64,000 bases of DNA. It comes from Flavihumibacter cheonanensis. Its GTDB lineage: Bacteria; Bacteroidota; Bacteroidia; Chitinophagales; Chitinophagaceae. Shown piece after piece: positions 1 through 64,000 of the stretch. The notes beneath the pieces were generated by a model, which saw nothing but the letters and a program-made list of their open reading frames with translations, made no database searches and was not told the origin of the DNA. Location: assembly GCF_022352215.1 (NCBI RefSeq), contig NZ_JAKRWF010000001.1, positions 744,001-808,000 of the forward strand. The letters run 5' to 3'. Each line of letters opens with the position of its first letter. The first letter of the stretch is position 1. The translations under genes and the position numbers were made by a program.

Positions 1-1
1 A

Positions 2-577
2 TGGGTTAGTTCTTCCGATTTTTCTTTCTGGAAACAACCTCTGGTGGAGTTGGCAGGAAAAAAAATGGGATTAATCGGATTGGGTGATATCGGTCAAAAA
101 ATGACAGATATGGCATTAGCGCTGGGCATGGAAGTGCTGGCTCACAGTCGAACCCGCAAAGGAAGACTGGAATCTGAACGTTTCAAATGGGTAGAGCTGG
201 ATGAGTTGTTTCGTGAGGCAGATGTGGTGAGTTTACATTGTCCGTTAACACCGCAGACAAAAGGCCTTATTAATACAGCAAGGTTGCGACAGATGAAGCA
301 TACATCTTACCTTTTAAATACAGCCAGGGGGCCATTGATTGTGGAAGCAGACCTGGCGCAGGCATTGAATGAGGACTGGATAGCAGGAGCCGGACTGGAT
401 GTTTTGAGTGTTGAACCACCGACTGCAGAAAATCCTTTGCTAAGCGCCAAAAATTGCCTGATCACTCCACATATTGCCTGGGCCTCCGTCGAAGCACGCA
501 CGCGCTTGCTAAATGAAACCATCGCAAACGTAAAGGCTTTCATTGAGGGTAAACCAAGAAATGTAATCGGTCAGTAA
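2..577 (+). CDS. D-2-hydroxyacid dehydrogenase, C-terminal part (5' end outside window)
   Basis: The reading frame is open from the first bases of the window, so the gene starts upstream and only the C-terminal part is present. The visible protein begins in the nucleotide-binding domain: the glycine-rich loop GLIGLGDIGQ is the NAD(P)-binding Rossmann motif. Further on, the stretches LHCPLTPQTKGLI, LLNTARGPLI and AGAGLDVLSVEPP are hallmarks of the D-isomer-specific 2-hydroxyacid dehydrogenase family, and the closing TPHIAWAS carries the catalytic-type histidine. Family members reduce 2-keto acids or hydroxypyruvate with NAD(P)H in the cytosol; the substrate cannot be told from the sequence. 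An internal GTG at 44 could be taken as a start but would cut off part of the domain. It converges with the dodecin gene. Confidence 0.9.
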   Translation, partial: WVSSSDFSFWKQPLVELAGKKMGLIGLGDIGQKMTDMALALGMEVLAHSRTRKGRLESERFKWVELDELFREADVVSLHCPLTPQTKGLINTARLRQMKHTSYLLNTARGPLIVEADLAQALNEDWIAGAGLDVLSVEPPTAENPLLSAKNCLITPHIAWASVEARTRLLNETIANVKAFIEGKPRNVIGQ

Positions 578-598
578 TTCTCACGTCTCACTTCTCAC
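578..598 (-). repeat. Heptamer tandem array, 3 units (GTGAGAA type), behind dodecin
   Basis: Read on the minus strand this is GTGAGAA-GTGAGAC-GTGAGAA, an exact 7-bp period, with a fourth degenerate unit toward 605. It fills the space between the stop of the dehydrogenase and the stop of dodecin. Dodecin's own TGA (595-597) lies inside the last unit, so the array continues directly from the gene in the sense direction. Five similar arrays occur in the window. Confidence 0.85.
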
Positions 599-798
599 TT
601 CTCTATTTCAAAGCTCAACTTAACCGTCACACGATACTCAGTGATCTTACCATTTTCAACTGAGGCACTCATATCCTGGATATAAACGGAACGGATATTA
701 TGCAGGCTTTTGGAAGCTTCGGTAATAGCCTGCTGGGCGGCATCTTCCCAACTTTTAGTGGAGTTGGCCATCAATTCCAACACTTTTACAACTGACAT
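595..798 (-). CDS. Dodecin family flavin-binding protein
   Basis: A protein of about 67 residues with the dodecin pattern: MSVVKVLELMANSTKSWEDA at the start, then AITEASKSLHNIRSVYI and a final strand with ITEYRVTVKLSFEIE. Dodecins form dodecameric shells that store or buffer flavins, or in some bacteria coenzyme A, in the cytosol. I chose the ATG at 798 because the family starts with this short Met-Ser/Val-x-Lys-Val strand; an ATG at 834 would add 12 residues not seen in dodecins. The last codons GAG AAG TGA lie within the heptamer repeat described at 578-598. It is transcribed alone, convergent with the upstream dehydrogenase. Confidence 0.9.
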   Translation of the reverse strand: MSVVKVLELMANSTKSWEDAAQQAITEASKSLHNIRSVYIQDMSASVENGKITEYRVTVKLSFEIEK

Positions 799-905
799 AG
801 AATTTGATTTAATGGTGAGTGAATGGAATACCAACTAAAGGTAGACTTCTTCTCTGAATCTCTAATCATCTAGTTTGATTGCTACATCCTGATAATTCAC
901 CACTC

Positions 906-947
906 AACACATGTTAACTGTGTTCCTGCAACGCAATGGTAATTTTG
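906..947 (+). promoter_or_regulatory. Putative regulated promoter of the susC-like gene
   Basis: TAATTTTG at 940-947 matches the Bacteroidota -7 element TAnnTTTG exactly. No TTTG stands at the expected -33 distance. Instead an interrupted dyad, AACACA-TGTTAAC-TGTGTT (906-924), occupies that place. A weak -33 with a dyad is what an activator-dependent promoter would look like. This is inference from spacing only. The start codon is at 1002. The rest of 799-1001 holds nothing I recognise. Confidence 0.4.
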
Positions 948-1001
948 GTTGTCTCTGCCTTCACGAAAAGTAGATCAAATATTTAACGAAAAAACAGCAT
1001 T

Positions 1002-3998
1002 ATGAGGAAAATTATCTTGTACTTGACGGTATTGATTTCGTTGAGTACAACTGCAGCTGCACAAAAAGCTGTTACAGGAAAAGTGGTGGATGAAAAAGAT
1101 GGAAGTCCGGTTGTAGGAGCCTCCATCCGGGTAAAAAATGGTGCCATTCTGGGCACTACCAATGAGCAGGGAAGCTTCTCGGTTTCTGCTCCAGACAATG
1201 CACGTGCATTGGTATTCACCTATGTTGGATACGATGAAATTGAAGTGGCAATTACAGGAAATGAATTGCTGGTAAGTATGAAACAGGCCAGCCGCTCCTT
1301 AAACGAAGTGGTGGTAACTGGATATGCAACACGTACGCGGCGCGCTAATACGGGATCTGTATCGGTAGTGTCAATTGATGATATCCGGACACAGCCGAAT
1401 GCTTCTTTTGATCAGATGTTGCAGGGACAGGCACCTGGAATCAACGTGAAAACGGGATCCGGTCAACCGGGTAGAAATGCGGATGTGATCATCCGTGGTA
1501 AAGGTTCCATCAATGGATCCAATGCGCCCTTGTATATTCTGGATGGAGTGGAAATCCGCGCTGGTGATTTCAGCAGCATGAACCAAAATGATTTTGAGTC
1601 GGTAACCATTTTGAAAGATGCAGCTTCCACTGCAATTTACGGATCACGTGGTGCCAATGGGGTAATTGTAATTACTACCAAAAAGGGAAGAGCGGGACGT
1701 ATGCGTCTTAGCTATGATGGCCAGATTGGTACGGCCAGACTTCCGGAAAATCAGTTGAAACTGATGAATACCCAGGAAAAACTGGATTTCGAAATGAATA
1801 TTGCCGGAAACCCCTGGGGTTGGTCAGCTGCAGAGGTGGAAGAGTTCAGCAAGGTTAATACCAATTGGAATGATTTTGTTTTCCGCAATGCGGGAATGCA
1901 ATCGCACCAGATTTCTGCCTCTGGTGGTACTGATAAGACAACCTTTTATACTTCTTTGGGTTACTACGATGAAGAAGGTATCGCGATTGGAACGGGGATT
2001 AAAAAATACAATGGCCGGATCAATATCGCACATACCGATAATAACCTGAAAATTGGTGCTAATATGGCTGGCGGCTGGTCCAATTATACTGGCACTTTTG
2101 AAGGAGACCAGAGTATTGGTTCTCCACTGAATACCGTAATCTGGGCCTTGCCATATGAGCGTCCATATAATGCGGATGGTTCATATGGAGAGTCTGTTCA
2201 GTTTCCTTTCTGGATTAATCCGGCTGAAGACCTGATTGAAAATCCCAATCGCAGCTGGCAGCTAAAAGGCTCAGGAAATATTTATCTTGAATACAAATTA
2301 CCCTGGGTAAAGAACCTGACCTATCGCATCAATGCAGGTGGCGATTATTCTCAATTGGAAGGATTTAGTATCATCAAGAATGGTACACAGTCGGCTCGTC
2401 AGAATGAAGCATTTGGTCAGGATTTCCGCCGGAATGGTGAGATCGCCAGAAGCCTTGACAGACGTTTCCGGTATACCATTACCAACAGTTTGAATTATAA
2501 AACTGACCTGGATCAGGATGGAGATCATAACTTGTCAGTATCGCTGTTTACGGAGTTCGTAAAAAATACTTCGCGTTCATTTAATTACACAGCTTATGGC
2601 TTATTACTGCCTTTTGAGAATGAAGCAGGTTTGGTACCAGGCACTGTTGACAATGGATTCATTCCGGTAGTAGGTGGTGGATTTCCGGAGAACAATGCAC
2701 TGATGTCTTATTTCGGATCAGTAGATTATGCGTACAAGGGTCGTTATTATTTGACTTTAACAGGAAGAACCGATGGTTCATCAAAACTGAGCCCGGAGAA
2801 TCGCTGGACACAATACGGATCAGCAGGTGCGAGCTGGATTGTAAGTGATGAAGATTTTTTCAAGTTCAACGCAATGAATTTCCTCAAACTCAAAGCGAGT
2901 TACGGATCTGTGGGTAATCAGAATGGTATTGGTGATTTCCCTTACCTGCAACAATATGGAAGAGGTAGTTATGGTGGTCGTGGTTCGCTGAGTGTAAATC
3001 GTCTGGGAAACAACCTGCTAACCTGGGAAATCAGAAGCACACTCAACATTGGTGCTGATATGGAATTCTTCCAATCGCGGGTGCGGGCATCTGTTGAATG
3101 GTATAACAGCTTAACCAAGGGATTGTATTTCTCTCCCTTTGTTCCAAGTACAAGTGGAGGAAATGGAACCTTGCTGAGCAACAATGGTAGCATGCAAAAC
3201 CGTGGTATTGAAGCTTCCATTGGTGTGAAGATTATCAATAAACGAAATTTCAAATGGTCAATTGATGCGAACTATGCGTATAATAAGAATACGATTAAGT
3301 CGCTCCCGGATGGCCAGGATTTCCAGTTGTACAAGAGCTTCCAGGCCCTCCAGGTTGGTAAACCCTTCAATAGTTTTTACCTGGTACGGTATGCAGGTGT
3401 GAATCCGGCCAACGGAAACTCACAGTATTACAAAGCCGATGGAAAAACAATTACTGAGCAGTATGATGCGAATGACCTGGTGGTATTGGGAACCAGTGAT
3501 GCTCCACACAATGCCGGTTTAACTACTACAGTTAGTTATAAAGGAATCGAGTTTTCTGCTTTCGGTGTTTTATCTGCAGGAAACTATATCTATAACAATG
3601 CGAGATTCAATGTTGAGTATAATGGATATACAACTTCCGGATTTGCAAGAAGTGGATTGACTGCCTGGACCACACCAGGGCAAATCACCAATTTTCCACG
3701 CTTAAGTGAAACAACAGAAGGTAGTACAACCCGCTTCCTGGAAAAAGGAGATTTCTTCCGGTTGAGAAATGTACAACTGGCCTACACTTTACCGGCAGAA
3801 GTAGTAAGTCGTCTTAAGATTCAGGGCTTCCGGATTTTTGTACAGGGTCAGAACCTGTATACCAAATTCAAGTTCCAGGGATGGGATCCGGAAGTGTCCA
3901 GTGTGAACGATGCAGATCCGAACTCCAATGCCTCGGTGAGCGGAGCACAATATCCTTCTTTAAAGCGTGTAACCGTAGGCGTTAACCTTACCCTTTAA
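1002..3998 (+). CDS. SusC/RagA-family TonB-linked outer membrane transporter
   Basis: 998 residues. It starts with a Sec signal peptide (about 1-20, ending TTAAA before Gln), followed by a carboxypeptidase-regulatory-like beta-sandwich (about 23-105) and the SusC linker around LNEVVVTGY. The plug domain (about 115-230) contains LYILDGVEI and ending segments VTILKDAASTAIYGSRGANG and VIVITTKKG, which are typical of SusC proteins. The remainder is a long beta-barrel ending in a hydrophobic strand. SusC proteins import oligosaccharides or peptides across the outer membrane, powered by TonB, with SusD as a lid. The SusD partner follows after 17 bp, so the two form an operon. The GH92-like gene downstream suggests a mannose-containing glycan as cargo (inference). 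Confidence 0.96.
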   Translation: MRKIILYLTVLISLSTTAAAQKAVTGKVVDEKDGSPVVGASIRVKNGAILGTTNEQGSFSVSAPDNARALVFTYVGYDEIEVAITGNELLVSMKQASRSLNEVVVTGYATRTRRANTGSVSVVSIDDIRTQPNASFDQMLQGQAPGINVKTGSGQPGRNADVIIRGKGSINGSNAPLYILDGVEIRAGDFSSMNQNDFESVTILKDAASTAIYGSRGANGVIVITTKKGRAGRMRLSYDGQIGTARLPENQLKLMNTQEKLDFEMNIAGNPWGWSAAEVEEFSKVNTNWNDFVFRNAGMQSHQISASGGTDKTTFYTSLGYYDEEGIAIGTGIKKYNGRINIAHTDNNLKIGANMAGGWSNYTGTFEGDQSIGSPLNTVIWALPYERPYNADGSYGESVQFPFWINPAEDLIENPNRSWQLKGSGNIYLEYKLPWVKNLTYRINAGGDYSQLEGFSIIKNGTQSARQNEAFGQDFRRNGEIARSLDRRFRYTITNSLNYKTDLDQDGDHNLSVSLFTEFVKNTSRSFNYTAYGLLLPFENEAGLVPGTVDNGFIPVVGGGFPENNALMSYFGSVDYAYKGRYYLTLTGRTDGSSKLSPENRWTQYGSAGASWIVSDEDFFKFNAMNFLKLKASYGSVGNQNGIGDFPYLQQYGRGSYGGRGSLSVNRLGNNLLTWEIRSTLNIGADMEFFQSRVRASVEWYNSLTKGLYFSPFVPSTSGGNGTLLSNNGSMQNRGIEASIGVKIINKRNFKWSIDANYAYNKNTIKSLPDGQDFQLYKSFQALQVGKPFNSFYLVRYAGVNPANGNSQYYKADGKTITEQYDANDLVVLGTSDAPHNAGLTTTVSYKGIEFSAFGVLSAGNYIYNNARFNVEYNGYTTSGFARSGLTAWTTPGQITNFPRLSETTEGSTTRFLEKGDFFRLRNVQLAYTLPAEVVSRLKIQGFRIFVQGQNLYTKFKFQGWDPEVSSVNDADPNSNASVSGAQYPSLKRVTVGVNLTL

Positions 3999-4015
3999 TT
4001 CAAAAAACAGAACAC

Positions 4016-5452
4016 ATGAAACGTAGTTTTTTATATATAACCATTTTAGCGGGAGGCCTGCTGGTACTTGGTGCCTGTAACAAACAGCTGGAAACAGAAC
4101 CGCAGACAGAGCTTACCGAATTGAAGACCTTTGAAGATGTGCAATCTGCTCTTCAGGGAAGTTATGAAGGATTTAAAAGTACCCGGTATTATAATAATCC
4201 AGCTGCCAGCGGCTCAGCAAGTGCCTGGAGTGCATTACCCGATATGATGGGTGATGATATGATTGAGGCATTGGAAAGCCTCGGTAACTGGCGCATCCTG
4301 TCTGAGTTGGCTTACAACGCGGATAATGGTGCTGTTCAACTCGCGTTTCGCCAGGGTTATGAAATCATTTCCCGGGTGAACAATGTACTGCAGGCCTTAC
4401 CTGCATATGAGACGGGAGATACTGAGGCGGATGCAAAAACGGTTCGCGGGCAGGCACTGGCTATTCGTGCGCATGCACATTTTGATCTGCTGCGTTATTT
4501 TGCTCCACAATACGATCGTAATTCTACAGAGCTGGCTGTTCCTTATGTAACCAGTTTTGATCCTTTAAATCCGCTGACCATATTGCCGGCACGGAATACA
4601 GTAAAAGAAGTGTATGACCGGATTTTTGAAGATCTCGATAACGCTCTGATTGCATTTGAACAGGGAGGTAATCCTTCAGGGAATACTGCCCGCTATTATA
4701 TTGATGAAACAGTCGTACATGCAATGAAGGCCCGAATCAATTTATATGCCGGCAACTGGCAGGCTGCAATTGATGAAGCAACTACAGCACTGGATGCTCG
4801 CGGACTCACAGATGCCGATGGTTATGTTGAGGTATTTTCAACTGATACCGAAGCTGCTCCTTCCAGTGAAGTGTATTGGGCGATTCCTTCTGACAATATA
4901 CTTACGCCTGGTGGTGGTATTTCGGGAGGTAATCCGAATTACCGGGTAGCCACGCCGATCAGCAATATTATTGAAGACCTGGGTGGTGCTTATGACGAAC
5001 CCGGAGTTATTCTCTTTAATCAAACCGGTATTGGTGGTTTTCAACGAACCATCGTTGATAAATACCCAGGCGTAAACAGTTTCAAAGTATTCCGTGCAGG
5101 GGAGATGATGCTCATTCGGGCAGAAGCCAAACAGCGTCTTGGAAACCCTACTGCCCTGGAAGATCTGAATGCATTACGTGCTGCACGCGGTGTGGATGAA
5201 GGTAATGAAACAGGTGCAGCACTGCTTGACGCGATCTTGTTGTTGCGCAGAGTTGAATTACTTGGTGAAGGACACCGTTGGTTTGATATCAAACGTACTA
5301 CGCGCATCATCAACAGAACTGAATGTGGTACTGCTGGTGGTTCTTCATCCAACAATTGTTCAATTGGAGCCAACTCCCGCTCCTGGGCATTTCCTATTCC
5401 GTTCAACGATATACGGGTGAATCCGAACCTGGTACAGAACCAGGGATATTAG
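4016..5452 (+). CDS. SusD/RagB-family outer-membrane lipoprotein
   Basis: 478 residues. The signal peptide ends in the lipobox LGAC with the lipidated Cys at 21, followed by Asn-Lys. The body shows SusD features: ALRGQALAIRAHAHFDLLRYF-type helices (here VRGQALAIRAHAHFDLLRYF, about 143-162), the alpha-helical TPR-like scaffold, and the C-terminal blocks VFRAGEMMLIRAEA, LNALRAARG and LLRRVELLGEGHRWFDIKR, where an RRxEL motif and WFDIKR are near-diagnostic. It works on the cell surface as the ligand-binding lid of the preceding SusC. The stop codon is followed within 5 bp by a six-unit heptamer array and then a hairpin, marking the end of the SusCD operon. Confidence 0.96.
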   Translation: MKRSFLYITILAGGLLVLGACNKQLETEPQTELTELKTFEDVQSALQGSYEGFKSTRYYNNPAASGSASAWSALPDMMGDDMIEALESLGNWRILSELAYNADNGAVQLAFRQGYEIISRVNNVLQALPAYETGDTEADAKTVRGQALAIRAHAHFDLLRYFAPQYDRNSTELAVPYVTSFDPLNPLTILPARNTVKEVYDRIFEDLDNALIAFEQGGNPSGNTARYYIDETVVHAMKARINLYAGNWQAAIDEATTALDARGLTDADGYVEVFSTDTEAAPSSEVYWAIPSDNILTPGGGISGGNPNYRVATPISNIIEDLGGAYDEPGVILFNQTGIGGFQRTIVDKYPGVNSFKVFRAGEMMLIRAEAKQRLGNPTALEDLNALRAARGVDEGNETGAALLDAILLLRRVELLGEGHRWFDIKRTTRIINRTECGTAGGSSSNNCSIGANSRSWAFPIPFNDIRVNPNLVQNQGY

Positions 5453-5456
5453 AGAA

Positions 5457-5498
5457 GTAAGAAGTGAGAAGTAAGAAGTGAGAAGTGAGAAGTGAGAC
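5457..5498 (+). repeat. Heptamer tandem array, 6 units (GTRAGAA), behind susD
   Basis: Six uninterrupted 7-bp units: GTAAGAA, GTGAGAA, GTAAGAA, GTGAGAA, GTGAGAA, GTGAGAC. This is the most regular copy of the repeat family in the window. It starts 5 bp after the TAG of the SusD gene and points in the gene's sense direction. The units carry TGA or TAA in every reading frame. No gene converges here. Confidence 0.92.
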
Positions 5499-5506
5499 CT
5501 GGAACG

Positions 5507-5543
5507 AAAAGCCTCAATTGCCTGATGGGTAATTGAGGCTTTT
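5507..5543 (+). terminator. Intrinsic terminator-like hairpin after susCD
   Basis: Perfect 13-bp stem, AAAAGCCTCAATT (5507-5519) with AATTGAGGCTTTT (5531-5543), and an 11-nt loop. It has A-run and T-run flanks, so it could act on either strand. It lies behind the heptamer array and separates susCD from the GH92-like gene. Confidence 0.8.
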
Positions 5544-5614
5544 GCGCAAATTGAGGGGAGGGGGAGGCGTAGCTTCTGTTTCGGGTGCAGCAGATTGCTT
5601 ATTTTCAGGGCCGT

Positions 5615-8600
5615 ATGAAACAGGCCCTTTTTTCTTTAGTAGCAACTGCAATAGCGGGATGCGTATTTTTTCCTTTTTATGCTACTGCGCAAGCCGCAGA
5701 AACAACCCAGTCAAAAACTGTACTGGATCTCGTCAATCCTTTTATTGGTACTACCAATGCCGAACAACCAACCAAATGGGGGGCTGAAGGTGGAACCTAT
5801 CCGGGTGCCGTAGCTCCCTGGGGAAGGGTGCAATTGAGTCCGGAAACTAAAACCGGCGGGCTCAAGGGATATGATTACCGAGACTCCATCATTTATTTCT
5901 TCAGTTGTACCAATCATAGCAGCGGCTACCCGAATGGCTCTGCAGGAAATATTAAAGTGCTGCCACTTGCTGATTCCAGGTTTCGGAAGAAACCAAGTGC
6001 CGGAAGGCCTTTTCGTCATAAGGAGGAAAAGGCTCAGCCAGGTTATTATCGGGTTCAGTTTACAGATGACCAGGGTACTGCTGAGATGACAACTGCCGTA
6101 CGAACCGGACTTTTTCGCTTTCGTTTTCCTAATGGTGTTTTACCACGCATTTTTTTGGGCGATATGGGTAAACTCATACCAAGATCCAAGCGCCTTCTAT
6201 ATAGTGAACGCCAGAATCTGGTGCTTGCCTTTCCAACCGATATGATGGGTATGGAACCGGTGGAAGATGGTGTGGTCCTGACTTTTTCACCCCGTTCTGA
6301 TAATTCGGTGTTGATGAAATTATCAGTATCCTCCATTGATGAAGCCGGGAGTATGCTAAATATGCAACAGGAGTGCCCGGGTTGGGATTTTGACGCTTTC
6401 CGGACTGCGAACCAGCAGCAATGGACAAATCTGCTCAACCTCATCCAGGTGGAAGATCCTTCTGAAGAAAATAAAACAAAGTTTTATACGGCGTTTTATC
6501 ACTCTTTCCTGGTACCCTGGATTATTTCGGATGTAGATGGCCGTTACAAAGGAGCTCGTGGTAAGGTTTACTTCACAAAGGGAATTCATCAGTTCAGTAA
6601 ATTCTCTCCCTGGGATACCTACCGAAGTTTACATCCACTATTGGCACTGCTCGTGCCTTCTGTTCAGGAAGATATGATTCGTTCAATGCTGGACCATTTT
6701 GAACAAACAGGAAAACTACCTAAGGGGCCGATGACCGGCTACCACTCGCTTCCGGTTATACTGGACAGCTGGCGCAAGGGAATTCGTGGATTTGATTTGC
6801 AACTAGCCTGGAAAGCTATGCTGGCTTCGCTGGATTCCACCATGCAGGAACCTGATTTCGCGGAATACCGGAAGAAAGGATATGTCTCAGCAGCCTATTC
6901 AGAATCCGTTACTAAAACGGTGGAGTACTCTTACAACGATTGGGTTATGGCTGAAATGGCAAAAGAAGTAAAGGATTCATCTGGTATACATTTTTTTGGC
7001 CCGCTTGCATACAGTTACCGAAACCTTTTTCATTCACCCAGTGGATTTATCCTGCCCAAAAAGCAGGAGGAATTTATAGTTGAGCCGGAGAGTAACGGGT
7101 ATAAAGAAGGAGATAAATGGATCTATAGTTATGTGATACCTCATGATGCACGGGGCCTCGTAAACCTGATGGGAGGGGATTCTTCTTTTATTGCTAAACT
7201 TGATTCAGCACTCGCAACAGGACTTTTGCTATTTGATAATGAACCTGCATTTCATGTGCCTTATTTATTCAATTTTACTAATCAGCCTTCCCTATCACAG
7301 GCATGGATACGCGAAATTATGCAGGAAAAGTTTTCTGCTGGTCCGGGTGGTATTCCCGGCAACGACGACCTTGGTTCCATGTCGAGCTGGTTTGTTTTTA
7401 GTGCCATGGGTTTTTATCCGGTAGTCGTAGGCGCTCCTGTTTATGAGATTGGATCGCCCCTCTTTAAGCAGGTTAAACTGCAATTGCCCGGCGGAAAAAC
7501 AGTTGAAATCAAGGCGCCTTCGAATGTTGCAGAAAATATATATGTACAGGGACTAAGCCTCCGCGACAAACCATTAAATAAGTTATTTCTATACCACGAT
7601 GAGCTTGTTATGGGGGGTGAATTGGTTTTTGAGCTTTGGTCAAAACCGGCGGATGAAAAATTCAAATCCGCACGGTTTGATGGCAGGTCGGCAACGATTC
7701 ATCCGGTACAACCAGAATTACTTGGTTATTATACCAGGAAGCAGGAGGTTGAACCCAATGATTCAGTTTGGGTAATTTATACAATGCGAAATACCGGTGC
7801 TGATGGAAATGCTTCCGTTAAGCTTCGGGTTGACGGGCAACCGAAAACTTCAAAAATGAGCTGGTTACCGGAAGGAGCAACCGTCACAGATTCTGTACTT
7901 CTACAGGCTTATCAGCCTGGTGAGCATACGATTCAATTAAATGCGGGACACCTAATTCCATTCTCGGTGAAACTTCCTGCAGAAACACCCAATCAAAAAT
8001 TTTTGGTAAAGGAATTGCGGACTGTACCATTGGCTAAATATGGAACAGCACATCGGTTAGATTATATTGTTCAAAATATAACAGGTAAAACAGAAACTGT
8101 GTTGCTGCCAGTTATGGTAAATGGCCAAAAACTAAAAGATGAAACTGTTCTACTGGAAGCTGGCGAAGAAAAAACGCAATCTGTTCAGGTGCCCGCTGAT
8201 CTGCCTGGAATTATGCAGGTTCAGATAGGAGATAAGACTGCCCAGTTAAAAGTAGTGGAGCATGCAAGGGAGAAAATAATATTGGATATAGCGATGGGTA
8301 AAGCAAAGCCAGGAGAGCAAGTCAAGGATGGATCGGGGCTTGGAAATCATGGATTATTCAAACAGGAAACCCGACTTATGGCAGATAATACAACCCAAAC
8401 CATTCAATATGTACAGTTTGAAAATTCTCCAAGCCTGGATGAATTGCAGGATGAAATCACGGTGATGGCCTGGGTATTGCCAGGAAAACAAAAAGGCATG
8501 GCGGATATACTTGCAAAGGGAGATTTTATTGTACTGCAGCAAACTGGGCAATCGCTAAGTTTTTTTGCGGGTGGCTGGGGACAAGGTTCCTGTGATGTGT

Positions 8601-8869
8601 CACTGCCAAAAGATTGGGAAAACAAATGGCATCATATTGCCGGTGTTTGCAAAGGAAGAGTCTTTACTCTTTACATTGATGGTGTGAAAGCAGGTTCTTT
8701 TGAAGTAGACAGGGCAGTGAATTTGTCGAGTCGTTTGCGATGGGTAATGGGAGGCAATGAAGAGTTTCCGGATCAGCGTTATTTCAATGGGAAAATCAAT
8801 GGGTTTAAAGTATTTGCAGCTGCACTGAGTGGGCAGGAAATCGAGGAAGAGATGTTGCCAATGGAATAA
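5615..8869 (+). CDS. GH92-family alpha-mannosidase-like protein with C-terminal LamG-like domain
   Basis: About 1084 residues. The N-terminal GH92 domain opens with LDLVNPFIGT, GGTYPGAVAPWGRVQLSPET and GYDYRDS. The catalytic (alpha/alpha)6 part shows FSPWDTYRSLHPLLAL, GYHSLPVILD, KEGDKWIYSYVIPHD (with the Glu expected for the general acid) and GNDDLGSMSSWFVFSAMGFYP. GH92 enzymes are calcium-dependent exo-alpha-mannosidases. Beyond about 720 there are two domains that look like Ig-type or CARDB-type beta-sandwiches and a final LamG/concanavalin-like domain (about 930-1080), probably for glycan binding. I chose the ATG at 5615 because it begins the signal sequence; IAGC at residues 13-16 could be a lipobox, but hydrophobic residues after it make ordinary cleavage near ATAQA equally possible. 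It lies behind susCD but beyond a hairpin, so it may have its own promoter. Confidence 0.88.
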   Translation: MKQALFSLVATAIAGCVFFPFYATAQAAETTQSKTVLDLVNPFIGTTNAEQPTKWGAEGGTYPGAVAPWGRVQLSPETKTGGLKGYDYRDSIIYFFSCTNHSSGYPNGSAGNIKVLPLADSRFRKKPSAGRPFRHKEEKAQPGYYRVQFTDDQGTAEMTTAVRTGLFRFRFPNGVLPRIFLGDMGKLIPRSKRLLYSERQNLVLAFPTDMMGMEPVEDGVVLTFSPRSDNSVLMKLSVSSIDEAGSMLNMQQECPGWDFDAFRTANQQQWTNLLNLIQVEDPSEENKTKFYTAFYHSFLVPWIISDVDGRYKGARGKVYFTKGIHQFSKFSPWDTYRSLHPLLALLVPSVQEDMIRSMLDHFEQTGKLPKGPMTGYHSLPVILDSWRKGIRGFDLQLAWKAMLASLDSTMQEPDFAEYRKKGYVSAAYSESVTKTVEYSYNDWVMAEMAKEVKDSSGIHFFGPLAYSYRNLFHSPSGFILPKKQEEFIVEPESNGYKEGDKWIYSYVIPHDARGLVNLMGGDSSFIAKLDSALATGLLLFDNEPAFHVPYLFNFTNQPSLSQAWIREIMQEKFSAGPGGIPGNDDLGSMSSWFVFSAMGFYPVVVGAPVYEIGSPLFKQVKLQLPGGKTVEIKAPSNVAENIYVQGLSLRDKPLNKLFLYHDELVMGGELVFELWSKPADEKFKSARFDGRSATIHPVQPELLGYYTRKQEVEPNDSVWVIYTMRNTGADGNASVKLRVDGQPKTSKMSWLPEGATVTDSVLLQAYQPGEHTIQLNAGHLIPFSVKLPAETPNQKFLVKELRTVPLAKYGTAHRLDYIVQNITGKTETVLLPVMVNGQKLKDETVLLEAGEEKTQSVQVPADLPGIMQVQIGDKTAQLKVVEHAREKIILDIAMGKAKPGEQVKDGSGLGNHGLFKQETRLMADNTTQTIQYVQFENSPSLDELQDEITVMAWVLPGKQKGMADILAKGDFIVLQQTGQSLSFFAGGWGQGSCDVSLPKDWENKWHHIAGVCKGRVFTLYIDGVKAGSFEVDRAVNLSSRLRWVMGGNEEFPDQRYFNGKINGFKVFAAALSGQEIEEEMLPME

Positions 8870-8871
8870 AA

Positions 8872-8906
8872 AAAACTGGCTGGAAATATTTTTTCCGGCC
8901 AGTTTT
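8872..8906. terminator. Bidirectional terminator between GH92-like and cupin genes
   Basis: AAAACTGGCTGG (8872-8883) pairs with CCGGCCAGTTTT (8895-8906) with one G-T wobble and an 11-nt loop. A-run and T-run ends make it usable from both convergent genes. Confidence 0.82.
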
Positions 8907-8916
8907 GGTTGCTGAA

Positions 8917-9294
8917 TCAGGCTGTTATGGCAGCCATTTTATGGGAAATATGGGCCAGTACTTCATCCATTTCCTTCGTTGGGCTAAACTCAACATACTT
9001 AAGGTTTTTAAGAACTTTACCGGTATGACCGGGAGGGAGATAAAAAAGATCCCCTTCAGTAAGTGTTTCTGTTGTTCCGTTGTCGTATTGAATCAATAAT
9101 TCGCCTTCGACTAAATAGCCCCAATGGGGGCAGTGGCAACTATCGTTTTTAAGTCCATGAAGCAATGGGGTAAAATCTGTTCCTTCAGGAAGAACATTGA
9201 AAGATGCGGTCATTCCGCCAAACCCGGAAATACCTCGCATGGTAGTATCCGGTCCTTCCATCTTAAGTGGAATGTCTTCTTTTTTGATTTTCAT
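8917..9294 (-). CDS. Cupin-domain protein
   Basis: 125 residues from the ATG at 9294 (an upstream ATG at 9339 would add a hydrophobic stretch that does not look native). The middle reads as a small single-domain cupin: HCPHWGYLVEGELLIQYDNG followed by LTEGDLFYLPPGHTGKVL, i.e. the two conserved cupin motifs with the G(X)5HXH-like and G-D-x-x-x-x-P-x-G-H patterns. Such proteins bind a metal ion and a small ligand or act as simple enzymes; the substrate cannot be predicted. No signal peptide, so probably cytosolic. It stands alone, convergent with the GH92-like gene. Confidence 0.8.
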   Translation of the reverse strand: MKIKKEDIPLKMEGPDTTMRGISGFGGMTASFNVLPEGTDFTPLLHGLKNDSCHCPHWGYLVEGELLIQYDNGTTETLTEGDLFYLPPGHTGKVLKNLKYVEFSPTKEMDEVLAHISHKMAAITA

Positions 9295-9368
9295 AACCAA
9301 TAATTTAATGGTGATCAAAAAGAAAAATAAAGATACCAAACTTTGGGTACTGATTCCGATTAAAATTT

Positions 9369-9665
9369 ATGCTTCCTGAAGTTGTTCTAATACATAATTG
9401 TCAAGAAAAATTTCATGAGTCGGTTACTGCGTCAACAGAAGCCAGTGAAGTACTTTGTTTGTCATATTCAAATCGGGAGAAATTATGCGGAGAAATGGAA
9501 AAGATGGAACATTTTCAGAAAAAAACCAATCGCAGAAATGTAGCGCTGCAGCAACGCATATTTTCCCTGTTAAGCTGCAGTGCAAAAGAACGATACGATC
9601 AGTTGTTGCAACTGTACCCTGAACTATTTCAAACAGTACCCAAGCAATTGATTGTTTCAAGGTGA
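9369..9665 (+). pseudogene. Remnant of a Crp/Fnr-family regulator
   Basis: A 98-residue open frame whose latter part, RIFSLLSCSAKERYDQLL, then YPELFQTVPKQLIVSR, matches the region linking the cyclic-nucleotide-binding domain and the HTH in Bacteroidota Crp/Fnr proteins (compare the intact genes at 18320 and 37428, which read NELLFYNPEKRYLNLL and QKIPQKYLSSYLGITPQSLSRIRK). The frame stops just where the HTH recognition helix should follow, and most of the effector domain is missing at the front. The bases after the stop do not resume the domain in another frame. I therefore read it as a decayed copy cut at both ends. A functional micro-protein is possible but less likely. Confidence 0.65.
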
Positions 9666-9830
9666 TCTGCCGCACAAAATAATGTGCGATAGTTCCTTTT
9701 TCAGTTTAGCTGGAAATTGAAGGGTCTCCATACCGGGACCATTCTACTGCAGCATGGGTATAGAAAATTTCCTACCGCCAGCTGGAAAATGGAAACATCC
9801 GAGCGAAAATCTATATCTTGATAATTATCA

Positions 9831-9861
9831 TTTGTGTGATGTGGGAACTTATTTAATCTTG
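9831..9861 (+). promoter_or_regulatory. Bacteroidota-type promoter before the SDR
   Basis: TTTG at 9831-9834, exactly 19 bp, then TAATCTTG at 9854-9861 (one mismatch to TAnnTTTG). The ATG of the SDR follows 17 bp later. The rest of 9666-9830 holds nothing I recognise. Confidence 0.55.
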
Positions 9862-9877
9862 CCCAAACAATTGGATA

Positions 9878-10690
9878 ATGACTACTTCAGTTCAGCAGCG
9901 ATTTGTACAGGATTATGGTCCATGGGCACTGGTAACCGGAGCATCTTCCGGCATAGGTAACCAGATTGCTTTGCAATTAAGTGAAATGGGTTTGAACCTG
10001 GTGATACATGGTCGCAATACAACTGCCCTGGAATTACTGGCCAATGAAATTCGGTCCGGAGGAAGGGAAGTTCTTGTGCTTTCAGGTGATCTTTCCCTGA
10101 CTCATGACAATGAACTCATGCTGGAGCGTACGGCCCACCTGCAAATCGGGCTTTTTGTGGCATCCGCGGGATATGCTACTTCTGGTTTGTTTGCTGGCAG
10201 CAAGCTGGATGAAGAGATTGATATGCTGCAGGTTAATGTGCAGGCCGTACTGACACAGGTACATAGCTTTATACAGCGATTCAAAGGCAGAAAGCGAAGT
10301 GGAATTATTTTAATAAGCTCTATCGTGGGCTTTCAGGGCGTACCATAAGCTGCTCATTATGCTGCCACCAAAGCATATGTACAAACTTTAGGAGAGGGCT
10401 TATCAAGAGAACTTAAAAAGGAAGGTATAGACATACTTGTTGCTGCACCCGGACCTGTTCATACGGGATTTGCTAGCAGGGCGCAAATGAAAATGAAGCA
10501 AGCTTTGCTACCGGCAGATGTGGCAAGAGCCTGCCTGAACAATCTTGGAAAAAAAAGCACCTTGAAGCCGGGTTGGTTAAGTAAACTGTTATATTATTCG
10601 TTGGCAATGTTACCGAGGGCCGGAAAAATTCGCATAATGGAAAAAGTTATGAAAGATATGGTTCAGCGAAAGTCCGATTCATTGGCCTGA
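9878..10690 (+). pseudogene. Short-chain dehydrogenase/reductase interrupted by one in-frame TAA
   Basis: The first part reads as a normal SDR: WALVTGASSGIGNQ (TGxxxGxG cofactor loop), FVASAGYATSG (NAG-like), and ILISSIVGFQGVP with the catalytic-type Ser. A TAA at 10346-10348 stops the frame, but the same frame continues without any shift as AAHYAATKAYVQTLGEGL, which contains the catalytic YxxxK, then LVAAPGPVHTGF, and a normal C-terminus with TGA at 10688-10690. A single substitution (for example CAA to TAA) explains everything. The truncated product would lack the catalytic Tyr and Lys, so it should be inactive unless the stop is read through or is a sequencing error. The last 28 bp overlap the convergent HNH gene. 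Confidence 0.85.
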
Positions 10691-11292
10691 AGTTGTTGGT
10701 TTAAAAATTCTATAATTTGATTCCGATCTTCTTCCGTAGTTTGATATTCATTTTTCTGAATGGGATCCTGGAGAAAAAGAGCTGTTGTATTTTTTCCTGA
10801 AAGCGCTGTTTCAAATTTGACTATAAAGCCAATTTCGCCAAACAGTTCGATATAGCCATTCATCCAACGACTCTGCTCCTGGGCTTCCAAATAAATGAGG
10901 TGTAGGGGCAATTCATTATAAAAATGGGGTACTACCCGGAAATGCTTTTGTATGGAATCATAGTGTAGGATGCTGGTTGCAGGTTTCCATTCCCAATAGT
11001 AGAAGTTTGCGATTATTTTATGCACTGCCATCATCACCATTTCTATTGTGAATGGCTGCCGTTTCCAATCCTGGCTGGAATTGATTCTGTCGGGTTGTAT
11101 ACCAAATTTTTCCAATTGATTCCTGCAGTAGGCTACAAGTGCCTGGTCAATTGTACTACCCGCTTTTTCATTGCAGGTTTTGCAGAGAATTCGCCGGCTT
11201 TTGGTTGAGCCACCCAATGCACTGGGGATAATATGTTCCCAGGACTGGTTTTTACGATTTAACAACGCATGACAGGAATAGCAGGTAGCCAT
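10663..11292 (-). CDS. HNH-endonuclease-domain protein
   Basis: 209 residues. The N-terminus is an HNH_5-type zinc-finger nuclease fold: CYSC at 4-7, WEHIIPSALGGS with His20, then LCKTCNEKAG with Cys37, Cys40 and Asn41. The remaining 160 residues have no motif I know. Proteins of this shape are found as stand-alone genes in many bacteria, and the role (DNA repair, defence or RNA cleavage) is not established. It ends inside the 3' end of the broken SDR on the other strand, and it follows the DoxX-like gene after 9 bp, so it is likely the last gene of an AraC-DoxX-HNH transcript. Confidence 0.8.
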   Translation of the reverse strand: MATCYSCHALLNRKNQSWEHIIPSALGGSTKSRRILCKTCNEKAGSTIDQALVAYCRNQLEKFGIQPDRINSSQDWKRQPFTIEMVMMAVHKIIANFYYWEWKPATSILHYDSIQKHFRVVPHFYNELPLHLIYLEAQEQSRWMNGYIELFGEIGFIVKFETALSGKNTTALFLQDPIQKNEYQTTEEDRNQIIEFLNQQLQANESDFR

Positions 11293-11301
11293 CGCTGTAA
11301 T

Positions 11302-11709
11302 TTACTTGATTTGCCTTATCAGTAATCGTAAATGTATCAAGGCAGCCAGAAGAAAAAATGCCGGTATATACGGTGGTTTGATTTTCAACGGTAAGACAGC
11401 TGCAGGAACTCCCGGATGCAGGTGTACATATATGCCGGTGGCCATCATGAATACAAGCAGTGATGTTGAAGTGATTCCTATGAATCTGAGATTTCCGGGG
11501 CTAAATTTTTCGCGGTTGATCACTGTAAGCAGCAACATAGCACCTACACCTATTTCACCAATAATGCCCAGCCAGTAAGCGGCAGTTCCAAGTCCGCTTG
11601 AACTAATCTGTGTCTGATACCAGGAACGAAAGGGATCTATAAATTTGAGGATACCAAAAACAAAAATTGAAACACCTAAGAAGGCAGCAAGAAAATGAAT
11701 CTGTTTCAT
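11302..11709 (-). CDS. Small DoxX-like four-helix membrane protein
   Basis: 135 residues with four predicted membrane helices (about 5-23, 43-62, 77-97, 111-130). The order of helices and the FGILKFIDPF segment in the first helix resemble the DoxX/DoxD-like family; the molecular function is unknown. It lies between the AraC gene (36 bp upstream) and the HNH gene (9 bp downstream) on the same strand. A second DoxX-type protein occurs at 16528. Assignment is by topology and size more than by a conserved motif. Confidence 0.6.
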   Translation of the reverse strand: MKQIHFLAAFLGVSIFVFGILKFIDPFRSWYQTQISSSGLGTAAYWLGIIGEIGVGAMLLLTVINREKFSPGNLRFIGITSTSLLVFMMATGIYVHLHPGVPAAVLPLKIKPPYIPAFFLLAALIHLRLLIRQIK

Positions 11710-11745
11710 AAAGCAAAACTACTGGTGGCCAATCGGAAAGAATGG

Positions 11746-12630
11746 TCAGTTTTGCCCAAAAGCTGGTCTGTTTGGTTCAGGATCCGGGCGATTGTTTCTG
11801 AATTCCATTGGTGAATGGCCAGTCCATTTCCGAAAAACTTTGGTGAAATGAGACGGGTCCTGAAATCCGGTACGGTAGGCTATTTCCTGAATGCTAAGGG
11901 AGGACCGTTGTAGTAAATTGCAGGCTTCCCTGATTTTCCGTGATTGTATGTATTGAGCTGGGCTATCCTGGTATATTTTTTCAAACTGTCGTTTAAAGCT
12001 TGAAAGGCTCATGCCGGTTAAATAGGCGAGATCATTGATGCTTACACGTGAAAAAATATGAGCCTCAATGGTTTCTTTGAAAGAGGCCAGTTGAGGGGAA
12101 AAGAGTTGATCAATTAAATCGTTGATAGATACGGCATAGTTAGTTTGCACCAGCAGTAAAACCAGTTCACGAATTTTGCAGGTTAAAATTGCAGCATTGG
12201 CTAATTCAGGTGATTCAAAATAAACAGCAAGCGATTGTATAAATGCCGCTAACACCTGCGAACTGGTTACTGGTGCTAGATTTGACGGGGCTAAGGCACT
12301 TTTAATAGATAATTGATTATCCTGCTGAATTAGTTTTTTTAAAAGATCTTTTGGCAAGTGAATGGCTATGACGGTTGCTGGAGTTTGATCTGTCTGTTGC
12401 AGTATTTCGGCAAAATAAATTCCACATTTAAGCAACAGGTTCTCCCCGGATTGCATGTTATGAATTCCATTTATGGATTCAAGTTCCAGGCTGCCGTTGC
12501 TTAAAAAAAGCAGGCAGGCTTCATTCGGGAAAATAGCCTTGTGCTTGAAAGGAGGTTCAATGGTTAGTCGTTCAAAAATAACCTGTCCGTTGATTTTTAA
12601 AATCTCTCGTTGAGCGATCATGGTTTGCAA
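11746..12630 (-). CDS. AraC-family transcriptional regulator
   Basis: 294 residues. The C-terminal 100 residues are a clear AraC/XylS double HTH: INDLAYLTGMSLSSFKRQFEKIY for the first helix-turn-helix and IQEIAYRTGFQDPSHFTKVFRKWTGHSPMEFR (positions about 243-275) for the second. The N-terminal part looks like the cupin-type sensor half of the exsA/AraC effector-binding class, with no ligand predictable. A second ATG three codons in (12621) is an equally good start. The gene heads an apparent operon with the DoxX-like and HNH genes. Its 5' end overlaps the promoter of the divergent TonB-C gene, so the regulator could also affect that gene (inference). Confidence 0.88.
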   Translation of the reverse strand: MQTMIAQREILKINGQVIFERLTIEPPFKHKAIFPNEACLLFLSNGSLELESINGIHNMQSGENLLLKCGIYFAEILQQTDQTPATVIAIHLPKDLLKKLIQQDNQLSIKSALAPSNLAPVTSSQVLAAFIQSLAVYFESPELANAAILTCKIRELVLLLVQTNYAVSINDLIDQLFSPQLASFKETIEAHIFSRVSINDLAYLTGMSLSSFKRQFEKIYQDSPAQYIQSRKIREACNLLQRSSLSIQEIAYRTGFQDPSHFTKVFRKWTGHSPMEFRNNRPDPEPNRPAFGQN

Positions 12631-12654
12631 ATCTCATAATTTTTTCTATTTTGG
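12624..12654 (+). promoter_or_regulatory. Bacteroidota-type promoter before the TonB-C gene
   Basis: TTTG at 12624-12627, 19 bp, then TATTTTGG at 12647-12654 (one mismatch to TAnnTTTG). The ATG at 12659 is only 4 bp further, which would give a leaderless or almost leaderless mRNA. The -33 part lies inside the start of the divergent AraC gene. Confidence 0.5.
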
Positions 12655-12658
12655 CTAT

Positions 12659-13408
12659 ATGAAAATACTGCTGACTACCTTATCCTTCCTGCTAATTTTC
12701 GGAAATGCTGCTTTTGCTCAAAAGAAAAAAAGCAAAGAAAATTTTTATGTATTTGATAAAAACTGGAATGGTACTACTCTGGAGGCTGCTGAATACATGT
12801 TACGGGTGCAACAGCGAAGCGATACCTGCTGGCAGTTTGATTATTACAATTTTAAAGGTCCATTAATCAAAACAGAGCAATACAAAGACCGGGAGGGTAA
12901 ACAATTACATGGTGCGGCGAGGTATTACAACGGAAAAGGATTGTTGGATTCTTTCGGTGTTTATGTAAACGGAAAAAAACACGGGAACTTTTATAAGCTG
13001 GTTCCAGTTGACAGTCTTCCATTTAAAACGCTATACGTTTACCATGAAGACCAGCTGATGAAAACCATCAATTTTTTGGATAATGATAAAGATAACAGTA
13101 ATTCAGCTGATGGAAAAGAATCTGAATATCCGGGCGGCATTGGTAGCTGGAGCAAATTTTTGTCAAAAAACCTAAGCTATCCCAAACGAGCAGTTGATCT
13201 CAACATTCAAGGTAGGGTGACTGTCTTTTTTATGGTAAATGAATCAGGTCAGGTAATCGAACCTTTCATTGGAAAATCGATCGAATATACATTGGACGAT
13301 GAATCTATCCGTATGATTTCCATCTCCGGAAAATGGATACCAGCTGTAAAGGATGGGAAAAATGTAAAAACCTACAAACATCAGCCAATTGTTTACCGGT
13401 TGGAATAA
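12659..13408 (+). CDS. Periplasmic protein with TonB C-terminal domain
   Basis: About 249 residues from the ATG at 12659, chosen because it begins a signal peptide (MKILLTTLSFLLIFGNAAFA before Gln); the frame is open further upstream. The middle part contains MORN-like strand repeats (GAARYYNGKGLLDSFG, YVNGKKHGNFYKL). The last 85 residues, from LSKNLSYPKRAVDLNIQGRV through VNESGQVIEPFI to GKWIPAVKDGK, match the TonB_C fold with the usual YPxxA and GxV patterns. There is no N-terminal membrane anchor or proline-rich spacer, so it is not a classical TonB; such proteins are common in Bacteroidota and may contact outer-membrane receptors. The 3' end overlaps the convergent monooxygenase-like gene by 16 bp. 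Confidence 0.82.
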   Translation: MKILLTTLSFLLIFGNAAFAQKKKSKENFYVFDKNWNGTTLEAAEYMLRVQQRSDTCWQFDYYNFKGPLIKTEQYKDREGKQLHGAARYYNGKGLLDSFGVYVNGKKHGNFYKLVPVDSLPFKTLYVYHEDQLMKTINFLDNDKDNSNSADGKESEYPGGIGSWSKFLSKNLSYPKRAVDLNIQGRVTVFFMVNESGQVIEPFIGKSIEYTLDDESIRMISISGKWIPAVKDGKNVKTYKHQPIVYRLE

Positions 13409-13785
13409 TTGTCCGGTTTTCTCGCAACTCGTATGATCGAAACATCAATCAGCTCCAGCGATTTTACCATGTCCTTGACCGTTTCCTTGTATTTCAGGAA
13501 ATGAGCTGTTTTGATGTGCGACAAATAGGCACTGCTATCAGCATAAATTTCAAGAATGGTGATCCGGTGCGGAGCTGTTTTTTCAGCAACTGCATAATAG
13601 GTTAGCACCCCTGGTTCTTTTTTTATTGCTGCTTGCATTTGTTCTTTTAGTGCCTGGTTGTACGCTTCCAATTGTTTGGGGTCCACTTCAATTTTAGCAA
13701 GGCGAACCATTCGTTGAGAAGACTGAGCAATAGTGAAGAGATGTATACCCAATAACAAGGCTAGCAAAAAATAGTACTTATTCAT
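13393..13785 (-). CDS. Exported ABM-domain protein (putative quinol monooxygenase)
   Basis: 130 residues with a signal peptide ([20 protein letters not shown] before Gln-Ser). The mature part is an antibiotic-biosynthesis-monooxygenase (ABM) ferredoxin-like fold: [20 protein letters not shown], then [40 protein letters not shown]. Family members such as YgiN oxidise quinols without a cofactor. Export to the periplasm is less common for this fold but occurs in Bacteroidota. It overlaps the end of the TonB-C gene by 16 bp on the opposite strand, and 63 bp separate it from the divergent CocE-type hydrolase. Confidence 0.82.
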
Positions 13786-13848
13786 TCGGTTGCATTTCTG
13801 CTAAGTTACTTTAATGGAAAGCTGCTTTCAAATTCTTACATTCGGATT

Positions 13849-15735
13849 ATGAAAAAGATTTCCCTGCTCATTATAGCCATTCTGCTGGTATTGCAACTGT
13901 CGGCTCAGGATACTGCAACTATATACAGGAAACTCGATTCCATCGCCATCATTGACCAGAAGGTTATGATGCCCATGCGTGATGGAGTCAGGCTTGCTAC
14001 GGATATTTATCGCCCTAAAGGCAATCAGAAAGTACCGATTGTATTCAGCCGGACACCCTATAATTTCAATACCTGGGTAGATGGTAAGATGACCACACGT
14101 ACCCTGGAAGATGCCTATGCTGCCGTTAGCCGGGGGTATGCTTATGTCGTACAGAATGAGCGTGGACGCTTTTTTTCAGAAGGGGAATGGGATATCCTGG
14201 GTACGCCCCTAACCGATAGTTATGATGCATTCGAATGGATGTCGAAGCAATCCTGGAGCAATGGAAAAATCGGATTGATTGGTTGTTCCTCAACTGCTGA
14301 ATGGCAGATGGCTGCGGCCTCGCTGAACCATCCTGCATTGGCGGCAATGGTAGCACAGGGATTTGGCGCCGGAGTCGGCAGGGTAGGAAAATTTTACGAG
14401 CAGGGGAACTGGTACCGGGGTGGGGCCCAACAAATGTTGTTTACCGCCTGGTTGTATGGAACACAGCATGATCTGTACCGGCCCAGGCTTCCTAAAGAAA
14501 TCAGTCAACAGGACCTGCAACGTATTCAACGGTTTTATGATATGGGTCCGGAAATGCCAAGAGTTGATTGGGCGGAAAAACTGAAGCACTTACCGGTAAA
14601 AGATATCATTAAAAATGCACAGGGCTCAACCGGCATTTATGATAAGATGATAGTTCGAAAACCAAATGATCCGGCCTGGTTCCAGGGAGGGTTGTACCAT
14701 GATAATATGCCGATGGAAGTGCCAACATTCTGGTTTGTTTCCTGGTACGATGTATCCTCAGCTCCCAATATTGCACTTTTTAATCATGTGCGCAATACAG
14801 CAAAGAAGCCAGGAGTTGCTGATAACCAATACCTGATCATTGCACCGGTTTTGCATTGTTCTTATAAACGTGCTTCTGAAAATACAGTTGTAGGAGAAAG
14901 GAGTGTGGGAGATGCCCGATTGAATTATGATGAACTAACCTGGGGCTGGTTTGATATGCTCCTGACAGGAGAGCAGAATAATTTTAAGGCCAGCAATCCG
15001 CGTGTCCGGTATTATACCATGGGTAGCAACAAATGGCAGCAGGCGGAAAGTTTTCCTTTGCCCAATACCGAAATGCGCAGCTTTTATTTAAATAGTGGTG
15101 GCAGCGCTAACAGTCGCCTTGGAGATGGCACCCTGAGCACCAAAAAGCCAAATGCAAAAAGTAAATCCGATACCTTCACCTATGATCCCATGAACCCGGT
15201 TCCTTCTTATGGAGGCAATGTTTGCTGTACGGGTAATGCCATTCAGGGTGGTTCCTTTGATCAGTCTGCCATGGAATTGAGAAAAGATATTCTGGTTTAT
15301 ACAACTGAAGAATTGAAAGAAGGAGTGGAGATAACAGGCTTTATTGAAAGTACATTATATGTTTCATCCACCGGCCCGGATACGGATATCACAATTAAAT
15401 TGATTGATGTATATCCGGATGGTAAAGCCTATAACCTGGATGAAACCATTCAGCGGCTTCGCTACCGGGAAGGTTACGAAAAAGAAGTGATGATGGAGAA
15501 TGGGAAAGTATATAAGGTGGATCTAACGCCGATGGTTACCAGTAATTATTTTGCTCCTGGTCACCGGATCCGAATAGAAGTTTCCAGCAGCAATTTCCCC
15601 CGATTTGAACGCAACCTGAATACCGGTGGAAATAATTATGATGAATCGGAAGGCAGGGTGGTAGAGAATAGCATTCACCATTCTGCACAATATCCTTCTG
15701 TGATCCGGCTGCCAGTCATCAAAGCTGGAAAATGA
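13849..15735 (+). CDS. CocE/NonD-family (X-Pro dipeptidyl-peptidase-type) hydrolase
   Basis: 628 residues with a Sec signal peptide (about 1-19). [17 protein letters not shown] is the typical opening of the S15/CocE alpha/beta-hydrolase domain. [15 protein letters not shown] (about 139-153) is the nucleophile elbow with Ser147, where Ser replaces the usual Tyr after the nucleophile. The C-terminal jelly-roll domain is recognised by [26 protein letters not shown] and [25 protein letters not shown], again diagnostic. Substrates in the family range from acyl esters and amides to X-Pro peptides; none can be assigned. It probably acts in the periplasm. Confidence 0.92.
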
Positions 15736-15749
15736 TTTTTCGCGGGAAA

Positions 15750-15780
15750 TTTGGATTTTGTTTTTCTTCTATTATTTTTG
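15750..15780 (+). promoter_or_regulatory. Bacteroidota-type promoter before the beta-barrel protein
   Basis: TTTG at 15750-15753, exactly 19 bp, then TATTTTTG at 15773-15780, a full match to TTTG-N19-TAnnTTTG. The start codon follows 25 bp later. This is the best promoter match in the window. Confidence 0.75.
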
Positions 15781-15805
15781 AGCCCATTAAAAACTAACTT
15801 TTTCT

Positions 15806-16423
15806 ATGAAAAACAATTTCCTTAAACCACTCGTAGTGGCCTGTTCCTCCTTTTTTCTTATTTCAACGGCTTCTTTCGCTCAGGTTAGTGTAGGTCCTGA
15901 AGCTGGTTTTACTGCTTCTGGCTTGTATGATCAGGATGCAAATACGTATGCAGGGTTGAATTATCAGATTGGGGCAACTGCACATTTTCAATTGAATCAT
16001 TTCCTGGCTGTTCGTCCATCGGTTTTATATCGTGCGGGTAAATTGTCTTATGAAGGATGGGATGAGTTTAAGCTGAACCGCATCTCTGTTCCTGTTCCCA
16101 TTATGTATTCTCATGTTTTCAACAATAACAGTACAATCTTTGCTGGTCTGGGGCCGAATTTTATGTATACACTGTCCGGTAAATATTCCTATGATGGGTT
16201 TACAGAAGATATTCAATTTGGCAAGGGTGAGGATGAAATGAAAAGAATGGATATTGGCGTTCAGATAAAAGGGGGTTACCAGTTTGCAAATGGTATTGCA
16301 CTTAGTACTTTTTTCAACTTCGGAACAACCAATTTGTCAAATGTAGACGGTCAAAAACTCCGCTCTCTGGATGCCGTAGGATTTTCCGTAGGTTGGATGT
16401 TTGGCAGTCATTCGTCTGAATAA
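15806..16423 (+). CDS. Outer-membrane beta-barrel protein (PorT/OmpA-barrel type)
   Basis: 205 residues. A signal peptide (ending STASFA before Gln) is followed by VSVGPEAGFTASGLY and alternating hydrophobic strands such as FLAVRPSVLYRAGKL, ISVPVPIMYSHVF, IFAGLGPNFMYTLSGKY and VGFSVGWMFG. This is the layout of an eight-stranded PorT-like barrel. Function is unknown for most of these proteins. It has its own strong promoter and a terminator behind it, so it is probably a single-gene, well-expressed transcript. Confidence 0.82.
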   Translation: MKNNFLKPLVVACSSFFLISTASFAQVSVGPEAGFTASGLYDQDANTYAGLNYQIGATAHFQLNHFLAVRPSVLYRAGKLSYEGWDEFKLNRISVPVPIMYSHVFNNNSTIFAGLGPNFMYTLSGKYSYDGFTEDIQFGKGEDEMKRMDIGVQIKGGYQFANGIALSTFFNFGTTNLSNVDGQKLRSLDAVGFSVGWMFGSHSSE

Positions 16424-16463
16424 TTCCCCACCTTCATTTTATTCGCATAGATATGTACGCGAG

Positions 16464-16505
16464 CAGAAAAGTCAGGCTTGAACCCAGTACCACCTGACTT
16501 TTCTG
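16464..16505. terminator. Bidirectional terminator between barrel protein and DoxX
   Basis: CAGAAAAGTCAGG (16464-16476) pairs perfectly with CCTGACTTTTCTG (16493-16505), loop 16 nt, followed by a T-run on the plus strand (from 16510) and with A-rich bases inside the stem. It separates two convergent genes. Confidence 0.85.
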
Positions 16506-16527
16506 TTGGTTTTTTTATGAAAGGAAA

Positions 16528-16905
16528 TCAGCGAAGTAATGGAAGAAATTTATTGCGATTTTCCCAGATAATCCAGCCAATTACTATCCATATTATCAAT
16601 GCCATAATAAGTCCGTCCGGGGCAACCGTTAGATGCGTCAAAAGTACTCCTGTCATTACCGGCAAAACAATTAACAATCCCATTGCGCGGGTCCTTGGAA
16701 AAAGGATCAGCAGTCCGCCTGTTAGTTCGGCAGTCGCAATCAGCGGCATCAACCAGGATATCTCCATAAGTGCCTTGCTGTCTTTTAATAATGGTTCCGG
16801 CAGATTTTCAGGTACCGGCAGGTAATTGAAAAATTTGTTCAGGCCTCCATTGATCAGGAGCAATCCGAATAAAGCAGAAACAATATTGAAAATTTTATTT
16901 TTCAT
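16528..16905 (-). CDS. DoxX-family membrane protein
   Basis: 125 residues from the ATG at 16905 (an ATG at 16932 is possible). Four membrane helices; the first carries ALFGLLLINGGLNKFFNYLP and the second PLIATAELTGGLLILFPRTRAMG, the usual DoxX features (Gly-Leu-Asn-Lys-Phe and the E-x-x-GG-L motif). Its start lies inside the last codons of the SRPBCC-VOC gene (11-bp overlap), so translation is probably coupled. It is the third gene of the ArsR operon. Confidence 0.82.
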   Translation of the reverse strand: MKNKIFNIVSALFGLLLINGGLNKFFNYLPVPENLPEPLLKDSKALMEISWLMPLIATAELTGGLLILFPRTRAMGLLIVLPVMTGVLLTHLTVAPDGLIMALIIWIVIGWIIWENRNKFLPLLR

Positions 16906-17878
16906 GGGTAGGTTGTTTTTTATTATTAACATGAATCATCCAGTTAATACCAAACTTATCCGTGAAACTTCCGAAATACGCACCAAAGAACATATCCTGC
17001 ATGGGCATTTCGATGACACCACCTTCCGAAAGCGCTTTGAAAATCCGATCTGCTTCAGCTCTTGATTCGGGTTCCAGCTGAATATGCATGTTGTTACCTT
17101 GTGATAAGATAAATCCCATTTCTTTTGGCGCGTCTGTACCCATCAGGATATGTCCACCAAGTATAGGTAACTCTACATGCAAGACCATATTTTTTATGTT
17201 TTCGGCTACTGGTGGGTGCGAGGAATCAGGAGGAAGATCGCCAAACCTGGTGATACCATTAATAAATTCTGATTGAAAAACATCCCGGTAAAAATAGAAA
17301 GCCTCATCTGTGTTTCCTGCGAAATTGAGATAGGTTGATACCCTGGCGCTGGAATCTGTTCGGTTTTGCTTTCGCAGAGAAAATTGTGCAGCAATGTATT
17401 GATCCAGATTTTCCAGTCCGGCTGTAAAGCCTTCCCTGAAGCCCATCTGAATGATGGTTTCCAGGTCTTCCAATTTTTCAAACTGCAGTTGTATACGCAC
17501 CAGGGTTTGCCCTTCGGCTGGTTCAAAATCATTGCTCCATTGAACCCTGGGTTTAGTATCATTAATAATGCCCTCTTCATTGCAGAAAGCATCCATTCCT
17601 GAAAAATGTTTCAGTGGGATTATCTTTTCAAAATCGAAAAGGCACCAGTGTTTTTCGCCTTCAGGTCCCTGCATATAATACAACCAGCGTCCGCCTTCTG
17701 TGAAATTCATTGATTGGGTGACCGCCTGCCAGGGTTTGGGGGCCCACCACTGGTCAAGAATATCGGCTTCCGTCCAGGCAGCCCACACCAGTTTCACATC
17801 CGCATCAAAGGAGCGTTCCACATGGATCCTTTTGTTTTCCTTGTCTGTTGTGAATTCAAATAGGATGGTTTTGTTCAT
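16895..17878 (-). CDS. Fusion of an AHSA1/SRPBCC domain and a VOC (PhnB-like) domain
   Basis: 327 residues in two parts. Residues about 10-165 are an AHSA1-type SRPBCC lipid-binding fold: IHVERSFDADVKLVWAAWTE, LDQWWAPKPWQAVTQSMNF, EGGRWLYYMQGPEG and the final GFREGFTAGLENLDQYIA. Residues about 175-320 are a VOC/glyoxalase domain of the PhnB type: STYLNFAGNTDEAFYFYRDVF, ILMGTDAPKEMG, MQDMFFGAYFGSFTDKFGINWMIH. Both kinds of gene usually sit separately behind an ArsR regulator, so this looks like a fusion of two operon members. The start overlaps the ArsR stop by 4 bp (ATGA). The substrate is unknown. Confidence 0.88.
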   Translation of the reverse strand: MNKTILFEFTTDKENKRIHVERSFDADVKLVWAAWTEADILDQWWAPKPWQAVTQSMNFTEGGRWLYYMQGPEGEKHWCLFDFEKIIPLKHFSGMDAFCNEEGIINDTKPRVQWSNDFEPAEGQTLVRIQLQFEKLEDLETIIQMGFREGFTAGLENLDQYIAAQFSLRKQNRTDSSARVSTYLNFAGNTDEAFYFYRDVFQSEFINGITRFGDLPPDSSHPPVAENIKNMVLHVELPILGGHILMGTDAPKEMGFILSQGNNMHIQLEPESRAEADRIFKALSEGGVIEMPMQDMFFGAYFGSFTDKFGINWMIHVNNKKQPTHEK

Positions 17879-18201
17879 CGTTTGTTATTTTTTAGGTTTT
17901 TAAGTACATCATCCAATTGATCAAATCGTCTGGCTAATAGTTTTTTGAATTGCTCCAGCCATTTTTCGATCTCTTTCATTTTTACTGTATTCAGGTGATA
18001 GTGAATTTCTCTTCCCTGTTGTTCCTGTATAACGATTTCACATTCCGACAGAATTTGCAAATGCTTTGATACAGCCTGCCTGCTGGAATTAAAATGCTCC
18101 GCAAGGGCATTGGGTGTCATCGCCCCAGCTGCCAGTAATAAGATAATTGCTCTGCGGGTTGGGTCGGCTATCGCCTGAAAAACATCTCTTCTGCTGTTCA
18201 T
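17875..18201 (-). CDS. ArsR-family winged-helix repressor
   Basis: 108 residues: FQAIADPTRRAIILLLAAGA, then ALAEHFNSSRQAVSKHLQIL (recognition helix) and IHYHLNTVKM (wing), all typical of metal-independent ArsR proteins found next to SRPBCC genes. No CxC metal site is visible. It is the first gene of a three-gene overlapping operon (ArsR, SRPBCC-VOC, DoxX). An 18-bp palindrome lies 24 bp upstream and is the likely operator. Confidence 0.92.
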   Translation of the reverse strand: MNSRRDVFQAIADPTRRAIILLLAAGAMTPNALAEHFNSSRQAVSKHLQILSECEIVIQEQQGREIHYHLNTVKMKEIEKWLEQFKKLLARRFDQLDDVLKNLKNNKR

Positions 18202-18224
18202 GGTCTTTAAATGCTACCAAATGG

Positions 18225-18242
18225 TTGCATAAATATATGCAA
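18225..18242 (-). promoter_or_regulatory. Palindromic operator candidate of the ArsR operon
   Basis: TTGCATA-AATA-TATGCAA, arms of 7 bp matching perfectly, lies 24 bp before the ArsR start codon. A related half, GGTTGC, recurs at 18249-18254 within TTGCGCAA, another short palindrome. On the minus strand the site contains TATATTTA, a near -7 element, so a bound repressor would block the promoter (inference). Confidence 0.6.
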
Positions 18243-18319
18243 TTAATTGGTTGCGCAATATTTTTTCATTTTTATTTTTCGATCTAGACTAATTTCATTT
18301 CCGTATACAGCAGTAATAC

Positions 18320-18916
18320 ATGAGCAGTAGTTTATCTCCGGTACTAAAAAAATCACTTTCTATTCAACTTGGACTTCCTATGGATCGGTTGGAGGAATTT
18401 CTTTGTATATGTGTGTTTGAAAAACTAGGGAAGAATCAATTGGTATATCCTGGAAAAAGGTGTTTTGATCGGCTTTATTTTATCGTAGACGGTGCGGTTC
18501 GAACCTTTTATTATACTGATATGGGTGAGGAAATAAGTTATCTTTTACAGGTAAATGGAGATTTTTTTGGTGATTATGAAAGTTTTATTACCGGACAGAA
18601 ATCAAGGTTTACGATTCAGGTAATGGTTGATTCCGAATTCTTTTATTTTACCAAATCAAGTTTGCTTACACTTGTTAATCGGGAGGCATTCTGGCTTGGG
18701 TTTAAATCAAGAATCGCAGACCTGGCCTTTCTGGATGCAAAAGAAAGAATTAATGAGCTGTTGTTCTATAATCCTGAAAAAAGATACCTCAATCTGCTCA
18801 CAAAGAATCCGGAGATTGTTCAGAAAATTCCACAAAAATATTTGTCAAGTTATCTTGGAATTACACCTCAATCTTTAAGCAGGATACGAAAACGACTGGC
18901 TGCTGGAGCTGACTAA
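18320..18916 (+). CDS. Crp/Fnr-family transcriptional regulator
   Basis: 198 residues. An N-terminal cyclic-nucleotide-binding-like beta-barrel (about 20-120: LYFIVDGAVRTFYYTDMGEEI, GDFFGDYESFITGQKS), a dimerisation helix, and a C-terminal HTH with the Bacteroidota pattern IPQKYLSSYLGITPQSLSRIRKRL. There are no N-terminal cysteines for an iron-sulfur cluster, so it is unlikely to sense oxygen like classical FNR. The FAD monooxygenase follows after 58 bp on the same strand and may be its target or operon partner. Confidence 0.92.
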   Translation: MSSSLSPVLKKSLSIQLGLPMDRLEEFLCICVFEKLGKNQLVYPGKRCFDRLYFIVDGAVRTFYYTDMGEEISYLLQVNGDFFGDYESFITGQKSRFTIQVMVDSEFFYFTKSSLLTLVNREAFWLGFKSRIADLAFLDAKERINELLFYNPEKRYLNLLTKNPEIVQKIPQKYLSSYLGITPQSLSRIRKRLAAGAD

Positions 18917-18974
18917 TTAACAATGGTTAACGCGGTATCGGTTGCCTGCCGGTAGCTTTGTAAAAAAATTAGAT

Positions 18975-20111
18975 ATGCAGGTTGCAATTGTTGGAGGAGG
19001 AATAGGCGGACTAACCACTGCGCTGGTACTTAAAAACGCAAATATCCCATTTACACTGTACGAAGCTGCCTCCGAAATCAGGCAGGTAGGCGCAGGTATT
19101 ATTCTGGCCAGTAACGCCATGCAGGTCTTAGCGATGTATGGGATTGATCAACTACTGTATTCAAAAGGGCATCGCATAGAAAATATGCTGATAACAGATG
19201 CTGGCCTTGGAACGCTTTCTCAATTTTCGCTAAAAGGATTCGAGCAGCAATATGGATTACAAAATTTGGCCATTCATCGGGCGCACTTGCATGAAATACT
19301 TTGGAAAGAAGTGGGAGGTCAACAGATCAAGCTGAATAAAAGACTCCATTCGGTTAGTCGGAACGGAACCAATTTTGAACTCAGTTTTGAGGATGGCAGT
19401 ACTTCTCTGGTTACACATATCATTGGGGCAGATGGCATTAAATCAAAAGTGAGGGAGCTCTTATTTCCGGCTGTTCAATACCGATCTGCCAAACAGCTTT
19501 GCTGGAGAGGAGTTTTAAATTATGAACTACCTGCAAGCTACAAGCATGGCGCAATTGAAGCCTGGGGAAAAGGAAAAAGGATGGGATTTGTGCAAATCAA
19601 TGAGCAGGAAGTTTATTGGTATGCGGTTATTAATGAGGATATGGTAGTAACGGATCAACCTATGGATTTACCAGCTCTGTTCAGGGAATTTCATCCGATA
19701 GTAATGGATTTGCTTGACCAAACCTCACCTGATAAACTGATCAGGGGACCGCTATATGATATTCAGCCTTTCACTACCTGGAATCAAAGCAGGGTCTGCT
19801 TGCTGGGTGATGCTGCACATGCCACCACTCCCAACCTGGGACAGGGAGCCTGCCAGGCCATTGAAGATGCGTTTGTGCTGGGTGAATTACTAAAAACAGG
19901 AACGTTGGAACAAGCAATGAAGCGCTATCCTGCTATCCGAATGAGAAAAGCGCATTATGTAGTGAATACATCCTGGCAGCTGGGAAAAATTTCTCATCTG
20001 ACGAATCCTGTTGGAATGGGTTTGCGAAACTTTGTGCTGAAATACCTTACACCAGATTTTGTCAATCGCAGACAATTGGACAAGTTGTTTAAGTTGGATA
20101 CGGTGAATTGA
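18975..20111 (+). CDS. FAD-dependent aromatic-type monooxygenase
   Basis: 378 residues from the ATG at 18975, where MQVAIVGGGIGGLTTALVL begins directly with the Rossmann GxGxxG motif; an upstream in-frame ATG at 18942 would add 11 residues. The second signature VCLLGDAAHATTPNLGQGAC is the GD motif with the ribityl-binding Asp of the PHBH class, followed by AIEDAFVLGELL. Such enzymes hydroxylate aromatic or antibiotic-like compounds with NAD(P)H and oxygen (TetX relatives belong here). No substrate can be assigned. The stop is only 11 bp from the end of the convergent LTA-synthase-like gene. Confidence 0.9.
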   Translation: MQVAIVGGGIGGLTTALVLKNANIPFTLYEAASEIRQVGAGIILASNAMQVLAMYGIDQLLYSKGHRIENMLITDAGLGTLSQFSLKGFEQQYGLQNLAIHRAHLHEILWKEVGGQQIKLNKRLHSVSRNGTNFELSFEDGSTSLVTHIIGADGIKSKVRELLFPAVQYRSAKQLCWRGVLNYELPASYKHGAIEAWGKGKRMGFVQINEQEVYWYAVINEDMVVTDQPMDLPALFREFHPIVMDLLDQTSPDKLIRGPLYDIQPFTTWNQSRVCLLGDAAHATTPNLGQGACQAIEDAFVLGELLKTGTLEQAMKRYPAIRMRKAHYVVNTSWQLGKISHLTNPVGMGLRNFVLKYLTPDFVNRRQLDKLFKLDTVN

Positions 20112-20122
20112 TTAGCCGAAAC

Positions 20123-22075
20123 TTATCTTCCAGTCGTTTTCATTTTACCGTTTTTAAATCGGTCACTGGCAGTTTGGTAATAAGAAATCGTTTCTGAGAC
20201 CAGGGCACTGTCACCTTTTGTCAGTTCCCGGAGTGATTTTCCTTTGTCAAGCACCTGAAACTGTTTGCTTCTTTTGCGATCATCAATTTGTGTAAATATG
20301 TCCCCCTTTAGAAGGCCGAGTGTTCTGTAATTGCCAACAAAGGCACGATCTTTTTCTACTGACCGATGTAATACATCCATTCCATACAACTCAGTTGAAT
20401 AGTTCCAGTGTAAATAACCAAACAGTGTAGGCATCAAATCAATTTGAGATGTCAAACGGTTGATTTGACTGGTAGGCTGGTGCAGGTTATATATCAACGC
20501 TGGTATATGATGTTTGTTGATATTGATTTCCCATTTACCTGCGCTACTGGCGCAATGATCGGCAACTATCACAAATACTGTATTATTGAACCAGTCTTTG
20601 GTTTTTGCTGCCTCGATGAATTTTCCTAATGCGTAGTCTGTATATTTCACAGCAGCATCTCTGCTTCCTTGAGGTAAATCAATTTTACCGGCAGGAAAGG
20701 TGTAAGGTTTGTGATTGGAAGTTGTCATGATGAACTGAAAAAACGGTTGCTTTTTGCTGCTGCTATCTGCATACCGAATGGCTTGCTGGTAGATGTCTTC
20801 ATCGCAAATACCCCAGGCATTTTCAAAACTCACTTCTTCGTCTGGAATAGGAATGCGGGTAGATTCAATGTCATCCGCCAAGGGGTTGCCCCGGTCGCGG
20901 TCAATTATGTCAAAACCCTGTCCCCCAAAGAAATTATTCATATTATCAAAATAGCCATCACCACCGTAAATAAACCAGGGATGGTAATTCTTTTCTTTCA
21001 GGATGGTTGCAATGGAATACAATCCTTCATTATCTGGTCGCCTAACAATACTGTTACCAGGAGTTGGGGGAACACATAATGTCAATGCCTCCATTCCTCT
21101 TACTGTTCGTGTTCCGGTTGCAAACAAATTGGTAAACAGAATACCTTCTTTTGCCAATTGATCAAAGTTAGGAGTGAGTCCTTTGGAATTACCAAATAAT
21201 CCGGAAAAATCGGCGCTGAAACTTTCAATCGTGACAAGGATGATATTGGGCCTTGTTTCTTTAGTTGAGTCCTTGGTTACTCGAAGAATGTATTCTGCGC
21301 TTTCAGATGGAAAAAGCTGATTTTCCTGCCGTATCTGTTCCCTAACTAGCTGGTAGGCCTTTTCCCTGGGTAAGTGCCGGTAAAACTGATCATAATCCAG
21401 CTCATTGGATCGATAGGCAGCAAAAAAGGAAAAAACCCCATTTTTGCTGATCTCATTAATGGTCAGGTTATTACTGAAATCTGCCTGTTTGTTTTTCAGC
21501 CAGCTGAGCAGTACGACAGAAAGAAGTAATAGCGGCAACCCGGTTTGTACTCTTTTTCGAATGCTGATCTGGCTGTTAAAGGTTTGTTTCAAAGCAGCTG
21601 TTCGCTTTAAATACCAAAAACTAAATCCGGTTAAAAAGAACAAAACAAGCAGGATCAGTGGGATGGGGTAGGACTGATTGATATTGTTCACCACCTCATA
21701 GGTGTAGATTAAATAATCAACGGCGATAAAATTAAAACGAACTCCAAATTCATCCCAGAAAGGAAATTCCGCCAGCAGGCTGAAGTATTGAATAAACAGG
21801 ATAATACCTGCATAAAAATAGGTTATCGATTTATCGAACCGGCTTCCTGTCCAGCGTTTTGGCAAGAGCAGCAAATACAGTTGGTAAAGCAACAGAAATC
21901 CCAATCCGGCTGCCAGGTCGTAAAGAAACCCCATTCCCAGTGCCCTGAGCAGCGGCAGGAAATGAACCTCAATATCCCGGAATGCCCAGATAAAGAGGGC
22001 TATCCTGACTATCAGGGAACTTACTAAATAGGTAACCAACAGGTTCAGTAAGAGGGAATATCGGCCTGGTTTCAT
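20123..22075 (-). CDS. LTA-synthase-family membrane sulfatase-fold protein
   Basis: 650 residues. Five N-terminal membrane helices (roughly 7-29, 42-66, 82-103, 135-155, 176-191) are followed by an extracytoplasmic sulfatase/phosphatase domain. RPNIILVTIESFSADF has the first metal-binding Glu, and FATGTRTVRGMEALTL supplies the nucleophile Thr expected in LtaS. Later blocks include HPWFIYGGDGYFDNMNNFFG, NHKPYTFP and VFVIVADHCASSAG with the Asp-His metal ligands. Gram-negative homologues transfer phosphoglycerol or phosphoethanolamine groups to envelope glycans or lipids. It follows the histidine kinase by 36 bp and may be controlled by that system. Confidence 0.92.
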   Translation of the reverse strand: MKPGRYSLLLNLLVTYLVSSLIVRIALFIWAFRDIEVHFLPLLRALGMGFLYDLAAGLGFLLLYQLYLLLLPKRWTGSRFDKSITYFYAGIILFIQYFSLLAEFPFWDEFGVRFNFIAVDYLIYTYEVVNNINQSYPIPLILLVLFFLTGFSFWYLKRTAALKQTFNSQISIRKRVQTGLPLLLLSVVLLSWLKNKQADFSNNLTINEISKNGVFSFFAAYRSNELDYDQFYRHLPREKAYQLVREQIRQENQLFPSESAEYILRVTKDSTKETRPNIILVTIESFSADFSGLFGNSKGLTPNFDQLAKEGILFTNLFATGTRTVRGMEALTLCVPPTPGNSIVRRPDNEGLYSIATILKEKNYHPWFIYGGDGYFDNMNNFFGGQGFDIIDRDRGNPLADDIESTRIPIPDEEVSFENAWGICDEDIYQQAIRYADSSSKKQPFFQFIMTTSNHKPYTFPAGKIDLPQGSRDAAVKYTDYALGKFIEAAKTKDWFNNTVFVIVADHCASSAGKWEININKHHIPALIYNLHQPTSQINRLTSQIDLMPTLFGYLHWNYSTELYGMDVLHRSVEKDRAFVGNYRTLGLLKGDIFTQIDDRKRSKQFQVLDKGKSLRELTKGDSALVSETISYYQTASDRFKNGKMKTTGR

Positions 22076-22111
22076 GTGGGTTTAAGTGCTTATTTAATGC
22101 AAAGCACCGAT

Positions 22112-23422
22112 TCAATTTTGAAGAAAAGTTGAATTGCCAAACCGTACCCGAAATGAATGATTGCCATTTTGAAATTCATAGGTGATTTCCCATTGATGAA
22201 ATTTGCAGATTTCCTGAACGATGGCAAGTCCAAGTCCGGTTCCTCCGGTAGCTTTTGAAATACCTGAAAAGCGGGTGAACAGCTGTTGGGGATCCAGTGC
22301 CTGTTGCCCGGAATTGGAGATTTCAAGCTGCTGGTTGTCAAGCTGTACGTAAATTTGACCCCCTTCCCGGGTATTCCTGATGGCGTTTAATAACAGGTTA
22401 TGGCAGAGTAGTTCAGTTAATCCGCTGCTGGCATTTTTATCAACAGGCGATACTATGTGTTGAATCAATCGGATATCTTTTTGATCCATGTATTCTTTTA
22501 GGGTATCAACTGATTGTAGCAATATGGTATCTATTGAGATCTTTTCTGAACTGTCAAATTGATTGTTTTCAATTTTAGCCAGCAACAGGAGGTTTTTATT
22601 GATCCGGGTGCTCCGCAAGAGGGCTGCGTTCATTTCTTCTGCCAATTGATATTGTTGTTCAGTGAGGCCTTCGCTCTGTAATAATAAATCCAGTTTGTTT
22701 TTCAGGATCGCCAAAGGTGTTTGTAATTCATGGGATGCGTTTTCTGTAAATTCTTTCTGCGTTTTATAAACACTGATACTATGCTCCACCATGGTTTCGA
22801 TGGCCGTATTCAATTCCTGAAATTCCTTAATATCCGATTTTACAAATGCAGGTAGTTGTTGTTGATTAAGTTGGAATTTTTTCAGGCTGTCAAGCGTTTT
22901 TTGAAAGGGTGTCCAGATTTGTTGCGATAATTTTCTATTCAGGAAAAGCAGCCCGCTTACTAATAACAATACCAATAGCAGTGTTACAGTTGCCAGGTGG
23001 CCAATGGTTTCCCTGGTTTCTTCGATATTGGTTTGAATAGTAAAGCGATAGGGTTGGTTTTGTAAATAAATTACTTTAGATAAGTAACGGAAGCGGTCCT
23101 GTTTTTCTGCTTTGTTAAAAGGTTCTTTACGACTGATATTGAAACTGCTATCCAGCAAAGACTCTCCAACTTGTATTTTTCGTATGGTAGTTGATGGTTG
23201 AATTTTATTCCATAATTCCAGGTTGTTGGTCAGTTCAGTTGGTGAAAGCTGCAGCCTTTTAAAGGAATATGCCGTTTTTTTCGCTACTATGGAATTATAC
23301 TCATCCAGTTCATGTTCCCAGATGGCATCTATTACCCAGTAATAGATTGGAATACTGATCGCCAATACCACTATAATGTAGCTAAGATAGGGCCGGAGTG
23401 TTTTCCGAAGTAATGGTTTCAT
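22112..23422 (-). CDS. Sensor histidine kinase
   Basis: 436 residues. Membrane helices at about 12-32 and 143-161 enclose a periplasmic sensor region of some 110 residues. Then come a HAMP-like linker, the H-box FTENASHELQTPLAIL with phospho-acceptor His231, the N-box LLCHNLLLNAIRN, and the G-box GGTGLGLAIVQEICK. This is the topology of OmpR-partner kinases. The response regulator gene is 9 bp upstream, so the two are one transcript. Confidence 0.94.
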   Translation of the reverse strand: MKPLLRKTLRPYLSYIIVVLAISIPIYYWVIDAIWEHELDEYNSIVAKKTAYSFKRLQLSPTELTNNLELWNKIQPSTTIRKIQVGESLLDSSFNISRKEPFNKAEKQDRFRYLSKVIYLQNQPYRFTIQTNIEETRETIGHLATVTLLLVLLLVSGLLFLNRKLSQQIWTPFQKTLDSLKKFQLNQQQLPAFVKSDIKEFQELNTAIETMVEHSISVYKTQKEFTENASHELQTPLAILKNKLDLLLQSEGLTEQQYQLAEEMNAALLRSTRINKNLLLLAKIENNQFDSSEKISIDTILLQSVDTLKEYMDQKDIRLIQHIVSPVDKNASSGLTELLCHNLLLNAIRNTREGGQIYVQLDNQQLEISNSGQQALDPQQLFTRFSGISKATGGTGLGLAIVQEICKFHQWEITYEFQNGNHSFRVRFGNSTFLQN

Positions 23423-23431
23423 TCCTGTTGA

Positions 23432-24109
23432 TTAGTTCGATTCCCATTTATAACCTGTTCCATAAACTGTTCTTAGATAATTGTCACATCCCGCTTCGGT
23501 TAATTTTTTCTTTAGGTTTTTTACATGCGCATATACAAAGTCATGATTGTCGAGCATGTCTGCAAAATCCCCGGACAAATGTTCAGCAAGTGTACTTTTA
23601 GATAATACCCTGTTCTTATTTCCGATAAAGTAAATTAATAAATCGAATTCTTTTTTGGTGAGGGTTACCGTTTTTTTTCCTACCAGTACAGATTTGGCCA
23701 ATAGGTCGATTTCCAGTTCGTTCTGCCGAATGATGTTTGTATGACTGAATTGTTTCCGTCGGACAATAGAAAAAATCCGGGCTGCCAGTTCTGACAAATG
23801 AAAAGGTTTTGTCAGATAATCATCGGCACCGATTTGTAGCCCCCGGATTTTATCCTCCAGAGAATTATTAGCCGAAATGATGATAACTCCGTCTTCCTTT
23901 TTTTCTTTTCTTAATAATTCCAGCAGATTTAGGCCATTGCCGTCTGGAAGATTCAGATCCAGCAATATGCAATCATACAGATGCAGACCGATTTTTTCAG
24001 TTGCATCTTCAAAATTGGCTGCCCATTCACACAGATATTCCTGCTCAGTCAGGAATTTGATTATGCTCCTGGCCAATTCAACTTCATCTTCTACCAGTAA
24101 TATTTTCAT
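23432..24109 (-). CDS. OmpR-family response regulator
   Basis: 225 residues. The receiver domain has the acidic pair at 7-9 (VEDE), phospho-acceptor Asp51 in LLDLNLPDGNG, and the conserved Lys in ADDYLTKPF. The C-terminal winged helix shows LTKKEFDLLIYFIGNKNRVLS and LRTVYGTGYKW. It regulates genes by DNA binding after phosphorylation by the following kinase. It lies 40 bp behind the caspase-like gene on the same strand, with no terminator hairpin that I can see between them. Confidence 0.95.
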   Translation of the reverse strand: MKILLVEDEVELARSIIKFLTEQEYLCEWAANFEDATEKIGLHLYDCILLDLNLPDGNGLNLLELLRKEKKEDGVIIISANNSLEDKIRGLQIGADDYLTKPFHLSELAARIFSIVRRKQFSHTNIIRQNELEIDLLAKSVLVGKKTVTLTKKEFDLLIYFIGNKNRVLSKSTLAEHLSGDFADMLDNHDFVYAHVKNLKKKLTEAGCDNYLRTVYGTGYKWESN

Positions 24110-24149
24110 TCAGCAAATTACCGGTAGAAATTAGAATAAATTTTGAATA

Positions 24150-25847
24150 TCAATACTCCATTTCTTCCATCATCCGCATTGAATATGTTGCCACACCAGC
24201 TTTGATGTAGAGCAATATGACAGACCCTTTTTCCGGCCGGAATATACCCGATGGTGAACATTCATTGGCTTTTTGGAATTTTTTGATAGCGGCGATAGTA
24301 CCTGAACCAGCTATTCCATCAACCAGAATTCCGGGTGTGCCGCCATCTTCTGTTGAGATCTGACTTAATAACTGTTGAATCAGTCTGACATCAGCAGCCT
24401 GATTGCTGCCACCGGACCCAACCGATTGCATGATCCTGTTATTGGTGCTTTCTTCTCCGCCGGAAATCGGTTCATTGCCAGTATCTGTATCCAGTTTTGG
24501 ACTATCTTCCACTGCCTCACTGATTACCTGGAAGGAAGGAGCACTTGCATATTGGTCGTCAGGGAAAGAAACTTTCCATCCATTCCAGCTATAGTCAACC
24601 GTTGATCCGATTCTGAAATAGATTACCGGTGCGTTTTTCAACGCATCCCATGCATAGGATTTCATGGTATAAGTATTTCCGGATTCCAATGCATAGCCAT
24701 TTTGTTCGTCCAAATAACTGGCATAAAAATTACTGCTGTTCCTCCTGCTTTCTTGATTGGCTGTATCAAACAATTGATTGTCGGTCGCAAATTCAACATA
24801 GTATTGAGGATTCCCAGCCTTATCCACCTGGAAACTTGGTGGCATACTGGCTGCATTCCAACTGGCCGGCGCCTGCATGGAGGGTAAGGCGGATGGTGTT
24901 GCGTTTGTTGAAGTGCCACTGGCTGTTCCTATTACACAGAAGGGACGCTGTGCTTCAAATGGCGCAATATTACTACCAAGTGTCATGTAGTTGGGGGTTT
25001 GATCTGCCGGCATATCAGCAATAATGGTATCATAAAATGATTTGTAATGACCTGTAAAGGCACCATTGTTCCAAACTTCCAGTAGCCTTCCTGTGAACAC
25101 GCCATTAGTTGCGCCATCGCCACTTAACTGGTTATCCTGGCACCCGGAAATATAAATCAGGGAAGCAGGAAATTCATTGGCGGCTTTTGCATTACGGGTC
25201 AAAAACTGTATGTTCTGGTATAGGGTTTTATTCCTGACATAATTCTGCAGGCTTGCAGCAATCGGTATGCTTTTCCTGGTTGGTCCAACCAGCACAGACC
25301 GGGAAGGATGTTTTTCCAGTTGACGATTGAAAATTTCTATGTCCGATTCGGTAAAAGTTTTTCGCAAGGATCGTTTACCCGGATTTTTATCATGCATATA
25401 ATTCAACAATAACATGCGTACCATGGAGCCACTATGACAACTGTCGGATGTTACAAAAATCCGAACACCTGCCGCAAATTTTTTCCAACAGCTGAATAAC
25501 TCATTGTCGATTAATTGCCGGTCGTACAATACCCATGTTTCATTCATGCCATCTTCTTCTTCGCCGGTTTCATCAGGTACCTGGCTACCATGACCAGAAT
25601 AGGTTAACAGGAAAATATCGCCATTGCAGAGTTGCGAGGATGCTTCGTTTATTTTTTGCAATACATTCATGGCAGTTGCTTGTCCGTCAAGTAATTGATC
25701 CATGGTACTGAATCCGGCTTGTTGCGCAATACTTTTCATGGAGTTGGCATCATTGATGCACCCCGCTAAGTCCGGAATAGTGTATCCGGGATACTGGCTG
25801 TTGTCCACCCGGTTGAGCCCGATGTGGAGGGAAATTCCTCTTGACAT
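24150..25847 (-). CDS. Caspase-like (C14) peptidase with C-terminal peptidoglycan-binding-type domain
   Basis: 565 residues. The first 300 are a metacaspase-type p20/p10 region: GISLHIGLNRVD opens the fold, LTYSGHGSQ carries the catalytic His86, and FVTSDSCHSGS the catalytic Cys137. YISGCQDNQLSGDG resembles the later substrate-pocket strand. The middle region (about 330-440) has two PSFQV segments framing a beta-rich domain I do not recognise. Residues about 480-550 resemble a PG_binding_1 repeat (VRLIQQLLSQ, VDGIAGSGTIAAIKKFQKAN). There is no signal peptide, so the protein is probably cytosolic despite the last domain. It lies 11 bp behind the 908-aa gene. Caspase-like proteases in bacteria cleave proteins in cell-death or regulatory responses; the role here is unknown. 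Confidence 0.88.
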   Translation of the reverse strand: MSRGISLHIGLNRVDNSQYPGYTIPDLAGCINDANSMKSIAQQAGFSTMDQLLDGQATAMNVLQKINEASSQLCNGDIFLLTYSGHGSQVPDETGEEEDGMNETWVLYDRQLIDNELFSCWKKFAAGVRIFVTSDSCHSGSMVRMLLLNYMHDKNPGKRSLRKTFTESDIEIFNRQLEKHPSRSVLVGPTRKSIPIAASLQNYVRNKTLYQNIQFLTRNAKAANEFPASLIYISGCQDNQLSGDGATNGVFTGRLLEVWNNGAFTGHYKSFYDTIIADMPADQTPNYMTLGSNIAPFEAQRPFCVIGTASGTSTNATPSALPSMQAPASWNAASMPPSFQVDKAGNPQYYVEFATDNQLFDTANQESRRNSSNFYASYLDEQNGYALESGNTYTMKSYAWDALKNAPVIYFRIGSTVDYSWNGWKVSFPDDQYASAPSFQVISEAVEDSPKLDTDTGNEPISGGEESTNNRIMQSVGSGGSNQAADVRLIQQLLSQISTEDGGTPGILVDGIAGSGTIAAIKKFQKANECSPSGIFRPEKGSVILLYIKAGVATYSMRMMEEMEY

Positions 25848-25858
25848 AATTTGATTTT

Positions 25859-28585
25859 TTAAAGGTTGATTGATATGAAGTTTCCTTTTTCGCTCAGGTC
25901 TTGTTCTGAATAGCCAGTTGTTGGTATCGTTTCAGAGTTGTCGGTTTTGACAAGTTTGCTGATTTTATATTCTATGATTCGCTCCATCAGAAAATGGGTT
26001 ACCGGCATTTGAATGTATACTTCCTGGCTGCGTTCTTCCGCAGATAATTCTATTTTTTGCGGCTCCGTTTGTCCTTTTAGTTTAAAGCTTATTTCAATTG
26101 TTGCTAGTCCCGCCTCTTTTAAATCCGATGTGCAAATAAAAATAACCTGGCATTGCACGTCCTCTATATATTGATTAATCTGTTCCAGTTCCACGGGTAC
26201 CGGATCTACCAGCCTATAATCTGCGATGAATCCCTGGTAACCCAGTTCTGGTACCGTTTTTTCAAGTTCTCCGAAGGCATCCATTTCTGCTGCCAGTTCC
26301 ATTTCTTCCTCTTCTTCTAAGTCGAGCAGCCCGGTAATTCCTGAAAGCTGCAACCTGCATTCTGTTTGATTACTCAGCTTTAACTTACCCTTACCATCAT
26401 ACGAAAACACACAATGACCCATGTTCCATTCTCCTCCGATTTGCTGCAGACTTGGCACTATTCGGGTGCTGTATTTTTCCTGTTCCGGAAGGTTAATGCT
26501 AAGAAGACCGTTGATGGCATCCCGCTTTAGCATTTCCAGAAGTATCAAAATGGAACTGATATCAGTTTCAATGGTCATTCGCAAGTATTCACCGTATGGA
26601 TAAATGTTGGTGGTTGTGCCCGTCATTTGATCCAATGACACTACTGCTTCACTTGTACCCATTGGGATCTCCGTCAGGTACTGGATCTGGGGTGGATAGG
26701 GTGTCAGTTTCGCACAGGCCTTTTTTAAAGTATGCCGTTGAATCAGGCTCATATCCGGTATCAGGGTGGCATCCAGTACCCATTTACTTGTTCCGGAAAC
26801 TGCATCCAATGTTGAATAGAGCAGGATCATAGGTTTAAGCAATTGCCTTCCATTATCTTCCACCGACTGCCTTCCGATTATGTATTGCGTAGGAACAACC
26901 AGGAATTCATTGGGCACATTGGTGGAACGGTACACCTTATACTGATCAGATTCAAGTGAAGGAATCGGGGTGTAGAGTACCGCGGAAACTTCTCCCAGTT
27001 TATAGGCTTCTTTACATCCAACAGCTGTTAAAACACCACCTGATTCCTCCTGGAAATACGCTCCGAATTCAGTGCAGGGGAAATGCAGATCTACCTCTTT
27101 GGATCGTACATAACTTTGAATTTTATATTGTACTGCAGGTTCTATCAGTTGTGCCAGCACTACCGGTTGAAGTAGGGTTTCGATTCGGTTGTTCCAGGCT
27201 GGTTTCACTCCACGATTCAATTTCGTCAAGGATAATTTTGTTCCAACTATTGAGTTTAATTGCAACAATTGGGGTTCCAGTTTTGAGTATCCTGAAAATG
27301 CCATTGCTACCTGCAACTTCAACTTCGGCTGGGTGCCGGAAATCGCTGCATAACACATTCGGATCGCATTGTTGAGTAAATGAAACACCAGTTGCGTTTG
27401 TCCATTATCCAGCATTGTTATTTTGCCTGGAGATAGTTGCAGATTTACGGTTTCCTGTGCGTCATTCACATATGGAATTGTCAACAGGTAGCTGATTTGA
27501 TCAAACTGAATGGCGGAAATACCTTTTCCGGGAAATGCTGCTTCCGCTTTTGCTTTCACTGATTCAGAAATGATATGGCTCAATGTTACCTGGAGTGATC
27601 CTTCCAATATTGGTTTCCCATTGCTGTCTGTCAACCCGGTATTCCGGAATAGAAAACGAAAACCAGCCTGTTCCGGCGGTGTTTGAAGGTTGGGTATTGC
27701 GAGTAGGGGTTCTGTCAATATCAGCACCTCCTGTTGATTCCACCTATTCAACCAGTACTGTGATGAATCATCCGTAACGATTGGATAATTTTTAATCGTT
27801 TCAGCTCCGGAAATAGCAATACTCCAATTGTTCAGCAGATGCAGTTTGATCCTGTTATCATATTTCAGTTGATCCTGTTTTTGAAGCACCGGTAATGGCA
27901 ATGCTACAGCAGCTACCTGTGCAAAGGATGCATTCAGGATTTTTCCTTTTTCCATCTTTCCTGCTGCCGTGGTTTGAATGGCTCTTGTTTTATCACTTGT
28001 TTTGATTTGTTCAGGGATCAGCCGGTAATTGTTATAGGCCGGATCAAAATACTTGAACTGTACCTGGAATTGATCAAATGCCCGGATCAACTCTTCCAAT
28101 TGCAGCTTGCTGTTAATCCTGTACTGATGTTGACTGCCTGGATCAACTACATCCGATACGAGGTGCAGGCTTAGACCAGATTTCTTTTGTTGTATAGCCA
28201 ATAACAACGCATTGCCAGCTTTGGCATCCAATACCCCCTGCAAACTGGTTGCTGTTCCGGAAAATGTTTTTTCAAGCAGCAGACGGTTGGTTGTACCTTC
28301 TTTCAGCAGTAATTTGAGTTCTGTATTGGTTCGAATAAAGGTTTTCTGCTCAGTAGCTTCCGGTAGTTGCATAGACAGCCGGATTTGCAGTGTTGCCCGT
28401 TCAAGTTTCCTGTAAGTAGTTGGATCCTTTTCAGGCAGGTATTGATCCTGGAAAAAAGTAAAAGCGTTGTTGCTGCCTATCAGACTTGGATAAATACTGA
28501 TGCTGCCCAGATCTTCTTCAAGGTAAGGCCAACCCGTACCGTTTGGCAGGCGCATGGTTTTTTCCTGCAATAGTGCTGTAGACAT
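25859..28585 (-). CDS. Unrecognised 908-aa protein of the caspase-associated operon
   Basis: I do not recognise this protein. It has no signal peptide or membrane helix and appears soluble. It is rich in short beta-type segments throughout (for example LQVTLSHIISESVK, LTIPYVNDAQETVNLQLSPG, RLQLSGITGLLDLEEEEEME). An acidic patch lies near residue 770. The final 60 residues (ATIEISFKLKGQTEPQKIEL ... RIIEYKISKLVKTD) look like a beta-sandwich whose last strand resembles the C-terminal strand in the 775-aa neighbour. It begins 18 bp after the 775-aa gene and ends 11 bp before the caspase-like gene, so the three are almost certainly co-transcribed and possibly act together. Confidence 0.8.
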   Translation of the reverse strand: MSTALLQEKTMRLPNGTGWPYLEEDLGSISIYPSLIGSNNAFTFFQDQYLPEKDPTTYRKLERATLQIRLSMQLPEATEQKTFIRTNTELKLLLKEGTTNRLLLEKTFSGTATSLQGVLDAKAGNALLLAIQQKKSGLSLHLVSDVVDPGSQHQYRINSKLQLEELIRAFDQFQVQFKYFDPAYNNYRLIPEQIKTSDKTRAIQTTAAGKMEKGKILNASFAQVAAVALPLPVLQKQDQLKYDNRIKLHLLNNWSIAISGAETIKNYPIVTDDSSQYWLNRWNQQEVLILTEPLLAIPNLQTPPEQAGFRFLFRNTGLTDSNGKPILEGSLQVTLSHIISESVKAKAEAAFPGKGISAIQFDQISYLLTIPYVNDAQETVNLQLSPGKITMLDNGQTQLVFHLLNNAIRMCYAAISGTQPKLKLQVAMAFSGYSKLEPQLLQLNSIVGTKLSLTKLNRGVKPAWNNRIETLLQPVVLAQLIEPAVQYKIQSYVRSKEVDLHFPCTEFGAYFQEESGGVLTAVGCKEAYKLGEVSAVLYTPIPSLESDQYKVYRSTNVPNEFLVVPTQYIIGRQSVEDNGRQLLKPMILLYSTLDAVSGTSKWVLDATLIPDMSLIQRHTLKKACAKLTPYPPQIQYLTEIPMGTSEAVVSLDQMTGTTTNIYPYGEYLRMTIETDISSILILLEMLKRDAINGLLSINLPEQEKYSTRIVPSLQQIGGEWNMGHCVFSYDGKGKLKLSNQTECRLQLSGITGLLDLEEEEEMELAAEMDAFGELEKTVPELGYQGFIADYRLVDPVPVELEQINQYIEDVQCQVIFICTSDLKEAGLATIEISFKLKGQTEPQKIELSAEERSQEVYIQMPVTHFLMERIIEYKISKLVKTDNSETIPTTGYSEQDLSEKGNFISINL

Positions 28586-28603
28586 GGCAACAACGCTTTA
28601 GGG

Positions 28604-30931
28604 TTATACTTGTTTCCATCCACCATTTTCACTCACCTCACGCTGTACGATCTTTCTGGAGAGTGGCGTTTTACTGCCGGATGGTGGCTGGTGAATTCTT
28701 CCTCCTTCTTCCACAGAGTAGGTTCCCCTGATCGGTTCAGCTGGTTGACTTATTTCGCGGGTAGTTGCTGAAACCGGTGGCTGCGGGGTGATTTCACGCG
28801 CTTTGGATTGGATATCGCGTTTGATTACAACACCTTCATCTTCTGTGGATGGTACACTGATGGTAAGCGGACCGTTTCCAATTGTGTTAACCCATGGACC
28901 TGTCCATTCCATTCCTTTGGTGAATAAACTTCCTTTAACGATGACCCTTACCTGGTACTTGAAGTATGAACGGATAGTGGCATCTGAACTGAATACCGAC
29001 CAAAACCTGGGTGTTTCCTGGTCAAGATGGTTCCAGTTGAATTTTTGTGGTGGAAAGCGTGTAAGATCAGCACCATTTTCATCGATCGCCTGGAAGGTTA
29101 CTTCTACCAGTTGTTTGTTGTCTTCCAGTGCCACATTTAATCCTAGTGGTCCTACCCGGATGCGACCTGCTTCGTCAGCTCTCAGTTCCAATGTAACATC
29201 ATTCACCAGGCTTCCGTTTTCTCCCGGATCCAACAGAATTTCATTGTCTTCAATTTGCACCCGCACAAAGGGGTTGGCAATTGGATCCGGCGGTTCCAAC
29301 ATATGTACTTTCCGCCTGATAAAGGTTTTATCGGGTGTCCAGTTGGCTGGAGCATTGCTTACATCAGCCGCCGCTTTCTGTGTGGTTTCCACTTTCCAGG
29401 TGTCTGTAGGGGAGGAACTGCTGTCAAAATAATGGCCTACCCAGTTAATCTCACCGGAGGTGTTGGGATATCCAACTTCAACGGATACAAAGGAGACCGG
29501 TTCCCCAGCCCAATTATTGGCGGGTTGTGGCCAGTTTACTACCGGCTTGATGATACGTGCCAGTTTTCTTGGCCAATCATCCATGTAAACAGTCACAAAA
29601 TATTTCTTCTCTGCTTCCGGATCTTTTTTCATTTCTTCAAAAGCTCCTTCCAGGTTGGAAGAAATGACATGATCCTGCAGATAAGCCAATTGCCTTTTCT
29701 CGTGATAATTGAGATTGAGTTTGGTGCTATCGCGACGATATTTCAATGCTACACCGCCACCCCAAAGTCCGAATAATCCACCTGATGAACTGGCTTCCGC
29801 TGCCTGCACAGTTGGTTGTGGCGGATCAAAGATGATGCCCTTCGCCTGTTCCATAAATTTTTGCGAAATGAGATCGGTTTTTTTGTCAACATATTCCTGG
29901 ATTTTTTCCGCTCCGGGAATGGTTGGATCCACTTTCACATCCACTTCAATGCCACCGCTGATGCGCATGTTGTTGAACTCGGCTTTGATATCTGCGGAGA
30001 ACCATAAGAACTTGCCTTTTGCATTGGCGGAGAAATGTTCAAAAATGCGGTCCCAATTTCCTTTGATAGTGATCTCAATAATGGGTACCCAAAATTTCAC
30101 TTTCATAGCCTGGCATACCCTTACAGGCGTATAGGCCATTTTGAATGCCTGGTATAGAATACTGGCAGGATAAACACCCATCAATCCGGAGTAGGCATTT
30201 TGTCCCATGGGATCAATGGATCCATTACCCTGCCCCTGCATATTGAAATACCAGGGATCAAGATTTCCATCTCGTACATTTCGTTTGTCAAAAGAACGGG
30301 TAGTGAATCCTTTTTCAGTTATAAAACGTGGAACCGGAACAGTTTCATACCGTAGTTGCCGGTTGGGTGCTGGCGGCCCCGCAGGTCCGGCAGGCGTACC
30401 CGGATTAACAGGTGTAGGATTGGCAGGTGTTCCGGAAACGGGTTGTACTACAGATCCATCGGCGTTGGGAGAGAGGTTGGAAATAGAGGTATGATTGGAA
30501 GTGATCACCACCGGCCGGAAAATAGGTTTAACACGGGAGCGGATGCCCCAGAAATAATCTACTTTTCCCTGGTACATATTGATGATTTCCTGCTGTCCTT
30601 CCTCGAGCACATGGTCGGGAGGTGCTGCAGTAGTAGTTACTCCTAAAACACCACCGGCTACTTCTCTGCTTTCACCTTCTTCCAGTCCGATATTGCCTTC
30701 ACTGGTTTGTTTTCCGGCAAAGCGCAACATCAGAAACATCAGGTCTCCATCTTCCCTGCCATTTTTGCGCGCAATATGAACATAGTTGGGTAGCCAGTAA
30801 AAAACCGGGGGCTTGCCTTCATTTTGTAGTGCATCATTATTTACATCAGGATAATAGATGAGTTCATACCCATCTTTAATAATAGGTTGAATCCCACCGG
30901 CCATGGTAGGACCCAAAGCGGTAGTTGCCAT
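28604..30931 (-). CDS. Unrecognised 775-aa protein, first gene of the caspase-associated operon
   Basis: I do not recognise this protein. It has no signal peptide and no convincing membrane helix. The N-terminal 150 residues are compact with aromatic strands (YELIYYPDVNNDA, FYWLPNYVHIARK, LMFLMLRFAG). A Pro/Gly/Ala-rich linker (about 163-190, GTPAGPAGPPAP) separates it from the rest. The C-terminal half is beta-rich (FVSVEVGYPNTSGEINWVGH, VEVTFQAIDENGADL, YFKYQVRVIVKGSL), ending in a low-complexity tail with REISQPAEP. The 284 bp upstream to the next gene hold no promoter of the usual type that I can see, nor any hairpin. It is the leading gene of the three-gene group. Confidence 0.8.
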   Translation of the reverse strand: MATTALGPTMAGGIQPIIKDGYELIYYPDVNNDALQNEGKPPVFYWLPNYVHIARKNGREDGDLMFLMLRFAGKQTSEGNIGLEEGESREVAGGVLGVTTTAAPPDHVLEEGQQEIINMYQGKVDYFWGIRSRVKPIFRPVVITSNHTSISNLSPNADGSVVQPVSGTPANPTPVNPGTPAGPAGPPAPNRQLRYETVPVPRFITEKGFTTRSFDKRNVRDGNLDPWYFNMQGQGNGSIDPMGQNAYSGLMGVYPASILYQAFKMAYTPVRVCQAMKVKFWVPIIEITIKGNWDRIFEHFSANAKGKFLWFSADIKAEFNNMRISGGIEVDVKVDPTIPGAEKIQEYVDKKTDLISQKFMEQAKGIIFDPPQPTVQAAEASSSGGLFGLWGGGVALKYRRDSTKLNLNYHEKRQLAYLQDHVISSNLEGAFEEMKKDPEAEKKYFVTVYMDDWPRKLARIIKPVVNWPQPANNWAGEPVSFVSVEVGYPNTSGEINWVGHYFDSSSSPTDTWKVETTQKAAADVSNAPANWTPDKTFIRRKVHMLEPPDPIANPFVRVQIEDNEILLDPGENGSLVNDVTLELRADEAGRIRVGPLGLNVALEDNKQLVEVTFQAIDENGADLTRFPPQKFNWNHLDQETPRFWSVFSSDATIRSYFKYQVRVIVKGSLFTKGMEWTGPWVNTIGNGPLTISVPSTEDEGVVIKRDIQSKAREITPQPPVSATTREISQPAEPIRGTYSVEEGGRIHQPPSGSKTPLSRKIVQREVSENGGWKQV

Positions 30932-31215
30932 AACAATAAGTTTAATGTTTGGTAAATAGCGGGCGGACTAAATACAGCTGCAGCTAGGAACCAGAGTGGG
31001 GGTTAAATAGATGAATTTGGAATAGGGCGGAAGACTATAAAGATACGAAAATTGGAGCAGAACAAGCGGTTGTTTTCATCCTCATTTGCCCGGGAAAAAG
31101 ACCCTGCTTCAATCGTAAAAGATGAAGTGTTTATTTCGGAAAATACGGTGATTATATGTTCCAATTCACTTTCCAGCAATATTCATGAATGCGTTATTTT
31201 TATTTATACTAAAGT

Positions 31216-31710
31216 TTACGACTGATAAATTGATCCATCCTTTCTTTTTTCAATAAAAGTCATTGTGCATTTGCTATGATCCTTTACACTGTTTTCAGTA
31301 AAATCAAATCCAAAATGTATCCCCTTGGGAATACTGAGAACTATGAAGCCGGGTTGAATATATTTTTTCTCGAAATCCAGTTTTAACTTAAGCAATTCCT
31401 CTATGGTTTGTTTAAGTGAAATCTTTTTTTTATCAAAAAGCCACCAATCTGTAATTTTTATCTTTTTCCCTCCATCTAATCTTTGTGGAACATAGTCTGA
31501 GAATATAGATTCCAGCCTCTTGTTCGAATCAAAATAAAACTCAAAATTTCCATATCTCCAACATGAAGAATCTTCCATGCTCTTATTTGGAAACCAATCT
31601 TCCGGCTTCAATCCCAATTCTAATAATTCTTTTTTTGAAGTTCCTATTTCGATTTTTCCAAAGTCACCCTTTTCAACCAGATCTTTTAAATTCAATTTAA
31701 ATTTTGCCAT
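31216..31710 (-). CDS. AT-rich orphan gene, hypothetical cytosolic protein
   Basis: 164 residues, Lys-rich, with no signal peptide or membrane helix. The start GDFGKIEIGTSKKELLELGL and RYGNFEFYFDSNKRLESIF recall small cytosolic proteins that often occur as immunity-like or orphan genes in Bacteroidota, but I cannot assign a family. The coding sequence is visibly richer in A/T than its neighbours, with many poly-T and poly-A stretches, and it sits directly downstream of the tRNA-Leu terminator. Both facts fit a recently acquired gene (inference). Confidence 0.7.
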   Translation of the reverse strand: MAKFKLNLKDLVEKGDFGKIEIGTSKKELLELGLKPEDWFPNKSMEDSSCWRYGNFEFYFDSNKRLESIFSDYVPQRLDGGKKIKITDWWLFDKKKISLKQTIEELLKLKLDFEKKYIQPGFIVLSIPKGIHFGFDFTENSVKDHSKCTMTFIEKRKDGSIYQS

Positions 31711-31744
31711 ATACTAATTGTAATAAGTTAAAACAAGAAACAAA

Positions 31745-31775
31745 AAACCCCTGACAGTTACACTATCAGGGGTTT
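31745..31775 (-). terminator. Terminator of the tRNA-Leu transcript
   Basis: AAACCCCTGA (31745-31754) pairs perfectly with TCAGGGGTTT (31766-31775), loop 11 nt. On the minus strand the stem is followed by a T-run, 15 bp behind the tRNA 3' end. Confidence 0.88.
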
Positions 31776-31789
31776 ATCTTTTTAACTCG

Positions 31790-31873
31790 TGCCCAGAACA
31801 GGAATCGAACCTGCACTCCCTTGCGAGAACCAGATTTTGAGTCTAGCGCGTCTACCAATTCCGCCATCTGGGC
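31790..31873 (-). tRNA. tRNA-Leu (anticodon CAA)
   Basis: 84 nt on the minus strand. The acceptor arms GCCCAGA and TCTGGGC pair perfectly with A as discriminator. The D arm contains TTGGTAGACGC, the anticodon stem CTAGA/TCTGG encloses loop CTCAAAA, giving anticodon CAA (Leu, codon UUG). A long variable arm (class II) and the T arm GGTTCGATTCC follow. CCA is not encoded. Confidence 0.95.
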
Positions 31874-31896
31874 TTTTTCCGGTCTGAACCGGGTTG

Positions 31897-31928
31897 CAAT
31901 ATTACGGTCTGCTCCAGTTTCAGCCAAA
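31897..31928 (-). promoter_or_regulatory. Bacteroidota-type promoter of tRNA-Leu
   Basis: On the minus strand TTTG (31925-31928), 20 bp, then TAATATTG (31897-31904; one mismatch to TAnnTTTG). It lies about 23 bp before the mature tRNA 5' end. Confidence 0.5.
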
Positions 31929-32079
31929 ATTTATTTGCAACATGATTTCCGGGGCAGGAGAAGCTTTACGATGAAACTGACTATTTTTTTTAAAAACATG
32001 CCCAAAGTTACCAATTCGTCCGCCAGCTGACAATATAAACGCATCAGCTGGTTTAGTTTTAACACCACAACTTAAAAAA

Positions 32080-32652
32080 ATGAAGCATTTACTTATCGGA
32101 ATCTTGCTGCTTGGAGCCCAGGTTCTGTATGCCCAGCCATCCGGTCTCCAGGTGGGAGAGAAGGCACCTGATTTCTCAGCAACAGATCAGCATGGTCAAC
32201 TGGTTCAGTTACAAAAACTGCTGGAAAAAGGACCGGTGGTGATATTCTTTTACCGGGGTCAATGGTGCCCTTACTGTAACAAACAAATCAAACAGATGCA
32301 GGATTCCCTTCAGCTACTTTCCACAAAAAGTGCCAGTGTACTGGCCGTGAGCCCGGAAATTCAGGAGAATATCGCTAAAACGGTTTCCAAAACGAAGGCG
32401 GAATTTCCTGTGCTCCATGATGAAGGATTGCGCATCATGAATGCCTATAAAGTTACCTATGCCGTTGATTCGGCTACCATTGACCGCTACAAAAAATTCA
32501 ACATTGATTTTAATCAGGTGAATGGAACGAATGGAGCTAAACTGCCTGTCCCGGCAGTATATATCATCAAAAACGGGGTGATTAGTTATCGCTATTTCAA
32601 TGAAGATTATACTAAACGTCCCAGTATCCGGGAATTAGTAGAACATCTCTAG
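32080..32652 (+). CDS. Exported peroxiredoxin-like (AhpC/TSA) thioredoxin-fold protein
   Basis: 190 residues. A signal peptide (about 1-18) precedes VGEKAPDFSATDQHGQLVQL, the usual AhpC/TSA opening. The redox site is FYRGQWCPYCNKQ with Cys63 and Cys66, i.e. a CPYC arrangement instead of the single peroxidatic Cys plus Thr; it fits the peroxiredoxin-like AhpC/TSA subfamily. The later stretch AKLPVPAVYIIKNGVISYRY carries the cis-Pro. It likely reduces peroxides or disulfides in the periplasm. It is convergent with the BNR-repeat gene, 5 bp apart. Confidence 0.9.
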   Translation: MKHLLIGILLLGAQVLYAQPSGLQVGEKAPDFSATDQHGQLVQLQKLLEKGPVVIFFYRGQWCPYCNKQIKQMQDSLQLLSTKSASVLAVSPEIQENIAKTVSKTKAEFPVLHDEGLRIMNAYKVTYAVDSATIDRYKKFNIDFNQVNGTNGAKLPVPAVYIIKNGVISYRYFNEDYTKRPSIRELVEHL

Positions 32653-32657
32653 TTTTC

Positions 32658-33680
32658 TTATCGCACCAGTTTCCCAATGCGACCATTGCCACCAGCCAGG
32701 TAGACTGCTTTGCCGTCTTTTGCTTTTTGAACCACATGGTAGCCTACTGAGGAAAACAATGTCCAGTTACGGCCCCCATCCCGCGACCAATCCACGCCCG
32801 ATGTACCACAGGCGATCAATTGATTGCCCCGCACATAACTTATGCCGGATCGATAGCCTTGTGGTGGGGCTGTTGCCTGCTGCCAGCTCGCACCCCCATC
32901 CTGAGTGAAACAAAAGTTGCCATCCTTTTCTTTGTCTTTTCCAAAATCACCGCCTACAACTACCCAATGCCGTCCACCCCGTTTGCGGTTGGGATATTTC
33001 AGGGCGATGGCATTCGCACCCGTGCTGGTTTCCCCCTGTTTTAAGGGCAACTCAAAAGCCTGGCCAGCATAAAAGACCCGCGATTGTTTTCCGCCACTTA
33101 CAAATATCGTTTCGGCTTTTTTTAGTGTCACCATGTTTCCTCCACTTGCCGCAAAAAACGCTTCGCCTTCTATCGGTGCAGGATACGTGTTAGGATAGGG
33201 TTGCCAGCTTCTGCCACCATCTGCTGTGCGCAAGAGTAAAATCTTTCCATCTATGGGATCACCAACTGCCATGCCTTCGTCTTTATTGCGAAAATGCAGG
33301 GCATCCAGAAAAATTCCGGATCGATTATCCCGATACACTTCCTGCCAGCTTTCTCCTCCATCAAAGGTTCTCAAGATCAATCCGGGTGAGTCCACTGCTA
33401 ATATCACGGCGGTTACTGCATCAAATGCTTCAATGTCTCTGAAATCTCTTTTCTCATGCCCCTTTACGGTCATCCACTGAAAGCTCTTTCCGCCATCCGT
33501 ACTTCTGCCCACCGTTCCTTTATTTCCACTCACCCACAGCAGCCGGTCATTCACTACGCTTAAGCCGCGAAAACTAACGCCTTCCCTGCCGGGTAAGTCC
33601 TGGATTTTCTGTGCTACCACATCCTGTAGCAACAGCACCAATGAAAGCATGCATATCAATTGAAAAGCAATTTTCCTCAT
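32658..33680 (-). CDS. Exported beta-propeller with BNR/Asp-box (Ycf48-like) repeats
   Basis: 340 residues with a signal peptide (about 1-23, ending DVVA before Gln). Five Asp-box repeats are visible: STDGGKSFQW, TFDGGESWQEV, TADGGRSWQPY, TQDGGASWQQ and SRDGGRNWTLF. They form a Ycf48/sortilin-type propeller. Bacteroidota have many such exported proteins annotated as oxidoreductases or BNR proteins without proof of activity; photosystem assembly, the role of Ycf48 in cyanobacteria, does not apply here. It follows the seven-helix membrane gene by 18 bp, as last gene of the TonB-receptor operon. Confidence 0.88.
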   Translation of the reverse strand: MRKIAFQLICMLSLVLLLQDVVAQKIQDLPGREGVSFRGLSVVNDRLLWVSGNKGTVGRSTDGGKSFQWMTVKGHEKRDFRDIEAFDAVTAVILAVDSPGLILRTFDGGESWQEVYRDNRSGIFLDALHFRNKDEGMAVGDPIDGKILLLRTADGGRSWQPYPNTYPAPIEGEAFFAASGGNMVTLKKAETIFVSGGKQSRVFYAGQAFELPLKQGETSTGANAIALKYPNRKRGGRHWVVVGGDFGKDKEKDGNFCFTQDGGASWQQATAPPQGYRSGISYVRGNQLIACGTSGVDWSRDGGRNWTLFSSVGYHVVQKAKDGKAVYLAGGNGRIGKLVR

Positions 33681-33698
33681 CTCCCAAAGTTGGGAAAT

Positions 33699-34472
33699 TT
33701 ATCCTATCAACGGGTAACCTTTCAATACCTGTACATATAGTAATACGAGAAATAGCAGCCAGCTGGCTGCTATCACCTGCATGGATCGTTTGCTGTGAAT
33801 CATATAAAATCCAAGCAGGGGAAAGAGTTGCAACGAATGCATTCCAAAGAAATGAATCACCCGCAGATCACCGTGCACCTTGCTCCAGTTCAATATCGGA
33901 TAGCCTTCACTGCCATCCAATCCGCCTACGCTGTGCTGATTGATGATGGACATATGCGCTCCTTGAAAGGCAGAAATTACAAAAAACAATATGCCCAGTC
34001 GGATACCCCAGATATACCCCTGGTTCATCCAGAGGGGAAACTCTTTTTGTTTGAAAAACAAATACCCGATATAGGCCGTCCACAAGGTGAAAATAGTGAT
34101 TGCCAATCCCATTACCTGGTATAAAATTGCATTGGTCCAGCTGCTGATATTGAAATGAGAAGCCTGTCCAACTGCTGCCTGGTAGGTGATGATACCAAGC
34201 TCCACGATCATGGTATATACCACTACCCAACTATATCGCCTAACCGCTTTTTGATTTTTAAGATACACCATCAGCCAGGCCATAGTAAACATGGCTATTG
34301 CAAGCGAAAGGTAAAACTTCATCGGTTTGATCCAGGCCCTAACTCCTCCCACTTCAAGCGGACTCACGACTGCCAGCAACCCGCAAATCAGGGCACCGGT
34401 CAAACTCACAGCACCCACATAAAACAAGACTTTGTTCCGGCTTTTCAGTTTTAGTATAAATTTATTCAACAT
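33699..34472 (-). CDS. Conserved polytopic membrane protein, unknown function
   Basis: 257 residues with about seven membrane helices (20-38, 50-70, 80-100, 115-138, 155-175, 203-220, 228-250). Charged and aromatic motifs between helices include RAWIKPMKFYLSLAIAMFTM and a periplasmic GAHMSIINQHSVGGLDG. I know no function for the family. Its start overlaps the end of the ABA4-like gene by 11 bp, so the two are translationally coupled. This suggests they act in the same membrane process. Confidence 0.75.
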   Translation of the reverse strand: MLNKFILKLKSRNKVLFYVGAVSLTGALICGLLAVVSPLEVGGVRAWIKPMKFYLSLAIAMFTMAWLMVYLKNQKAVRRYSWVVVYTMIVELGIITYQAAVGQASHFNISSWTNAILYQVMGLAITIFTLWTAYIGYLFFKQKEFPLWMNQGYIWGIRLGILFFVISAFQGAHMSIINQHSVGGLDGSEGYPILNWSKVHGDLRVIHFFGMHSLQLFPLLGFYMIHSKRSMQVIAASWLLFLVLLYVQVLKGYPLIG

Positions 34473-34896
34473 CGATCCAATAATTTTTGGTACGCGCCCA
34501 ACGGATCAGGAGATACAGCAATAAGCCTACCGGTCCCAGCATGAAAGTAAAAAACAGGCAGGGCAGGAGTAAGGCTATCCCGATACCGTTTTTACGTGCA
34601 TTGTTTACAATAAATATACCTGTTAGCAGGTCAAAGGCCAGGTAATGAATCCAACCCGCCAATAACGCTTCCCGATTGACAAAGAGCGCCGCCACACCAT
34701 CAAGAGATCCAAAACTATCGGGCTGCATACCTCCGAAATTTTTGGCGATCAACCAGGCATAGAGCAGGCACATAAGTATAATGATGGTTCCGATTAAAGC
34801 CCTGGATATCCAAAGAGTTTTGTAAAAAATGGCAAGCAGAATCCAGCCTATCAGGGCCAGGGTACTGCTGATTTGAAACAACTGATCGGCATGCAT
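34462..34896 (-). CDS. ABA4-like family membrane protein (DUF4281)
   Basis: 144 residues from the ATG at 34896, chosen because MHADQLFQISSTLALIGWIL begins with the first helix; the frame is open 37 codons further but that part overlaps the TonB-receptor stop. Four helices and the diagnostic FGSLDGVAALFVNREALLAG, WIHYLAFDLLTGIF and LGPVGLLLYLLIR identify the ABA4-like family. In plants ABA4 takes part in neoxanthin formation; the bacterial members have no known role. It follows the TonB receptor by 34 bp and overlaps the next membrane gene. Confidence 0.88.
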   Translation of the reverse strand: MHADQLFQISSTLALIGWILLAIFYKTLWISRALIGTIIILMCLLYAWLIAKNFGGMQPDSFGSLDGVAALFVNREALLAGWIHYLAFDLLTGIFIVNNARKNGIGIALLLPCLFFTFMLGPVGLLLYLLIRWARTKNYWIDVE

Positions 34897-34930
34897 GTGA
34901 TTTGTTTTTTCGAATGTACTATTTGTAACT

Positions 34931-37321
34931 CTAGAATTGTACCCGGTACAGTAAATCCGGAAAGAAGCCCAACTGGTAAACATTGCCGATTCCACCTCTT
35001 TGGGCATTGTACCTGCGCAGGAAAATATTTTCCCGGTTGGTCACATTTTGCAAATCAAGATAAAAGGTCTGGCTCAGCTTACGCTTTTTACTATTGAATC
35101 GATAGCCAAACTTCAGGTCGAGCCGCAGGTAGGCATCCAGCCGCTCGCTGTTGTAACTGCTTTCATCCAGGATTTCCCTGCCAGCCAGTTGGGAAGCTGC
35201 CAGATCTACCGGTGTGGCATATCGTCCACCAACAGTGCTGAAGCGACCATCAACTGTAAAGGCATTGCGTTTGTCTTTTCCTGTCTTCCATTCTTTTCCT
35301 CCCAATACATTCCATACATAACCATAATTGAAACTGGTATTTCGTTCTATGTTATCACTTCCTTTGTATTTGGAATCAAAAAGCGAAACTGTATTCAGTA
35401 TGTACCAGCCTTTCTGAAGAAATTTTTCCAGGGTAATTTCCAATCCGTAATTTCTGCCGGTTCCTTCATTTATCAATCCTGCTTTTCTTGGAAAGGCAAA
35501 GTCGGCACCACTGTTCAGGATAGAGAAGCCGGATGCAACTGTCTCAACTGGTACATCAAATAGCTGTTGATAATAAACTTCCGCCTTTGCTCTCCAGTTA
35601 GTTCCAAATCGTTTTTCCAATCCGGCTACAAAATGATGTGCTTTCGTGAAATCGAGCTGTGCATTGCCGTTATTGTACTTTCCTGTAGTTTCATCGTATT
35701 CCTGATAGAGATAAACCGGGAAGGGCTGGGTTTGCGCATGTAAACCGTAAGACAGATAAAGATTCCAGCCGCCTTTGGGTAACCAGCTCACCGAGGCCCT
35801 TGGTTCCAACAGGGAACTTTCATTAAAGCTGAAATACTGTCCGTGTAAGCCCGCCGTAATAAGCCATTGTTCCGCCGGCTTATACCTGGTTTGCGCAAAT
35901 ACCTGCCCCAAGCTATAACGCTGGTCATATTGATTGAGTAATTGAAAAGGGGCATTCGCATCCTGTCCTTCTCGATCTTGAAGAAAGGAGTTCAGCCGAC
36001 TCATTTCTCCAGTTAAACCCGCTCTCCAGGAAAGTTTGGCATTCAGTTTTTGATTGATATAACTGCTAAGGTTAACCGAATTCAACGTATTCTTTCGTTC
36101 TGTAATCTGCCATCTGCCCTGGTAAGGCGGAACAGGTGCAGGGTATTGGTAATTGTCAAACTGATCTCTCTGGTACACATAGGCAACGGATGTTTTCCAG
36201 TAGGTACGTTCATTCAGATCCAGCTGGTGTTTGATGCCTGCGGTATTCATCCGGTTGCGCACATATCCATCCTGGTCCTGCCTTGCATAAAAATCACTGG
36301 TGTCGATATCCTTTCCGATAAAATCAATGGCACTTACACCTCCCATTCCATAAAGCGAGAGCTGTCCCCACTTGCCTTTTGCCGATTGAAAATTAAATAC
36401 CCAGTCCTGGTATTTGGGCACCGCATCTGTTCCTACGTTCAATCCAATGGATTGTGCTAACTGCACAAAAGAATAGCGATAGCCTATCATGTATGAAGCT
36501 CCTTTCCGCTGTTTACCCAGCGGTCCTTCTGCCATCAGTTCGAGGCCACTAAACAGGTTAAGTTGTGTTGTAAACTCATGTGTATAGGCATTGCCTGCTC
36601 TGAGTTGCAGATCAAATACTGCCGCAGTTGCATTACCATATTCAGCAGGGAAAGCTCCCGTGTAAAAATCAGCCGACTTCAGGGCGTTGGTATTGAGTAT
36701 GGTTACCGGTCCGCCGGTTGTACCCAGACTTGCGAAATGATTCGGGTTCGCTGCGGGTACTCCTTCGAGTCGCCATAATACGCCGGTAGGAGAGTTGCCT
36801 CTTACCACAATATCATTGCGGTTATCATTATTTGAAATCACACCTGCGAAATTGCTTACCATTTTGGATGGATCATTCCGACCTCCGCTGAACCTTGTTA
36901 CTTCTTCCATATTGATGGAACGGTTGCTACCTACTGCATATTCATTAGAGGCGACTCCCTTTTTTAGTTTTGGTGCCTTTACGGTTACTTCCGCCAGCGT
37001 ATTGACCTGCTGCTCCAAACGGATGTCCAATTGTACTTCTTTACCGGTAGTGAGCAGGATTTCATTCAACAGGGAGGAGCTGTAGCTAATATAATCCACC
37101 CTAAGTTGAATACGTCCAACAGGAACACCTGTGATAACAAACCTTCCATCTTTGTCTGAAAGTGTTTGTAAGGAAGTTCCAATGATCTGAATAGTTGCTC
37201 CCTGTAGTGCCTGTTCCGATATACGGTCAGTGATCCGGCCACGAATGGTCTGGGTCGGAGTTTGTGAAAAGCTGGTGATAGATAGGCTGATGAATAGCCA
37301 TAGGAAGAGTCTTGCTAACAT
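34931..37321 (-). CDS. TonB-dependent outer-membrane receptor with N-terminal carboxypeptidase-regulatory domain
   Basis: 796 residues. A signal peptide (about 1-19) is followed by a CarboxypepD_reg domain (QTIRGRITDRISEQALQGATIQI, about 24-105), then a plug domain (about 140-235) with VVRGNSPTGVLWRLEGVPAANP and SADFYTGAFPAEYGNATAA. The rest is a beta-barrel ending in a Phe-terminal strand (LLYRVQF). Plug motifs resemble siderophore/metal or carbohydrate receptors; the ligand is unknown. It is the first gene of a four-gene run (ABA4-like, membrane protein, BNR propeller). An exact FNR-type box lies 84 bp upstream. Confidence 0.93.
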   Translation of the reverse strand: MLARLFLWLFISLSITSFSQTPTQTIRGRITDRISEQALQGATIQIIGTSLQTLSDKDGRFVITGVPVGRIQLRVDYISYSSSLLNEILLTTGKEVQLDIRLEQQVNTLAEVTVKAPKLKKGVASNEYAVGSNRSINMEEVTRFSGGRNDPSKMVSNFAGVISNNDNRNDIVVRGNSPTGVLWRLEGVPAANPNHFASLGTTGGPVTILNTNALKSADFYTGAFPAEYGNATAAVFDLQLRAGNAYTHEFTTQLNLFSGLELMAEGPLGKQRKGASYMIGYRYSFVQLAQSIGLNVGTDAVPKYQDWVFNFQSAKGKWGQLSLYGMGGVSAIDFIGKDIDTSDFYARQDQDGYVRNRMNTAGIKHQLDLNERTYWKTSVAYVYQRDQFDNYQYPAPVPPYQGRWQITERKNTLNSVNLSSYINQKLNAKLSWRAGLTGEMSRLNSFLQDREGQDANAPFQLLNQYDQRYSLGQVFAQTRYKPAEQWLITAGLHGQYFSFNESSLLEPRASVSWLPKGGWNLYLSYGLHAQTQPFPVYLYQEYDETTGKYNNGNAQLDFTKAHHFVAGLEKRFGTNWRAKAEVYYQQLFDVPVETVASGFSILNSGADFAFPRKAGLINEGTGRNYGLEITLEKFLQKGWYILNTVSLFDSKYKGSDNIERNTSFNYGYVWNVLGGKEWKTGKDKRNAFTVDGRFSTVGGRYATPVDLAASQLAGREILDESSYNSERLDAYLRLDLKFGYRFNSKKRKLSQTFYLDLQNVTNRENIFLRRYNAQRGGIGNVYQLGFFPDLLYRVQF

Positions 37322-37405
37322 GGTGCTGGTTTTGAAAGCAAGTTATTTCCAGGCGATACCCTTTTCCATTAACATATATCAAGAAGCCAAATGCCAGGAA
37401 CGATC

Positions 37406-37419
37406 TTGATATTTATCAA
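37406..37419. promoter_or_regulatory. FNR/Crp-type box TTGAT-ATTT-ATCAA
   Basis: A perfect 14-bp palindrome identical to the FNR consensus TTGATN4ATCAA. It lies between the end of the Crp/Fnr gene (37428) and the start of the TonB-receptor operon (37321). A further ATATCAAGA half (37376-37384) faces TCTTGATAT (37404-37412), giving an additional dyad. It is a likely binding site of a Crp/Fnr protein, plausibly the adjacent one. Confidence 0.6.
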
Positions 37420-37427
37420 TCAGATGC

Positions 37428-38003
37428 CTAGCGGGTCATTTTTTTACGAATACGACTGAGGTGCTCCGGACTGATCCCAATAAAGGAAGCCAGCATGTAT
37501 TGGGGAACACGCTGGATAAGATGATATTGATTGTCTATGATATACTGATACCGGTCTTCCGGGCTCAGTGTGAGTAAGCGCGTATTGTAACGGGAAATCA
37601 GAATAAACAATCCTTCCGCTATTTTTCGGCCGGCCTGGTTAAAAATGGGATAGTTCCGGTAGAGATCCTGCATCTTTTCATAAGGCAGGTTGATAGCAAT
37701 AGTATCCTCCAATACATCCATGGATTGAGAGGCAGGTGACTGGGTCAGAAAGCTATCATATTCACTTAGGTATTCCCCTTCTTTGGCAAATCCCGTACAA
37801 ATTTCCCGTCCGTCTACTGTATAATATAATCGGGCTAACCCTTTATGGATATAATAAACGCCTTTGCAGTTTTCTCCTTCCCTGCAAACCAGGGATCCTT
37901 TGGGATAGGATTCAATTACCAGCCGGTTTTCCAACTGCTGCCATTCTTCATCAGAAAGTTTCGGAATCAGTTCCTGGTAATATTGTCGGATGCCATCAAA
38001 CAT
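37428..38003 (-). CDS. Crp/Fnr-family transcriptional regulator
   Basis: 191 residues. The sensor beta-roll (VCREGENCKGVYYIHKGLARLYY, about 40-62) and the C-terminal HTH (VPQYMLASFIGISPEHLSRIRKKM) are typical of Bacteroidota Crp/Fnr proteins. No cluster-binding cysteine set is present. The gene begins only 5 bp after the stop of purC, so it is co-transcribed with it. The FNR-like box downstream (37406-37419) makes the TonB-receptor operon a candidate target. Confidence 0.92.
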   Translation of the reverse strand: MFDGIRQYYQELIPKLSDEEWQQLENRLVIESYPKGSLVCREGENCKGVYYIHKGLARLYYTVDGREICTGFAKEGEYLSEYDSFLTQSPASQSMDVLEDTIAINLPYEKMQDLYRNYPIFNQAGRKIAEGLFILISRYNTRLLTLSPEDRYQYIIDNQYHLIQRVPQYMLASFIGISPEHLSRIRKKMTR

Positions 38004-38008
38004 CTTGC

Positions 38009-38935
38009 TTACAACAAATGTTCCAGTGATTTTTCAACGGCGGCCTTGGTTTCTTCGGTTGTCCAGGCTTGTGGAATAAAGGTTTCGCCGATCACCTGTT
38101 CATACAATTGAATGTATCTTTTGCTGATGGTGTCAATCCATTGAGGGTTCATCTCAGGAACCGTTTGACCTTCCTTACCCATAAAATTATTCGCGATCAG
38201 CCATTCCCGCACAAATTCTTTACTGAGCTGTTGCTGTTTTTCGCCTTTTGCCTGGCGGTCTTCAAATCCATCGGCAAAAAAATACCGGGAGGAGTCGGGT
38301 GTATGTATCTCATCCATCAGGTAGATAGTATCCCCAATTTTCCCAAATTCATATTTGGTATCAACAAGTATTAGTCCGCGTTTGGCTGCGATCTGTTTAC
38401 CTCTTTCAAATAGGGCCAGGGTATATTTTTCAAGCATGGCCCAGTCTTCGGCGCTTGCCAATCCTTTCGCAATGATATCTTCCTTGCTAATGTCTTCATC
38501 ATGGCCTTCGGAGGCTTTGGTGGAAGGCGTAATGATAGGGGTAGGGAAGTAGTCGTTTTCTTTTAATCCTTCCGGTAAGGCGACACCACAAAGAGATCTT
38601 TTTCCACTCTTATAGGTTCGCCATGCATGTCCGGTAAGATTGCCCCGTACCACCATTTCAATTTTGAAGGGAACACATTTTTTTCCTATCGAAACATGTG
38701 GAGCCGGGGTTTCCAGTAACCAGTTGGGGCAAATGTCGGCAGTAGCTTTCAACATGTATGCAGCTATCTGGTTTAATACTTGTCCTTTATAGGGAATGGG
38801 TTCTGGTAAGATGACATCAAAAGCGGAGATCCGGTCAGATACAATCATTACCAATAAACGGTCCTGGATAGTGTAAACATCCCGCACTTTTCCTTTGTAA
38901 AAGGCGGTTTGAGAAGGGAATTGAAATGGTGCCAT
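38009..38935 (-). CDS. purC: Phosphoribosylaminoimidazole-succinocarboxamide (SAICAR) synthase
   Basis: 308 residues, the long type of the enzyme. [29 protein letters not shown] is the opening signature (positions about 10-38), followed by [25 protein letters not shown] and [14 protein letters not shown], the nucleotide- and substrate-binding blocks. It joins CAIR and aspartate using ATP in de novo purine synthesis, in the cytosol. A Crp/Fnr gene follows after 5 bp, which is an unusual operon partner. The start is 91 bp from the divergent TonB receptor. Confidence 0.97.
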
Positions 38936-39026
38936 TTCACGAAGTTATAATCCGTTTGGAAAAAAACGGTACGGAATTAATAAATCCTTATTTTGCTCAC
39001 GATTAACACATAAAAACCTACATGGT

Positions 39027-41744
39027 ATGAGAAAAAGCAACAGCTATCTTGCCATGATGCTGTTGGCTCTGTTCACTTCGATTGCTGCATTTGCCCAAAC
39101 CGTTACTGTAACAGGAAACGTAAAAAACAGCTCGAACGCTGACGTGGTGCCAGCCGTATCAGTTACGATCAAAGGAACCTCCATTGGTACCTTTACAGAT
39201 GACAAAGGAAATTTTAGTCTGACAACTTCCCAAAAACCCCCATTTACCTTAGTGTTCACGTCTATTGGGTTTGATCCGCTCGAAGTGGTGTTGAACAATG
39301 CCAGTGATGCCGTGAATGTAAACCTGGCTCCCTCAAGTTCCCTGGGTACTGAAGTGGTAGTATCCGCCAGCCGGGTTCCGGAAAAAATCCTGGAATCCCC
39401 CGTATCTATTGAAAGAGTTAGTTCCGCTGCAATCAGAGTTTCACCTGCTGCCAGTTATTACGATATCGTAGGCAGTTTGAAAGGGGTGGACCTGGTTACT
39501 TCTTCCCTCACGTTTAAAACGCCTACCACCCGTGGTTTTGCCGGTAGTGGTAATACCCGTTTCAACCAGTTGGTGGATGGAATGGATAACCAGGCGCCAG
39601 GCTTGAACTTCTCCGTGGGTGCCATCATTGGTTTATCAGAACTGGATGTTGATAACATGGAATTGTTGCCAGGTGCGTCTTCTGCTTTGTATGGTCCGGG
39701 TGGTATGAACGGCACCCTGCTGGTTTCCAGTAAGAATCCATTTAAATATACCGGTTTGTCCTTCCAGGCCAAAGCTGGTATTATGAATACCGATAGTCGT
39801 TATCGGGGCGCTTCCGGTTATCATAACTGGGCGGTTCGTTGGGCTGAGAATATTAAGGATAAATTCGCTTATAAGATCAATGCAGAATTCATCCATGCAA
39901 AAGACTGGCTGGCAGCTGATCAGCGAAATTTCGTGGGTCGCCAGAGCGGTCGTGGCTTACCTGGTCCTGGTACCCGTACAACAGACCCCAACTATGATGG
40001 GATTAATATCTATGGTGATGAAACCACGATTGATATCCGGTCAGCTGTTTTTCCTGCGATTGCACAGGCTGCACCATTCCTCGCACCTTATATTCAATCC
40101 CTGGGTAACAACCCGATCAATGTGAGCCGTACCGGTTACAATGAATCCGATATCATTGACCCCAATACCCTGAATTTCAAATTGGGCGGTGCGCTTCATT
40201 ATAAAATTACTCCCAAACTGGAAGCAATGCTGGCTGGTAGCTGGGGTACTGGTAACTCCGTGTACACCGGATCTGACCGGTATTCTTTCCGGGATTTCAA
40301 AATGGGTCAATACAAACTGGAATTGAATGCGAAGAACTGGTTTGTCCGCACGTACACCACGCAGGAAAATGCCGGACAATCCTATAATGCTACCGTTACA
40401 GCACGTTTGCTGAATGAAGCGTGGAAACCTTCCACCACCTGGTATCCGGAGTACAGCCAGACCTACCTGGCGAATCTCTTAGCCGGACAGGACAACCAGA
40501 CTGCTCACAATAACGCACGTGCTTTTGCGGATCGCAATCGCCCTGCACCTGGTTCTGACCAGTTCAAGCAATTGTTCGACCGGGTTCGTTCCATTCCGAT
40601 TTCCAGCGGTGGTGGTTTGTTTATCGAGAAATCTGACCTGTATTTTACAGAAGCACAATACAACCTTTCTGACTGGACCGGCAAATTTGCTGACATCCTG
40701 ATTGGGGGTAACTGGCGTCAGTACGTACTGAATTCAGAAGGTACCCTGTTTACGGATTCTGCTGCTCCCATCAAGATCAACGAAGTGGGTGCTTATATCC
40801 AGGCTACCCGCCGTCTGTTCAATGACGTGTTGAAACTGACCTTCTCGGGTCGCTATGATAAGAATGAAAACTTCGAAGGTCGTTTTACACCCAGGGCTAC
40901 TGCCGTTGTAACGGTTGCGAAGAACAACAATATCCGTTTGTCTTACCAGACAGCCTATCGTTTCCCCTCTACGCAGCAGCAATTTATCAACCTGAACGTG
41001 GGTGGAGGTGTACAGTTAATTGGAGGCGACAAGAGTTTCCAGAACTTCTACCAGTTCGACCGGAATCGTCCTTATACTTTGACGAATCCGTCCCAACTGC
41101 ATGATTTTAAAACCTTCAAACCAGAGTCTGTTACATCTTATGAACTGGGTTACAAAGGTCTGCTGGCAAATGGAAAAATACTGGTGGATGCTTATGGATA
41201 TTATGGCAGATATCAGAATTTTATTGCGCGTACCCTCATCGGGCAAACAGCTACTGTTGGAGGAACACCAAACCCGGCAACGGATCGTAAGTTTTCTGTT
41301 CCCGTGAACATTGAAGACGATGTTACCACATATGGATTTGGTATTGGAATTGACTATCGTTTTGTACGTGCCTGGACGCTCAGCATGAACCTTTCATCTG
41401 ACCGTTTACAGGATGTGCCAACAGGGTATATCGCGTTCTTCAATGCGCCTAAATACCGCTACAATGCTACTTTGTCTAATTCAGGTTTTGGTACAGACAA
41501 GCGTATAGGCTTCAATGTTAGCTACCGCTGGCAGGATGCTTTCTTTTATGAAGGTGATTTCGCAAACGGTGATATAGCAGCCATCCATACAGTAGATGCA
41601 CAGGTGTCTTACAAACTGCCAAAAGTGAAAAGTGTGGTTAAACTGGGTGGAAACAATATCCTGAACCAGTACTACTTCAATGCACTTGGTAACAGTTTTG
41701 TAGGTGGACTTTACTATGTATCCTTTGGTTACAACATTTATTAA
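39027..41744 (+). CDS. TonB-dependent outer-membrane receptor
   Basis: 905 residues. A signal peptide (about 1-23, ending AAFA before Gln) is followed by a CarboxypepD_reg domain (TVTGNVKNSSNADVVPAVSV, SFTSIGFDPLEV-like end) and a plug domain after TEVVVSASRVPEKILESPVS, containing TRGFAGSGNTRFNQLVDGMD and DVDNMELLPGASSALYGPGG. The barrel ends in YYVSFGYNIY. The plug motifs are closer to vitamin/siderophore-type receptors than to SusC. The fasciclin lipoprotein gene follows after 15 bp, so the two form an operon. I find no strict promoter match in front of it. Confidence 0.94.
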   Translation: MRKSNSYLAMMLLALFTSIAAFAQTVTVTGNVKNSSNADVVPAVSVTIKGTSIGTFTDDKGNFSLTTSQKPPFTLVFTSIGFDPLEVVLNNASDAVNVNLAPSSSLGTEVVVSASRVPEKILESPVSIERVSSAAIRVSPAASYYDIVGSLKGVDLVTSSLTFKTPTTRGFAGSGNTRFNQLVDGMDNQAPGLNFSVGAIIGLSELDVDNMELLPGASSALYGPGGMNGTLLVSSKNPFKYTGLSFQAKAGIMNTDSRYRGASGYHNWAVRWAENIKDKFAYKINAEFIHAKDWLAADQRNFVGRQSGRGLPGPGTRTTDPNYDGINIYGDETTIDIRSAVFPAIAQAAPFLAPYIQSLGNNPINVSRTGYNESDIIDPNTLNFKLGGALHYKITPKLEAMLAGSWGTGNSVYTGSDRYSFRDFKMGQYKLELNAKNWFVRTYTTQENAGQSYNATVTARLLNEAWKPSTTWYPEYSQTYLANLLAGQDNQTAHNNARAFADRNRPAPGSDQFKQLFDRVRSIPISSGGGLFIEKSDLYFTEAQYNLSDWTGKFADILIGGNWRQYVLNSEGTLFTDSAAPIKINEVGAYIQATRRLFNDVLKLTFSGRYDKNENFEGRFTPRATAVVTVAKNNNIRLSYQTAYRFPSTQQQFINLNVGGGVQLIGGDKSFQNFYQFDRNRPYTLTNPSQLHDFKTFKPESVTSYELGYKGLLANGKILVDAYGYYGRYQNFIARTLIGQTATVGGTPNPATDRKFSVPVNIEDDVTTYGFGIGIDYRFVRAWTLSMNLSSDRLQDVPTGYIAFFNAPKYRYNATLSNSGFGTDKRIGFNVSYRWQDAFFYEGDFANGDIAAIHTVDAQVSYKLPKVKSVVKLGGNNILNQYYFNALGNSFVGGLYYVSFGYNIY

Positions 41745-41759
41745 TGGAAAAATTATTCT

Positions 41760-42824
41760 ATGCTTACGTCATTTAAAAAATATACAGGTATCGGGCTGAT
41801 GTCCCTGTTGCTGCTTGGACAGATCACAGCCTGTAACAAGATTCCGGAAGTGGAAGAGATTGCCCCGGAAGAGAACGCAGGTCAAACCATATTTGAGATC
41901 GTTAATACCGATCCTCAATATTCTATTCTGAAAGCAGCTGTAACCAAGGCAGGAGTGGGCCCCTTGCTGAACAAACGCGATAACAAACTCACACTGTTTG
42001 CACCCAATAACGATGCCATGACCCGCTCCGGTATTTCGGAAGCTGTAATTGGTGTGCTGCCTGCTGCACAGCTGGCTGCTATTCTGAGTTATCATGTGAT
42101 TCCACAGGAGATTGCTTCTGCTGCGATTCCCGGGTTGCCGTTGCCAAATATCCAGATGCCCAGTTTACTGCAACCGCTGGCAAGTCAGCCCTTGTTTAAA
42201 ATGCCCATCTTCCCATCAAAAAGGCCAACCGGTGCATTCGTAAACAATATTCCTATCACGGCAGTGGATAAACGTGCTGCGAATGGTTATATCCACGATG
42301 TGTTTGCATTGGTAGCGCCTCCTCAAACAACAATGAAAGGATTAATTGCAGCACAGCCTGATCTGAGTTTCTTACGTGCGGCGATTGCCCGCGCTGATGA
42401 AGGTCAGACTGGTTTGAACAGGATTGATTCGCTGCTGAACTATCCCTTCCCGAATATTACACTGTTTGCACCCAATGATGATGCATTTAAAGCAGCATTG
42501 ACTTTGTTGGGAGCACCTCCGGTAATAGAAGCTTTTGCTGCACTGCCTCCGGAAACCGTTCGTGGTATTCTGGCTTATCATGTACTGGCGGTTAATGGTA
42601 CACCGGCATTCCGTGTATTTAGTCCGAACCTGGTAAGTGGTACAGTTGAAACCCTGATTGGTCCATCGCCCATGCCGCAATTAACCATTGATGCTACAAA
42701 CCCGATGGCACCAACCGTAAAAGGTCGGATTAACCCTACACCTGCCAATGTGGTAGCAGCTGATTTGAATGCGGTTAATGGAGTATTACATAAAATTGAC
42801 CAGGTATTGATACCGCAGATGTAA
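41760..42824 (+). CDS. Lipoprotein with two fasciclin (FAS1) domains
   Basis: 354 residues. The lipobox ITAC places the lipidated Cys at 25. Two FAS1 domains follow: one with KLTLFAPNNDAM and AAILSYHVIP, the other with ITLFAPNDDAFKAAL and RGILAYHVLA, each ending with a VNGVLHKID- or NGYIHDV-like strand. Domain one contains a Pro-rich insertion (about 125-155). FAS1 domains mediate adhesion or protein contacts at cell surfaces. Being 15 bp behind a TonB receptor, it may be a surface partner of that receptor (inference). The stop is followed by an eight-unit heptamer array. Confidence 0.94.
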   Translation: MLTSFKKYTGIGLMSLLLLGQITACNKIPEVEEIAPEENAGQTIFEIVNTDPQYSILKAAVTKAGVGPLLNKRDNKLTLFAPNNDAMTRSGISEAVIGVLPAAQLAAILSYHVIPQEIASAAIPGLPLPNIQMPSLLQPLASQPLFKMPIFPSKRPTGAFVNNIPITAVDKRAANGYIHDVFALVAPPQTTMKGLIAAQPDLSFLRAAIARADEGQTGLNRIDSLLNYPFPNITLFAPNDDAFKAALTLLGAPPVIEAFAALPPETVRGILAYHVLAVNGTPAFRVFSPNLVSGTVETLIGPSPMPQLTIDATNPMAPTVKGRINPTPANVVAADLNAVNGVLHKIDQVLIPQM

Positions 42825-42831
42825 GGAAGAT

Positions 42832-42889
42832 GTGAAACGTGAAACGTGAGAAGTGAAAATGGTGAAAGGTGAGAAGTGAAATGTGAAAA
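42832..42889 (+). repeat. Heptamer tandem array, 8 units (GTGARAN), behind the fasciclin gene
   Basis: Units on the plus strand: GTGAAAC, GTGAAAC, GTGAGAA, GTGAAAATG (9 bp, two extra), GTGAAAG, GTGAGAA, GTGAAAT, GTGAAAA. It starts 7 bp after the TAA of the fasciclin gene, in the sense direction. It is the longest copy of the family here. GTGAGAAGTGA within it is complementary to part of the opposite array at 43066-43093. Confidence 0.88.
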
Positions 42890-42894
42890 ACTAC

Positions 42895-42922
42895 TTCATA
42901 ATTCATACTTCAAAGTTCATAA
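42895..42922 (-). repeat. Second heptamer family, 4 units (TTCATAA/TTCATAC)
   Basis: Plus strand: TTCATAA, TTCATAC, TTCAAAG, TTCATAA; minus strand GTATGAA-type units. Same 7-bp period as the GTGARAN arrays but a different core. It lies between the fasciclin-side array and the hairpin at 42928. A second copy is at 44326-44353. Confidence 0.8.
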
Positions 42923-42927
42923 TTGAA

Positions 42928-42951
42928 AAGGCCCTCCTTGCGGGGGGCCTT
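42928..42951. terminator. GC-rich hairpin between fasciclin and ychF genes
   Basis: AAGGCCCTCC (42928-42937) pairs with GGGGGGCCTT (42942-42951), one T-G wobble, loop TTGC. On the minus strand it is followed by TTTTC, on the plus strand by no T-run, so it would serve best for transcripts coming from ychF. The stretch 42952-43065 holds nothing I recognise. Confidence 0.7.
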
Positions 42952-43065
42952 CGTCATGGGGAACGTTATTTTCTATCGGGTCGTTTCAACAAAGCTGCAT
43001 CAGCAGATGCTATTCGATTATGGGAGTCAGATATTATAATGAAGGCACAAATCTAGGGGTTTTCC

Positions 43066-43093
43066 GTCTCACTTCTCACGTCTCACATTTCAC
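43066..43093 (-). repeat. Heptamer tandem array, 4 units, behind ychF
   Basis: Minus strand: GTGAAAT, GTGAGAC, GTGAGAA, GTGAGAC, without interruption. It begins 16 bp after the ychF stop codon, in the sense direction of ychF, and faces the array at 42832-42889. Confidence 0.88.
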
Positions 43094-43095
43094 CT

Positions 43096-43125
43096 CCGAT
43101 TCAACGTCGTTAGACGTTAAATCGG
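43096..43125 (-). other. Stem-loop across the ychF stop codon
   Basis: CCGATTCAACGTC (43096-43108) pairs with GACGTTAAATCGG (43113-43125) with one mismatch and loop GTTA. The ychF stop (43110-43112) is in the loop, and the right arm encodes the last four residues. No T-run follows; the heptamer array comes next, so this is not a classic terminator. Confidence 0.65.
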
Positions 43126-44210
43126 AAATGCATCACATCTCCATCTTTCACCAGGTATTCTTTTCCTTCGATTCTCAGTTTGCCGGCATCGCGACAGGCA
43201 GCTTCTGAGCCGTAGTGAACGAAATCTTCATACGCAATTACCTCGGCCTTGATAAATCCTTTTTCAAAATCAGTATGGATGACGCTGGCGGCCTGCGGTG
43301 CTTTCCAGCCTTCCAATATGGTCCATGCACGCACTTCCTGCACTCCGGCTGTAAAATAAGTCTGTAATTTCAGTAGTTTATAGGTAGCGCGAATGAGTTT
43401 GTTCAATGCGGGTTCTTTCATCTTGTATTCGTCCATGAACAGGGCGCGGTCATCCGGATCTTCCATTTCTGCAATCTGCTGTTCAATTGAATTGTTCATT
43501 ACAATTACTTCAGCGCCTTCTTTGGCTACGGCTGCTTTGAGGGCTTCGGAAAATTTATTACCGGTATGCATGGATGGTTCATCCACGTTGGCAACATATA
43601 GCACAGGTTTCTCAGTTAGTAGAAAGAGATCTGCAATAGCAGAACGATCTTCTTTGCTCAAGCCTAACTCGCGGATATTTTTTCCTTGTTCCAGGTGAGC
43701 ATGACAGCGTTTCAGTATTTCAAGTTCAGCCTTTGTTTTGGCATCACCGGTCTTGGCCATTTTTTCAGCCCGATGCAATTTTTTCTCCACACTGTCCAGG
43801 TCTTTCAGCTGTAATTCCGTATCGATAATGTCTTTATCGCCAACCGGATTAATGGGGCCCTCATCACGCAGGATATTTTCATCCTCAAAACAACGGATCA
43901 CGTGTACGATAGCGTCCACTTCCCGGATATTGGCCAGAAATTTATTACCAAGTCCTTCTCCTTTGCTGGCTCCTTTTACGAGGCCGGCAATGTCCACAAT
44001 TTCAATCTGGGTGGGAACGGTACGATTGGGCTTTACCAGTTCGGCCAGTTTGTCAATACGCTCATCAGGAACATTAACCAATCCTACGTTCGGTTCAATT
44101 GTACAAAAGCGATAGTTGCTCGCCTGCGCTTTAGCACTGCTGCTCACTGCGTTAAAAAGGGTGGATTTGCCCACATTCGGTAATCCTACTATTCCTGCTT
44201 GTAATCCCAT
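43110..44210 (-). CDS. ychF: Redox-regulated ATPase/GTPase YchF (OLA1 family)
   Basis: 366 residues, the standard YchF length. [20 protein letters not shown] contains the P-loop. [19 protein letters not shown] is the G3 region with the YchF-typical Gly-Leu-Val replacing the usual switch. VANVDEPS appears in place of the NKxD motif, matching the family's shift to ATP. The C-terminal TGS domain shows [15 protein letters not shown] and [33 protein letters not shown]. It is a universally conserved, ribosome-associated ATPase in the cytosol. Its 3' end has a stem-loop and a heptamer array. It is divergent from the SpmAB-like gene, with a large palindrome between. Confidence 0.97.
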   Translation of the reverse strand: [366 protein letters not shown]

Positions 44211-44238
44211 GCTGCCTGTGTTTACGTTTTTCGCGCGC

Positions 44239-44321
44239 GAAGATAAGGAAATCCCGCTTCACCCACCTCGGCGGATGCCACCGGTCGGGTGAAGCGTCGG
44301 GTAGATAAAATTCCTATCTTC
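44239..44321. repeat. Large imperfect palindrome between ychF and the SpmAB-like gene
   Basis: Outer arms GAAGATAAGGAA (44239-44250) and TTCCTATCTTC (44311-44321) are complementary except for one extra A. Inner arms CGCTTCACCC (44255-44264) and GGGTGAAGCG (44287-44296) match perfectly, enclosing 22 bp of GC-rich loop. It could form a cruciform or, in RNA, a long hairpin. It lies in a divergent intergenic region, where a terminator is not expected. Confidence 0.7.
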
Positions 44322-44325
44322 CCAA

Positions 44326-44353
44326 TTCATACTTCATAACTCAAACTTCATAC
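44326..44353. repeat. Second heptamer family, 4 units, just before the SpmAB-like start codon
   Basis: Plus strand: TTCATAC, TTCATAA, CTCAAAC, TTCATAC. It ends 8 bp before the ATG at 44362 and so forms the untranslated leader. It is the same unit type as 42895-42922, but here in front of a gene, unlike all GTGARAN arrays. Confidence 0.8.
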
Positions 44354-44361
44354 TTCCCAGG

Positions 44362-45600
44362 ATGGCTTTAAATATTGTCTGGATCGCATTTTTTGTCATA
44401 GCTTTTGTAGTTGCCCTGATTAAACTGATTTTTGAAGGGGACGTGGATATTTTCAAACGCCTGGCAGATGGGGTCTTTGATTCGGCGAAATCTTCGGTAC
44501 TGGATGTAGCTTTCCCCCTGGCGGGAACCATGGTATTTTTCCTGGGATTGCTCAACATTGCAGAAAAAGCAGGGGCGGTGCGTTTCCTGGCCCGCTTTCT
44601 GAACCCCCTGATGAAGCGCATTTTTCCGGAAGTGCCAAGCGGTCACCCGGCACAGGGACAAATGGTTATGAATTTCTCTGCCAACCTGCTGGGGCTCGAT
44701 AATGCGGCCACCCCATTCGGACTTAAGGCCATGGAAAGCCTGCAACAGCTCAATCCACAGAAGGAAAAGGCCACGAATGCCCAGATTATGTTCCTGGTGC
44801 TGCATACATCCGGACTTACCCTCATTCCCTTAACAATTATTGCTTACCGGGTTTCTGTTGGAAGCGTTCAACCTGCAGCGATCTTTATTCCCTGCGTGCT
44901 GGGTACTATGATGACTACCCTCGCTTCTGTAATTGTGGTCAGTATCTGGCAACGCATCAAATGGGATTGGGTACTCTATGCATGGGTGGCATCGGCAATC
45001 GCATTTGTAGGGCTGCTGCTTTACTATGTAGGCGGATTAGATACAGCCGGAAAGGAAACTTTTGGAAAGGTCGTAGGAAATGTATTGCTGATGGTGATTA
45101 TTCTTGGGTTTATCCTTGGAGGATTGTGGAAAAAAGTGAATGTATTTGATGCCTTTATTGAAGGTGCCAAAGGAGGATGGGAGGTGGTGTTAAAAATCAT
45201 TCCTTATCTGGTGGGTATGCTTGTAGGCATCCGGGTATTCCGCGATTCCGGTGCGCTGGATTATGTGGTACGCTTTTTCTCCTGGATCATCGGTTCTTTG
45301 GGATTTGATACCAAATTCGTGGATGCATTACCGGTAGCAATTATGAAACCCTTCAGCGGGAGTGGAGCAAGAGGTATGATGCTCGATATCTTCAAAAATC
45401 CAGAACTTGGTCCGGATTCTTTTGCCGGTTTAACAGCCAGTATCTTCCAGGGTTCTGCAGATACAACTTTCTATATTATTGCGCTTTATTTCGGAAGCGT
45501 GGGCATCAAAAATGTCAGGTATTCCATCTGGGCAGGTATGATTGCTGATTTTATCGGGGTGATCGCTGCCATTTTTATCGCGTATATATTCTTCGCCTGA
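44362..45600 (+). CDS. Nucleoside-recognition (Gate) domain membrane protein, SpmA-SpmB fusion type
   Basis: 412 residues with about eight to ten membrane helices and two Gate domains. The first half (LAGTMVFFLGLLNIAEKAGAV, NPLMKRIFPEVPSGHPAQGQM, MNFSANLLGLDNAATPFGLK, LVLHTSGLTLIPLTI) corresponds to SpmA of Bacillus. The second (FIEGAKGGWEVVLKIIPYLV, LGFDTKFVDALPVAIMKPFS, FQGSADTTFYIIALYFGSVG) corresponds to SpmB. Fused forms are the normal arrangement in many Bacteroidota. Spore formation cannot be the role here; a transporter-like or maturation function in the envelope is inferred from the Gate domain. Confidence 0.92.
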   Translation: MALNIVWIAFFVIAFVVALIKLIFEGDVDIFKRLADGVFDSAKSSVLDVAFPLAGTMVFFLGLLNIAEKAGAVRFLARFLNPLMKRIFPEVPSGHPAQGQMVMNFSANLLGLDNAATPFGLKAMESLQQLNPQKEKATNAQIMFLVLHTSGLTLIPLTIIAYRVSVGSVQPAAIFIPCVLGTMMTTLASVIVVSIWQRIKWDWVLYAWVASAIAFVGLLLYYVGGLDTAGKETFGKVVGNVLLMVIILGFILGGLWKKVNVFDAFIEGAKGGWEVVLKIIPYLVGMLVGIRVFRDSGALDYVVRFFSWIIGSLGFDTKFVDALPVAIMKPFSGSGARGMMLDIFKNPELGPDSFAGLTASIFQGSADTTFYIIALYFGSVGIKNVRYSIWAGMIADFIGVIAAIFIAYIFFA

Positions 45601-45619
45601 AAATAAAAGAGCAAAAAAA

Positions 45620-45642
45620 AGCCACCCTGCGTAAGGGTGGCT
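45620..45642 (-). terminator. Terminator behind the DUF4397 gene
   Basis: AGCCACCCT (45620-45628) pairs perfectly with AGGGTGGCT (45634-45642), loop 5 nt. The A-run just before it on the plus strand (45613-45620) is a T-run for minus-strand transcripts ending here. It also lies 20 bp behind the SpmAB-like stop but has no T-run in that direction. Confidence 0.88.
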
Positions 45643-45664
45643 GGCACTTGTGTGCTTAGTCTGC

Positions 45665-46411
45665 CTAGTATGTAAGAAAATTGGTAAGCGTTCTGGCTGT
45701 AGCACCGGAACTGGCTCCGTAGGCACCTCTGAAAACGATCGTATAAGAACGTTTCCTGGCAGGAGCAAACGTGTTCATTGTAGCCAGGTTGGTGGTAGTT
45801 CCTGTTTCGCGAACATATAAAGTATCTGTCTGAGCTGCTTCATAGGGAATAAAATCCGTCGCGCTGTTTAGGCTGATATTGGAAAAAACGTTCGTGCCTC
45901 TTCTTTTCGAATATACATCAACGTTAGGAATTGCGATTCGGGAAAATGGGATATTCACAAAACGAACCCTTGCAGATGTATCTGCAGGCACTTCAACCCT
46001 GTCTTCGATGGTTAGCTGTTTTGCCTGGGTAGCGGTATCGTAAGTGAAAATAGTATACCGCTTCCCTGCATCAAAAGTTCCCGCTACCGGAACAACCGGT
46101 TGTACGGCTCCGGTAATGGTATCTTTGACATTCAGGTTCAGTTGTCCGGCTGGAATAGCACTGTAAAAACCTCCGGTTGCCGGAAAGAGCCCACCATAAC
46201 CAACCGCAGCGCCGGTCAGAGGCGTTTCATTCAAATAGAGGAAATTTCTGGCAGTACCTATTGCTCCATTGTACAAACGAACAAATGCTTTATCGCTCAG
46301 TTCAAAATTTTCTTTTACCGGGGGTGCGAATTTCTCGCGCTGGCATCCAATCAGCAGGCTGATGGCCAACACAGACGCACCTGTCGTATAAATGAGTTTA
46401 TTAGCTAACAT
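45665..46411 (-). CDS. DUF4397-type lipoprotein
   Basis: 248 residues. The signal peptide ends in lipobox LIGC with Cys23. The mature part reads FVRLYNGAIGTARNFLYLNE, RVRFVNIPFSRIAIPNVDVYS and YTIVFRGAYG, a pair of transthyretin/DUF4397-like beta domains found in Bacteroidota surface lipoproteins. Function is unknown. It is 14 bp behind the SusD-like gene and probably acts as an accessory surface protein of the same SusCD unit. A terminator follows. Confidence 0.85.
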   Translation of the reverse strand: MLANKLIYTTGASVLAISLLIGCQREKFAPPVKENFELSDKAFVRLYNGAIGTARNFLYLNETPLTGAAVGYGGLFPATGGFYSAIPAGQLNLNVKDTITGAVQPVVPVAGTFDAGKRYTIFTYDTATQAKQLTIEDRVEVPADTSARVRFVNIPFSRIAIPNVDVYSKRRGTNVFSNISLNSATDFIPYEAAQTDTLYVRETGTTTNLATMNTFAPARKRSYTIVFRGAYGASSGATARTLTNFLTY

Positions 46412-46425
46412 GATTCTGTTTTTTG

Positions 46426-48060
46426 TTATTCAGTAATTGAAAACCACTGTTCCTTGGTGTGATAGTCGAGATCCAGTCCGCCAAGCCGATTCAGCTCATC
46501 GACATTGTAGAGATATTCTGAATTATAACGAGGACGTGCTCTCTGTACCGGTTTGCCATTGTTGTTGATAAAGAGATCCAGGCCGGTTGGCAACACAAAA
46601 TCTGCATATACCTGATTGCCAGTCTGCGGATCCAGATCAACATAATGGAAACGGCGCATATCCGTCCAGGTTTCAATCATACCATATCCAAACAATGCGA
46701 TATATTTCTGCAGCATGATATGAGAAAGTGTAAGGTCTTGTGGAGCTGGTACCACTGCCGGGTTTGCCAGGTAATCTGCGATCGCCTGATCTGTTATTTG
46801 TTTATCTGCAGGTACTGATTCATTATAAGTTGTTCGCAGCATATTCATGCTGAGTTCGATACCTTCCTGGTAAGCCTGTTTGGCCTGCGGGCGGCTTCCT
46901 TTGCGCAGTAGTGCTTCGGCTTTCATGAATTTCACTTCACTGGCTGTCAGGATGGGGAACTCTGCACCATTCTTGAAAATATAACGGGCTTCCGCATCTG
47001 AAGAAGGGGCTGCTGTCAGTGCAAACCCACGTCCCCAGAAGCCAAAGGGTTGCTTGTTCGCTGGCAATGAACTGGTTCCCCGGTTTGGAAGGATACCGGT
47101 AATTTCTCCGGTGGAATCTTCGCGCAATAAATAATGCGCACGGGGGTCATAGGCGCCATTAAATATGGTTCCTTTTCCGGTAACCAGGTTGGCAACATAA
47201 GCTGTCTGGCGCAGTGTACCTACGTTAGAACGAAAAGGCCCGTAAAAGTTGGATGTTCCGGTGATTCCGGTATTGGCGAATTTCGCTGTTGCATTCTCTG
47301 AATTGGAATTGATGCCCAGATCACAATAATACACCACACTGTCTGCATTGTAAGCACTCTTATTGGAGAGTTGGTTGAAAGAGCGCGCAATGACTGAGTA
47401 AGCGAATTTTTTCCATTTGCTCACATCACCGTTATAAAAATAGGCATCCCCTTTCGCCAGATTTTGCTGACTCACGTTACCATCTGTACGATCCAGGTAC
47501 GCAATGGCGGTGCGGGCAATAGCGCGTACGGTGTCATAGATAAACGGCTGAGCATCGTACTTGAAGGTAAGTGCACTTGTGTTGAATGCTTCTTTTACAA
47601 TTGCTTCTCCATATACATTTGTAAGCGTTAACATACTCCATGCACGGATTGCAAGGGCTGCGCCAACATAATCCCATTTTTGCTCTTCTGTTCCCCATTC
47701 TACAATCCGGTTCAGGTTTTGCCCCATGCCGTAATAATGCATGGCCCATACGGATCCCAATACATCTGATGCACCGGTAGCCCCTCCCATCTGATCATAC
47801 TGATTTCCTGCTGTATTGGTTGCCCAAAACTGAACATATCTGCCAATATATAACCCATCATTAGCTGTTCCATAAGCACTACCTGCCGCAGAGGAACTAC
47901 CTACCATGTTTCCGATAATACCTGGCATTATTTCTTCAATAGGCTGACGAACTGCCGCATTGGGATTTGGGTAGGCATCGTCAATTAATTTCGAGCAGCC
48001 ACTGGATACCATGGCAACCAGTGAGCCGGCTAATATTGTATTTCTAATAGTACGTTTCAT
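46426..48060 (-). CDS. SusD/RagB-family outer-membrane lipoprotein (SusD-like_2 type)
   Basis: 544 residues. The lipobox SSGC places Cys at 22. The sequence shows the second SusD subfamily: GAALAIRAWSMLTLTNVYGE for the TPR-like helix, FPILTASEVKFMKAEALLRKG near the middle, and LSHIMLQKYIALFGYGMIETW with TDMRRF near the end. It is the surface partner of the SusC gene upstream (21 bp), binding the substrate before import. The subfamily is often linked to peptide or glycan use; no substrate can be assigned. Confidence 0.93.
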   Translation of the reverse strand: MKRTIRNTILAGSLVAMVSSGCSKLIDDAYPNPNAAVRQPIEEIMPGIIGNMVGSSSAAGSAYGTANDGLYIGRYVQFWATNTAGNQYDQMGGATGASDVLGSVWAMHYYGMGQNLNRIVEWGTEEQKWDYVGAALAIRAWSMLTLTNVYGEAIVKEAFNTSALTFKYDAQPFIYDTVRAIARTAIAYLDRTDGNVSQQNLAKGDAYFYNGDVSKWKKFAYSVIARSFNQLSNKSAYNADSVVYYCDLGINSNSENATAKFANTGITGTSNFYGPFRSNVGTLRQTAYVANLVTGKGTIFNGAYDPRAHYLLREDSTGEITGILPNRGTSSLPANKQPFGFWGRGFALTAAPSSDAEARYIFKNGAEFPILTASEVKFMKAEALLRKGSRPQAKQAYQEGIELSMNMLRTTYNESVPADKQITDQAIADYLANPAVVPAPQDLTLSHIMLQKYIALFGYGMIETWTDMRRFHYVDLDPQTGNQVYADFVLPTGLDLFINNNGKPVQRARPRYNSEYLYNVDELNRLGGLDLDYHTKEQWFSITE

Positions 48061-48081
48061 TGTTGTCTGCTTTTTTAATCA

Positions 48082-51000
48082 TTAAAATCCTACTCTGAAT
48101 CCGATGTTCACACTAATCGGCGGAGGCAGTGTGCCATAATCAAATCCAAAGCCGCCTACACCACGACTACCTGCTGTGTTTCCACTAACCGAAGGATCTC
48201 CATCGGTATAGTTGGTAATCAGGATCAGGTCGTTTCCTGTTAGGAAGGCACTCAGGTTTTTCACCGATTTCCATCTTGCATACATTGATTTGGGGAATGT
48301 ATAGGCAAGTGTCAGGTCGCGCAGGCGCACCCAGTTTACATCTTTCTGGATGAAAGCTTCTTCCGGCATGCTGGTAGAGGTATAATAAGCATCATTGTAA
48401 GCAGGGATTACGCTGATTGTATTGGGAGTTGGATTGGCTGTATTTTCTTTTCCATCCAGCAACACACCTTCCAATACACGGGGTTCAAAACGATCTGCAG
48501 TTACATTACTGCGACCGATAGAAGTCAGGTACATTTTCGTTGCATTGAAAATATCACCGCCTACTTTGAGATCAAACATGAAGTTCAGGTTCCAATTGCC
48601 ATAGGACAATCGGTTACCGATTCCCAGCGTGAAATCAGGATTACGATCTCCCCGCACTTTGAACACACCTTCTAAAACAGGCAGACCAGTTGTCGGGTTG
48701 ATCAGGATCTGACCCGCATCGTTCCTTCTGTAACCATAAGCAGTGATGGAGGTCGTTGGTCCGTTTAGTACGAGGCCACCTCTTGCGTTGCCATATAACC
48801 AGGTATCAGCCAAGTAGAACTCAGACAACATGGCTGGCATTTTAATCACCTTGTTATACATTTTGTTGAAGTTCAGTAGTAGGTTCCAACTGAATTTATT
48901 ATTGGAAACCATATTTGCATCGAGGGTCACTTCAATACCCTGGTTGCGGGTGCTGGCGGCATTCTGTGTATTCAACACGAAGCCGGTACCATAACTCAAA
49001 CGGAAATTCTCAACAATCTGTCCTTTGTTCAGGGTATTGTAATAGGTCGCGTCAAGGGAAACACGGTTGTTGAACAATTTGAACTCGGCTCCAATTTCAA
49101 AGGTGCTTTGCTTCTCGGGCGCCAGGTTGGGATTGGCATTCACAAATCCGTAAGAATATCCTCCTCCACTTGCGAAGTTGTTTACAAAAACGGATTGGGT
49201 AGAGTACGGTGAGTTCAATCGGGCTGTGCTTGCCACAGATCCGCGCAGTTTAAAGTAATTCAGCACATACCCGCCTTTAAGGAAAGGAAGGATATCGCTC
49301 ATAATTAGACTGGCACTTACTCCCGGATAATTATAATTCCGGTTTTTCCTTGGTAAGGTTGAAGCTGATTCAAAGCGGTGGGTATAGTTCAGGAATGCCA
49401 GATTCTTATATCCAATCGCCACCTCTCCGAAATAAGCCAACTGACGAACGATGGATTGATTATAACGGCCAAAATTATTCTGCAACAAACGTGTACGACT
49501 ACCCGGAGTAGTTGCATTTGAGTCGGAAGGAAGTCCAACCAATTGGTCCATATTGGCATTGGTTACAATGGTGCCATTTTTATACATGATACCATTTACA
49601 ATGGAGTCAACAAGCCCATTTCCTGCAACCGCATACATTTTGGTTTCATAATCCTGCCACATGGTACCGCCCATTACCCGCAGGCTGAAATCACCAATTT
49701 GTTTTTTGGCAGTAGCGGTGATGGTATGGTTATAGCCAGCATAACGGCGGAAATAATTATCCTGCTGGCCCCGGATACCCTGAGAAATAAAGAAGGAAAG
49801 TGGGTGATATCTCGTGTAACCATCTTGTTTATATGTATCATAACCGAAGCGGCCAGCAATACTTAACCAATCGGTTGGATTGTAATTGATACCCAGGGTG
49901 GCAGTTAAACGATCCGTTACATCCCGACTTGGGTTTTTATATACGTTGAAGAATGGGTTGTCAATTTCCGTATTACCTGCATTGGCTGCCAGTAAGGGAA
50001 GCTTATTTCCGTTTTCATCTTCATACTGCCTGATATCATTTGTTACTGGCCAGGCATACAATCCAAGAAGGTAACCTCCCGCACTTCTTAATACCTTATC
50101 ATTTTCAGAACGGGCAAAAGCTAAAGACGGTATAACTTCAATCTTTTTTCCAATCTTGGTAGTGTTGGAGATCCTCAGGTTATAACGGCGAAAATCATTG
50201 TTGGGTACTACTCCTTTTTGATCGAAGAAAGATCCACTGGCCCGGAAAATGGATTTTCCAAATCCAAAATCTGCACCAAGGTTATGTGTCTGTGAAAAGC
50301 CAGTACGAAAGAATTCATCAACATTATTATAAGTTGCCGTTCCTGCTGGAATTTCCGGACCAAAATAACGGAAGATGTTGGATGCATTTCCATTGGTACC
50401 ATTGGAATACTTATCGTAAGTATCCTGCAATCTTGCTACTTTACTCGCGCGGAATGAATTGTCATACTGAACGGCCAGTTTGTTTGATTTCGCCTTTTTA
50501 GTAGTAATGATAATAGCACCTGAGCTAGCCTGGCTACCATAAAGTGCCGTAGCTTCCGGTCCTTTTAATACCGTTACATTTTCAATATCATTCGGGTTGA
50601 TATCGGAAATCCGGTTGGCATAGTCGTTGTTGCGATTTGGACGATCAGATGCCAATCCAACACCCGTACCACCACCACTCGTTTCGTCGAGGGTCGTATT
50701 GTCGATAATAACCCCATCAACTACAAAAAGCGGCTGGTTGTTCTGAGAAAGCGAATTAAATCCACGTAAAACAATCTGTGATGAGGCACCAGCAATACCA
50801 GAGGTCTGATTGATTGTCAGACCGGCAACGCGACCCTGTAAACTGTTCAGAAAATTTTCCCGCTGTGTCTGCTGAATTTCCGCACCCTTTACCTGTTGGG
50901 TAGAATATCCCAGCTCGCGGGGTTTTCTTTTCAGATCCATAGCAACCACTACTTCATCCATAGTGTTGTCCTGTTCGGTAAGGCTGATGGCGTAATTGGC

Positions 51001-51264
51001 ATTTTCAGTTACCCGGATTTCCCTGCCGGAGTAACCAACATAACTGATCACCAGTACATCGCCGTTTTTGGCAGTGATGGTGAAAGATCCATTGTCTCCT
51101 GTGAGTACAGACCGGGTTGTTCCTTTAATGGTGACTGTTGCACCGGATAACGGCCCGCCGGATGCGGATTGTACCTTGCCGGTAATGGACCTCTCCTGGG
51201 CCCATACCAGTACCGACATGCATAGGAGAAACAAGGCCATAAAGGCCTGCTTTGCAGTTCTCAT
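48082..51264 (-). CDS. SusC/RagA-family TonB-linked outer membrane transporter
   Basis: 1060 residues. A signal peptide (about 1-22) and CarboxypepD_reg domain (SITGKVQSASGGPLSGATVTI, about 25-105) are followed by the SusC link MDEVVVAMDLKRKPRELGYS. The plug domain holds IVLRGFNSLSQNNQPLFVVDGV and IENVTVLKGPEATALYGSQASSGA. A long barrel follows, ending NIGFRVGF. The extra insertion ISDINPND before the plug end is typical for the family. It is the first uptake gene of a DeoR-SusC-SusD-DUF4397 set. No sugar-degrading enzyme lies next to it, so the cargo could be non-glycan. Confidence 0.96.
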   Translation of the reverse strand: MRTAKQAFMALFLLCMSVLVWAQERSITGKVQSASGGPLSGATVTIKGTTRSVLTGDNGSFTITAKNGDVLVISYVGYSGREIRVTENANYAISLTEQDNTMDEVVVAMDLKRKPRELGYSTQQVKGAEIQQTQRENFLNSLQGRVAGLTINQTSGIAGASSQIVLRGFNSLSQNNQPLFVVDGVIIDNTTLDETSGGGTGVGLASDRPNRNNDYANRISDINPNDIENVTVLKGPEATALYGSQASSGAIIITTKKAKSNKLAVQYDNSFRASKVARLQDTYDKYSNGTNGNASNIFRYFGPEIPAGTATYNNVDEFFRTGFSQTHNLGADFGFGKSIFRASGSFFDQKGVVPNNDFRRYNLRISNTTKIGKKIEVIPSLAFARSENDKVLRSAGGYLLGLYAWPVTNDIRQYEDENGNKLPLLAANAGNTEIDNPFFNVYKNPSRDVTDRLTATLGINYNPTDWLSIAGRFGYDTYKQDGYTRYHPLSFFISQGIRGQQDNYFRRYAGYNHTITATAKKQIGDFSLRVMGGTMWQDYETKMYAVAGNGLVDSIVNGIMYKNGTIVTNANMDQLVGLPSDSNATTPGSRTRLLQNNFGRYNQSIVRQLAYFGEVAIGYKNLAFLNYTHRFESASTLPRKNRNYNYPGVSASLIMSDILPFLKGGYVLNYFKLRGSVASTARLNSPYSTQSVFVNNFASGGGYSYGFVNANPNLAPEKQSTFEIGAEFKLFNNRVSLDATYYNTLNKGQIVENFRLSYGTGFVLNTQNAASTRNQGIEVTLDANMVSNNKFSWNLLLNFNKMYNKVIKMPAMLSEFYLADTWLYGNARGGLVLNGPTTSITAYGYRRNDAGQILINPTTGLPVLEGVFKVRGDRNPDFTLGIGNRLSYGNWNLNFMFDLKVGGDIFNATKMYLTSIGRSNVTADRFEPRVLEGVLLDGKENTANPTPNTISVIPAYNDAYYTSTSMPEEAFIQKDVNWVRLRDLTLAYTFPKSMYARWKSVKNLSAFLTGNDLILITNYTDGDPSVSGNTAGSRGVGGFGFDYGTLPPPISVNIGFRVGF

Positions 51265-51306
51265 GATTGCGCGTTTTGATTAGTATTTAGTATGTAGTGT
51301 ATCTGT

Positions 51307-52056
51307 TTATAGTACCTGAACTCCAGCTGCAGCGTAAGGCTGAAGGGCAGGATCTGTTGCATTTAGTTCAGTTATTAATGTATTTACTTTTGAAATATCG
51401 CAAACATGCAGAGGTTGGGTGGAATTCATTTTTTCAGAAATAGTGAGACAAACAACCCGTTTTGCTGATTCAATCATGGCTCTTTTTACCATCACAACCT
51501 CCCAATCATTATCAGTAACTCCATGTTGTATGTCAATGGCATTAATACCTAAAAAACAAATATCTGCACGGATACTTTTTATCTGTTGAATGGCATCTGC
51601 ACCAACGGTAATCTTGGAGTTTTTAGCTACCTTATCACCAATTACAATTACATCAATATTGGGGTGATTGCTGTATTCCATAATTACCGGAATACTTCCT
51701 GAAATAAATGTGGCTTTTAGCCCGGGCGGCAATGCTCTTGCCATTTCCAGAATTGTTGTTCCACCTGTTGTCAGGATGAACATACCGTCTTCGATCAGGG
51801 CTGCTGCTTTGCGGGCAATTTCCTGTTTATTGGCCTGTGAATAGATTTCGACCGGAGTGAAATTAACCTGGCTGAAAGAATGTGATAGGGCTCCTCCATG
51901 CACTTTGATCAGTTTGTTCTGATCAGCTAATTCCTGAAGATCCCTTCTGATAGTATCTTCTGATACATTGATTTCCTGGCAAAGCTGAGCTGATAAAACC
52001 TTATTGTGCAAGTTTACCTGATGCAAAATATAAGCTTGTCGCTCTCGTTTAAGCAT
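51307..52056 (-). CDS. DeoR/GlpR-family transcriptional regulator
   Basis: 249 residues. An N-terminal winged HTH (LKRERQAYILHQVNLHNKVLS, INVSEDTIRRDLQELADQ, IKVHGGAL) is followed by the ribose-isomerase-like DeoR effector domain (FILTTGGTTILEMARAL, DICFLGINAID, GVTDNDWEVVMVKRAMIE). DeoR proteins typically respond to sugar phosphates. It ends 42 bp before the SusC start on the same strand and is a good candidate for local control of that uptake operon; in Bacteroidota such a regulator next to SusCD is less common than ECF sigma/anti-sigma pairs. Confidence 0.92.
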   Translation of the reverse strand: MLKRERQAYILHQVNLHNKVLSAQLCQEINVSEDTIRRDLQELADQNKLIKVHGGALSHSFSQVNFTPVEIYSQANKQEIARKAAALIEDGMFILTTGGTTILEMARALPPGLKATFISGSIPVIMEYSNHPNIDVIVIGDKVAKNSKITVGADAIQQIKSIRADICFLGINAIDIQHGVTDNDWEVVMVKRAMIESAKRVVCLTISEKMNSTQPLHVCDISKVNTLITELNATDPALQPYAAAGVQVL

Positions 52057-52144
52057 AGTTTGTTGGTTGGGACCTCAATATACGAGAAAACCGCAGAAAC
52101 AAGCAAACATTCTTTTAAAACCGCATTAAAATTGCAGGATAGCG

Positions 52145-53332
52145 CTAAAGCTGGGATTTTTTGGGTTTACCGCTGAAATACAGTAATAGTAATCCTGCAA
52201 TTACCGAAACCACAGCTCCTATAAGGATGGCAAGTTTGGCTATGTTTTGCGTTGCAGGATCTTTAAATGCAAGCATGGTAATGAAGATTGACATGGTAAA
52301 ACCAATGCCAGCGAGTGCCCCCATTCCTATCAATTGCATCCAGTTGGTGCCGGAGGGCCGCTCCCCAAGTCCGGTTGCTACTGTTATCCAGGATGCCAAT
52401 GTAATGCCCAGCGGTTTGCCTAATACCAGTCCTGCCAGCACTCCCCAGCTCAGGCTGGTAGTTATTGCTTCGCTAAAATTGCCTGGTATTTCAATAGCTG
52501 TATTAGCAAGTGCAAAAAGCGGCAGGATGATAAAGTTCACAGGATCATGAAGGGCATGCTCATAATTGGATAAACGTTCAAGCGGAACAAGAAATGCCAC
52601 CAACACCCCGGCGATGGTTGCATGTATACCAGAATTGAAGATGCAGTACCAAACCAATAGACCGATGAGAAGTGTTACCCACCATTTGTTGCCTCTTAGT
52701 TTATTCAACAAGTGCAGTATGCCAAGTAAAACGGCAGCTCCAAGCAAATAATACCAGGATATATCACCTCCGTAAAATACAGCTATCACGAGTATGGCTC
52801 CCAGATCATCAATAATTGCCAGCGCCATTAAAAAGATCTTTAACGTAACCGGTACCCGGCTTCCCAATAAAGAGGCAACTCCCAGGGAAAAGGCAATATC
52901 GGTTGCCATTGGAATGCCCCAACCACTATGGTAGGGGGTAGATCCATTAAGCATTACGTATATCCCCGCCGGTACCAGCATTCCACCCACAGCGGCAGCA
53001 ATTGGGAGAGATGCTTTTTTTATGGAGGACAATTCGCCAATTAGTAATTCCCGTTTGATTTCCATTCCTACCAGGAAGAAGAAAACTGTCATCAACCCAT
53101 CATTGATCCAATGCAGGATGGAGTGGGGGAGATGCAGGAACGGAAGAATATGTGTTTCCCTTTCCATAAAGTGCACATAGGCATCTTTCCATTGGCTGTT
53201 GGCTAAGAGTAGAGAGATAATTGTACAGACCAACAAGGTAATTCCCACTGCCCGGCTGTCTTTGATAAACTCCTGAATCGGACTGATTAGTTGTTTTCTG
53301 ATGATTTGCCGTATGGTGGGTATTGTTGCCAT
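52145..53332 (-). CDS. nhaA: Na+/H+ antiporter NhaA
   Basis: 395 residues with about twelve membrane helices. The family signature FFFLVGMEIKRELLIGELS (about 84-102) and the core MATDIAFSLGVASLLGSRVP with MALAIIDDLGAILVIAVFY, bearing the ion-binding Asp175 and Asp176, are intact. It exports Na+ in exchange for protons across the inner membrane. It starts 1 bp after the stop of the OstA-like gene and so is the last gene of the amidase-MlaD-OstA-NhaA run. Confidence 0.97.
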   Translation of the reverse strand: MATIPTIRQIIRKQLISPIQEFIKDSRAVGITLLVCTIISLLLANSQWKDAYVHFMERETHILPFLHLPHSILHWINDGLMTVFFFLVGMEIKRELLIGELSSIKKASLPIAAAVGGMLVPAGIYVMLNGSTPYHSGWGIPMATDIAFSLGVASLLGSRVPVTLKIFLMALAIIDDLGAILVIAVFYGGDISWYYLLGAAVLLGILHLLNKLRGNKWWVTLLIGLLVWYCIFNSGIHATIAGVLVAFLVPLERLSNYEHALHDPVNFIILPLFALANTAIEIPGNFSEAITTSLSWGVLAGLVLGKPLGITLASWITVATGLGERPSGTNWMQLIGMGALAGIGFTMSIFITMLAFKDPATQNIAKLAILIGAVVSVIAGLLLLYFSGKPKKSQL

Positions 53333-53333
53333 G

Positions 53334-55019
53334 CTATTCGTTTATTACCGGGTCCTCGAAAAGTTCAAATTTAGTTTTTGGGCGCCTTTTTTCCAACCAT
53401 TTAAATCCACGCAGGCGCATTTCACCATGATTTACCTGGCGAAAGGGGTACATGGTTCCTTCCACGGAGCTTCGGAATACTACCCGGTTGAGTTCCTTAT
53501 TTGCAAAATAAAAATCAATGATATCTGCGGTGGATCGGTTTACTCCGGAATAGGCCGAATCCTGATCCTGTGCATAATAGATACTCTCAGCGGAACCTTT
53601 TGCCCGCATGTAATTGATCACTCCATCTGTGAAATAGCCATTGATCGTATTTCCTTTAATCTGGTTGTAAAAATCTTCTGCTGTCCGGTTTATTACCAGC
53701 CCATTATCATATACATGTAGCCGCTCCGGGTCTTTGTTTTTGGTATATAAAAAAATAGTATCTCCTGTTACCTGCGTCCCATTGGCCCAGGCTACCGGAT
53801 CAGTAAACATTCTGAATATGGAATCCACGCCTGAATAAAAAAGGCTGTCGCAAACTGCCTGCAAAGAGTCACTGAATATCCTTACCCGGTGCCAGGCCTG
53901 GAAATAACGGTTACGGTTAGTCGTATCTGCCGGGTCCAGCACAGTAAGTCGCCATAAACTGTCAGAAATTGCTGTGCTATCGGTACCCAAACTATCCGTT
54001 ACCACTTGCACGGGGCGGATAAATGTTTTCTGGTAATCTGTCTTATCCGTTAATCGGGCTGAATACAAAGTGTCCGCAGATACAAATATGGAATCCTCTT
54101 TTTGTTTGATGATCATCAGCGGTCGTTGCGTTGCCAGGAGGGTATTGGTTTTTTTATTTGCTTTCAAATCATTTGCCAGAATGGAGATACCCTGGGCTGT
54201 ATCGCGAAATACCGCATTTCCCCTCGCATAACTATCCCCGGTATTATCATCAAAACCAACATCATCTCCCGTTACAAAAGTGGTTCCGTCTTTAATGACC
54301 GGCCGGCGACCAAATTTGGCCACTTTGTTTTTCATATCATAATACCCTTCCGATGTAGTGATATCACGTCTACCGCTATCTGAAAGGATTCTTGTTTTGG
54401 TAATAAATGTAGCTATCCGGCTATCGGTGTTAAAAAGCAGCGAGTCTGTTGCCAGGTCATATTCCGGATCTTTCATCTTTACGTCCTTTTTGAAATAGAC
54501 GTCCTTCATGTCGCCGTAATAGATCGCTTCCTTACTTGTCAGTACCGTTTTATCACTAACTACTTTTCCTCCATTGGTGTAGGTGCCGATTTTTAAATTG
54601 GTATCGTATTCCAGGTCATTGGTAGTGAGTACACCTTTGCCATCCGTCAGCCTTACATTCTTTTTGAGATAGGCTTTTTTCTCATTGGAATAATAGATCA
54701 GGTATTGTGCATAGGTGTGTATGCTGTCGGCGTCATTAATATGTACGTTTCCGAAGGCTTCCACTACCCCTGTAGCCGGATTAATCACTGCACTGTCGCA
54801 GTAAAACTTGGTAGTGCCCTGTTCAAGGAAAACATTGCCCGCCAGCATCTGGAGTTCGGTAACTGAATCTTTTTTCAGATAACGAAAGCGATCGGTTTTA
54901 CGTACGAGAACAATATCCATGGTATCAGCCGGATTCGCAGGCGGAACAGGCTCCTGCGCAATTGCAGGCAGCATTGCCAGCAAAAGCAACCAGCTTAACA
55001 GTAGTCCAACCAGTCGCAT
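53334..55019 (-). CDS. OstA/LptA-like envelope protein
   Basis: 561 residues from the ATG at 55019; the start at 55055 would overlap the preceding MCE gene by 35 bp. A signal peptide (about 1-21) is followed by repeats of the OstA/LptA jellyroll: LQMLAGNVFLEQGTTKFYCD, VVEAFGNVHINDADSIHTYA, AYLKKNVRLTDGKGVLTT and FVTGDDVGFDDNTGDSYARG. LptA-like proteins carry LPS across the periplasm. At 561 residues it is much longer than LptA and is the OstA-like form found in Bacteroidota. Fits with the LptD-like gene at 57087 in one envelope block. Confidence 0.9.
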   Translation of the reverse strand: MRLVGLLLSWLLLLAMLPAIAQEPVPPANPADTMDIVLVRKTDRFRYLKKDSVTELQMLAGNVFLEQGTTKFYCDSAVINPATGVVEAFGNVHINDADSIHTYAQYLIYYSNEKKAYLKKNVRLTDGKGVLTTNDLEYDTNLKIGTYTNGGKVVSDKTVLTSKEAIYYGDMKDVYFKKDVKMKDPEYDLATDSLLFNTDSRIATFITKTRILSDSGRRDITTSEGYYDMKNKVAKFGRRPVIKDGTTFVTGDDVGFDDNTGDSYARGNAVFRDTAQGISILANDLKANKKTNTLLATQRPLMIIKQKEDSIFVSADTLYSARLTDKTDYQKTFIRPVQVVTDSLGTDSTAISDSLWRLTVLDPADTTNRNRYFQAWHRVRIFSDSLQAVCDSLFYSGVDSIFRMFTDPVAWANGTQVTGDTIFLYTKNKDPERLHVYDNGLVINRTAEDFYNQIKGNTINGYFTDGVINYMRAKGSAESIYYAQDQDSAYSGVNRSTADIIDFYFANKELNRVVFRSSVEGTMYPFRQVNHGEMRLRGFKWLEKRRPKTKFELFEDPVINE

Positions 55020-55020
55020 T

Positions 55021-56019
55021 TTATTGAGATTGTGGCGTCGTTTGTGTAGAATCATTTAAGGGCGCCTGCAGGGGTTTATTCTTGTCTTTACGTCCGAATA
55101 CAGATACATTAATATACCGTTTCGGATGCACCCTTACATCATCGAGCAAAATATTCAAACTTCTGGTTGTGTTTTCCAGGTTCTGATATAATTGTTTATC
55201 ATTTAACAGAAGTCCCAAAGACCCATCCTTACTATTCGCTTTTTCAACCAGTCCATTTAAATTGCCAATGGTTGACTGCAGATTATCTACCATTCCTTTA
55301 ATATCGGCAGCAGCCAATTGATCAGTGGTTTTTTCCAGGTTACCCAGGGTATGGGTGATACTTTCATTATTCGAAGCAAGGTTACCACTAACCGATTCCA
55401 GATTGGCCATGGTTTTATTAAGATTGCTGTTCTGGGATGCAATCAACTGATTTAATGCAGCAGAGGCTTTTGCTAAATTGGCAATGATGGTATGGAAATT
55501 ATTTTTTGTGTTAGGGTCAAAATAGGTCCCTACTACCTGGATCAGCGAATCCAGGGAAACCAGTGTGCCATCCAGGGATTGCAAAGCGGGATTCAGCGTA
55601 CCGGTTACTTCATCCAGCATGGCGATTTTGACTTTACTGCCAATTGTATCTCCATCTGCCAGGAATTCACCGGCGTTGCCTGGTTCAATTACAAGGTTGG
55701 AGGTACCTAAAAGACTTGCATCAATAAAGGCAACGGAATTTTTTGGAATGTTAATATGGCGGGCCAGGTTGATGGTTACTACTATGCCATCTTCAATATT
55801 CGGACTGCGTTCGCGAATTTCAGAAACCATCCCGATCTGTAGCCCATTGAGTAAAACGGGACTAGAATTCGCAAGCCCGGTAACTTTTGGAAAAATCGTA
55901 TATACCTGATCGTTTTTGTCGAAGAAACTTTTTCCCTTCAGAAAATTGAAGCCAAGTATCAGTAAGGTAATACTTACCACTGCCAGGATTCCGATCTTGG
56001 TTTCATTAGATATTTTCAT
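55021..56019 (-). CDS. MlaD/MCE-family lipid-transport protein
   Basis: 332 residues. One N-terminal helix (about 10-27) anchors it in the inner membrane. The MCE domain (about 38-120) shows YTIFPKVTGLANSSPVLLNG, LQIGMVSEI, and SLLGTSNLVIEPG. A long helical coiled-coil region (about 150-285, rich in Asn/Leu/Thr heptads) follows, as in MCE proteins of Bacteroidota. It presumably binds lipid in the periplasm and passes it between membranes through an ABC transporter encoded elsewhere. It stands between the amidase (30 bp) and the OstA-like gene (1 bp). Confidence 0.94.
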   Translation of the reverse strand: MKISNETKIGILAVVSITLLILGFNFLKGKSFFDKNDQVYTIFPKVTGLANSSPVLLNGLQIGMVSEIRERSPNIEDGIVVTINLARHINIPKNSVAFIDASLLGTSNLVIEPGNAGEFLADGDTIGSKVKIAMLDEVTGTLNPALQSLDGTLVSLDSLIQVVGTYFDPNTKNNFHTIIANLAKASAALNQLIASQNSNLNKTMANLESVSGNLASNNESITHTLGNLEKTTDQLAAADIKGMVDNLQSTIGNLNGLVEKANSKDGSLGLLLNDKQLYQNLENTTRSLNILLDDVRVHPKRYINVSVFGRKDKNKPLQAPLNDSTQTTPQSQ

Positions 56020-56049
56020 GCACTAAGAATTGGAGTCAAATGTAAGGAT

Positions 56050-57030
56050 TTAATTTCCAGTTGTGTTTCGGGGCAAATGCCGTGGGTTTTCCAATTCTTC
56101 TTTATAGCGTTTGAACGCAGTTACGATATTGGTAACTACTTCCTGCTGTCCGGCTTCACTTACCAGGTACTCTTCTTCCTCCTTATTGGTAATAAACCCG
56201 GTCTCAATCAGGATGCTGGGCATACCAGTTGCCTGTAAAACCCAGATTCCCTTGTGATTTCGTTGCTTCACACCAAAGCTTTTTCTTCCCGCACTGGCAA
56301 ATTCTTCTTCAACAAATTGTGCCAGCAGGGCTGAATTACGGAAAAAATACTTGGTATATAATTGTGCCCGGATTTTCGCTTCGGGGGAATTCAGATCCAA
56401 TACGTTGTTGGGATCATCCACCGGTTCTTCTTCACCGCTTTCCTCTTCATCCAGCACGATATTCTCACTTTTCGCACTGGATCGGTCAGCCGCCCAAATA
56501 TAGGTTTCAGTACCTATCCGGGTATTTTTAACATAATAACTTTGATAAATCGGTTGTTTGATCAGCTTTTTCTTCCTGGTTTTTCCTTTTCCTACATAAA
56601 CCACCTTGTTCTTATACCCAACAATTTTCTTCTGATACCATCCCCCGGCTTTCTGACCGGTTGCATTCAGGTGAATAGAGATAAAGAGATCACCCTTTGC
56701 TTCATTGGCCATTTCAGCCCTGATCCGGTTCGCCAGGTTGGGGTCGGTTACTCCTTTTGGAAGATTGGCATCTTTTCTTGTGTAAATGAAATTAATTTCA
56801 GGATAAGCCTGTTCTAATTCCTTACCCAATTTCAGTGCAATGGATAATGCTACTTCGGCTTCTGTGGAAATAAGTCCCCGTGCTCCCGGATCCCTTCCGC
56901 CATGGCCGGCATCAATGATTACTGTCTTCAGCGCATTTTTAGTAGCCTGTGCGATGCTGTTTTTTGAAAATATTAGCAACACGCCGGCAGCGATAACTAT
57001 ATAGAGTCGGGTCTTGAACAATCTGATCAT
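56050..57030 (-). CDS. N-acetylmuramoyl-L-alanine amidase (Amidase_3)
   Basis: 326 residues from the ATG at 57030, which begins the signal/anchor MIRLFKTRLYIVIAAGVLL; an ATG 16 codons upstream is possible. The catalytic domain has VIIDAGHGGRDPGARG (zinc His), a Glu in STEAEVALSIALKLG, SIHLNATG (zinc His) and SILIETGFITNKEEE (catalytic Glu). A Lys-rich and acidic insertion (about 145-220) is an addition not essential to the fold. It cuts the peptide from muramic acid in the periplasm. It diverges from the LptD-like gene, 56 bp apart. Confidence 0.94.
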   Translation of the reverse strand: MIRLFKTRLYIVIAAGVLLIFSKNSIAQATKNALKTVIIDAGHGGRDPGARGLISTEAEVALSIALKLGKELEQAYPEINFIYTRKDANLPKGVTDPNLANRIRAEMANEAKGDLFISIHLNATGQKAGGWYQKKIVGYKNKVVYVGKGKTRKKKLIKQPIYQSYYVKNTRIGTETYIWAADRSSAKSENIVLDEEESGEEEPVDDPNNVLDLNSPEAKIRAQLYTKYFFRNSALLAQFVEEEFASAGRKSFGVKQRNHKGIWVLQATGMPSILIETGFITNKEEEEYLVSEAGQQEVVTNIVTAFKRYKEELENPRHLPRNTTGN

Positions 57031-57039
57031 ACAATAACC

Positions 57040-57071
57040 TTTGAATAATGGGTATCGAATCCCTATTTTTG
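57040..57071 (+). promoter_or_regulatory. Bacteroidota-type promoter of the LptD-like gene
   Basis: TTTG at 57040-57043, 20 bp, TATTTTTG at 57064-57071 (exact match to TAnnTTTG). The ATG at 57087 follows 15 bp later. This lies in the divergent region between the amidase and LptD-like genes. Confidence 0.7.
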
Positions 57072-57086
57072 CCCCCATTCAATAGT

Positions 57087-59795
57087 ATGAAGGACGGCGG
57101 CAAATTTAGTTTAAAATACATTTTTATCGGGCTTTTTGCACTGCTGCTTGTAATATTAACGCACGCTTCCAAGGCGAATTATCCATTTTCCGGAAAATTT
57201 AATGCCCCTTTAACGCATCAGCAGCGCGATACAGTTCCTTCCAAAGTGGATAGCCTGCCACTCAAAAAAGACAGTCTTGGCAACCCAATCAGGGATACTA
57301 CTGGCAAACTGTTCCAGCAAATTGATACTTTAAATGTTAAGATTTCTTCGGATTCCCTGGATGCCCCTGTTCAATATGCAGCTTCCGATTCCATGGTGCT
57401 GGATGTGCCTACAAAAAAAATAACGCTTTATAATAAAGCCAGTACCAAGTACAAAGACCTGGATCTGACTGCCTATAGCATTGAACTGGATCAGCCGACC
57501 CAGATTGTGGTGGCTACCTTTATGCTGGACAGCTTAGGTGAAAAACAGGGTAAGCCGCATTTTGTACAGGGAGAAAGTAATATGGATGCAGATTCCATCA
57601 TTTACAATTTCAAAACCCAGAAAGGGATCACCAAAAGCACCTTCACCCAGCAGGGGGAAATGTTTGTATACGGTAGCAGAATCAAGAAAGTTAATATCAA
57701 TGATTTCTTTGCCCTGGATGGCCGGTTTACTACCTGTAACCTGGATACTCCACATTTTGCATTCCGTACCAAAAAACTGAAGCTGGTTAATAAAAAACTG
57801 GCAGTGAGCGGACCCATCCATCCTGAATTTGAAGGTGTTCCGGTGCCTATTTATATCCCATTTGGTTTTTTCCCGCTATCCCAGGGGCGCAAATCCGGGA
57901 TACTACCACCTCAGTTTGTTGCCAATGAACAATTTGGTCTGGGTTTGGAAGGGGTTGGATATTATAAAGTCCTGGGAGAAAAATTTGATGTCATGCTTCG
58001 GGGCGATATCTATTCCTATGGTGGTTGGCGGGCCGTACTAACACCTACCTATAAACGACGCTATCGGTACTCGGGCAGGCTGAACCTTTCCCTGCAGAAT
58101 ACCCGGATCCTGAGTCGGGATGCTACAAAGGAATTTGATGTTAACCGGAGTTTCAACATTCAGTGGAGTCATGTGGCAGATGCCAAAGCCAGGCCCGGTA
58201 CCAGTTTCCAGGCCAGTGTAAATGCTGGTTCTACGCAGTACAACCGTTTTGTTGGAGCCAACCCATCCATCAACTTCCAGAACCAGATGTATTCTTCCAT
58301 CGCCTACACCAAAAACTGGAATAACAAATTCAACCTTAGTTTAACCGCCGGGCATGATCAGAATAACCGGACCCGCCAGGTAAATGTTCGTCTCCCGGAT
58401 GGATCTTTCACCGTCAATAACTTTTATCCTTTTCAGAAGAAAGAATTTGTGGGTACACCGAAATGGTATGAAAAACTGGGGATTGGTTTGAACTCTCAAT
58501 TCCGGAACCAGGTTTCTTTTTATGACAGTGCATTCAGCTTTACCCAGTTGATTGATACCATGCAATGGGGCGCCCAGCACAATATTCCGATTACGCTTTC
58601 GCTTCCATCCCTGGGACCCATCCAGATTGCACCGGGTATAAGTTATTCAGAACGTTGGTATGCCCAGCAATTTGATCGTACCTGGAATCCTGCCACCAAT
58701 AAAATTGATACTTCCATCAATCGGGGTTTTTACACTGCCCGCGACATGTCATTCAGCATGAGCCTGAATACCGCACTATTTGGTACCTATGATAAGTTTG
58801 GTAAAAACAGCAGCATACGTGCAATTCGCCATGTGATCCGCCCATCGGTTTCAGCCAGTTATAAACCTGACCTGAACGGTAAGGATTATTATTCCACCCA
58901 GGTAGATACTACCGGCAGGCAGGTTCGTTTCAGCAGGTATGCCGGGAGTTTGTTTGGCGCCTTCGGCGAAGGGGAATTCGGTGGTCTCAGTTTCAGCCTG
59001 GATAATAACCTCGAAATGAAAGTTCGTTCGAAGAAAGATACTACTTCAGAGGATGGTATCCGAAAAGTCCGACTCATTGATGGTTTCGGTCTAACCGGCA
59101 GTTATAACTTCCTGGCGGATAGTTTTCAGTTGTCTCCCATCAGCCTGTACCTGAGAAGCACCTTGTTTGAAAAGATCAATATCACGGCTTCTGCGAGCCT
59201 CGATCCATACAAGACAGACCGCCAGGGGTACCGGATCAATGAACTGGCCTGGTCGGGAGATGGATTTTCATTGGGTAGGATTACTTCGGGAAACATTGCC
59301 GTATCTACATCTTTTACCAGCAAACAGAAGGAGAAAAAAGAAATTCCACCGGATGAAGACCTGAGTGGAATCGGACTGCCGATGACCAATGAAGAACAGC
59401 AGGCATTAATCAACAATGTGCGAAACAATCCGGCTGAATACGCCGATTTCAATATCCCCTGGTCGGTGAACCTATCCTATTCACTGAGCTTCAGCCGTCT
59501 TTTAAAACGAGATTATTCTGGTTATGAAACCCAGATTAATTCCAGTGTCAATGTAAGCGGAGATTTCAATCTTACGCCCAAATGGAAACTGGGTGCAAGT
59601 ACCTTTTATGATTTCCGGGGCGCTTCCATACAGCAGCTAACGATGTTCCTTAGCCGCGAACTGCATTGCTGGCAATTAGGTATCAATATCACCCCGGTTG
59701 GTTTGTATCGCACCTTTAATATTACGATCAACCCGAAATCAGGGCTGTTGAGAGATTTGAAAATTAACCGGTCAAAATTCTTTTATACGCAATAA
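57087..59795 (+). CDS. LptD-like outer-membrane LPS-assembly protein
   Basis: 902 residues from the ATG at 57087 (the frame is open further back to 57048, but that overlaps the promoter). After a signal/anchor helix (about 8-28), residues about 75-290 contain OstA-like strands (VQYAASDSMVLDVPTKKITL, MDADSIIYNFKTQKGIT). Blocks such as GRFTTCNLDTPHFAFRTKKL and PVPIYIPFGFFPLSQGRKSG match the PF19838 LptD_2 type of Bacteroidota. The last two thirds form a beta-barrel ending FFYTQ. It would insert LPS into the outer leaflet. The stop is followed by a four-unit heptamer array. Confidence 0.9.
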   Translation: MKDGGKFSLKYIFIGLFALLLVILTHASKANYPFSGKFNAPLTHQQRDTVPSKVDSLPLKKDSLGNPIRDTTGKLFQQIDTLNVKISSDSLDAPVQYAASDSMVLDVPTKKITLYNKASTKYKDLDLTAYSIELDQPTQIVVATFMLDSLGEKQGKPHFVQGESNMDADSIIYNFKTQKGITKSTFTQQGEMFVYGSRIKKVNINDFFALDGRFTTCNLDTPHFAFRTKKLKLVNKKLAVSGPIHPEFEGVPVPIYIPFGFFPLSQGRKSGILPPQFVANEQFGLGLEGVGYYKVLGEKFDVMLRGDIYSYGGWRAVLTPTYKRRYRYSGRLNLSLQNTRILSRDATKEFDVNRSFNIQWSHVADAKARPGTSFQASVNAGSTQYNRFVGANPSINFQNQMYSSIAYTKNWNNKFNLSLTAGHDQNNRTRQVNVRLPDGSFTVNNFYPFQKKEFVGTPKWYEKLGIGLNSQFRNQVSFYDSAFSFTQLIDTMQWGAQHNIPITLSLPSLGPIQIAPGISYSERWYAQQFDRTWNPATNKIDTSINRGFYTARDMSFSMSLNTALFGTYDKFGKNSSIRAIRHVIRPSVSASYKPDLNGKDYYSTQVDTTGRQVRFSRYAGSLFGAFGEGEFGGLSFSLDNNLEMKVRSKKDTTSEDGIRKVRLIDGFGLTGSYNFLADSFQLSPISLYLRSTLFEKINITASASLDPYKTDRQGYRINELAWSGDGFSLGRITSGNIAVSTSFTSKQKEKKEIPPDEDLSGIGLPMTNEEQQALINNVRNNPAEYADFNIPWSVNLSYSLSFSRLLKRDYSGYETQINSSVNVSGDFNLTPKWKLGASTFYDFRGASIQQLTMFLSRELHCWQLGINITPVGLYRTFNITINPKSGLLRDLKINRSKFFYTQ

Positions 59796-59801
59796 GAGGA
59801 A

Positions 59802-59829
59802 GTGAGATGTCAGACGTGAAACGTGAGAC
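59802..59829 (+). repeat. Heptamer tandem array, 4 units, behind the LptD-like gene
   Basis: Plus strand: GTGAGAT, GTCAGAC, GTGAAAC, GTGAGAC. It starts 6 bp after the stop codon in the sense direction. The last two units (59816-59829) are exactly complementary to 59867-59880, giving a 14-bp stem with a 37-nt loop. Confidence 0.9.
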
Positions 59830-59852
59830 AGAAAACAATTTTCACTTGTCTC

Positions 59853-59880
59853 TTCTGACGTCTCACGTCTCACGTTTCAC
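59853..59880 (-). repeat. Heptamer tandem array, 4 units, overlapping the acyltransferase 3' end
   Basis: Minus strand: GTGAAAC, GTGAGAC, GTGAGAC, GTCAGAA. The acyltransferase stop codon (59863-59865) lies within it, so the array encodes the protein's last five residues VKRET. It faces the array at 59802-59829. Confidence 0.9.
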
Positions 59881-60603
59881 TTTGTCGCTCATCAATTCAT
59901 ACGCCCGCTCTTTCAAACTATCCACTGTATCGGTATCCAATACTTCAATGGGTTCAAGGAATTCGATACGCAGGGGATGAGGCATCAGGTAAAAAGATTT
60001 ATGAGGCGGATTTACTTTACGGGTATTAAATATTACACCGGGAATAATAGGTGTCCGGGTATCAATCGCCAAACGAAAAGCACCATCATGGAAAGGCTTT
60101 AATGGCTGGTCAGTGGTGTTACGTGTACCTTCCGGATAAATGCACATGTGTAAACCCATCGCCAAAACTTCTTTCATGCGGCCATAACTTTCTTTCCGGC
60201 TTTTATCGCTTTTGCGATCCACCAGCACGCTGCCCAATTTGTAAATGATCCCAAAAACCGGAACCTTTGCCATCTCCGCCTTTGCAATGGTTTTATTGCC
60301 TCCGGGAATGGCAGGAGAGGAAATTGGTACATCCATTAAAGCATTGTGATTGCAGATTACAATGTAAGGCTGCCCTTTTTTGAAATGTTCTTTACCTTTT
60401 ACAAAAAGCGGACAACCAATGCCCGGTAAGAATACACCCATCCAGATGCGCGAATACCGAATGAACCGATCTGTCCTCCTGGGTTCTCCGATGGTCATAC
60501 AAAATAAGGCCACCGGAATCAGAAATACCAACATGGTTAGGGTGAATAAAAGCATTGCCCATAAAGCCCATATCCTGCCAAAAACTTCTTTGAACCAATT
60601 CAT
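59863..60603 (-). CDS. PlsC-type 1-acyl-glycerol-3-phosphate acyltransferase-like protein
   Basis: 246 residues from the ATG at 60603 (an ATG at 60630 would overlap the ung gene). Membrane helices near 14-38 and 52-66. VICNHNALMD holds the catalytic HX4D motif (His86, Asp91), and IYPEGTRN the EGTR substrate motif; later IIPGVIF matches motif IV. It acylates lysophosphatidic acid or a similar lipid in the inner membrane. The C-terminal residues VKRET are encoded by heptamer repeat units, so the native C-terminus may originally have been different. Confidence 0.92.
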   Translation of the reverse strand: MNWFKEVFGRIWALWAMLLFTLTMLVFLIPVALFCMTIGEPRRTDRFIRYSRIWMGVFLPGIGCPLFVKGKEHFKKGQPYIVICNHNALMDVPISSPAIPGGNKTIAKAEMAKVPVFGIIYKLGSVLVDRKSDKSRKESYGRMKEVLAMGLHMCIYPEGTRNTTDQPLKPFHDGAFRLAIDTRTPIIPGVIFNTRKVNPPHKSFYLMPHPLRIEFLEPIEVLDTDTVDSLKERAYELMSDKVKRET

Positions 60604-60617
60604 GTTGCGAAGGTAGT

Positions 60618-61289
60618 TTACAAAGACCAATCGATGGGATCAATACCGTTTTTAACGAGGTACTCATTGGTTTTGGAAAAATGCCGGCAACCAAAAAAAC
60701 CTTTATCCGCACTGAAGGGAGAGGGGTGTGCCGCTTTTAATACCAGGTGTTTGGTTTCATCAATCAATACCTGCTTTTCCTGTGCAAATTTTCCCCACAA
60801 CAGAAATACGATGTGTTCTTTACGGTCGCTGATGGCACGAATCACCGCGTCCGTGAAGTCCATCCAGCCAATTTTAGCATGGCTTCCAGGTTCATTTGCC
60901 CGAACCGTTAGTGCGGCATTCAGGAGCAAGACCCCCTGTTCGGCCCATTTTTCCAGGTTGCCTTTTCGTGGAAGTTGTAAGCCGATATCCGCCGCTATTT
61001 CTTTGTAGATATTGAGCAGGGAGGGTGGCGGTGCAACCCCATCCGGTACGGAAAAACTTAAGCCATGTGCCTGTCCCGGATTGTGGTAGGGATCCTGCCC
61101 CAGGATTACAACTTTCAGTTTGTCCGGTGGCGTTTTATCAAAGGCATTGAATATCATCGAGCCGGGTGGATAAATGATTTTCCCGGCACTTTTCTCCGTT
61201 TTCAAATGTGTCACTACCTGCAGGAAATAGGGTTGATGAAACTCCTGCTTCAAAAAAGATTTCCAGCCAGCCTCAATTTTTACCTCCAT
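60618..61289 (-). CDS. ung: Uracil-DNA glycosylase (family 1)
   Basis: 223 residues from the ATG at 61289; an ATG at 61316 would add nine residues beyond the usual length. VVILGQDPYHNPGQAHGLSFS contains the catalytic Asp and water-activating motif GQDPYH. LLLNAALTVRANEPGSHAKIGW and LKAAHPSPFSADKGFFG (the HPSPxSA loop, with Phe instead of Leu) complete the family set. It removes uracil from DNA in base-excision repair. It is followed after 14 bp by the acyltransferase gene. Confidence 0.97.
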   Translation of the reverse strand: MEVKIEAGWKSFLKQEFHQPYFLQVVTHLKTEKSAGKIIYPPGSMIFNAFDKTPPDKLKVVILGQDPYHNPGQAHGLSFSVPDGVAPPPSLLNIYKEIAADIGLQLPRKGNLEKWAEQGVLLLNAALTVRANEPGSHAKIGWMDFTDAVIRAISDRKEHIVFLLWGKFAQEKQVLIDETKHLVLKAAHPSPFSADKGFFGCRHFSKTNEYLVKNGIDPIDWSL

Positions 61290-61367
61290 TAAATCTTGGT
61301 TTAATTCTGAACACAAGTTAGGATGGAACGAAAATCAACGTAAATTATATTTCCAAAATCAGCAATT

Positions 61368-61958
61368 ATGATAGAGAATCTACTCAACCTTATTCGCGAA
61401 AATGCCGGGGACAGCATTATCAACAACCCCGATATTCCCAATGAACGCAACGATGAAGCTATTCAGGCAACCGGTGCCTCCATCCTTACCGGCCTGCAAG
61501 GCATGATGGCCCAGGGTAATGTAAAAGAGGTATTGGGAATGTTTGCACAGGGAGAGGTGGACCAGCAAAATCCGGTTGTACAAAACCTTTCCGGTAATGT
61601 AATAAGTGATATGATGGGCAGATTTGGTATGGACCAGGGAAAGGCTGGTTCCCTGGTAGGGAGCCTGTTACCAATGATCCTGAATCAACTGGTTCGTAAA
61701 ACCAATGATCCTTCCAATAATGGATTCAGCCTGGATGGATTATTTGGGCAATTGAGCGGTGGCAGAACTTCCGGTATGAACCTGGAAGGAATGGTAGGAA
61801 AACTGGCAGGTGGTGGACTGGATCGCGATGGAGATGGGGATGTTGATTTCCAGGATTTGGCCGGTATGTTTACAGGAGGTAGCAATGCAGGAGATAATAG
61901 TGGTGGTATGGCAGGAGGTAATGCACTAGATGCGCTTAAAGGTATTTTCGGAAGATAA
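61368..61958 (+). CDS. DUF937-like protein with an EF-hand-type calcium loop
   Basis: 196 residues, no signal peptide. The first 110 residues are helical, with ILTGLQGMMAQGNVKEVLGMF and SLVGSLLPMILNQLVRK resembling the DUF937/YidB type. Glycine-rich linkers follow. At about 151-162 DRDGDGDVDFQD has acidic residues at loop positions 1, 3, 5, 7, 9 and 12, i.e. a canonical EF-hand/dockerin-like calcium loop. The function is unknown. A strong terminator follows, so it is a single-gene unit. Confidence 0.72.
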   Translation: MIENLLNLIRENAGDSIINNPDIPNERNDEAIQATGASILTGLQGMMAQGNVKEVLGMFAQGEVDQQNPVVQNLSGNVISDMMGRFGMDQGKAGSLVGSLLPMILNQLVRKTNDPSNNGFSLDGLFGQLSGGRTSGMNLEGMVGKLAGGGLDRDGDGDVDFQDLAGMFTGGSNAGDNSGGMAGGNALDALKGIFGR

Positions 61959-61975
61959 TTTTCAATATAACCCTG

Positions 61976-62007
61976 AACCGGAGCTATTCAATGCTCCGGT
62001 TTTTTTA
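61976..62007 (+). terminator. Intrinsic terminator after the DUF937-like gene
   Basis: AACCGGAGC (61976-61984) pairs with GCTCCGGTT (61993-62001), loop 8 nt, followed by a run of T to 62006. It lies only 11 bp before the next start codon, so the oxidoreductase promoter must be elsewhere or overlap it. Confidence 0.93.
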
Positions 62008-62017
62008 ATTCAGCAAG

Positions 62018-63373
62018 ATGACCAACAGAAGAAATTTTATCCGGCAATCAATAAAAGCCGGGGCCGGGGTTTATCTCGGCACCATGGGACTTAGTGCTGC
62101 TTCCTATGCCCGTATTATCGGGTCAAACGACCGTGTAAATGTTGGAGTGGTTGGCTATTCCGATCGTTTTCGTCAATCCCTACTTCCCAGTTTCCTGAAC
62201 CATTACAAGGAGTTGAATTTTGATATGGTGGCTGTTTCCGATATCTGGAAACGAAGAAGGGAAGAAGGTGCCTCCCAATTGAAAGAAAGATTTGGACACG
62301 ATATCAAAGCCTGTGTTAATAACGAAGAGCTATATACGCTGAAAAATATTGATGCGGTTATCATCAGTACTGCTGATTTTCAGCATGCGCTGCATACGAT
62401 CGAAGCCATGAAAGCGGGTAAAGACGCGTACACAGAAAAACCCTTCGCGGAAACGATGGATGATAACAATGCAGCATTGGCTGCAGTAAAACAGGCTGGT
62501 AAGATTGTTCAGATCGGTTCCCAGCGACGAAGCGGACCCAATTACAAAGCTGCGGCGAAATTTATTGGTGAAGGCAAATTTGGTCCTATTACCATGGTGG
62601 AACTAACCTGGAATGTGAACCAGCCCGGCAGATGGCGGAGGCCCGACCTGGTGGCAGCCATCCGTGAACAGGATACAGATTGGAAGCGCTTTTTATTGAA
62701 TCGGCCTTATGAAGCCTGGGATCCGCGAAAATACCTGGAGTATCGCCTGTTCTGGCCCTACTCCTCCGGTATGCCCGGCCAATGGATGAGTCACCAGATT
62801 GATACTGTACACTGGTTCTCCGGACTCGCGCATCCGAGAAGTGTAGTTGCCAACGGCGGTATTTATATGTGGAAAGATGGAAGAACGAACTGGGACACTA
62901 CTACTGCCGTGTTTGATTATGGTCCGGAGAACGATGCTGCATCCGGATTTCAGGTAATCTTTTCTTCACGTATGCATAACGGTGATGAACGTCCTGCTGA
63001 ATTGTATTTTTCCAATGGGGGCGAATTGAACCTGATTACCAATAAAGTTTCACCAGCCGGTGGATTGCGTAAGAACCATGCCGATGCCATGAAAATGCAA
63101 CCCAATCTTTTACCGGAAATGGACCTGGTTGCAGAAAAAATAGAAGTGGCTGCTTCTGCCAATACCGGCGGGGATCCGCTAACAAGTGCGCATATGCGAA
63201 ACTGGATGGAATGTATCCGGAGCCGGAAGCAGCCCAATGCTCCGGTTGAAGCGGGCTATAATCATTCCATAGCTACCATTATGACCAATGCTGCAGTTCG
63301 GACGGGTGGCAAAGCGGTATTCGATTCAAAAACCAAACAGGTTTTGGTGGATGGTAAAGTGTTCAAATATTAA
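62018..63373 (+). CDS. Tat-exported Gfo/Idh/MocA-family oxidoreductase
   Basis: 451 residues. MTNRRNFIRQSIKAGAGVYLG is a twin-arginine signal with RRNFIR. NVGVVGYSDR is the nucleotide-binding start; VIISTADFQHALHTIEAMKAGKDAYTEKPFAET carries the EKP motif with the active-site Lys (positions about 125-158). WMSHQIDTVHWFSGLAHPRS is the usual catalytic-side His/Asp motif in the C-terminal domain. Such exported enzymes oxidise sugars or sugar derivatives, or work as glycosidases by redox mechanisms. The DUF6807 gene follows after 8 bp, a frequent pairing in Bacteroidota sugar-acid catabolism. Confidence 0.93.
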   Translation: MTNRRNFIRQSIKAGAGVYLGTMGLSAASYARIIGSNDRVNVGVVGYSDRFRQSLLPSFLNHYKELNFDMVAVSDIWKRRREEGASQLKERFGHDIKACVNNEELYTLKNIDAVIISTADFQHALHTIEAMKAGKDAYTEKPFAETMDDNNAALAAVKQAGKIVQIGSQRRSGPNYKAAAKFIGEGKFGPITMVELTWNVNQPGRWRRPDLVAAIREQDTDWKRFLLNRPYEAWDPRKYLEYRLFWPYSSGMPGQWMSHQIDTVHWFSGLAHPRSVVANGGIYMWKDGRTNWDTTTAVFDYGPENDAASGFQVIFSSRMHNGDERPAELYFSNGGELNLITNKVSPAGGLRKNHADAMKMQPNLLPEMDLVAEKIEVAASANTGGDPLTSAHMRNWMECIRSRKQPNAPVEAGYNHSIATIMTNAAVRTGGKAVFDSKTKQVLVDGKVFKY

Positions 63374-63381
63374 GAGTTGCC

Positions 63382-64000
63382 ATGAATTCATTTTTTATCG
63401 GTTGTGCAGTGCTGTTAGTACTGCCAACCTTTTCCAATGCTCAGTCATCCGGTTTGAAATGGGTGAATAAACCGGATCAGAAAATTCACGAACTACATTA
63501 CAAGAACCGGTTACTGACAGCCTACCGGTACGATGATTCCATTATGAAACCGGTGCTGTATCCCTTAAATACAGTTTCGGGAACTACCGTTACCAGGGGG
63601 TTCCCGATTGCGCCCAGGCAGGGCGATCGTACCGATCATCCGCACCATGTTGGGTTATGGCTGAATTATGAATCGGTAAACGGACTTGATTTCTGGAATA
63701 ATTCGACCGCAATTCCCTTTGAAAAAAGAGCATCCTATGGTTCCATTTTCCACCAGGAGATACTGAAACAGGAGGCGCGTGGTGATCAGGCAGTATTAGT
63801 AGTACGTGCGCTATGGAAGAATAAAGCAGGCGAACTGCAGTTACATGAAAAAACGGAGTTTCGGTTTAACGTAATAGGTGATCAATGGCAGGTACAACGA
63901 AGTACTACTCTCATGGCTGCTGATAAAAAAGTAGTTTTCAAAGACGTTAAGGACGGCATGCTGGCCATCCGGGTAGCCCGTGAATTGGAACAACCTTCCA
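63382..64000 (+). CDS. DUF6807 (PmoA-type) protein, N-terminal part (3' end outside window)
   Basis: The gene is cut at the window end after 206 complete codons. A signal peptide (about 1-21, ending FSNA before Gln) precedes the mature part. KPVLYPLNTVSGTTVTRGFP, then DRTDHPHHVGLWLNYESVNG and LDFWNNS, are hallmarks of the DUF6807/PmoA family, including the HPHH segment. PmoA proteins are often co-transcribed with Gfo/Idh/MocA oxidoreductases, as here (8 bp apart). The activity is unknown. The frame stays open to the last base. Confidence 0.88.
   Translation, partial: MNSFFIGCAVLLVLPTFSNAQSSGLKWVNKPDQKIHELHYKNRLLTAYRYDDSIMKPVLYPLNTVSGTTVTRGFPIAPRQGDRTDHPHHVGLWLNYESVNGLDFWNNSTAIPFEKRASYGSIFHQEILKQEARGDQAVLVVRALWKNKAGELQLHEKTEFRFNVIGDQWQVQRSTTLMAADKKVVFKDVKDGMLAIRVARELEQPS

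Follow-up and report, generated by a model that had tools for sequence, protein, structure and literature searches.

The window analyzed here, a stretch of 64,000 nucleotides of the Flavihumibacter cheonanensis genome, contains six arrays of a 7-bp unit, GTGARAN, each located at or over the stop codon of a gene, as a sequence-only reading had described and as pattern counting, TRF, and inspection by eye all bear out. The first array (578-603, minus strand; 3.7 units by TRF) itself provides the TGA (595-597) that ends the dodecin gene (offset d = −4) and lies in a convergent gap. The second (5457-5498, plus strand) is composed of GTAAGAA and GTGAGAA units, has the SusD stop 4 bp upstream, and is the only one of the six in a tandem gap; inspection by eye shows a hairpin and T-run after it. 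The stop of the fasciclin gene lies 7 bp upstream of an eight-unit array (42832-42889, plus strand) and that of the YchF gene 16 bp upstream of the array at 43066-43093 (minus strand); between these two is a minus-strand array of a second word family, TATGAAN (42895-42924), which also has a heptamer period. The array at 59802-59829 (plus strand) begins 6 bp past the stop of an LptD-like gene, and that at 59853-59880 (minus strand) provides the stop codon of a PlsC-like acyltransferase gene (d = −18). Three exact GTGARAN units are present in five of the six arrays, the sixth (59802-59829), which includes one GTCAGAC unit, having been identified by eye; TRF reports a period of 7 at 578-603, 5452-5497, 42832-42889, 43065-43086, and 59854-59880. 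The identities proposed earlier for the six neighboring genes are backed by Pfam (dodecin, SusD, fasciclin, YchF, LptD_2, and acyltransferase). Gaps between convergent genes hold five of the six arrays (the 59802 array being assigned by position), and the window contains 9 overlapping three-unit GTGARAN matches, compared with 0 in 100 dinucleotide shuffles.

The arrays are not confined to these 64 kb. The 4.84-Mb genome contains 280 overlapping matches to three GTGARAN units (155 forward and 125 reverse), whereas the reversed pattern gives a single match (0 forward, 1 reverse). Position and strand were examined for 46 arrays of three exact units in 1.248 Mb (26% of the genome), with genes called by a custom dicodon caller, a non-standard program that may miss small genes. 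Thirty-three of the 46 are in the sense orientation with a stop codon no more than 20 bp away, as opposed to a mean of 11.3 under a null in which arrays are placed within the same gaps, and none of 2000 trials reaches 33. The gene's stop codon is contained in 17 arrays, with recurring offsets of −4 and −18, and 16 begin 0-16 bp past it; none of the 46 lies deep inside a called gene, the 17 just mentioned being those that overlap a stop. The coding strand of an array is the purine-rich GTGA strand. The sequence-only reading had regarded the agreement in orientation of all six window arrays with the genes that they follow as the striking feature, but 21 of the 46 arrays are located between convergent genes (5.0 expected), where agreement with one neighbor is forced, so that orientation is weak evidence; it agrees for 35 of 46 arrays against 31.5 expected, a value equaled or exceeded in 188 of 2000 trials and hence not significant. 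It is the closeness to the stop codon, not the orientation, that constitutes the strong evidence, and for 20 of the 21 convergent arrays the nearer stop is that of the array's own gene (0 of 2000 trials). The preference for stop codons thus stands in the 1.248 Mb and in the related genomes sampled, while orientation taken by itself does not.

A search for periodicity that presupposes no word, conducted on gaps of at least 60 bp, found a lag of 7 at 30 of 403 gene ends, or about 7%, and at 3 of 485 start regions; apart from its harmonic at 14 bp, seen at 13 of 403 ends and 1 of 485 starts, the other lags from 3 to 14 gave 0 or 1. The excess of arrays in convergent gaps, 21 against 5.0, would be expected if they formed a protein-binding track at the DNA level, in the nucleoid or at boundaries between convergent genes. 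We consider this very unlikely, as arrays in tandem gaps follow the same stop-proximity rule as convergent ones and, between species, the word and even the period (7 or 8) differ at one and the same site.

The proposal that the arrays are back-up translation stops derives from a feature directly visible in the sequence, namely that the TGA shifts frame with each unit and three units close all frames, and the stop actually used lies within the array in 17 of 46 cases. In genome G001, however, both the repeat that follows the fasciclin gene and the one in the LptD/PlsC gap consist of an 8-bp word, ATGGAGRG, that is free of stops in every frame, and in that gap the acyltransferase frame runs through it. 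Because one word has no stop codons, the role of back-up stop is largely refuted as a general function. In the window species itself, 12 of the 206 array units are GTCA units, which lack a stop codon; the words discussed below, GGGAATC of Xanthomonas and those of Nostoc, are stop-free in all frames; and arrays longer than three units are left unexplained. Ho and Hurst (2019; PMC6764699) also report that bacteria in general are not under selection for additional 3' stops. We therefore give this explanation little credence.

Adjacent arrays are arranged as inverted pairs with the purine arm first in 10 of 10 cases in the 1.248-Mb block, and so are 26 of 27 opposite-strand pairs among the matches listed for six other genomes. 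This arrangement suggests that the true unit could be a two-arm hairpin that serves as a 3' structure or terminator in both directions. However, 26 of the 46 arrays lack a strict partner within 400 bp, though a degenerate one is present in some cases, and partner arrays may carry different words that are expected to pair poorly (369789/369826, 996493). The arms are also not matched to each other, likeness being 0.82 within a gap and 0.81 between gaps (permutation p = 0.40), which leaves copying by local fold-back, or co-evolution of the arms, unsupported. In at least two gaps (42832-43093 in the window and 644204-644374 elsewhere in the genome), canonical terminators recognized by eye separate the two arms, and terminator-like hairpins detected with a home-made finder occur at 7 of 19 convergent ends with an array and 27 of 79 without one. 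The arrays do not stand in for terminators, and their identification as intrinsic terminators is rejected, since hairpins are equally frequent with and without them. Overall, a hairpin element appears unlikely. With respect to the antisense arrays, 5 of 11 lie in the same gap as a sense array positioned at a stop, and 3 antisense arrays in the 1.248-Mb set face a stop within 20 bp. Missed RNA genes were considered as a cause of the antisense arrays and discarded, as only 1 of the 11 adjoins a tRNA; an Rfam search of the window and six loci, covering 7 of the 11, found one tRNA, in the window, and nothing else.

Flavihumibacter fluminis, which is 94% identical over 19.9 kb, has an array at 18 of 19 sites in a comparison of 300 orthologous gene ends, scored with a relaxed pattern of two units. 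The sites therefore persist, but the units turn over: although the F. fluminis copy of the YchF array is identical, only 3 of the 18 have the orthologous array as their best match, and most units inside differ. The near-complete retention of sites could also reflect selection. The fasciclin site (42832-42889) is occupied, with other units, in L091/G004, G005, G008, and G014. At the same gene ends, some more distant species have their own words, GGTRAAC, RGTGAAT, or the octamer ATGGAGRG, and others have no array at the ends checked. In G012 and in G013, arrays were seen by eye behind all four ends checked, and of 10 mappable array ends in these genomes, 5 bear an array in the F. cheonanensis block, compared with 30 of 403 ends overall and 1 of 7 control ends (Fisher p = 0.16), a comparison that is weak alone as two of the five hits are a single gene end (930448). 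Antisense arrays make up 14 of 40 in the G012/G013 set, 7 of the 40 coming from stretches picked as orthologous to the window, and 6 of 19 in a set from G018 and G034, for which 18 of 30 loci were used, the remaining ones overlapping these.

These comparisons bear on the possibility that the array is a functional element of the 3'-UTR, a purine-rich repeat RNA that would bind a protein or shield the mRNA 3' end, with words that co-evolve with the binder in the way that DNA uptake signals vary between species. The sense polarity, the proximity to stops, the placement ahead of terminators where these are found, the retention of 18 of 19 sites despite unit change, and the GTGA or GTRA core of most words, among the matches listed, are consistent with such a role. 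On the other hand, the array looks dispensable, G006 and G009 having zero genome-wide matches to GTGARAN or RGTRAAY and zero period-7 arrays in 100 kb of each; it is present at about 7% of gene ends; antisense arms exist; and the words ATGGAGRG, GTTGAGA, and AGTATAGG have no GTGA core. A dedicated function is therefore possible, but we do not think it probable.

The distribution in the family is patchy, 34 of 195 genomes being positive, and G034 and G064 have 103 and 307 matches, respectively, although a congener of each has 0. In 76 loci outside Flavihumibacter, heptamer or octamer periodicity was found at 4 of 192 gene ends and 6 of 174 starts, with no excess at ends; in named loci, the purine strand could be scored against the nearest stop for 5 arrays, of which 4 agree (p = 0.19). 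Dispersal, patchiness, and inverted pairs are also characteristics of a transposon-like or REP-type element, but the arrays have no fixed ends, their sites are near-constant between two species, and the Y1 transposase family, the one transposase family tried, shows no link to them: among 15 genomes of the genus it is above the cut-off only in G014 and G007, it is below threshold in F. cheonanensis and G010, and it is absent from the array-bearing G004, G005, G008, G012, and G013. A mobile element of this type is thus highly improbable.

The best explanation is that the arrays belong to one genome-wide population of tandem heptamers that lives at gene 3' ends, behind or over the stop codon. Judged from sequence comparisons, the repeat may be a self-homogenizing, transcript-polarized 3'-UTR repeat that is mainly tolerated at gene ends and is not a dedicated device, a reading to which we assign a probability of roughly 0.4. 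Units would be gained and lost through in-register slippage, and arrays may exchange units by template switching or short-tract conversion, allowing a single vocabulary to dominate a genome. Polarity would be set by the transcript, if the ribosome-free, purine-rich RNA of the 3'-UTR pairs with the template in an R-loop and promotes slippage. Because most units bring a TGA, a sense array could grow over the stop codon without harm. The antisense second arms, which a sense transcript does not explain, count against transcript polarity. A wider version, in which bacteria in general have gene-end heptamer arrays whose site, polarity, and near-period are conserved while each species has its own replaceable dialect of the word, overwritten genome-wide in trans through a common template or an RNA-binding factor that co-evolves, is more speculative and on balance doubtful; the interpretation of the Xanthomonas and Nostoc repeats as G-quadruplexes would then be a special case.

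Several known kinds of repeat resemble these arrays. Heptanucleotide tandem repeats, the STRR, are dispersed in cyanobacterial genomes, and REP/BIME elements with RAYT transposases are extragenic, often located behind genes, and form inverted pairs; the Flavihumibacter arrays differ from the latter in having no palindromic unit with fixed ends and in the mismatched distribution of the Y1 transposase. In Geobacter metallireducens, multicopy elements consist of four or five heptanucleotide repeats, with words such as GGGACCG and MTYCTGA, within and between genes, according to the available text (PMC2700814). The TAACTGA direct repeats described by MacGregor (2015; PMC4679880) in Beggiatoaceae, cyanobacteria, and five Bacteroidetes are similarly intergenic, patchy heptamers with stops in all forward frames; in that report, those in the main genome are mostly just upstream of starts, in forward orientation, and are read as translation control sites, whereas the Flavihumibacter words are different and located at gene ends. 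A literature search on repeats of this kind, on Flavihumibacter, and on the words, with most subscription journals outside its coverage, returned no report of these words. The earlier statement that no description was known accordingly holds for the GTGARAN word but not for the kind of repeat, which is described by Rehm et al. (2015; PMC4692102) as GGGAATC heptamers in Xanthomonas and GGGGA(C/T)T in Nostoc.

The accessible parts of that paper indicate that its repeats are mostly intergenic, that sense copies are located 0-50 bp from the stop, including overlap with it, and antisense copies upstream of ORFs, that convergent inverted pairs occur, and that 83% of repeats are in the same gene context in two species with changes in length and sequence; a regulatory role was not found. 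The Flavihumibacter arrays are alike in being 7-bp tandem units mainly outside genes (0 of 46 deep in a gene, lag 7 dominant), in their sense position (33 of 46 within 20 bp), in their close inverted pairs (10 of 10, and 26 of 27 elsewhere among the matches listed), and in retaining sites with variable sequence (18 of 19 sites, the ortholog best for 3 of 18). They differ in the share between convergent genes (21 of 46, versus 16% in PMC4692102), where for aligned ORFs of Xcc the strands were about even (30% same, 35% opposite). The repeats of Rehm et al. are G-rich, favor four units, form G-quadruplexes in vitro, and were linked to these structures, whereas GTGARAN, GGTRAAC, and RGTGAAT have by inspection no GGG run, although GGG does occur in some units of the G001 octamer. 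Much the same geometry is therefore seen not only in Xanthomonas and Nostoc but also in Bacteroidota, where the 7-bp words are free of GGG, and this speaks against G-quadruplexes as what determines the placement. A change of word at orthologous sites does not figure among the findings in the accessible parts of PMC4692102. Such a change constitutes a natural experiment in which site, strand, and a near-constant period can be recognized as conserved and the sequence as free to vary, and it makes the excess of heptamer repeats noted in bacteria testable in Flavihumibacter.

Five of the six GTGARAN arrays in the window match the pattern with three exact units, and the sixth includes a GTCAGAC unit; the identities given to the neighboring genes in the sequence-only reading agree with a profile check. 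The genome-wide scan that it proposed gave 280 overlapping matches to the three-unit pattern in 4.84 Mb, compared with 1 for the reversed pattern. Among 46 arrays collected from a contiguous 1.248 Mb with gene calls made for this analysis, the window included, 35 are in sense to the preceding gene, and 33 of these begin within 20 bp of the stop codon. Random placement within the same gaps (2000 trials) predicts 31.5 sense arrays, and 35 or more were attained in 188 trials, whereas it predicts only 11.3 sense arrays within 20 bp of the stop, and 33 were attained in none. Therefore the agreement in orientation, which had been considered the striking feature, is mostly forced by gap type, but the proximity to the stop codon in sense is not. 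Convergent gaps hold 21 arrays (5.0 expected from random placement over all gaps), and for 20 of these the nearer stop is that of the array's own gene. The stop codon in use lies inside the array in 17 cases, with prominent offsets of −4 and −18 (7 each), and 16 arrays start 0–16 bp past the native stop, whereas only 3 antisense arrays face one at a distance of 20 bp or less (two-sided binomial test of 16 versus 3, p = 0.0044). Heptamer periodicity, with no word assumed, is present at 30 of the 403 gene ends as compared with 3 of the 485 start regions. In a divergent gap (window 44326–44356), TTCATAC heptamers form an array that resembles a second word family, TATGAAN; the sole Rfam match of the window at the gathering threshold is a tRNA gene (31790–31873, minus strand).

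The contexts of the 11 antisense arrays were assigned partly by eye: 5 form second arms, the gap in each case having a sense array at the stop as well (written in the TATGAAN word in 2), 3 are in gaps called divergent, 1 is beside a tRNA gene, and 2 (237233 and 968398) stand alone. All 10 cases of neighboring arrays less than 400 bp apart are inverted pairs with the purine arm first; in six other genomes the same is true of 26 of 27 opposite-strand pairs less than 200 bp apart among the matches listed, the exception being G004:C32:786571/786597. Two antisense arrays (C110:39745–39768 and 237282–237304) adjoin near-identical start regions of different genes, with CTTATCTTCGCTCC before or over the ATG, a motif that we take to resemble a leaderless Bacteroidota promoter. 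The minus-strand YchF stop codon is spanned by an inverted repeat (window 43110–43140), similar in Flavihumibacter fluminis and in a congener, G014.

F. fluminis RY-1 (Chitinophagaceae; taken to be G004) is the closest named relative by YchF (99% identical). When 300 orthologous gene ends were compared using a relaxed two-unit pattern, 18 had an array in both genomes, 1 in G004 only, none in F. cheonanensis only, and 281 in neither. Mean array similarity is 0.55 for orthologous and 0.42 for unrelated arrays, and the best-matching array is the true ortholog in only 3 of 18. At four ends inspected by eye across the genus (fasciclin, YchF, LptD-like, and PlsC-like genes), arrays spelled GGTRAAC or RGTGAAT follow every one of the genes in G012 and G013. 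Words of 8 bp occur at the fasciclin end in G001 and G007, and in G001 also in the LptD/PlsC gap. No array was seen at any of the four ends in G002, G003, G006, and G011, or at the three visible in G009, although G011 has RGTRAAY elsewhere. Whole-genome RGTRAAY counts are 120 each in G012 and G013, 45 in G011, 27 in G014, 3 in G004, 1 each in G002, G007, and G008, and 0 in F. cheonanensis, G001, G003, G006, G009, and G010. The G012/G013 arrays obey the same stop-proximity rule as GTGARAN: 26 of 40 are sense, 24 of these within 20 bp of the stop, and 14 are antisense. Period-11 tandem arrays were also seen in 100-kb blocks of G013 (6 TRF rows, its commonest period, one inside a called gene) and G007 (5).

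GTGARAN is found patchily in the family (34 of 195 genomes). In two other genera that have it (G018 and G034), the 19 arrays divide into 12 sense, 11 of which lie at −18 to +7, 6 antisense, and 1 with no assigned gene. Named loci of other genera gave isolated cases only, such as GTTGAGA in Pinibacter and a (GGTGAAT)7 array behind YchF, and no overall gene-end excess. AGAGTGA is the dominant word in G123, a genome of another genus in the family, where the reversed control pattern has 155 and 123 matches genome-wide.

A back-up translation stop, suggested earlier, is ruled out as a general function because one word has no stop codon and the gene's reading frame runs on through it, and 12 of 206 units in F. 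cheonanensis carry GTCA. Ho and Hurst (2019; PMC6764699) detected no selection in bacteria for extra 3′ stop codons. Terminator-like hairpins are neither more nor less frequent after arrays (7 of 19) than at other convergent ends (27 of 79). Two choices remain. A functional purine-rich 3′-UTR element seems rather unlikely, since the arrays are patchy even within the genus, their units turn over rapidly, and most gene ends are array-free; the same observations lead us to prefer, tentatively (probability about 0.4), a self-homogenizing repeat with polarity set by the transcript. Such a repeat would acquire its polarity through an R-loop step and might be homogenized through conversion.

Heptamer repeats have been described in other bacteria. 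A Geobacter genome paper (PMC2700814) lists different heptanucleotide elements, and the TAACTGA heptamers of MacGregor (2015; PMC4679880) are reported to be mainly upstream of start codons. The GGGAATC repeats of Xanthomonas and GGGGA(C/T)T repeats of Nostoc (Rehm et al., 2015; PMC4692102) are reported to be much like the present arrays in geometry, with conserved sites and variable length; G-quadruplexes are discussed there, and no function was found. The kind of repeat is therefore already known; neither these words nor word replacement turned up in our literature search, and the new part is the 7-bp words that lack GGG and the replacement of one word by another at constant sites.
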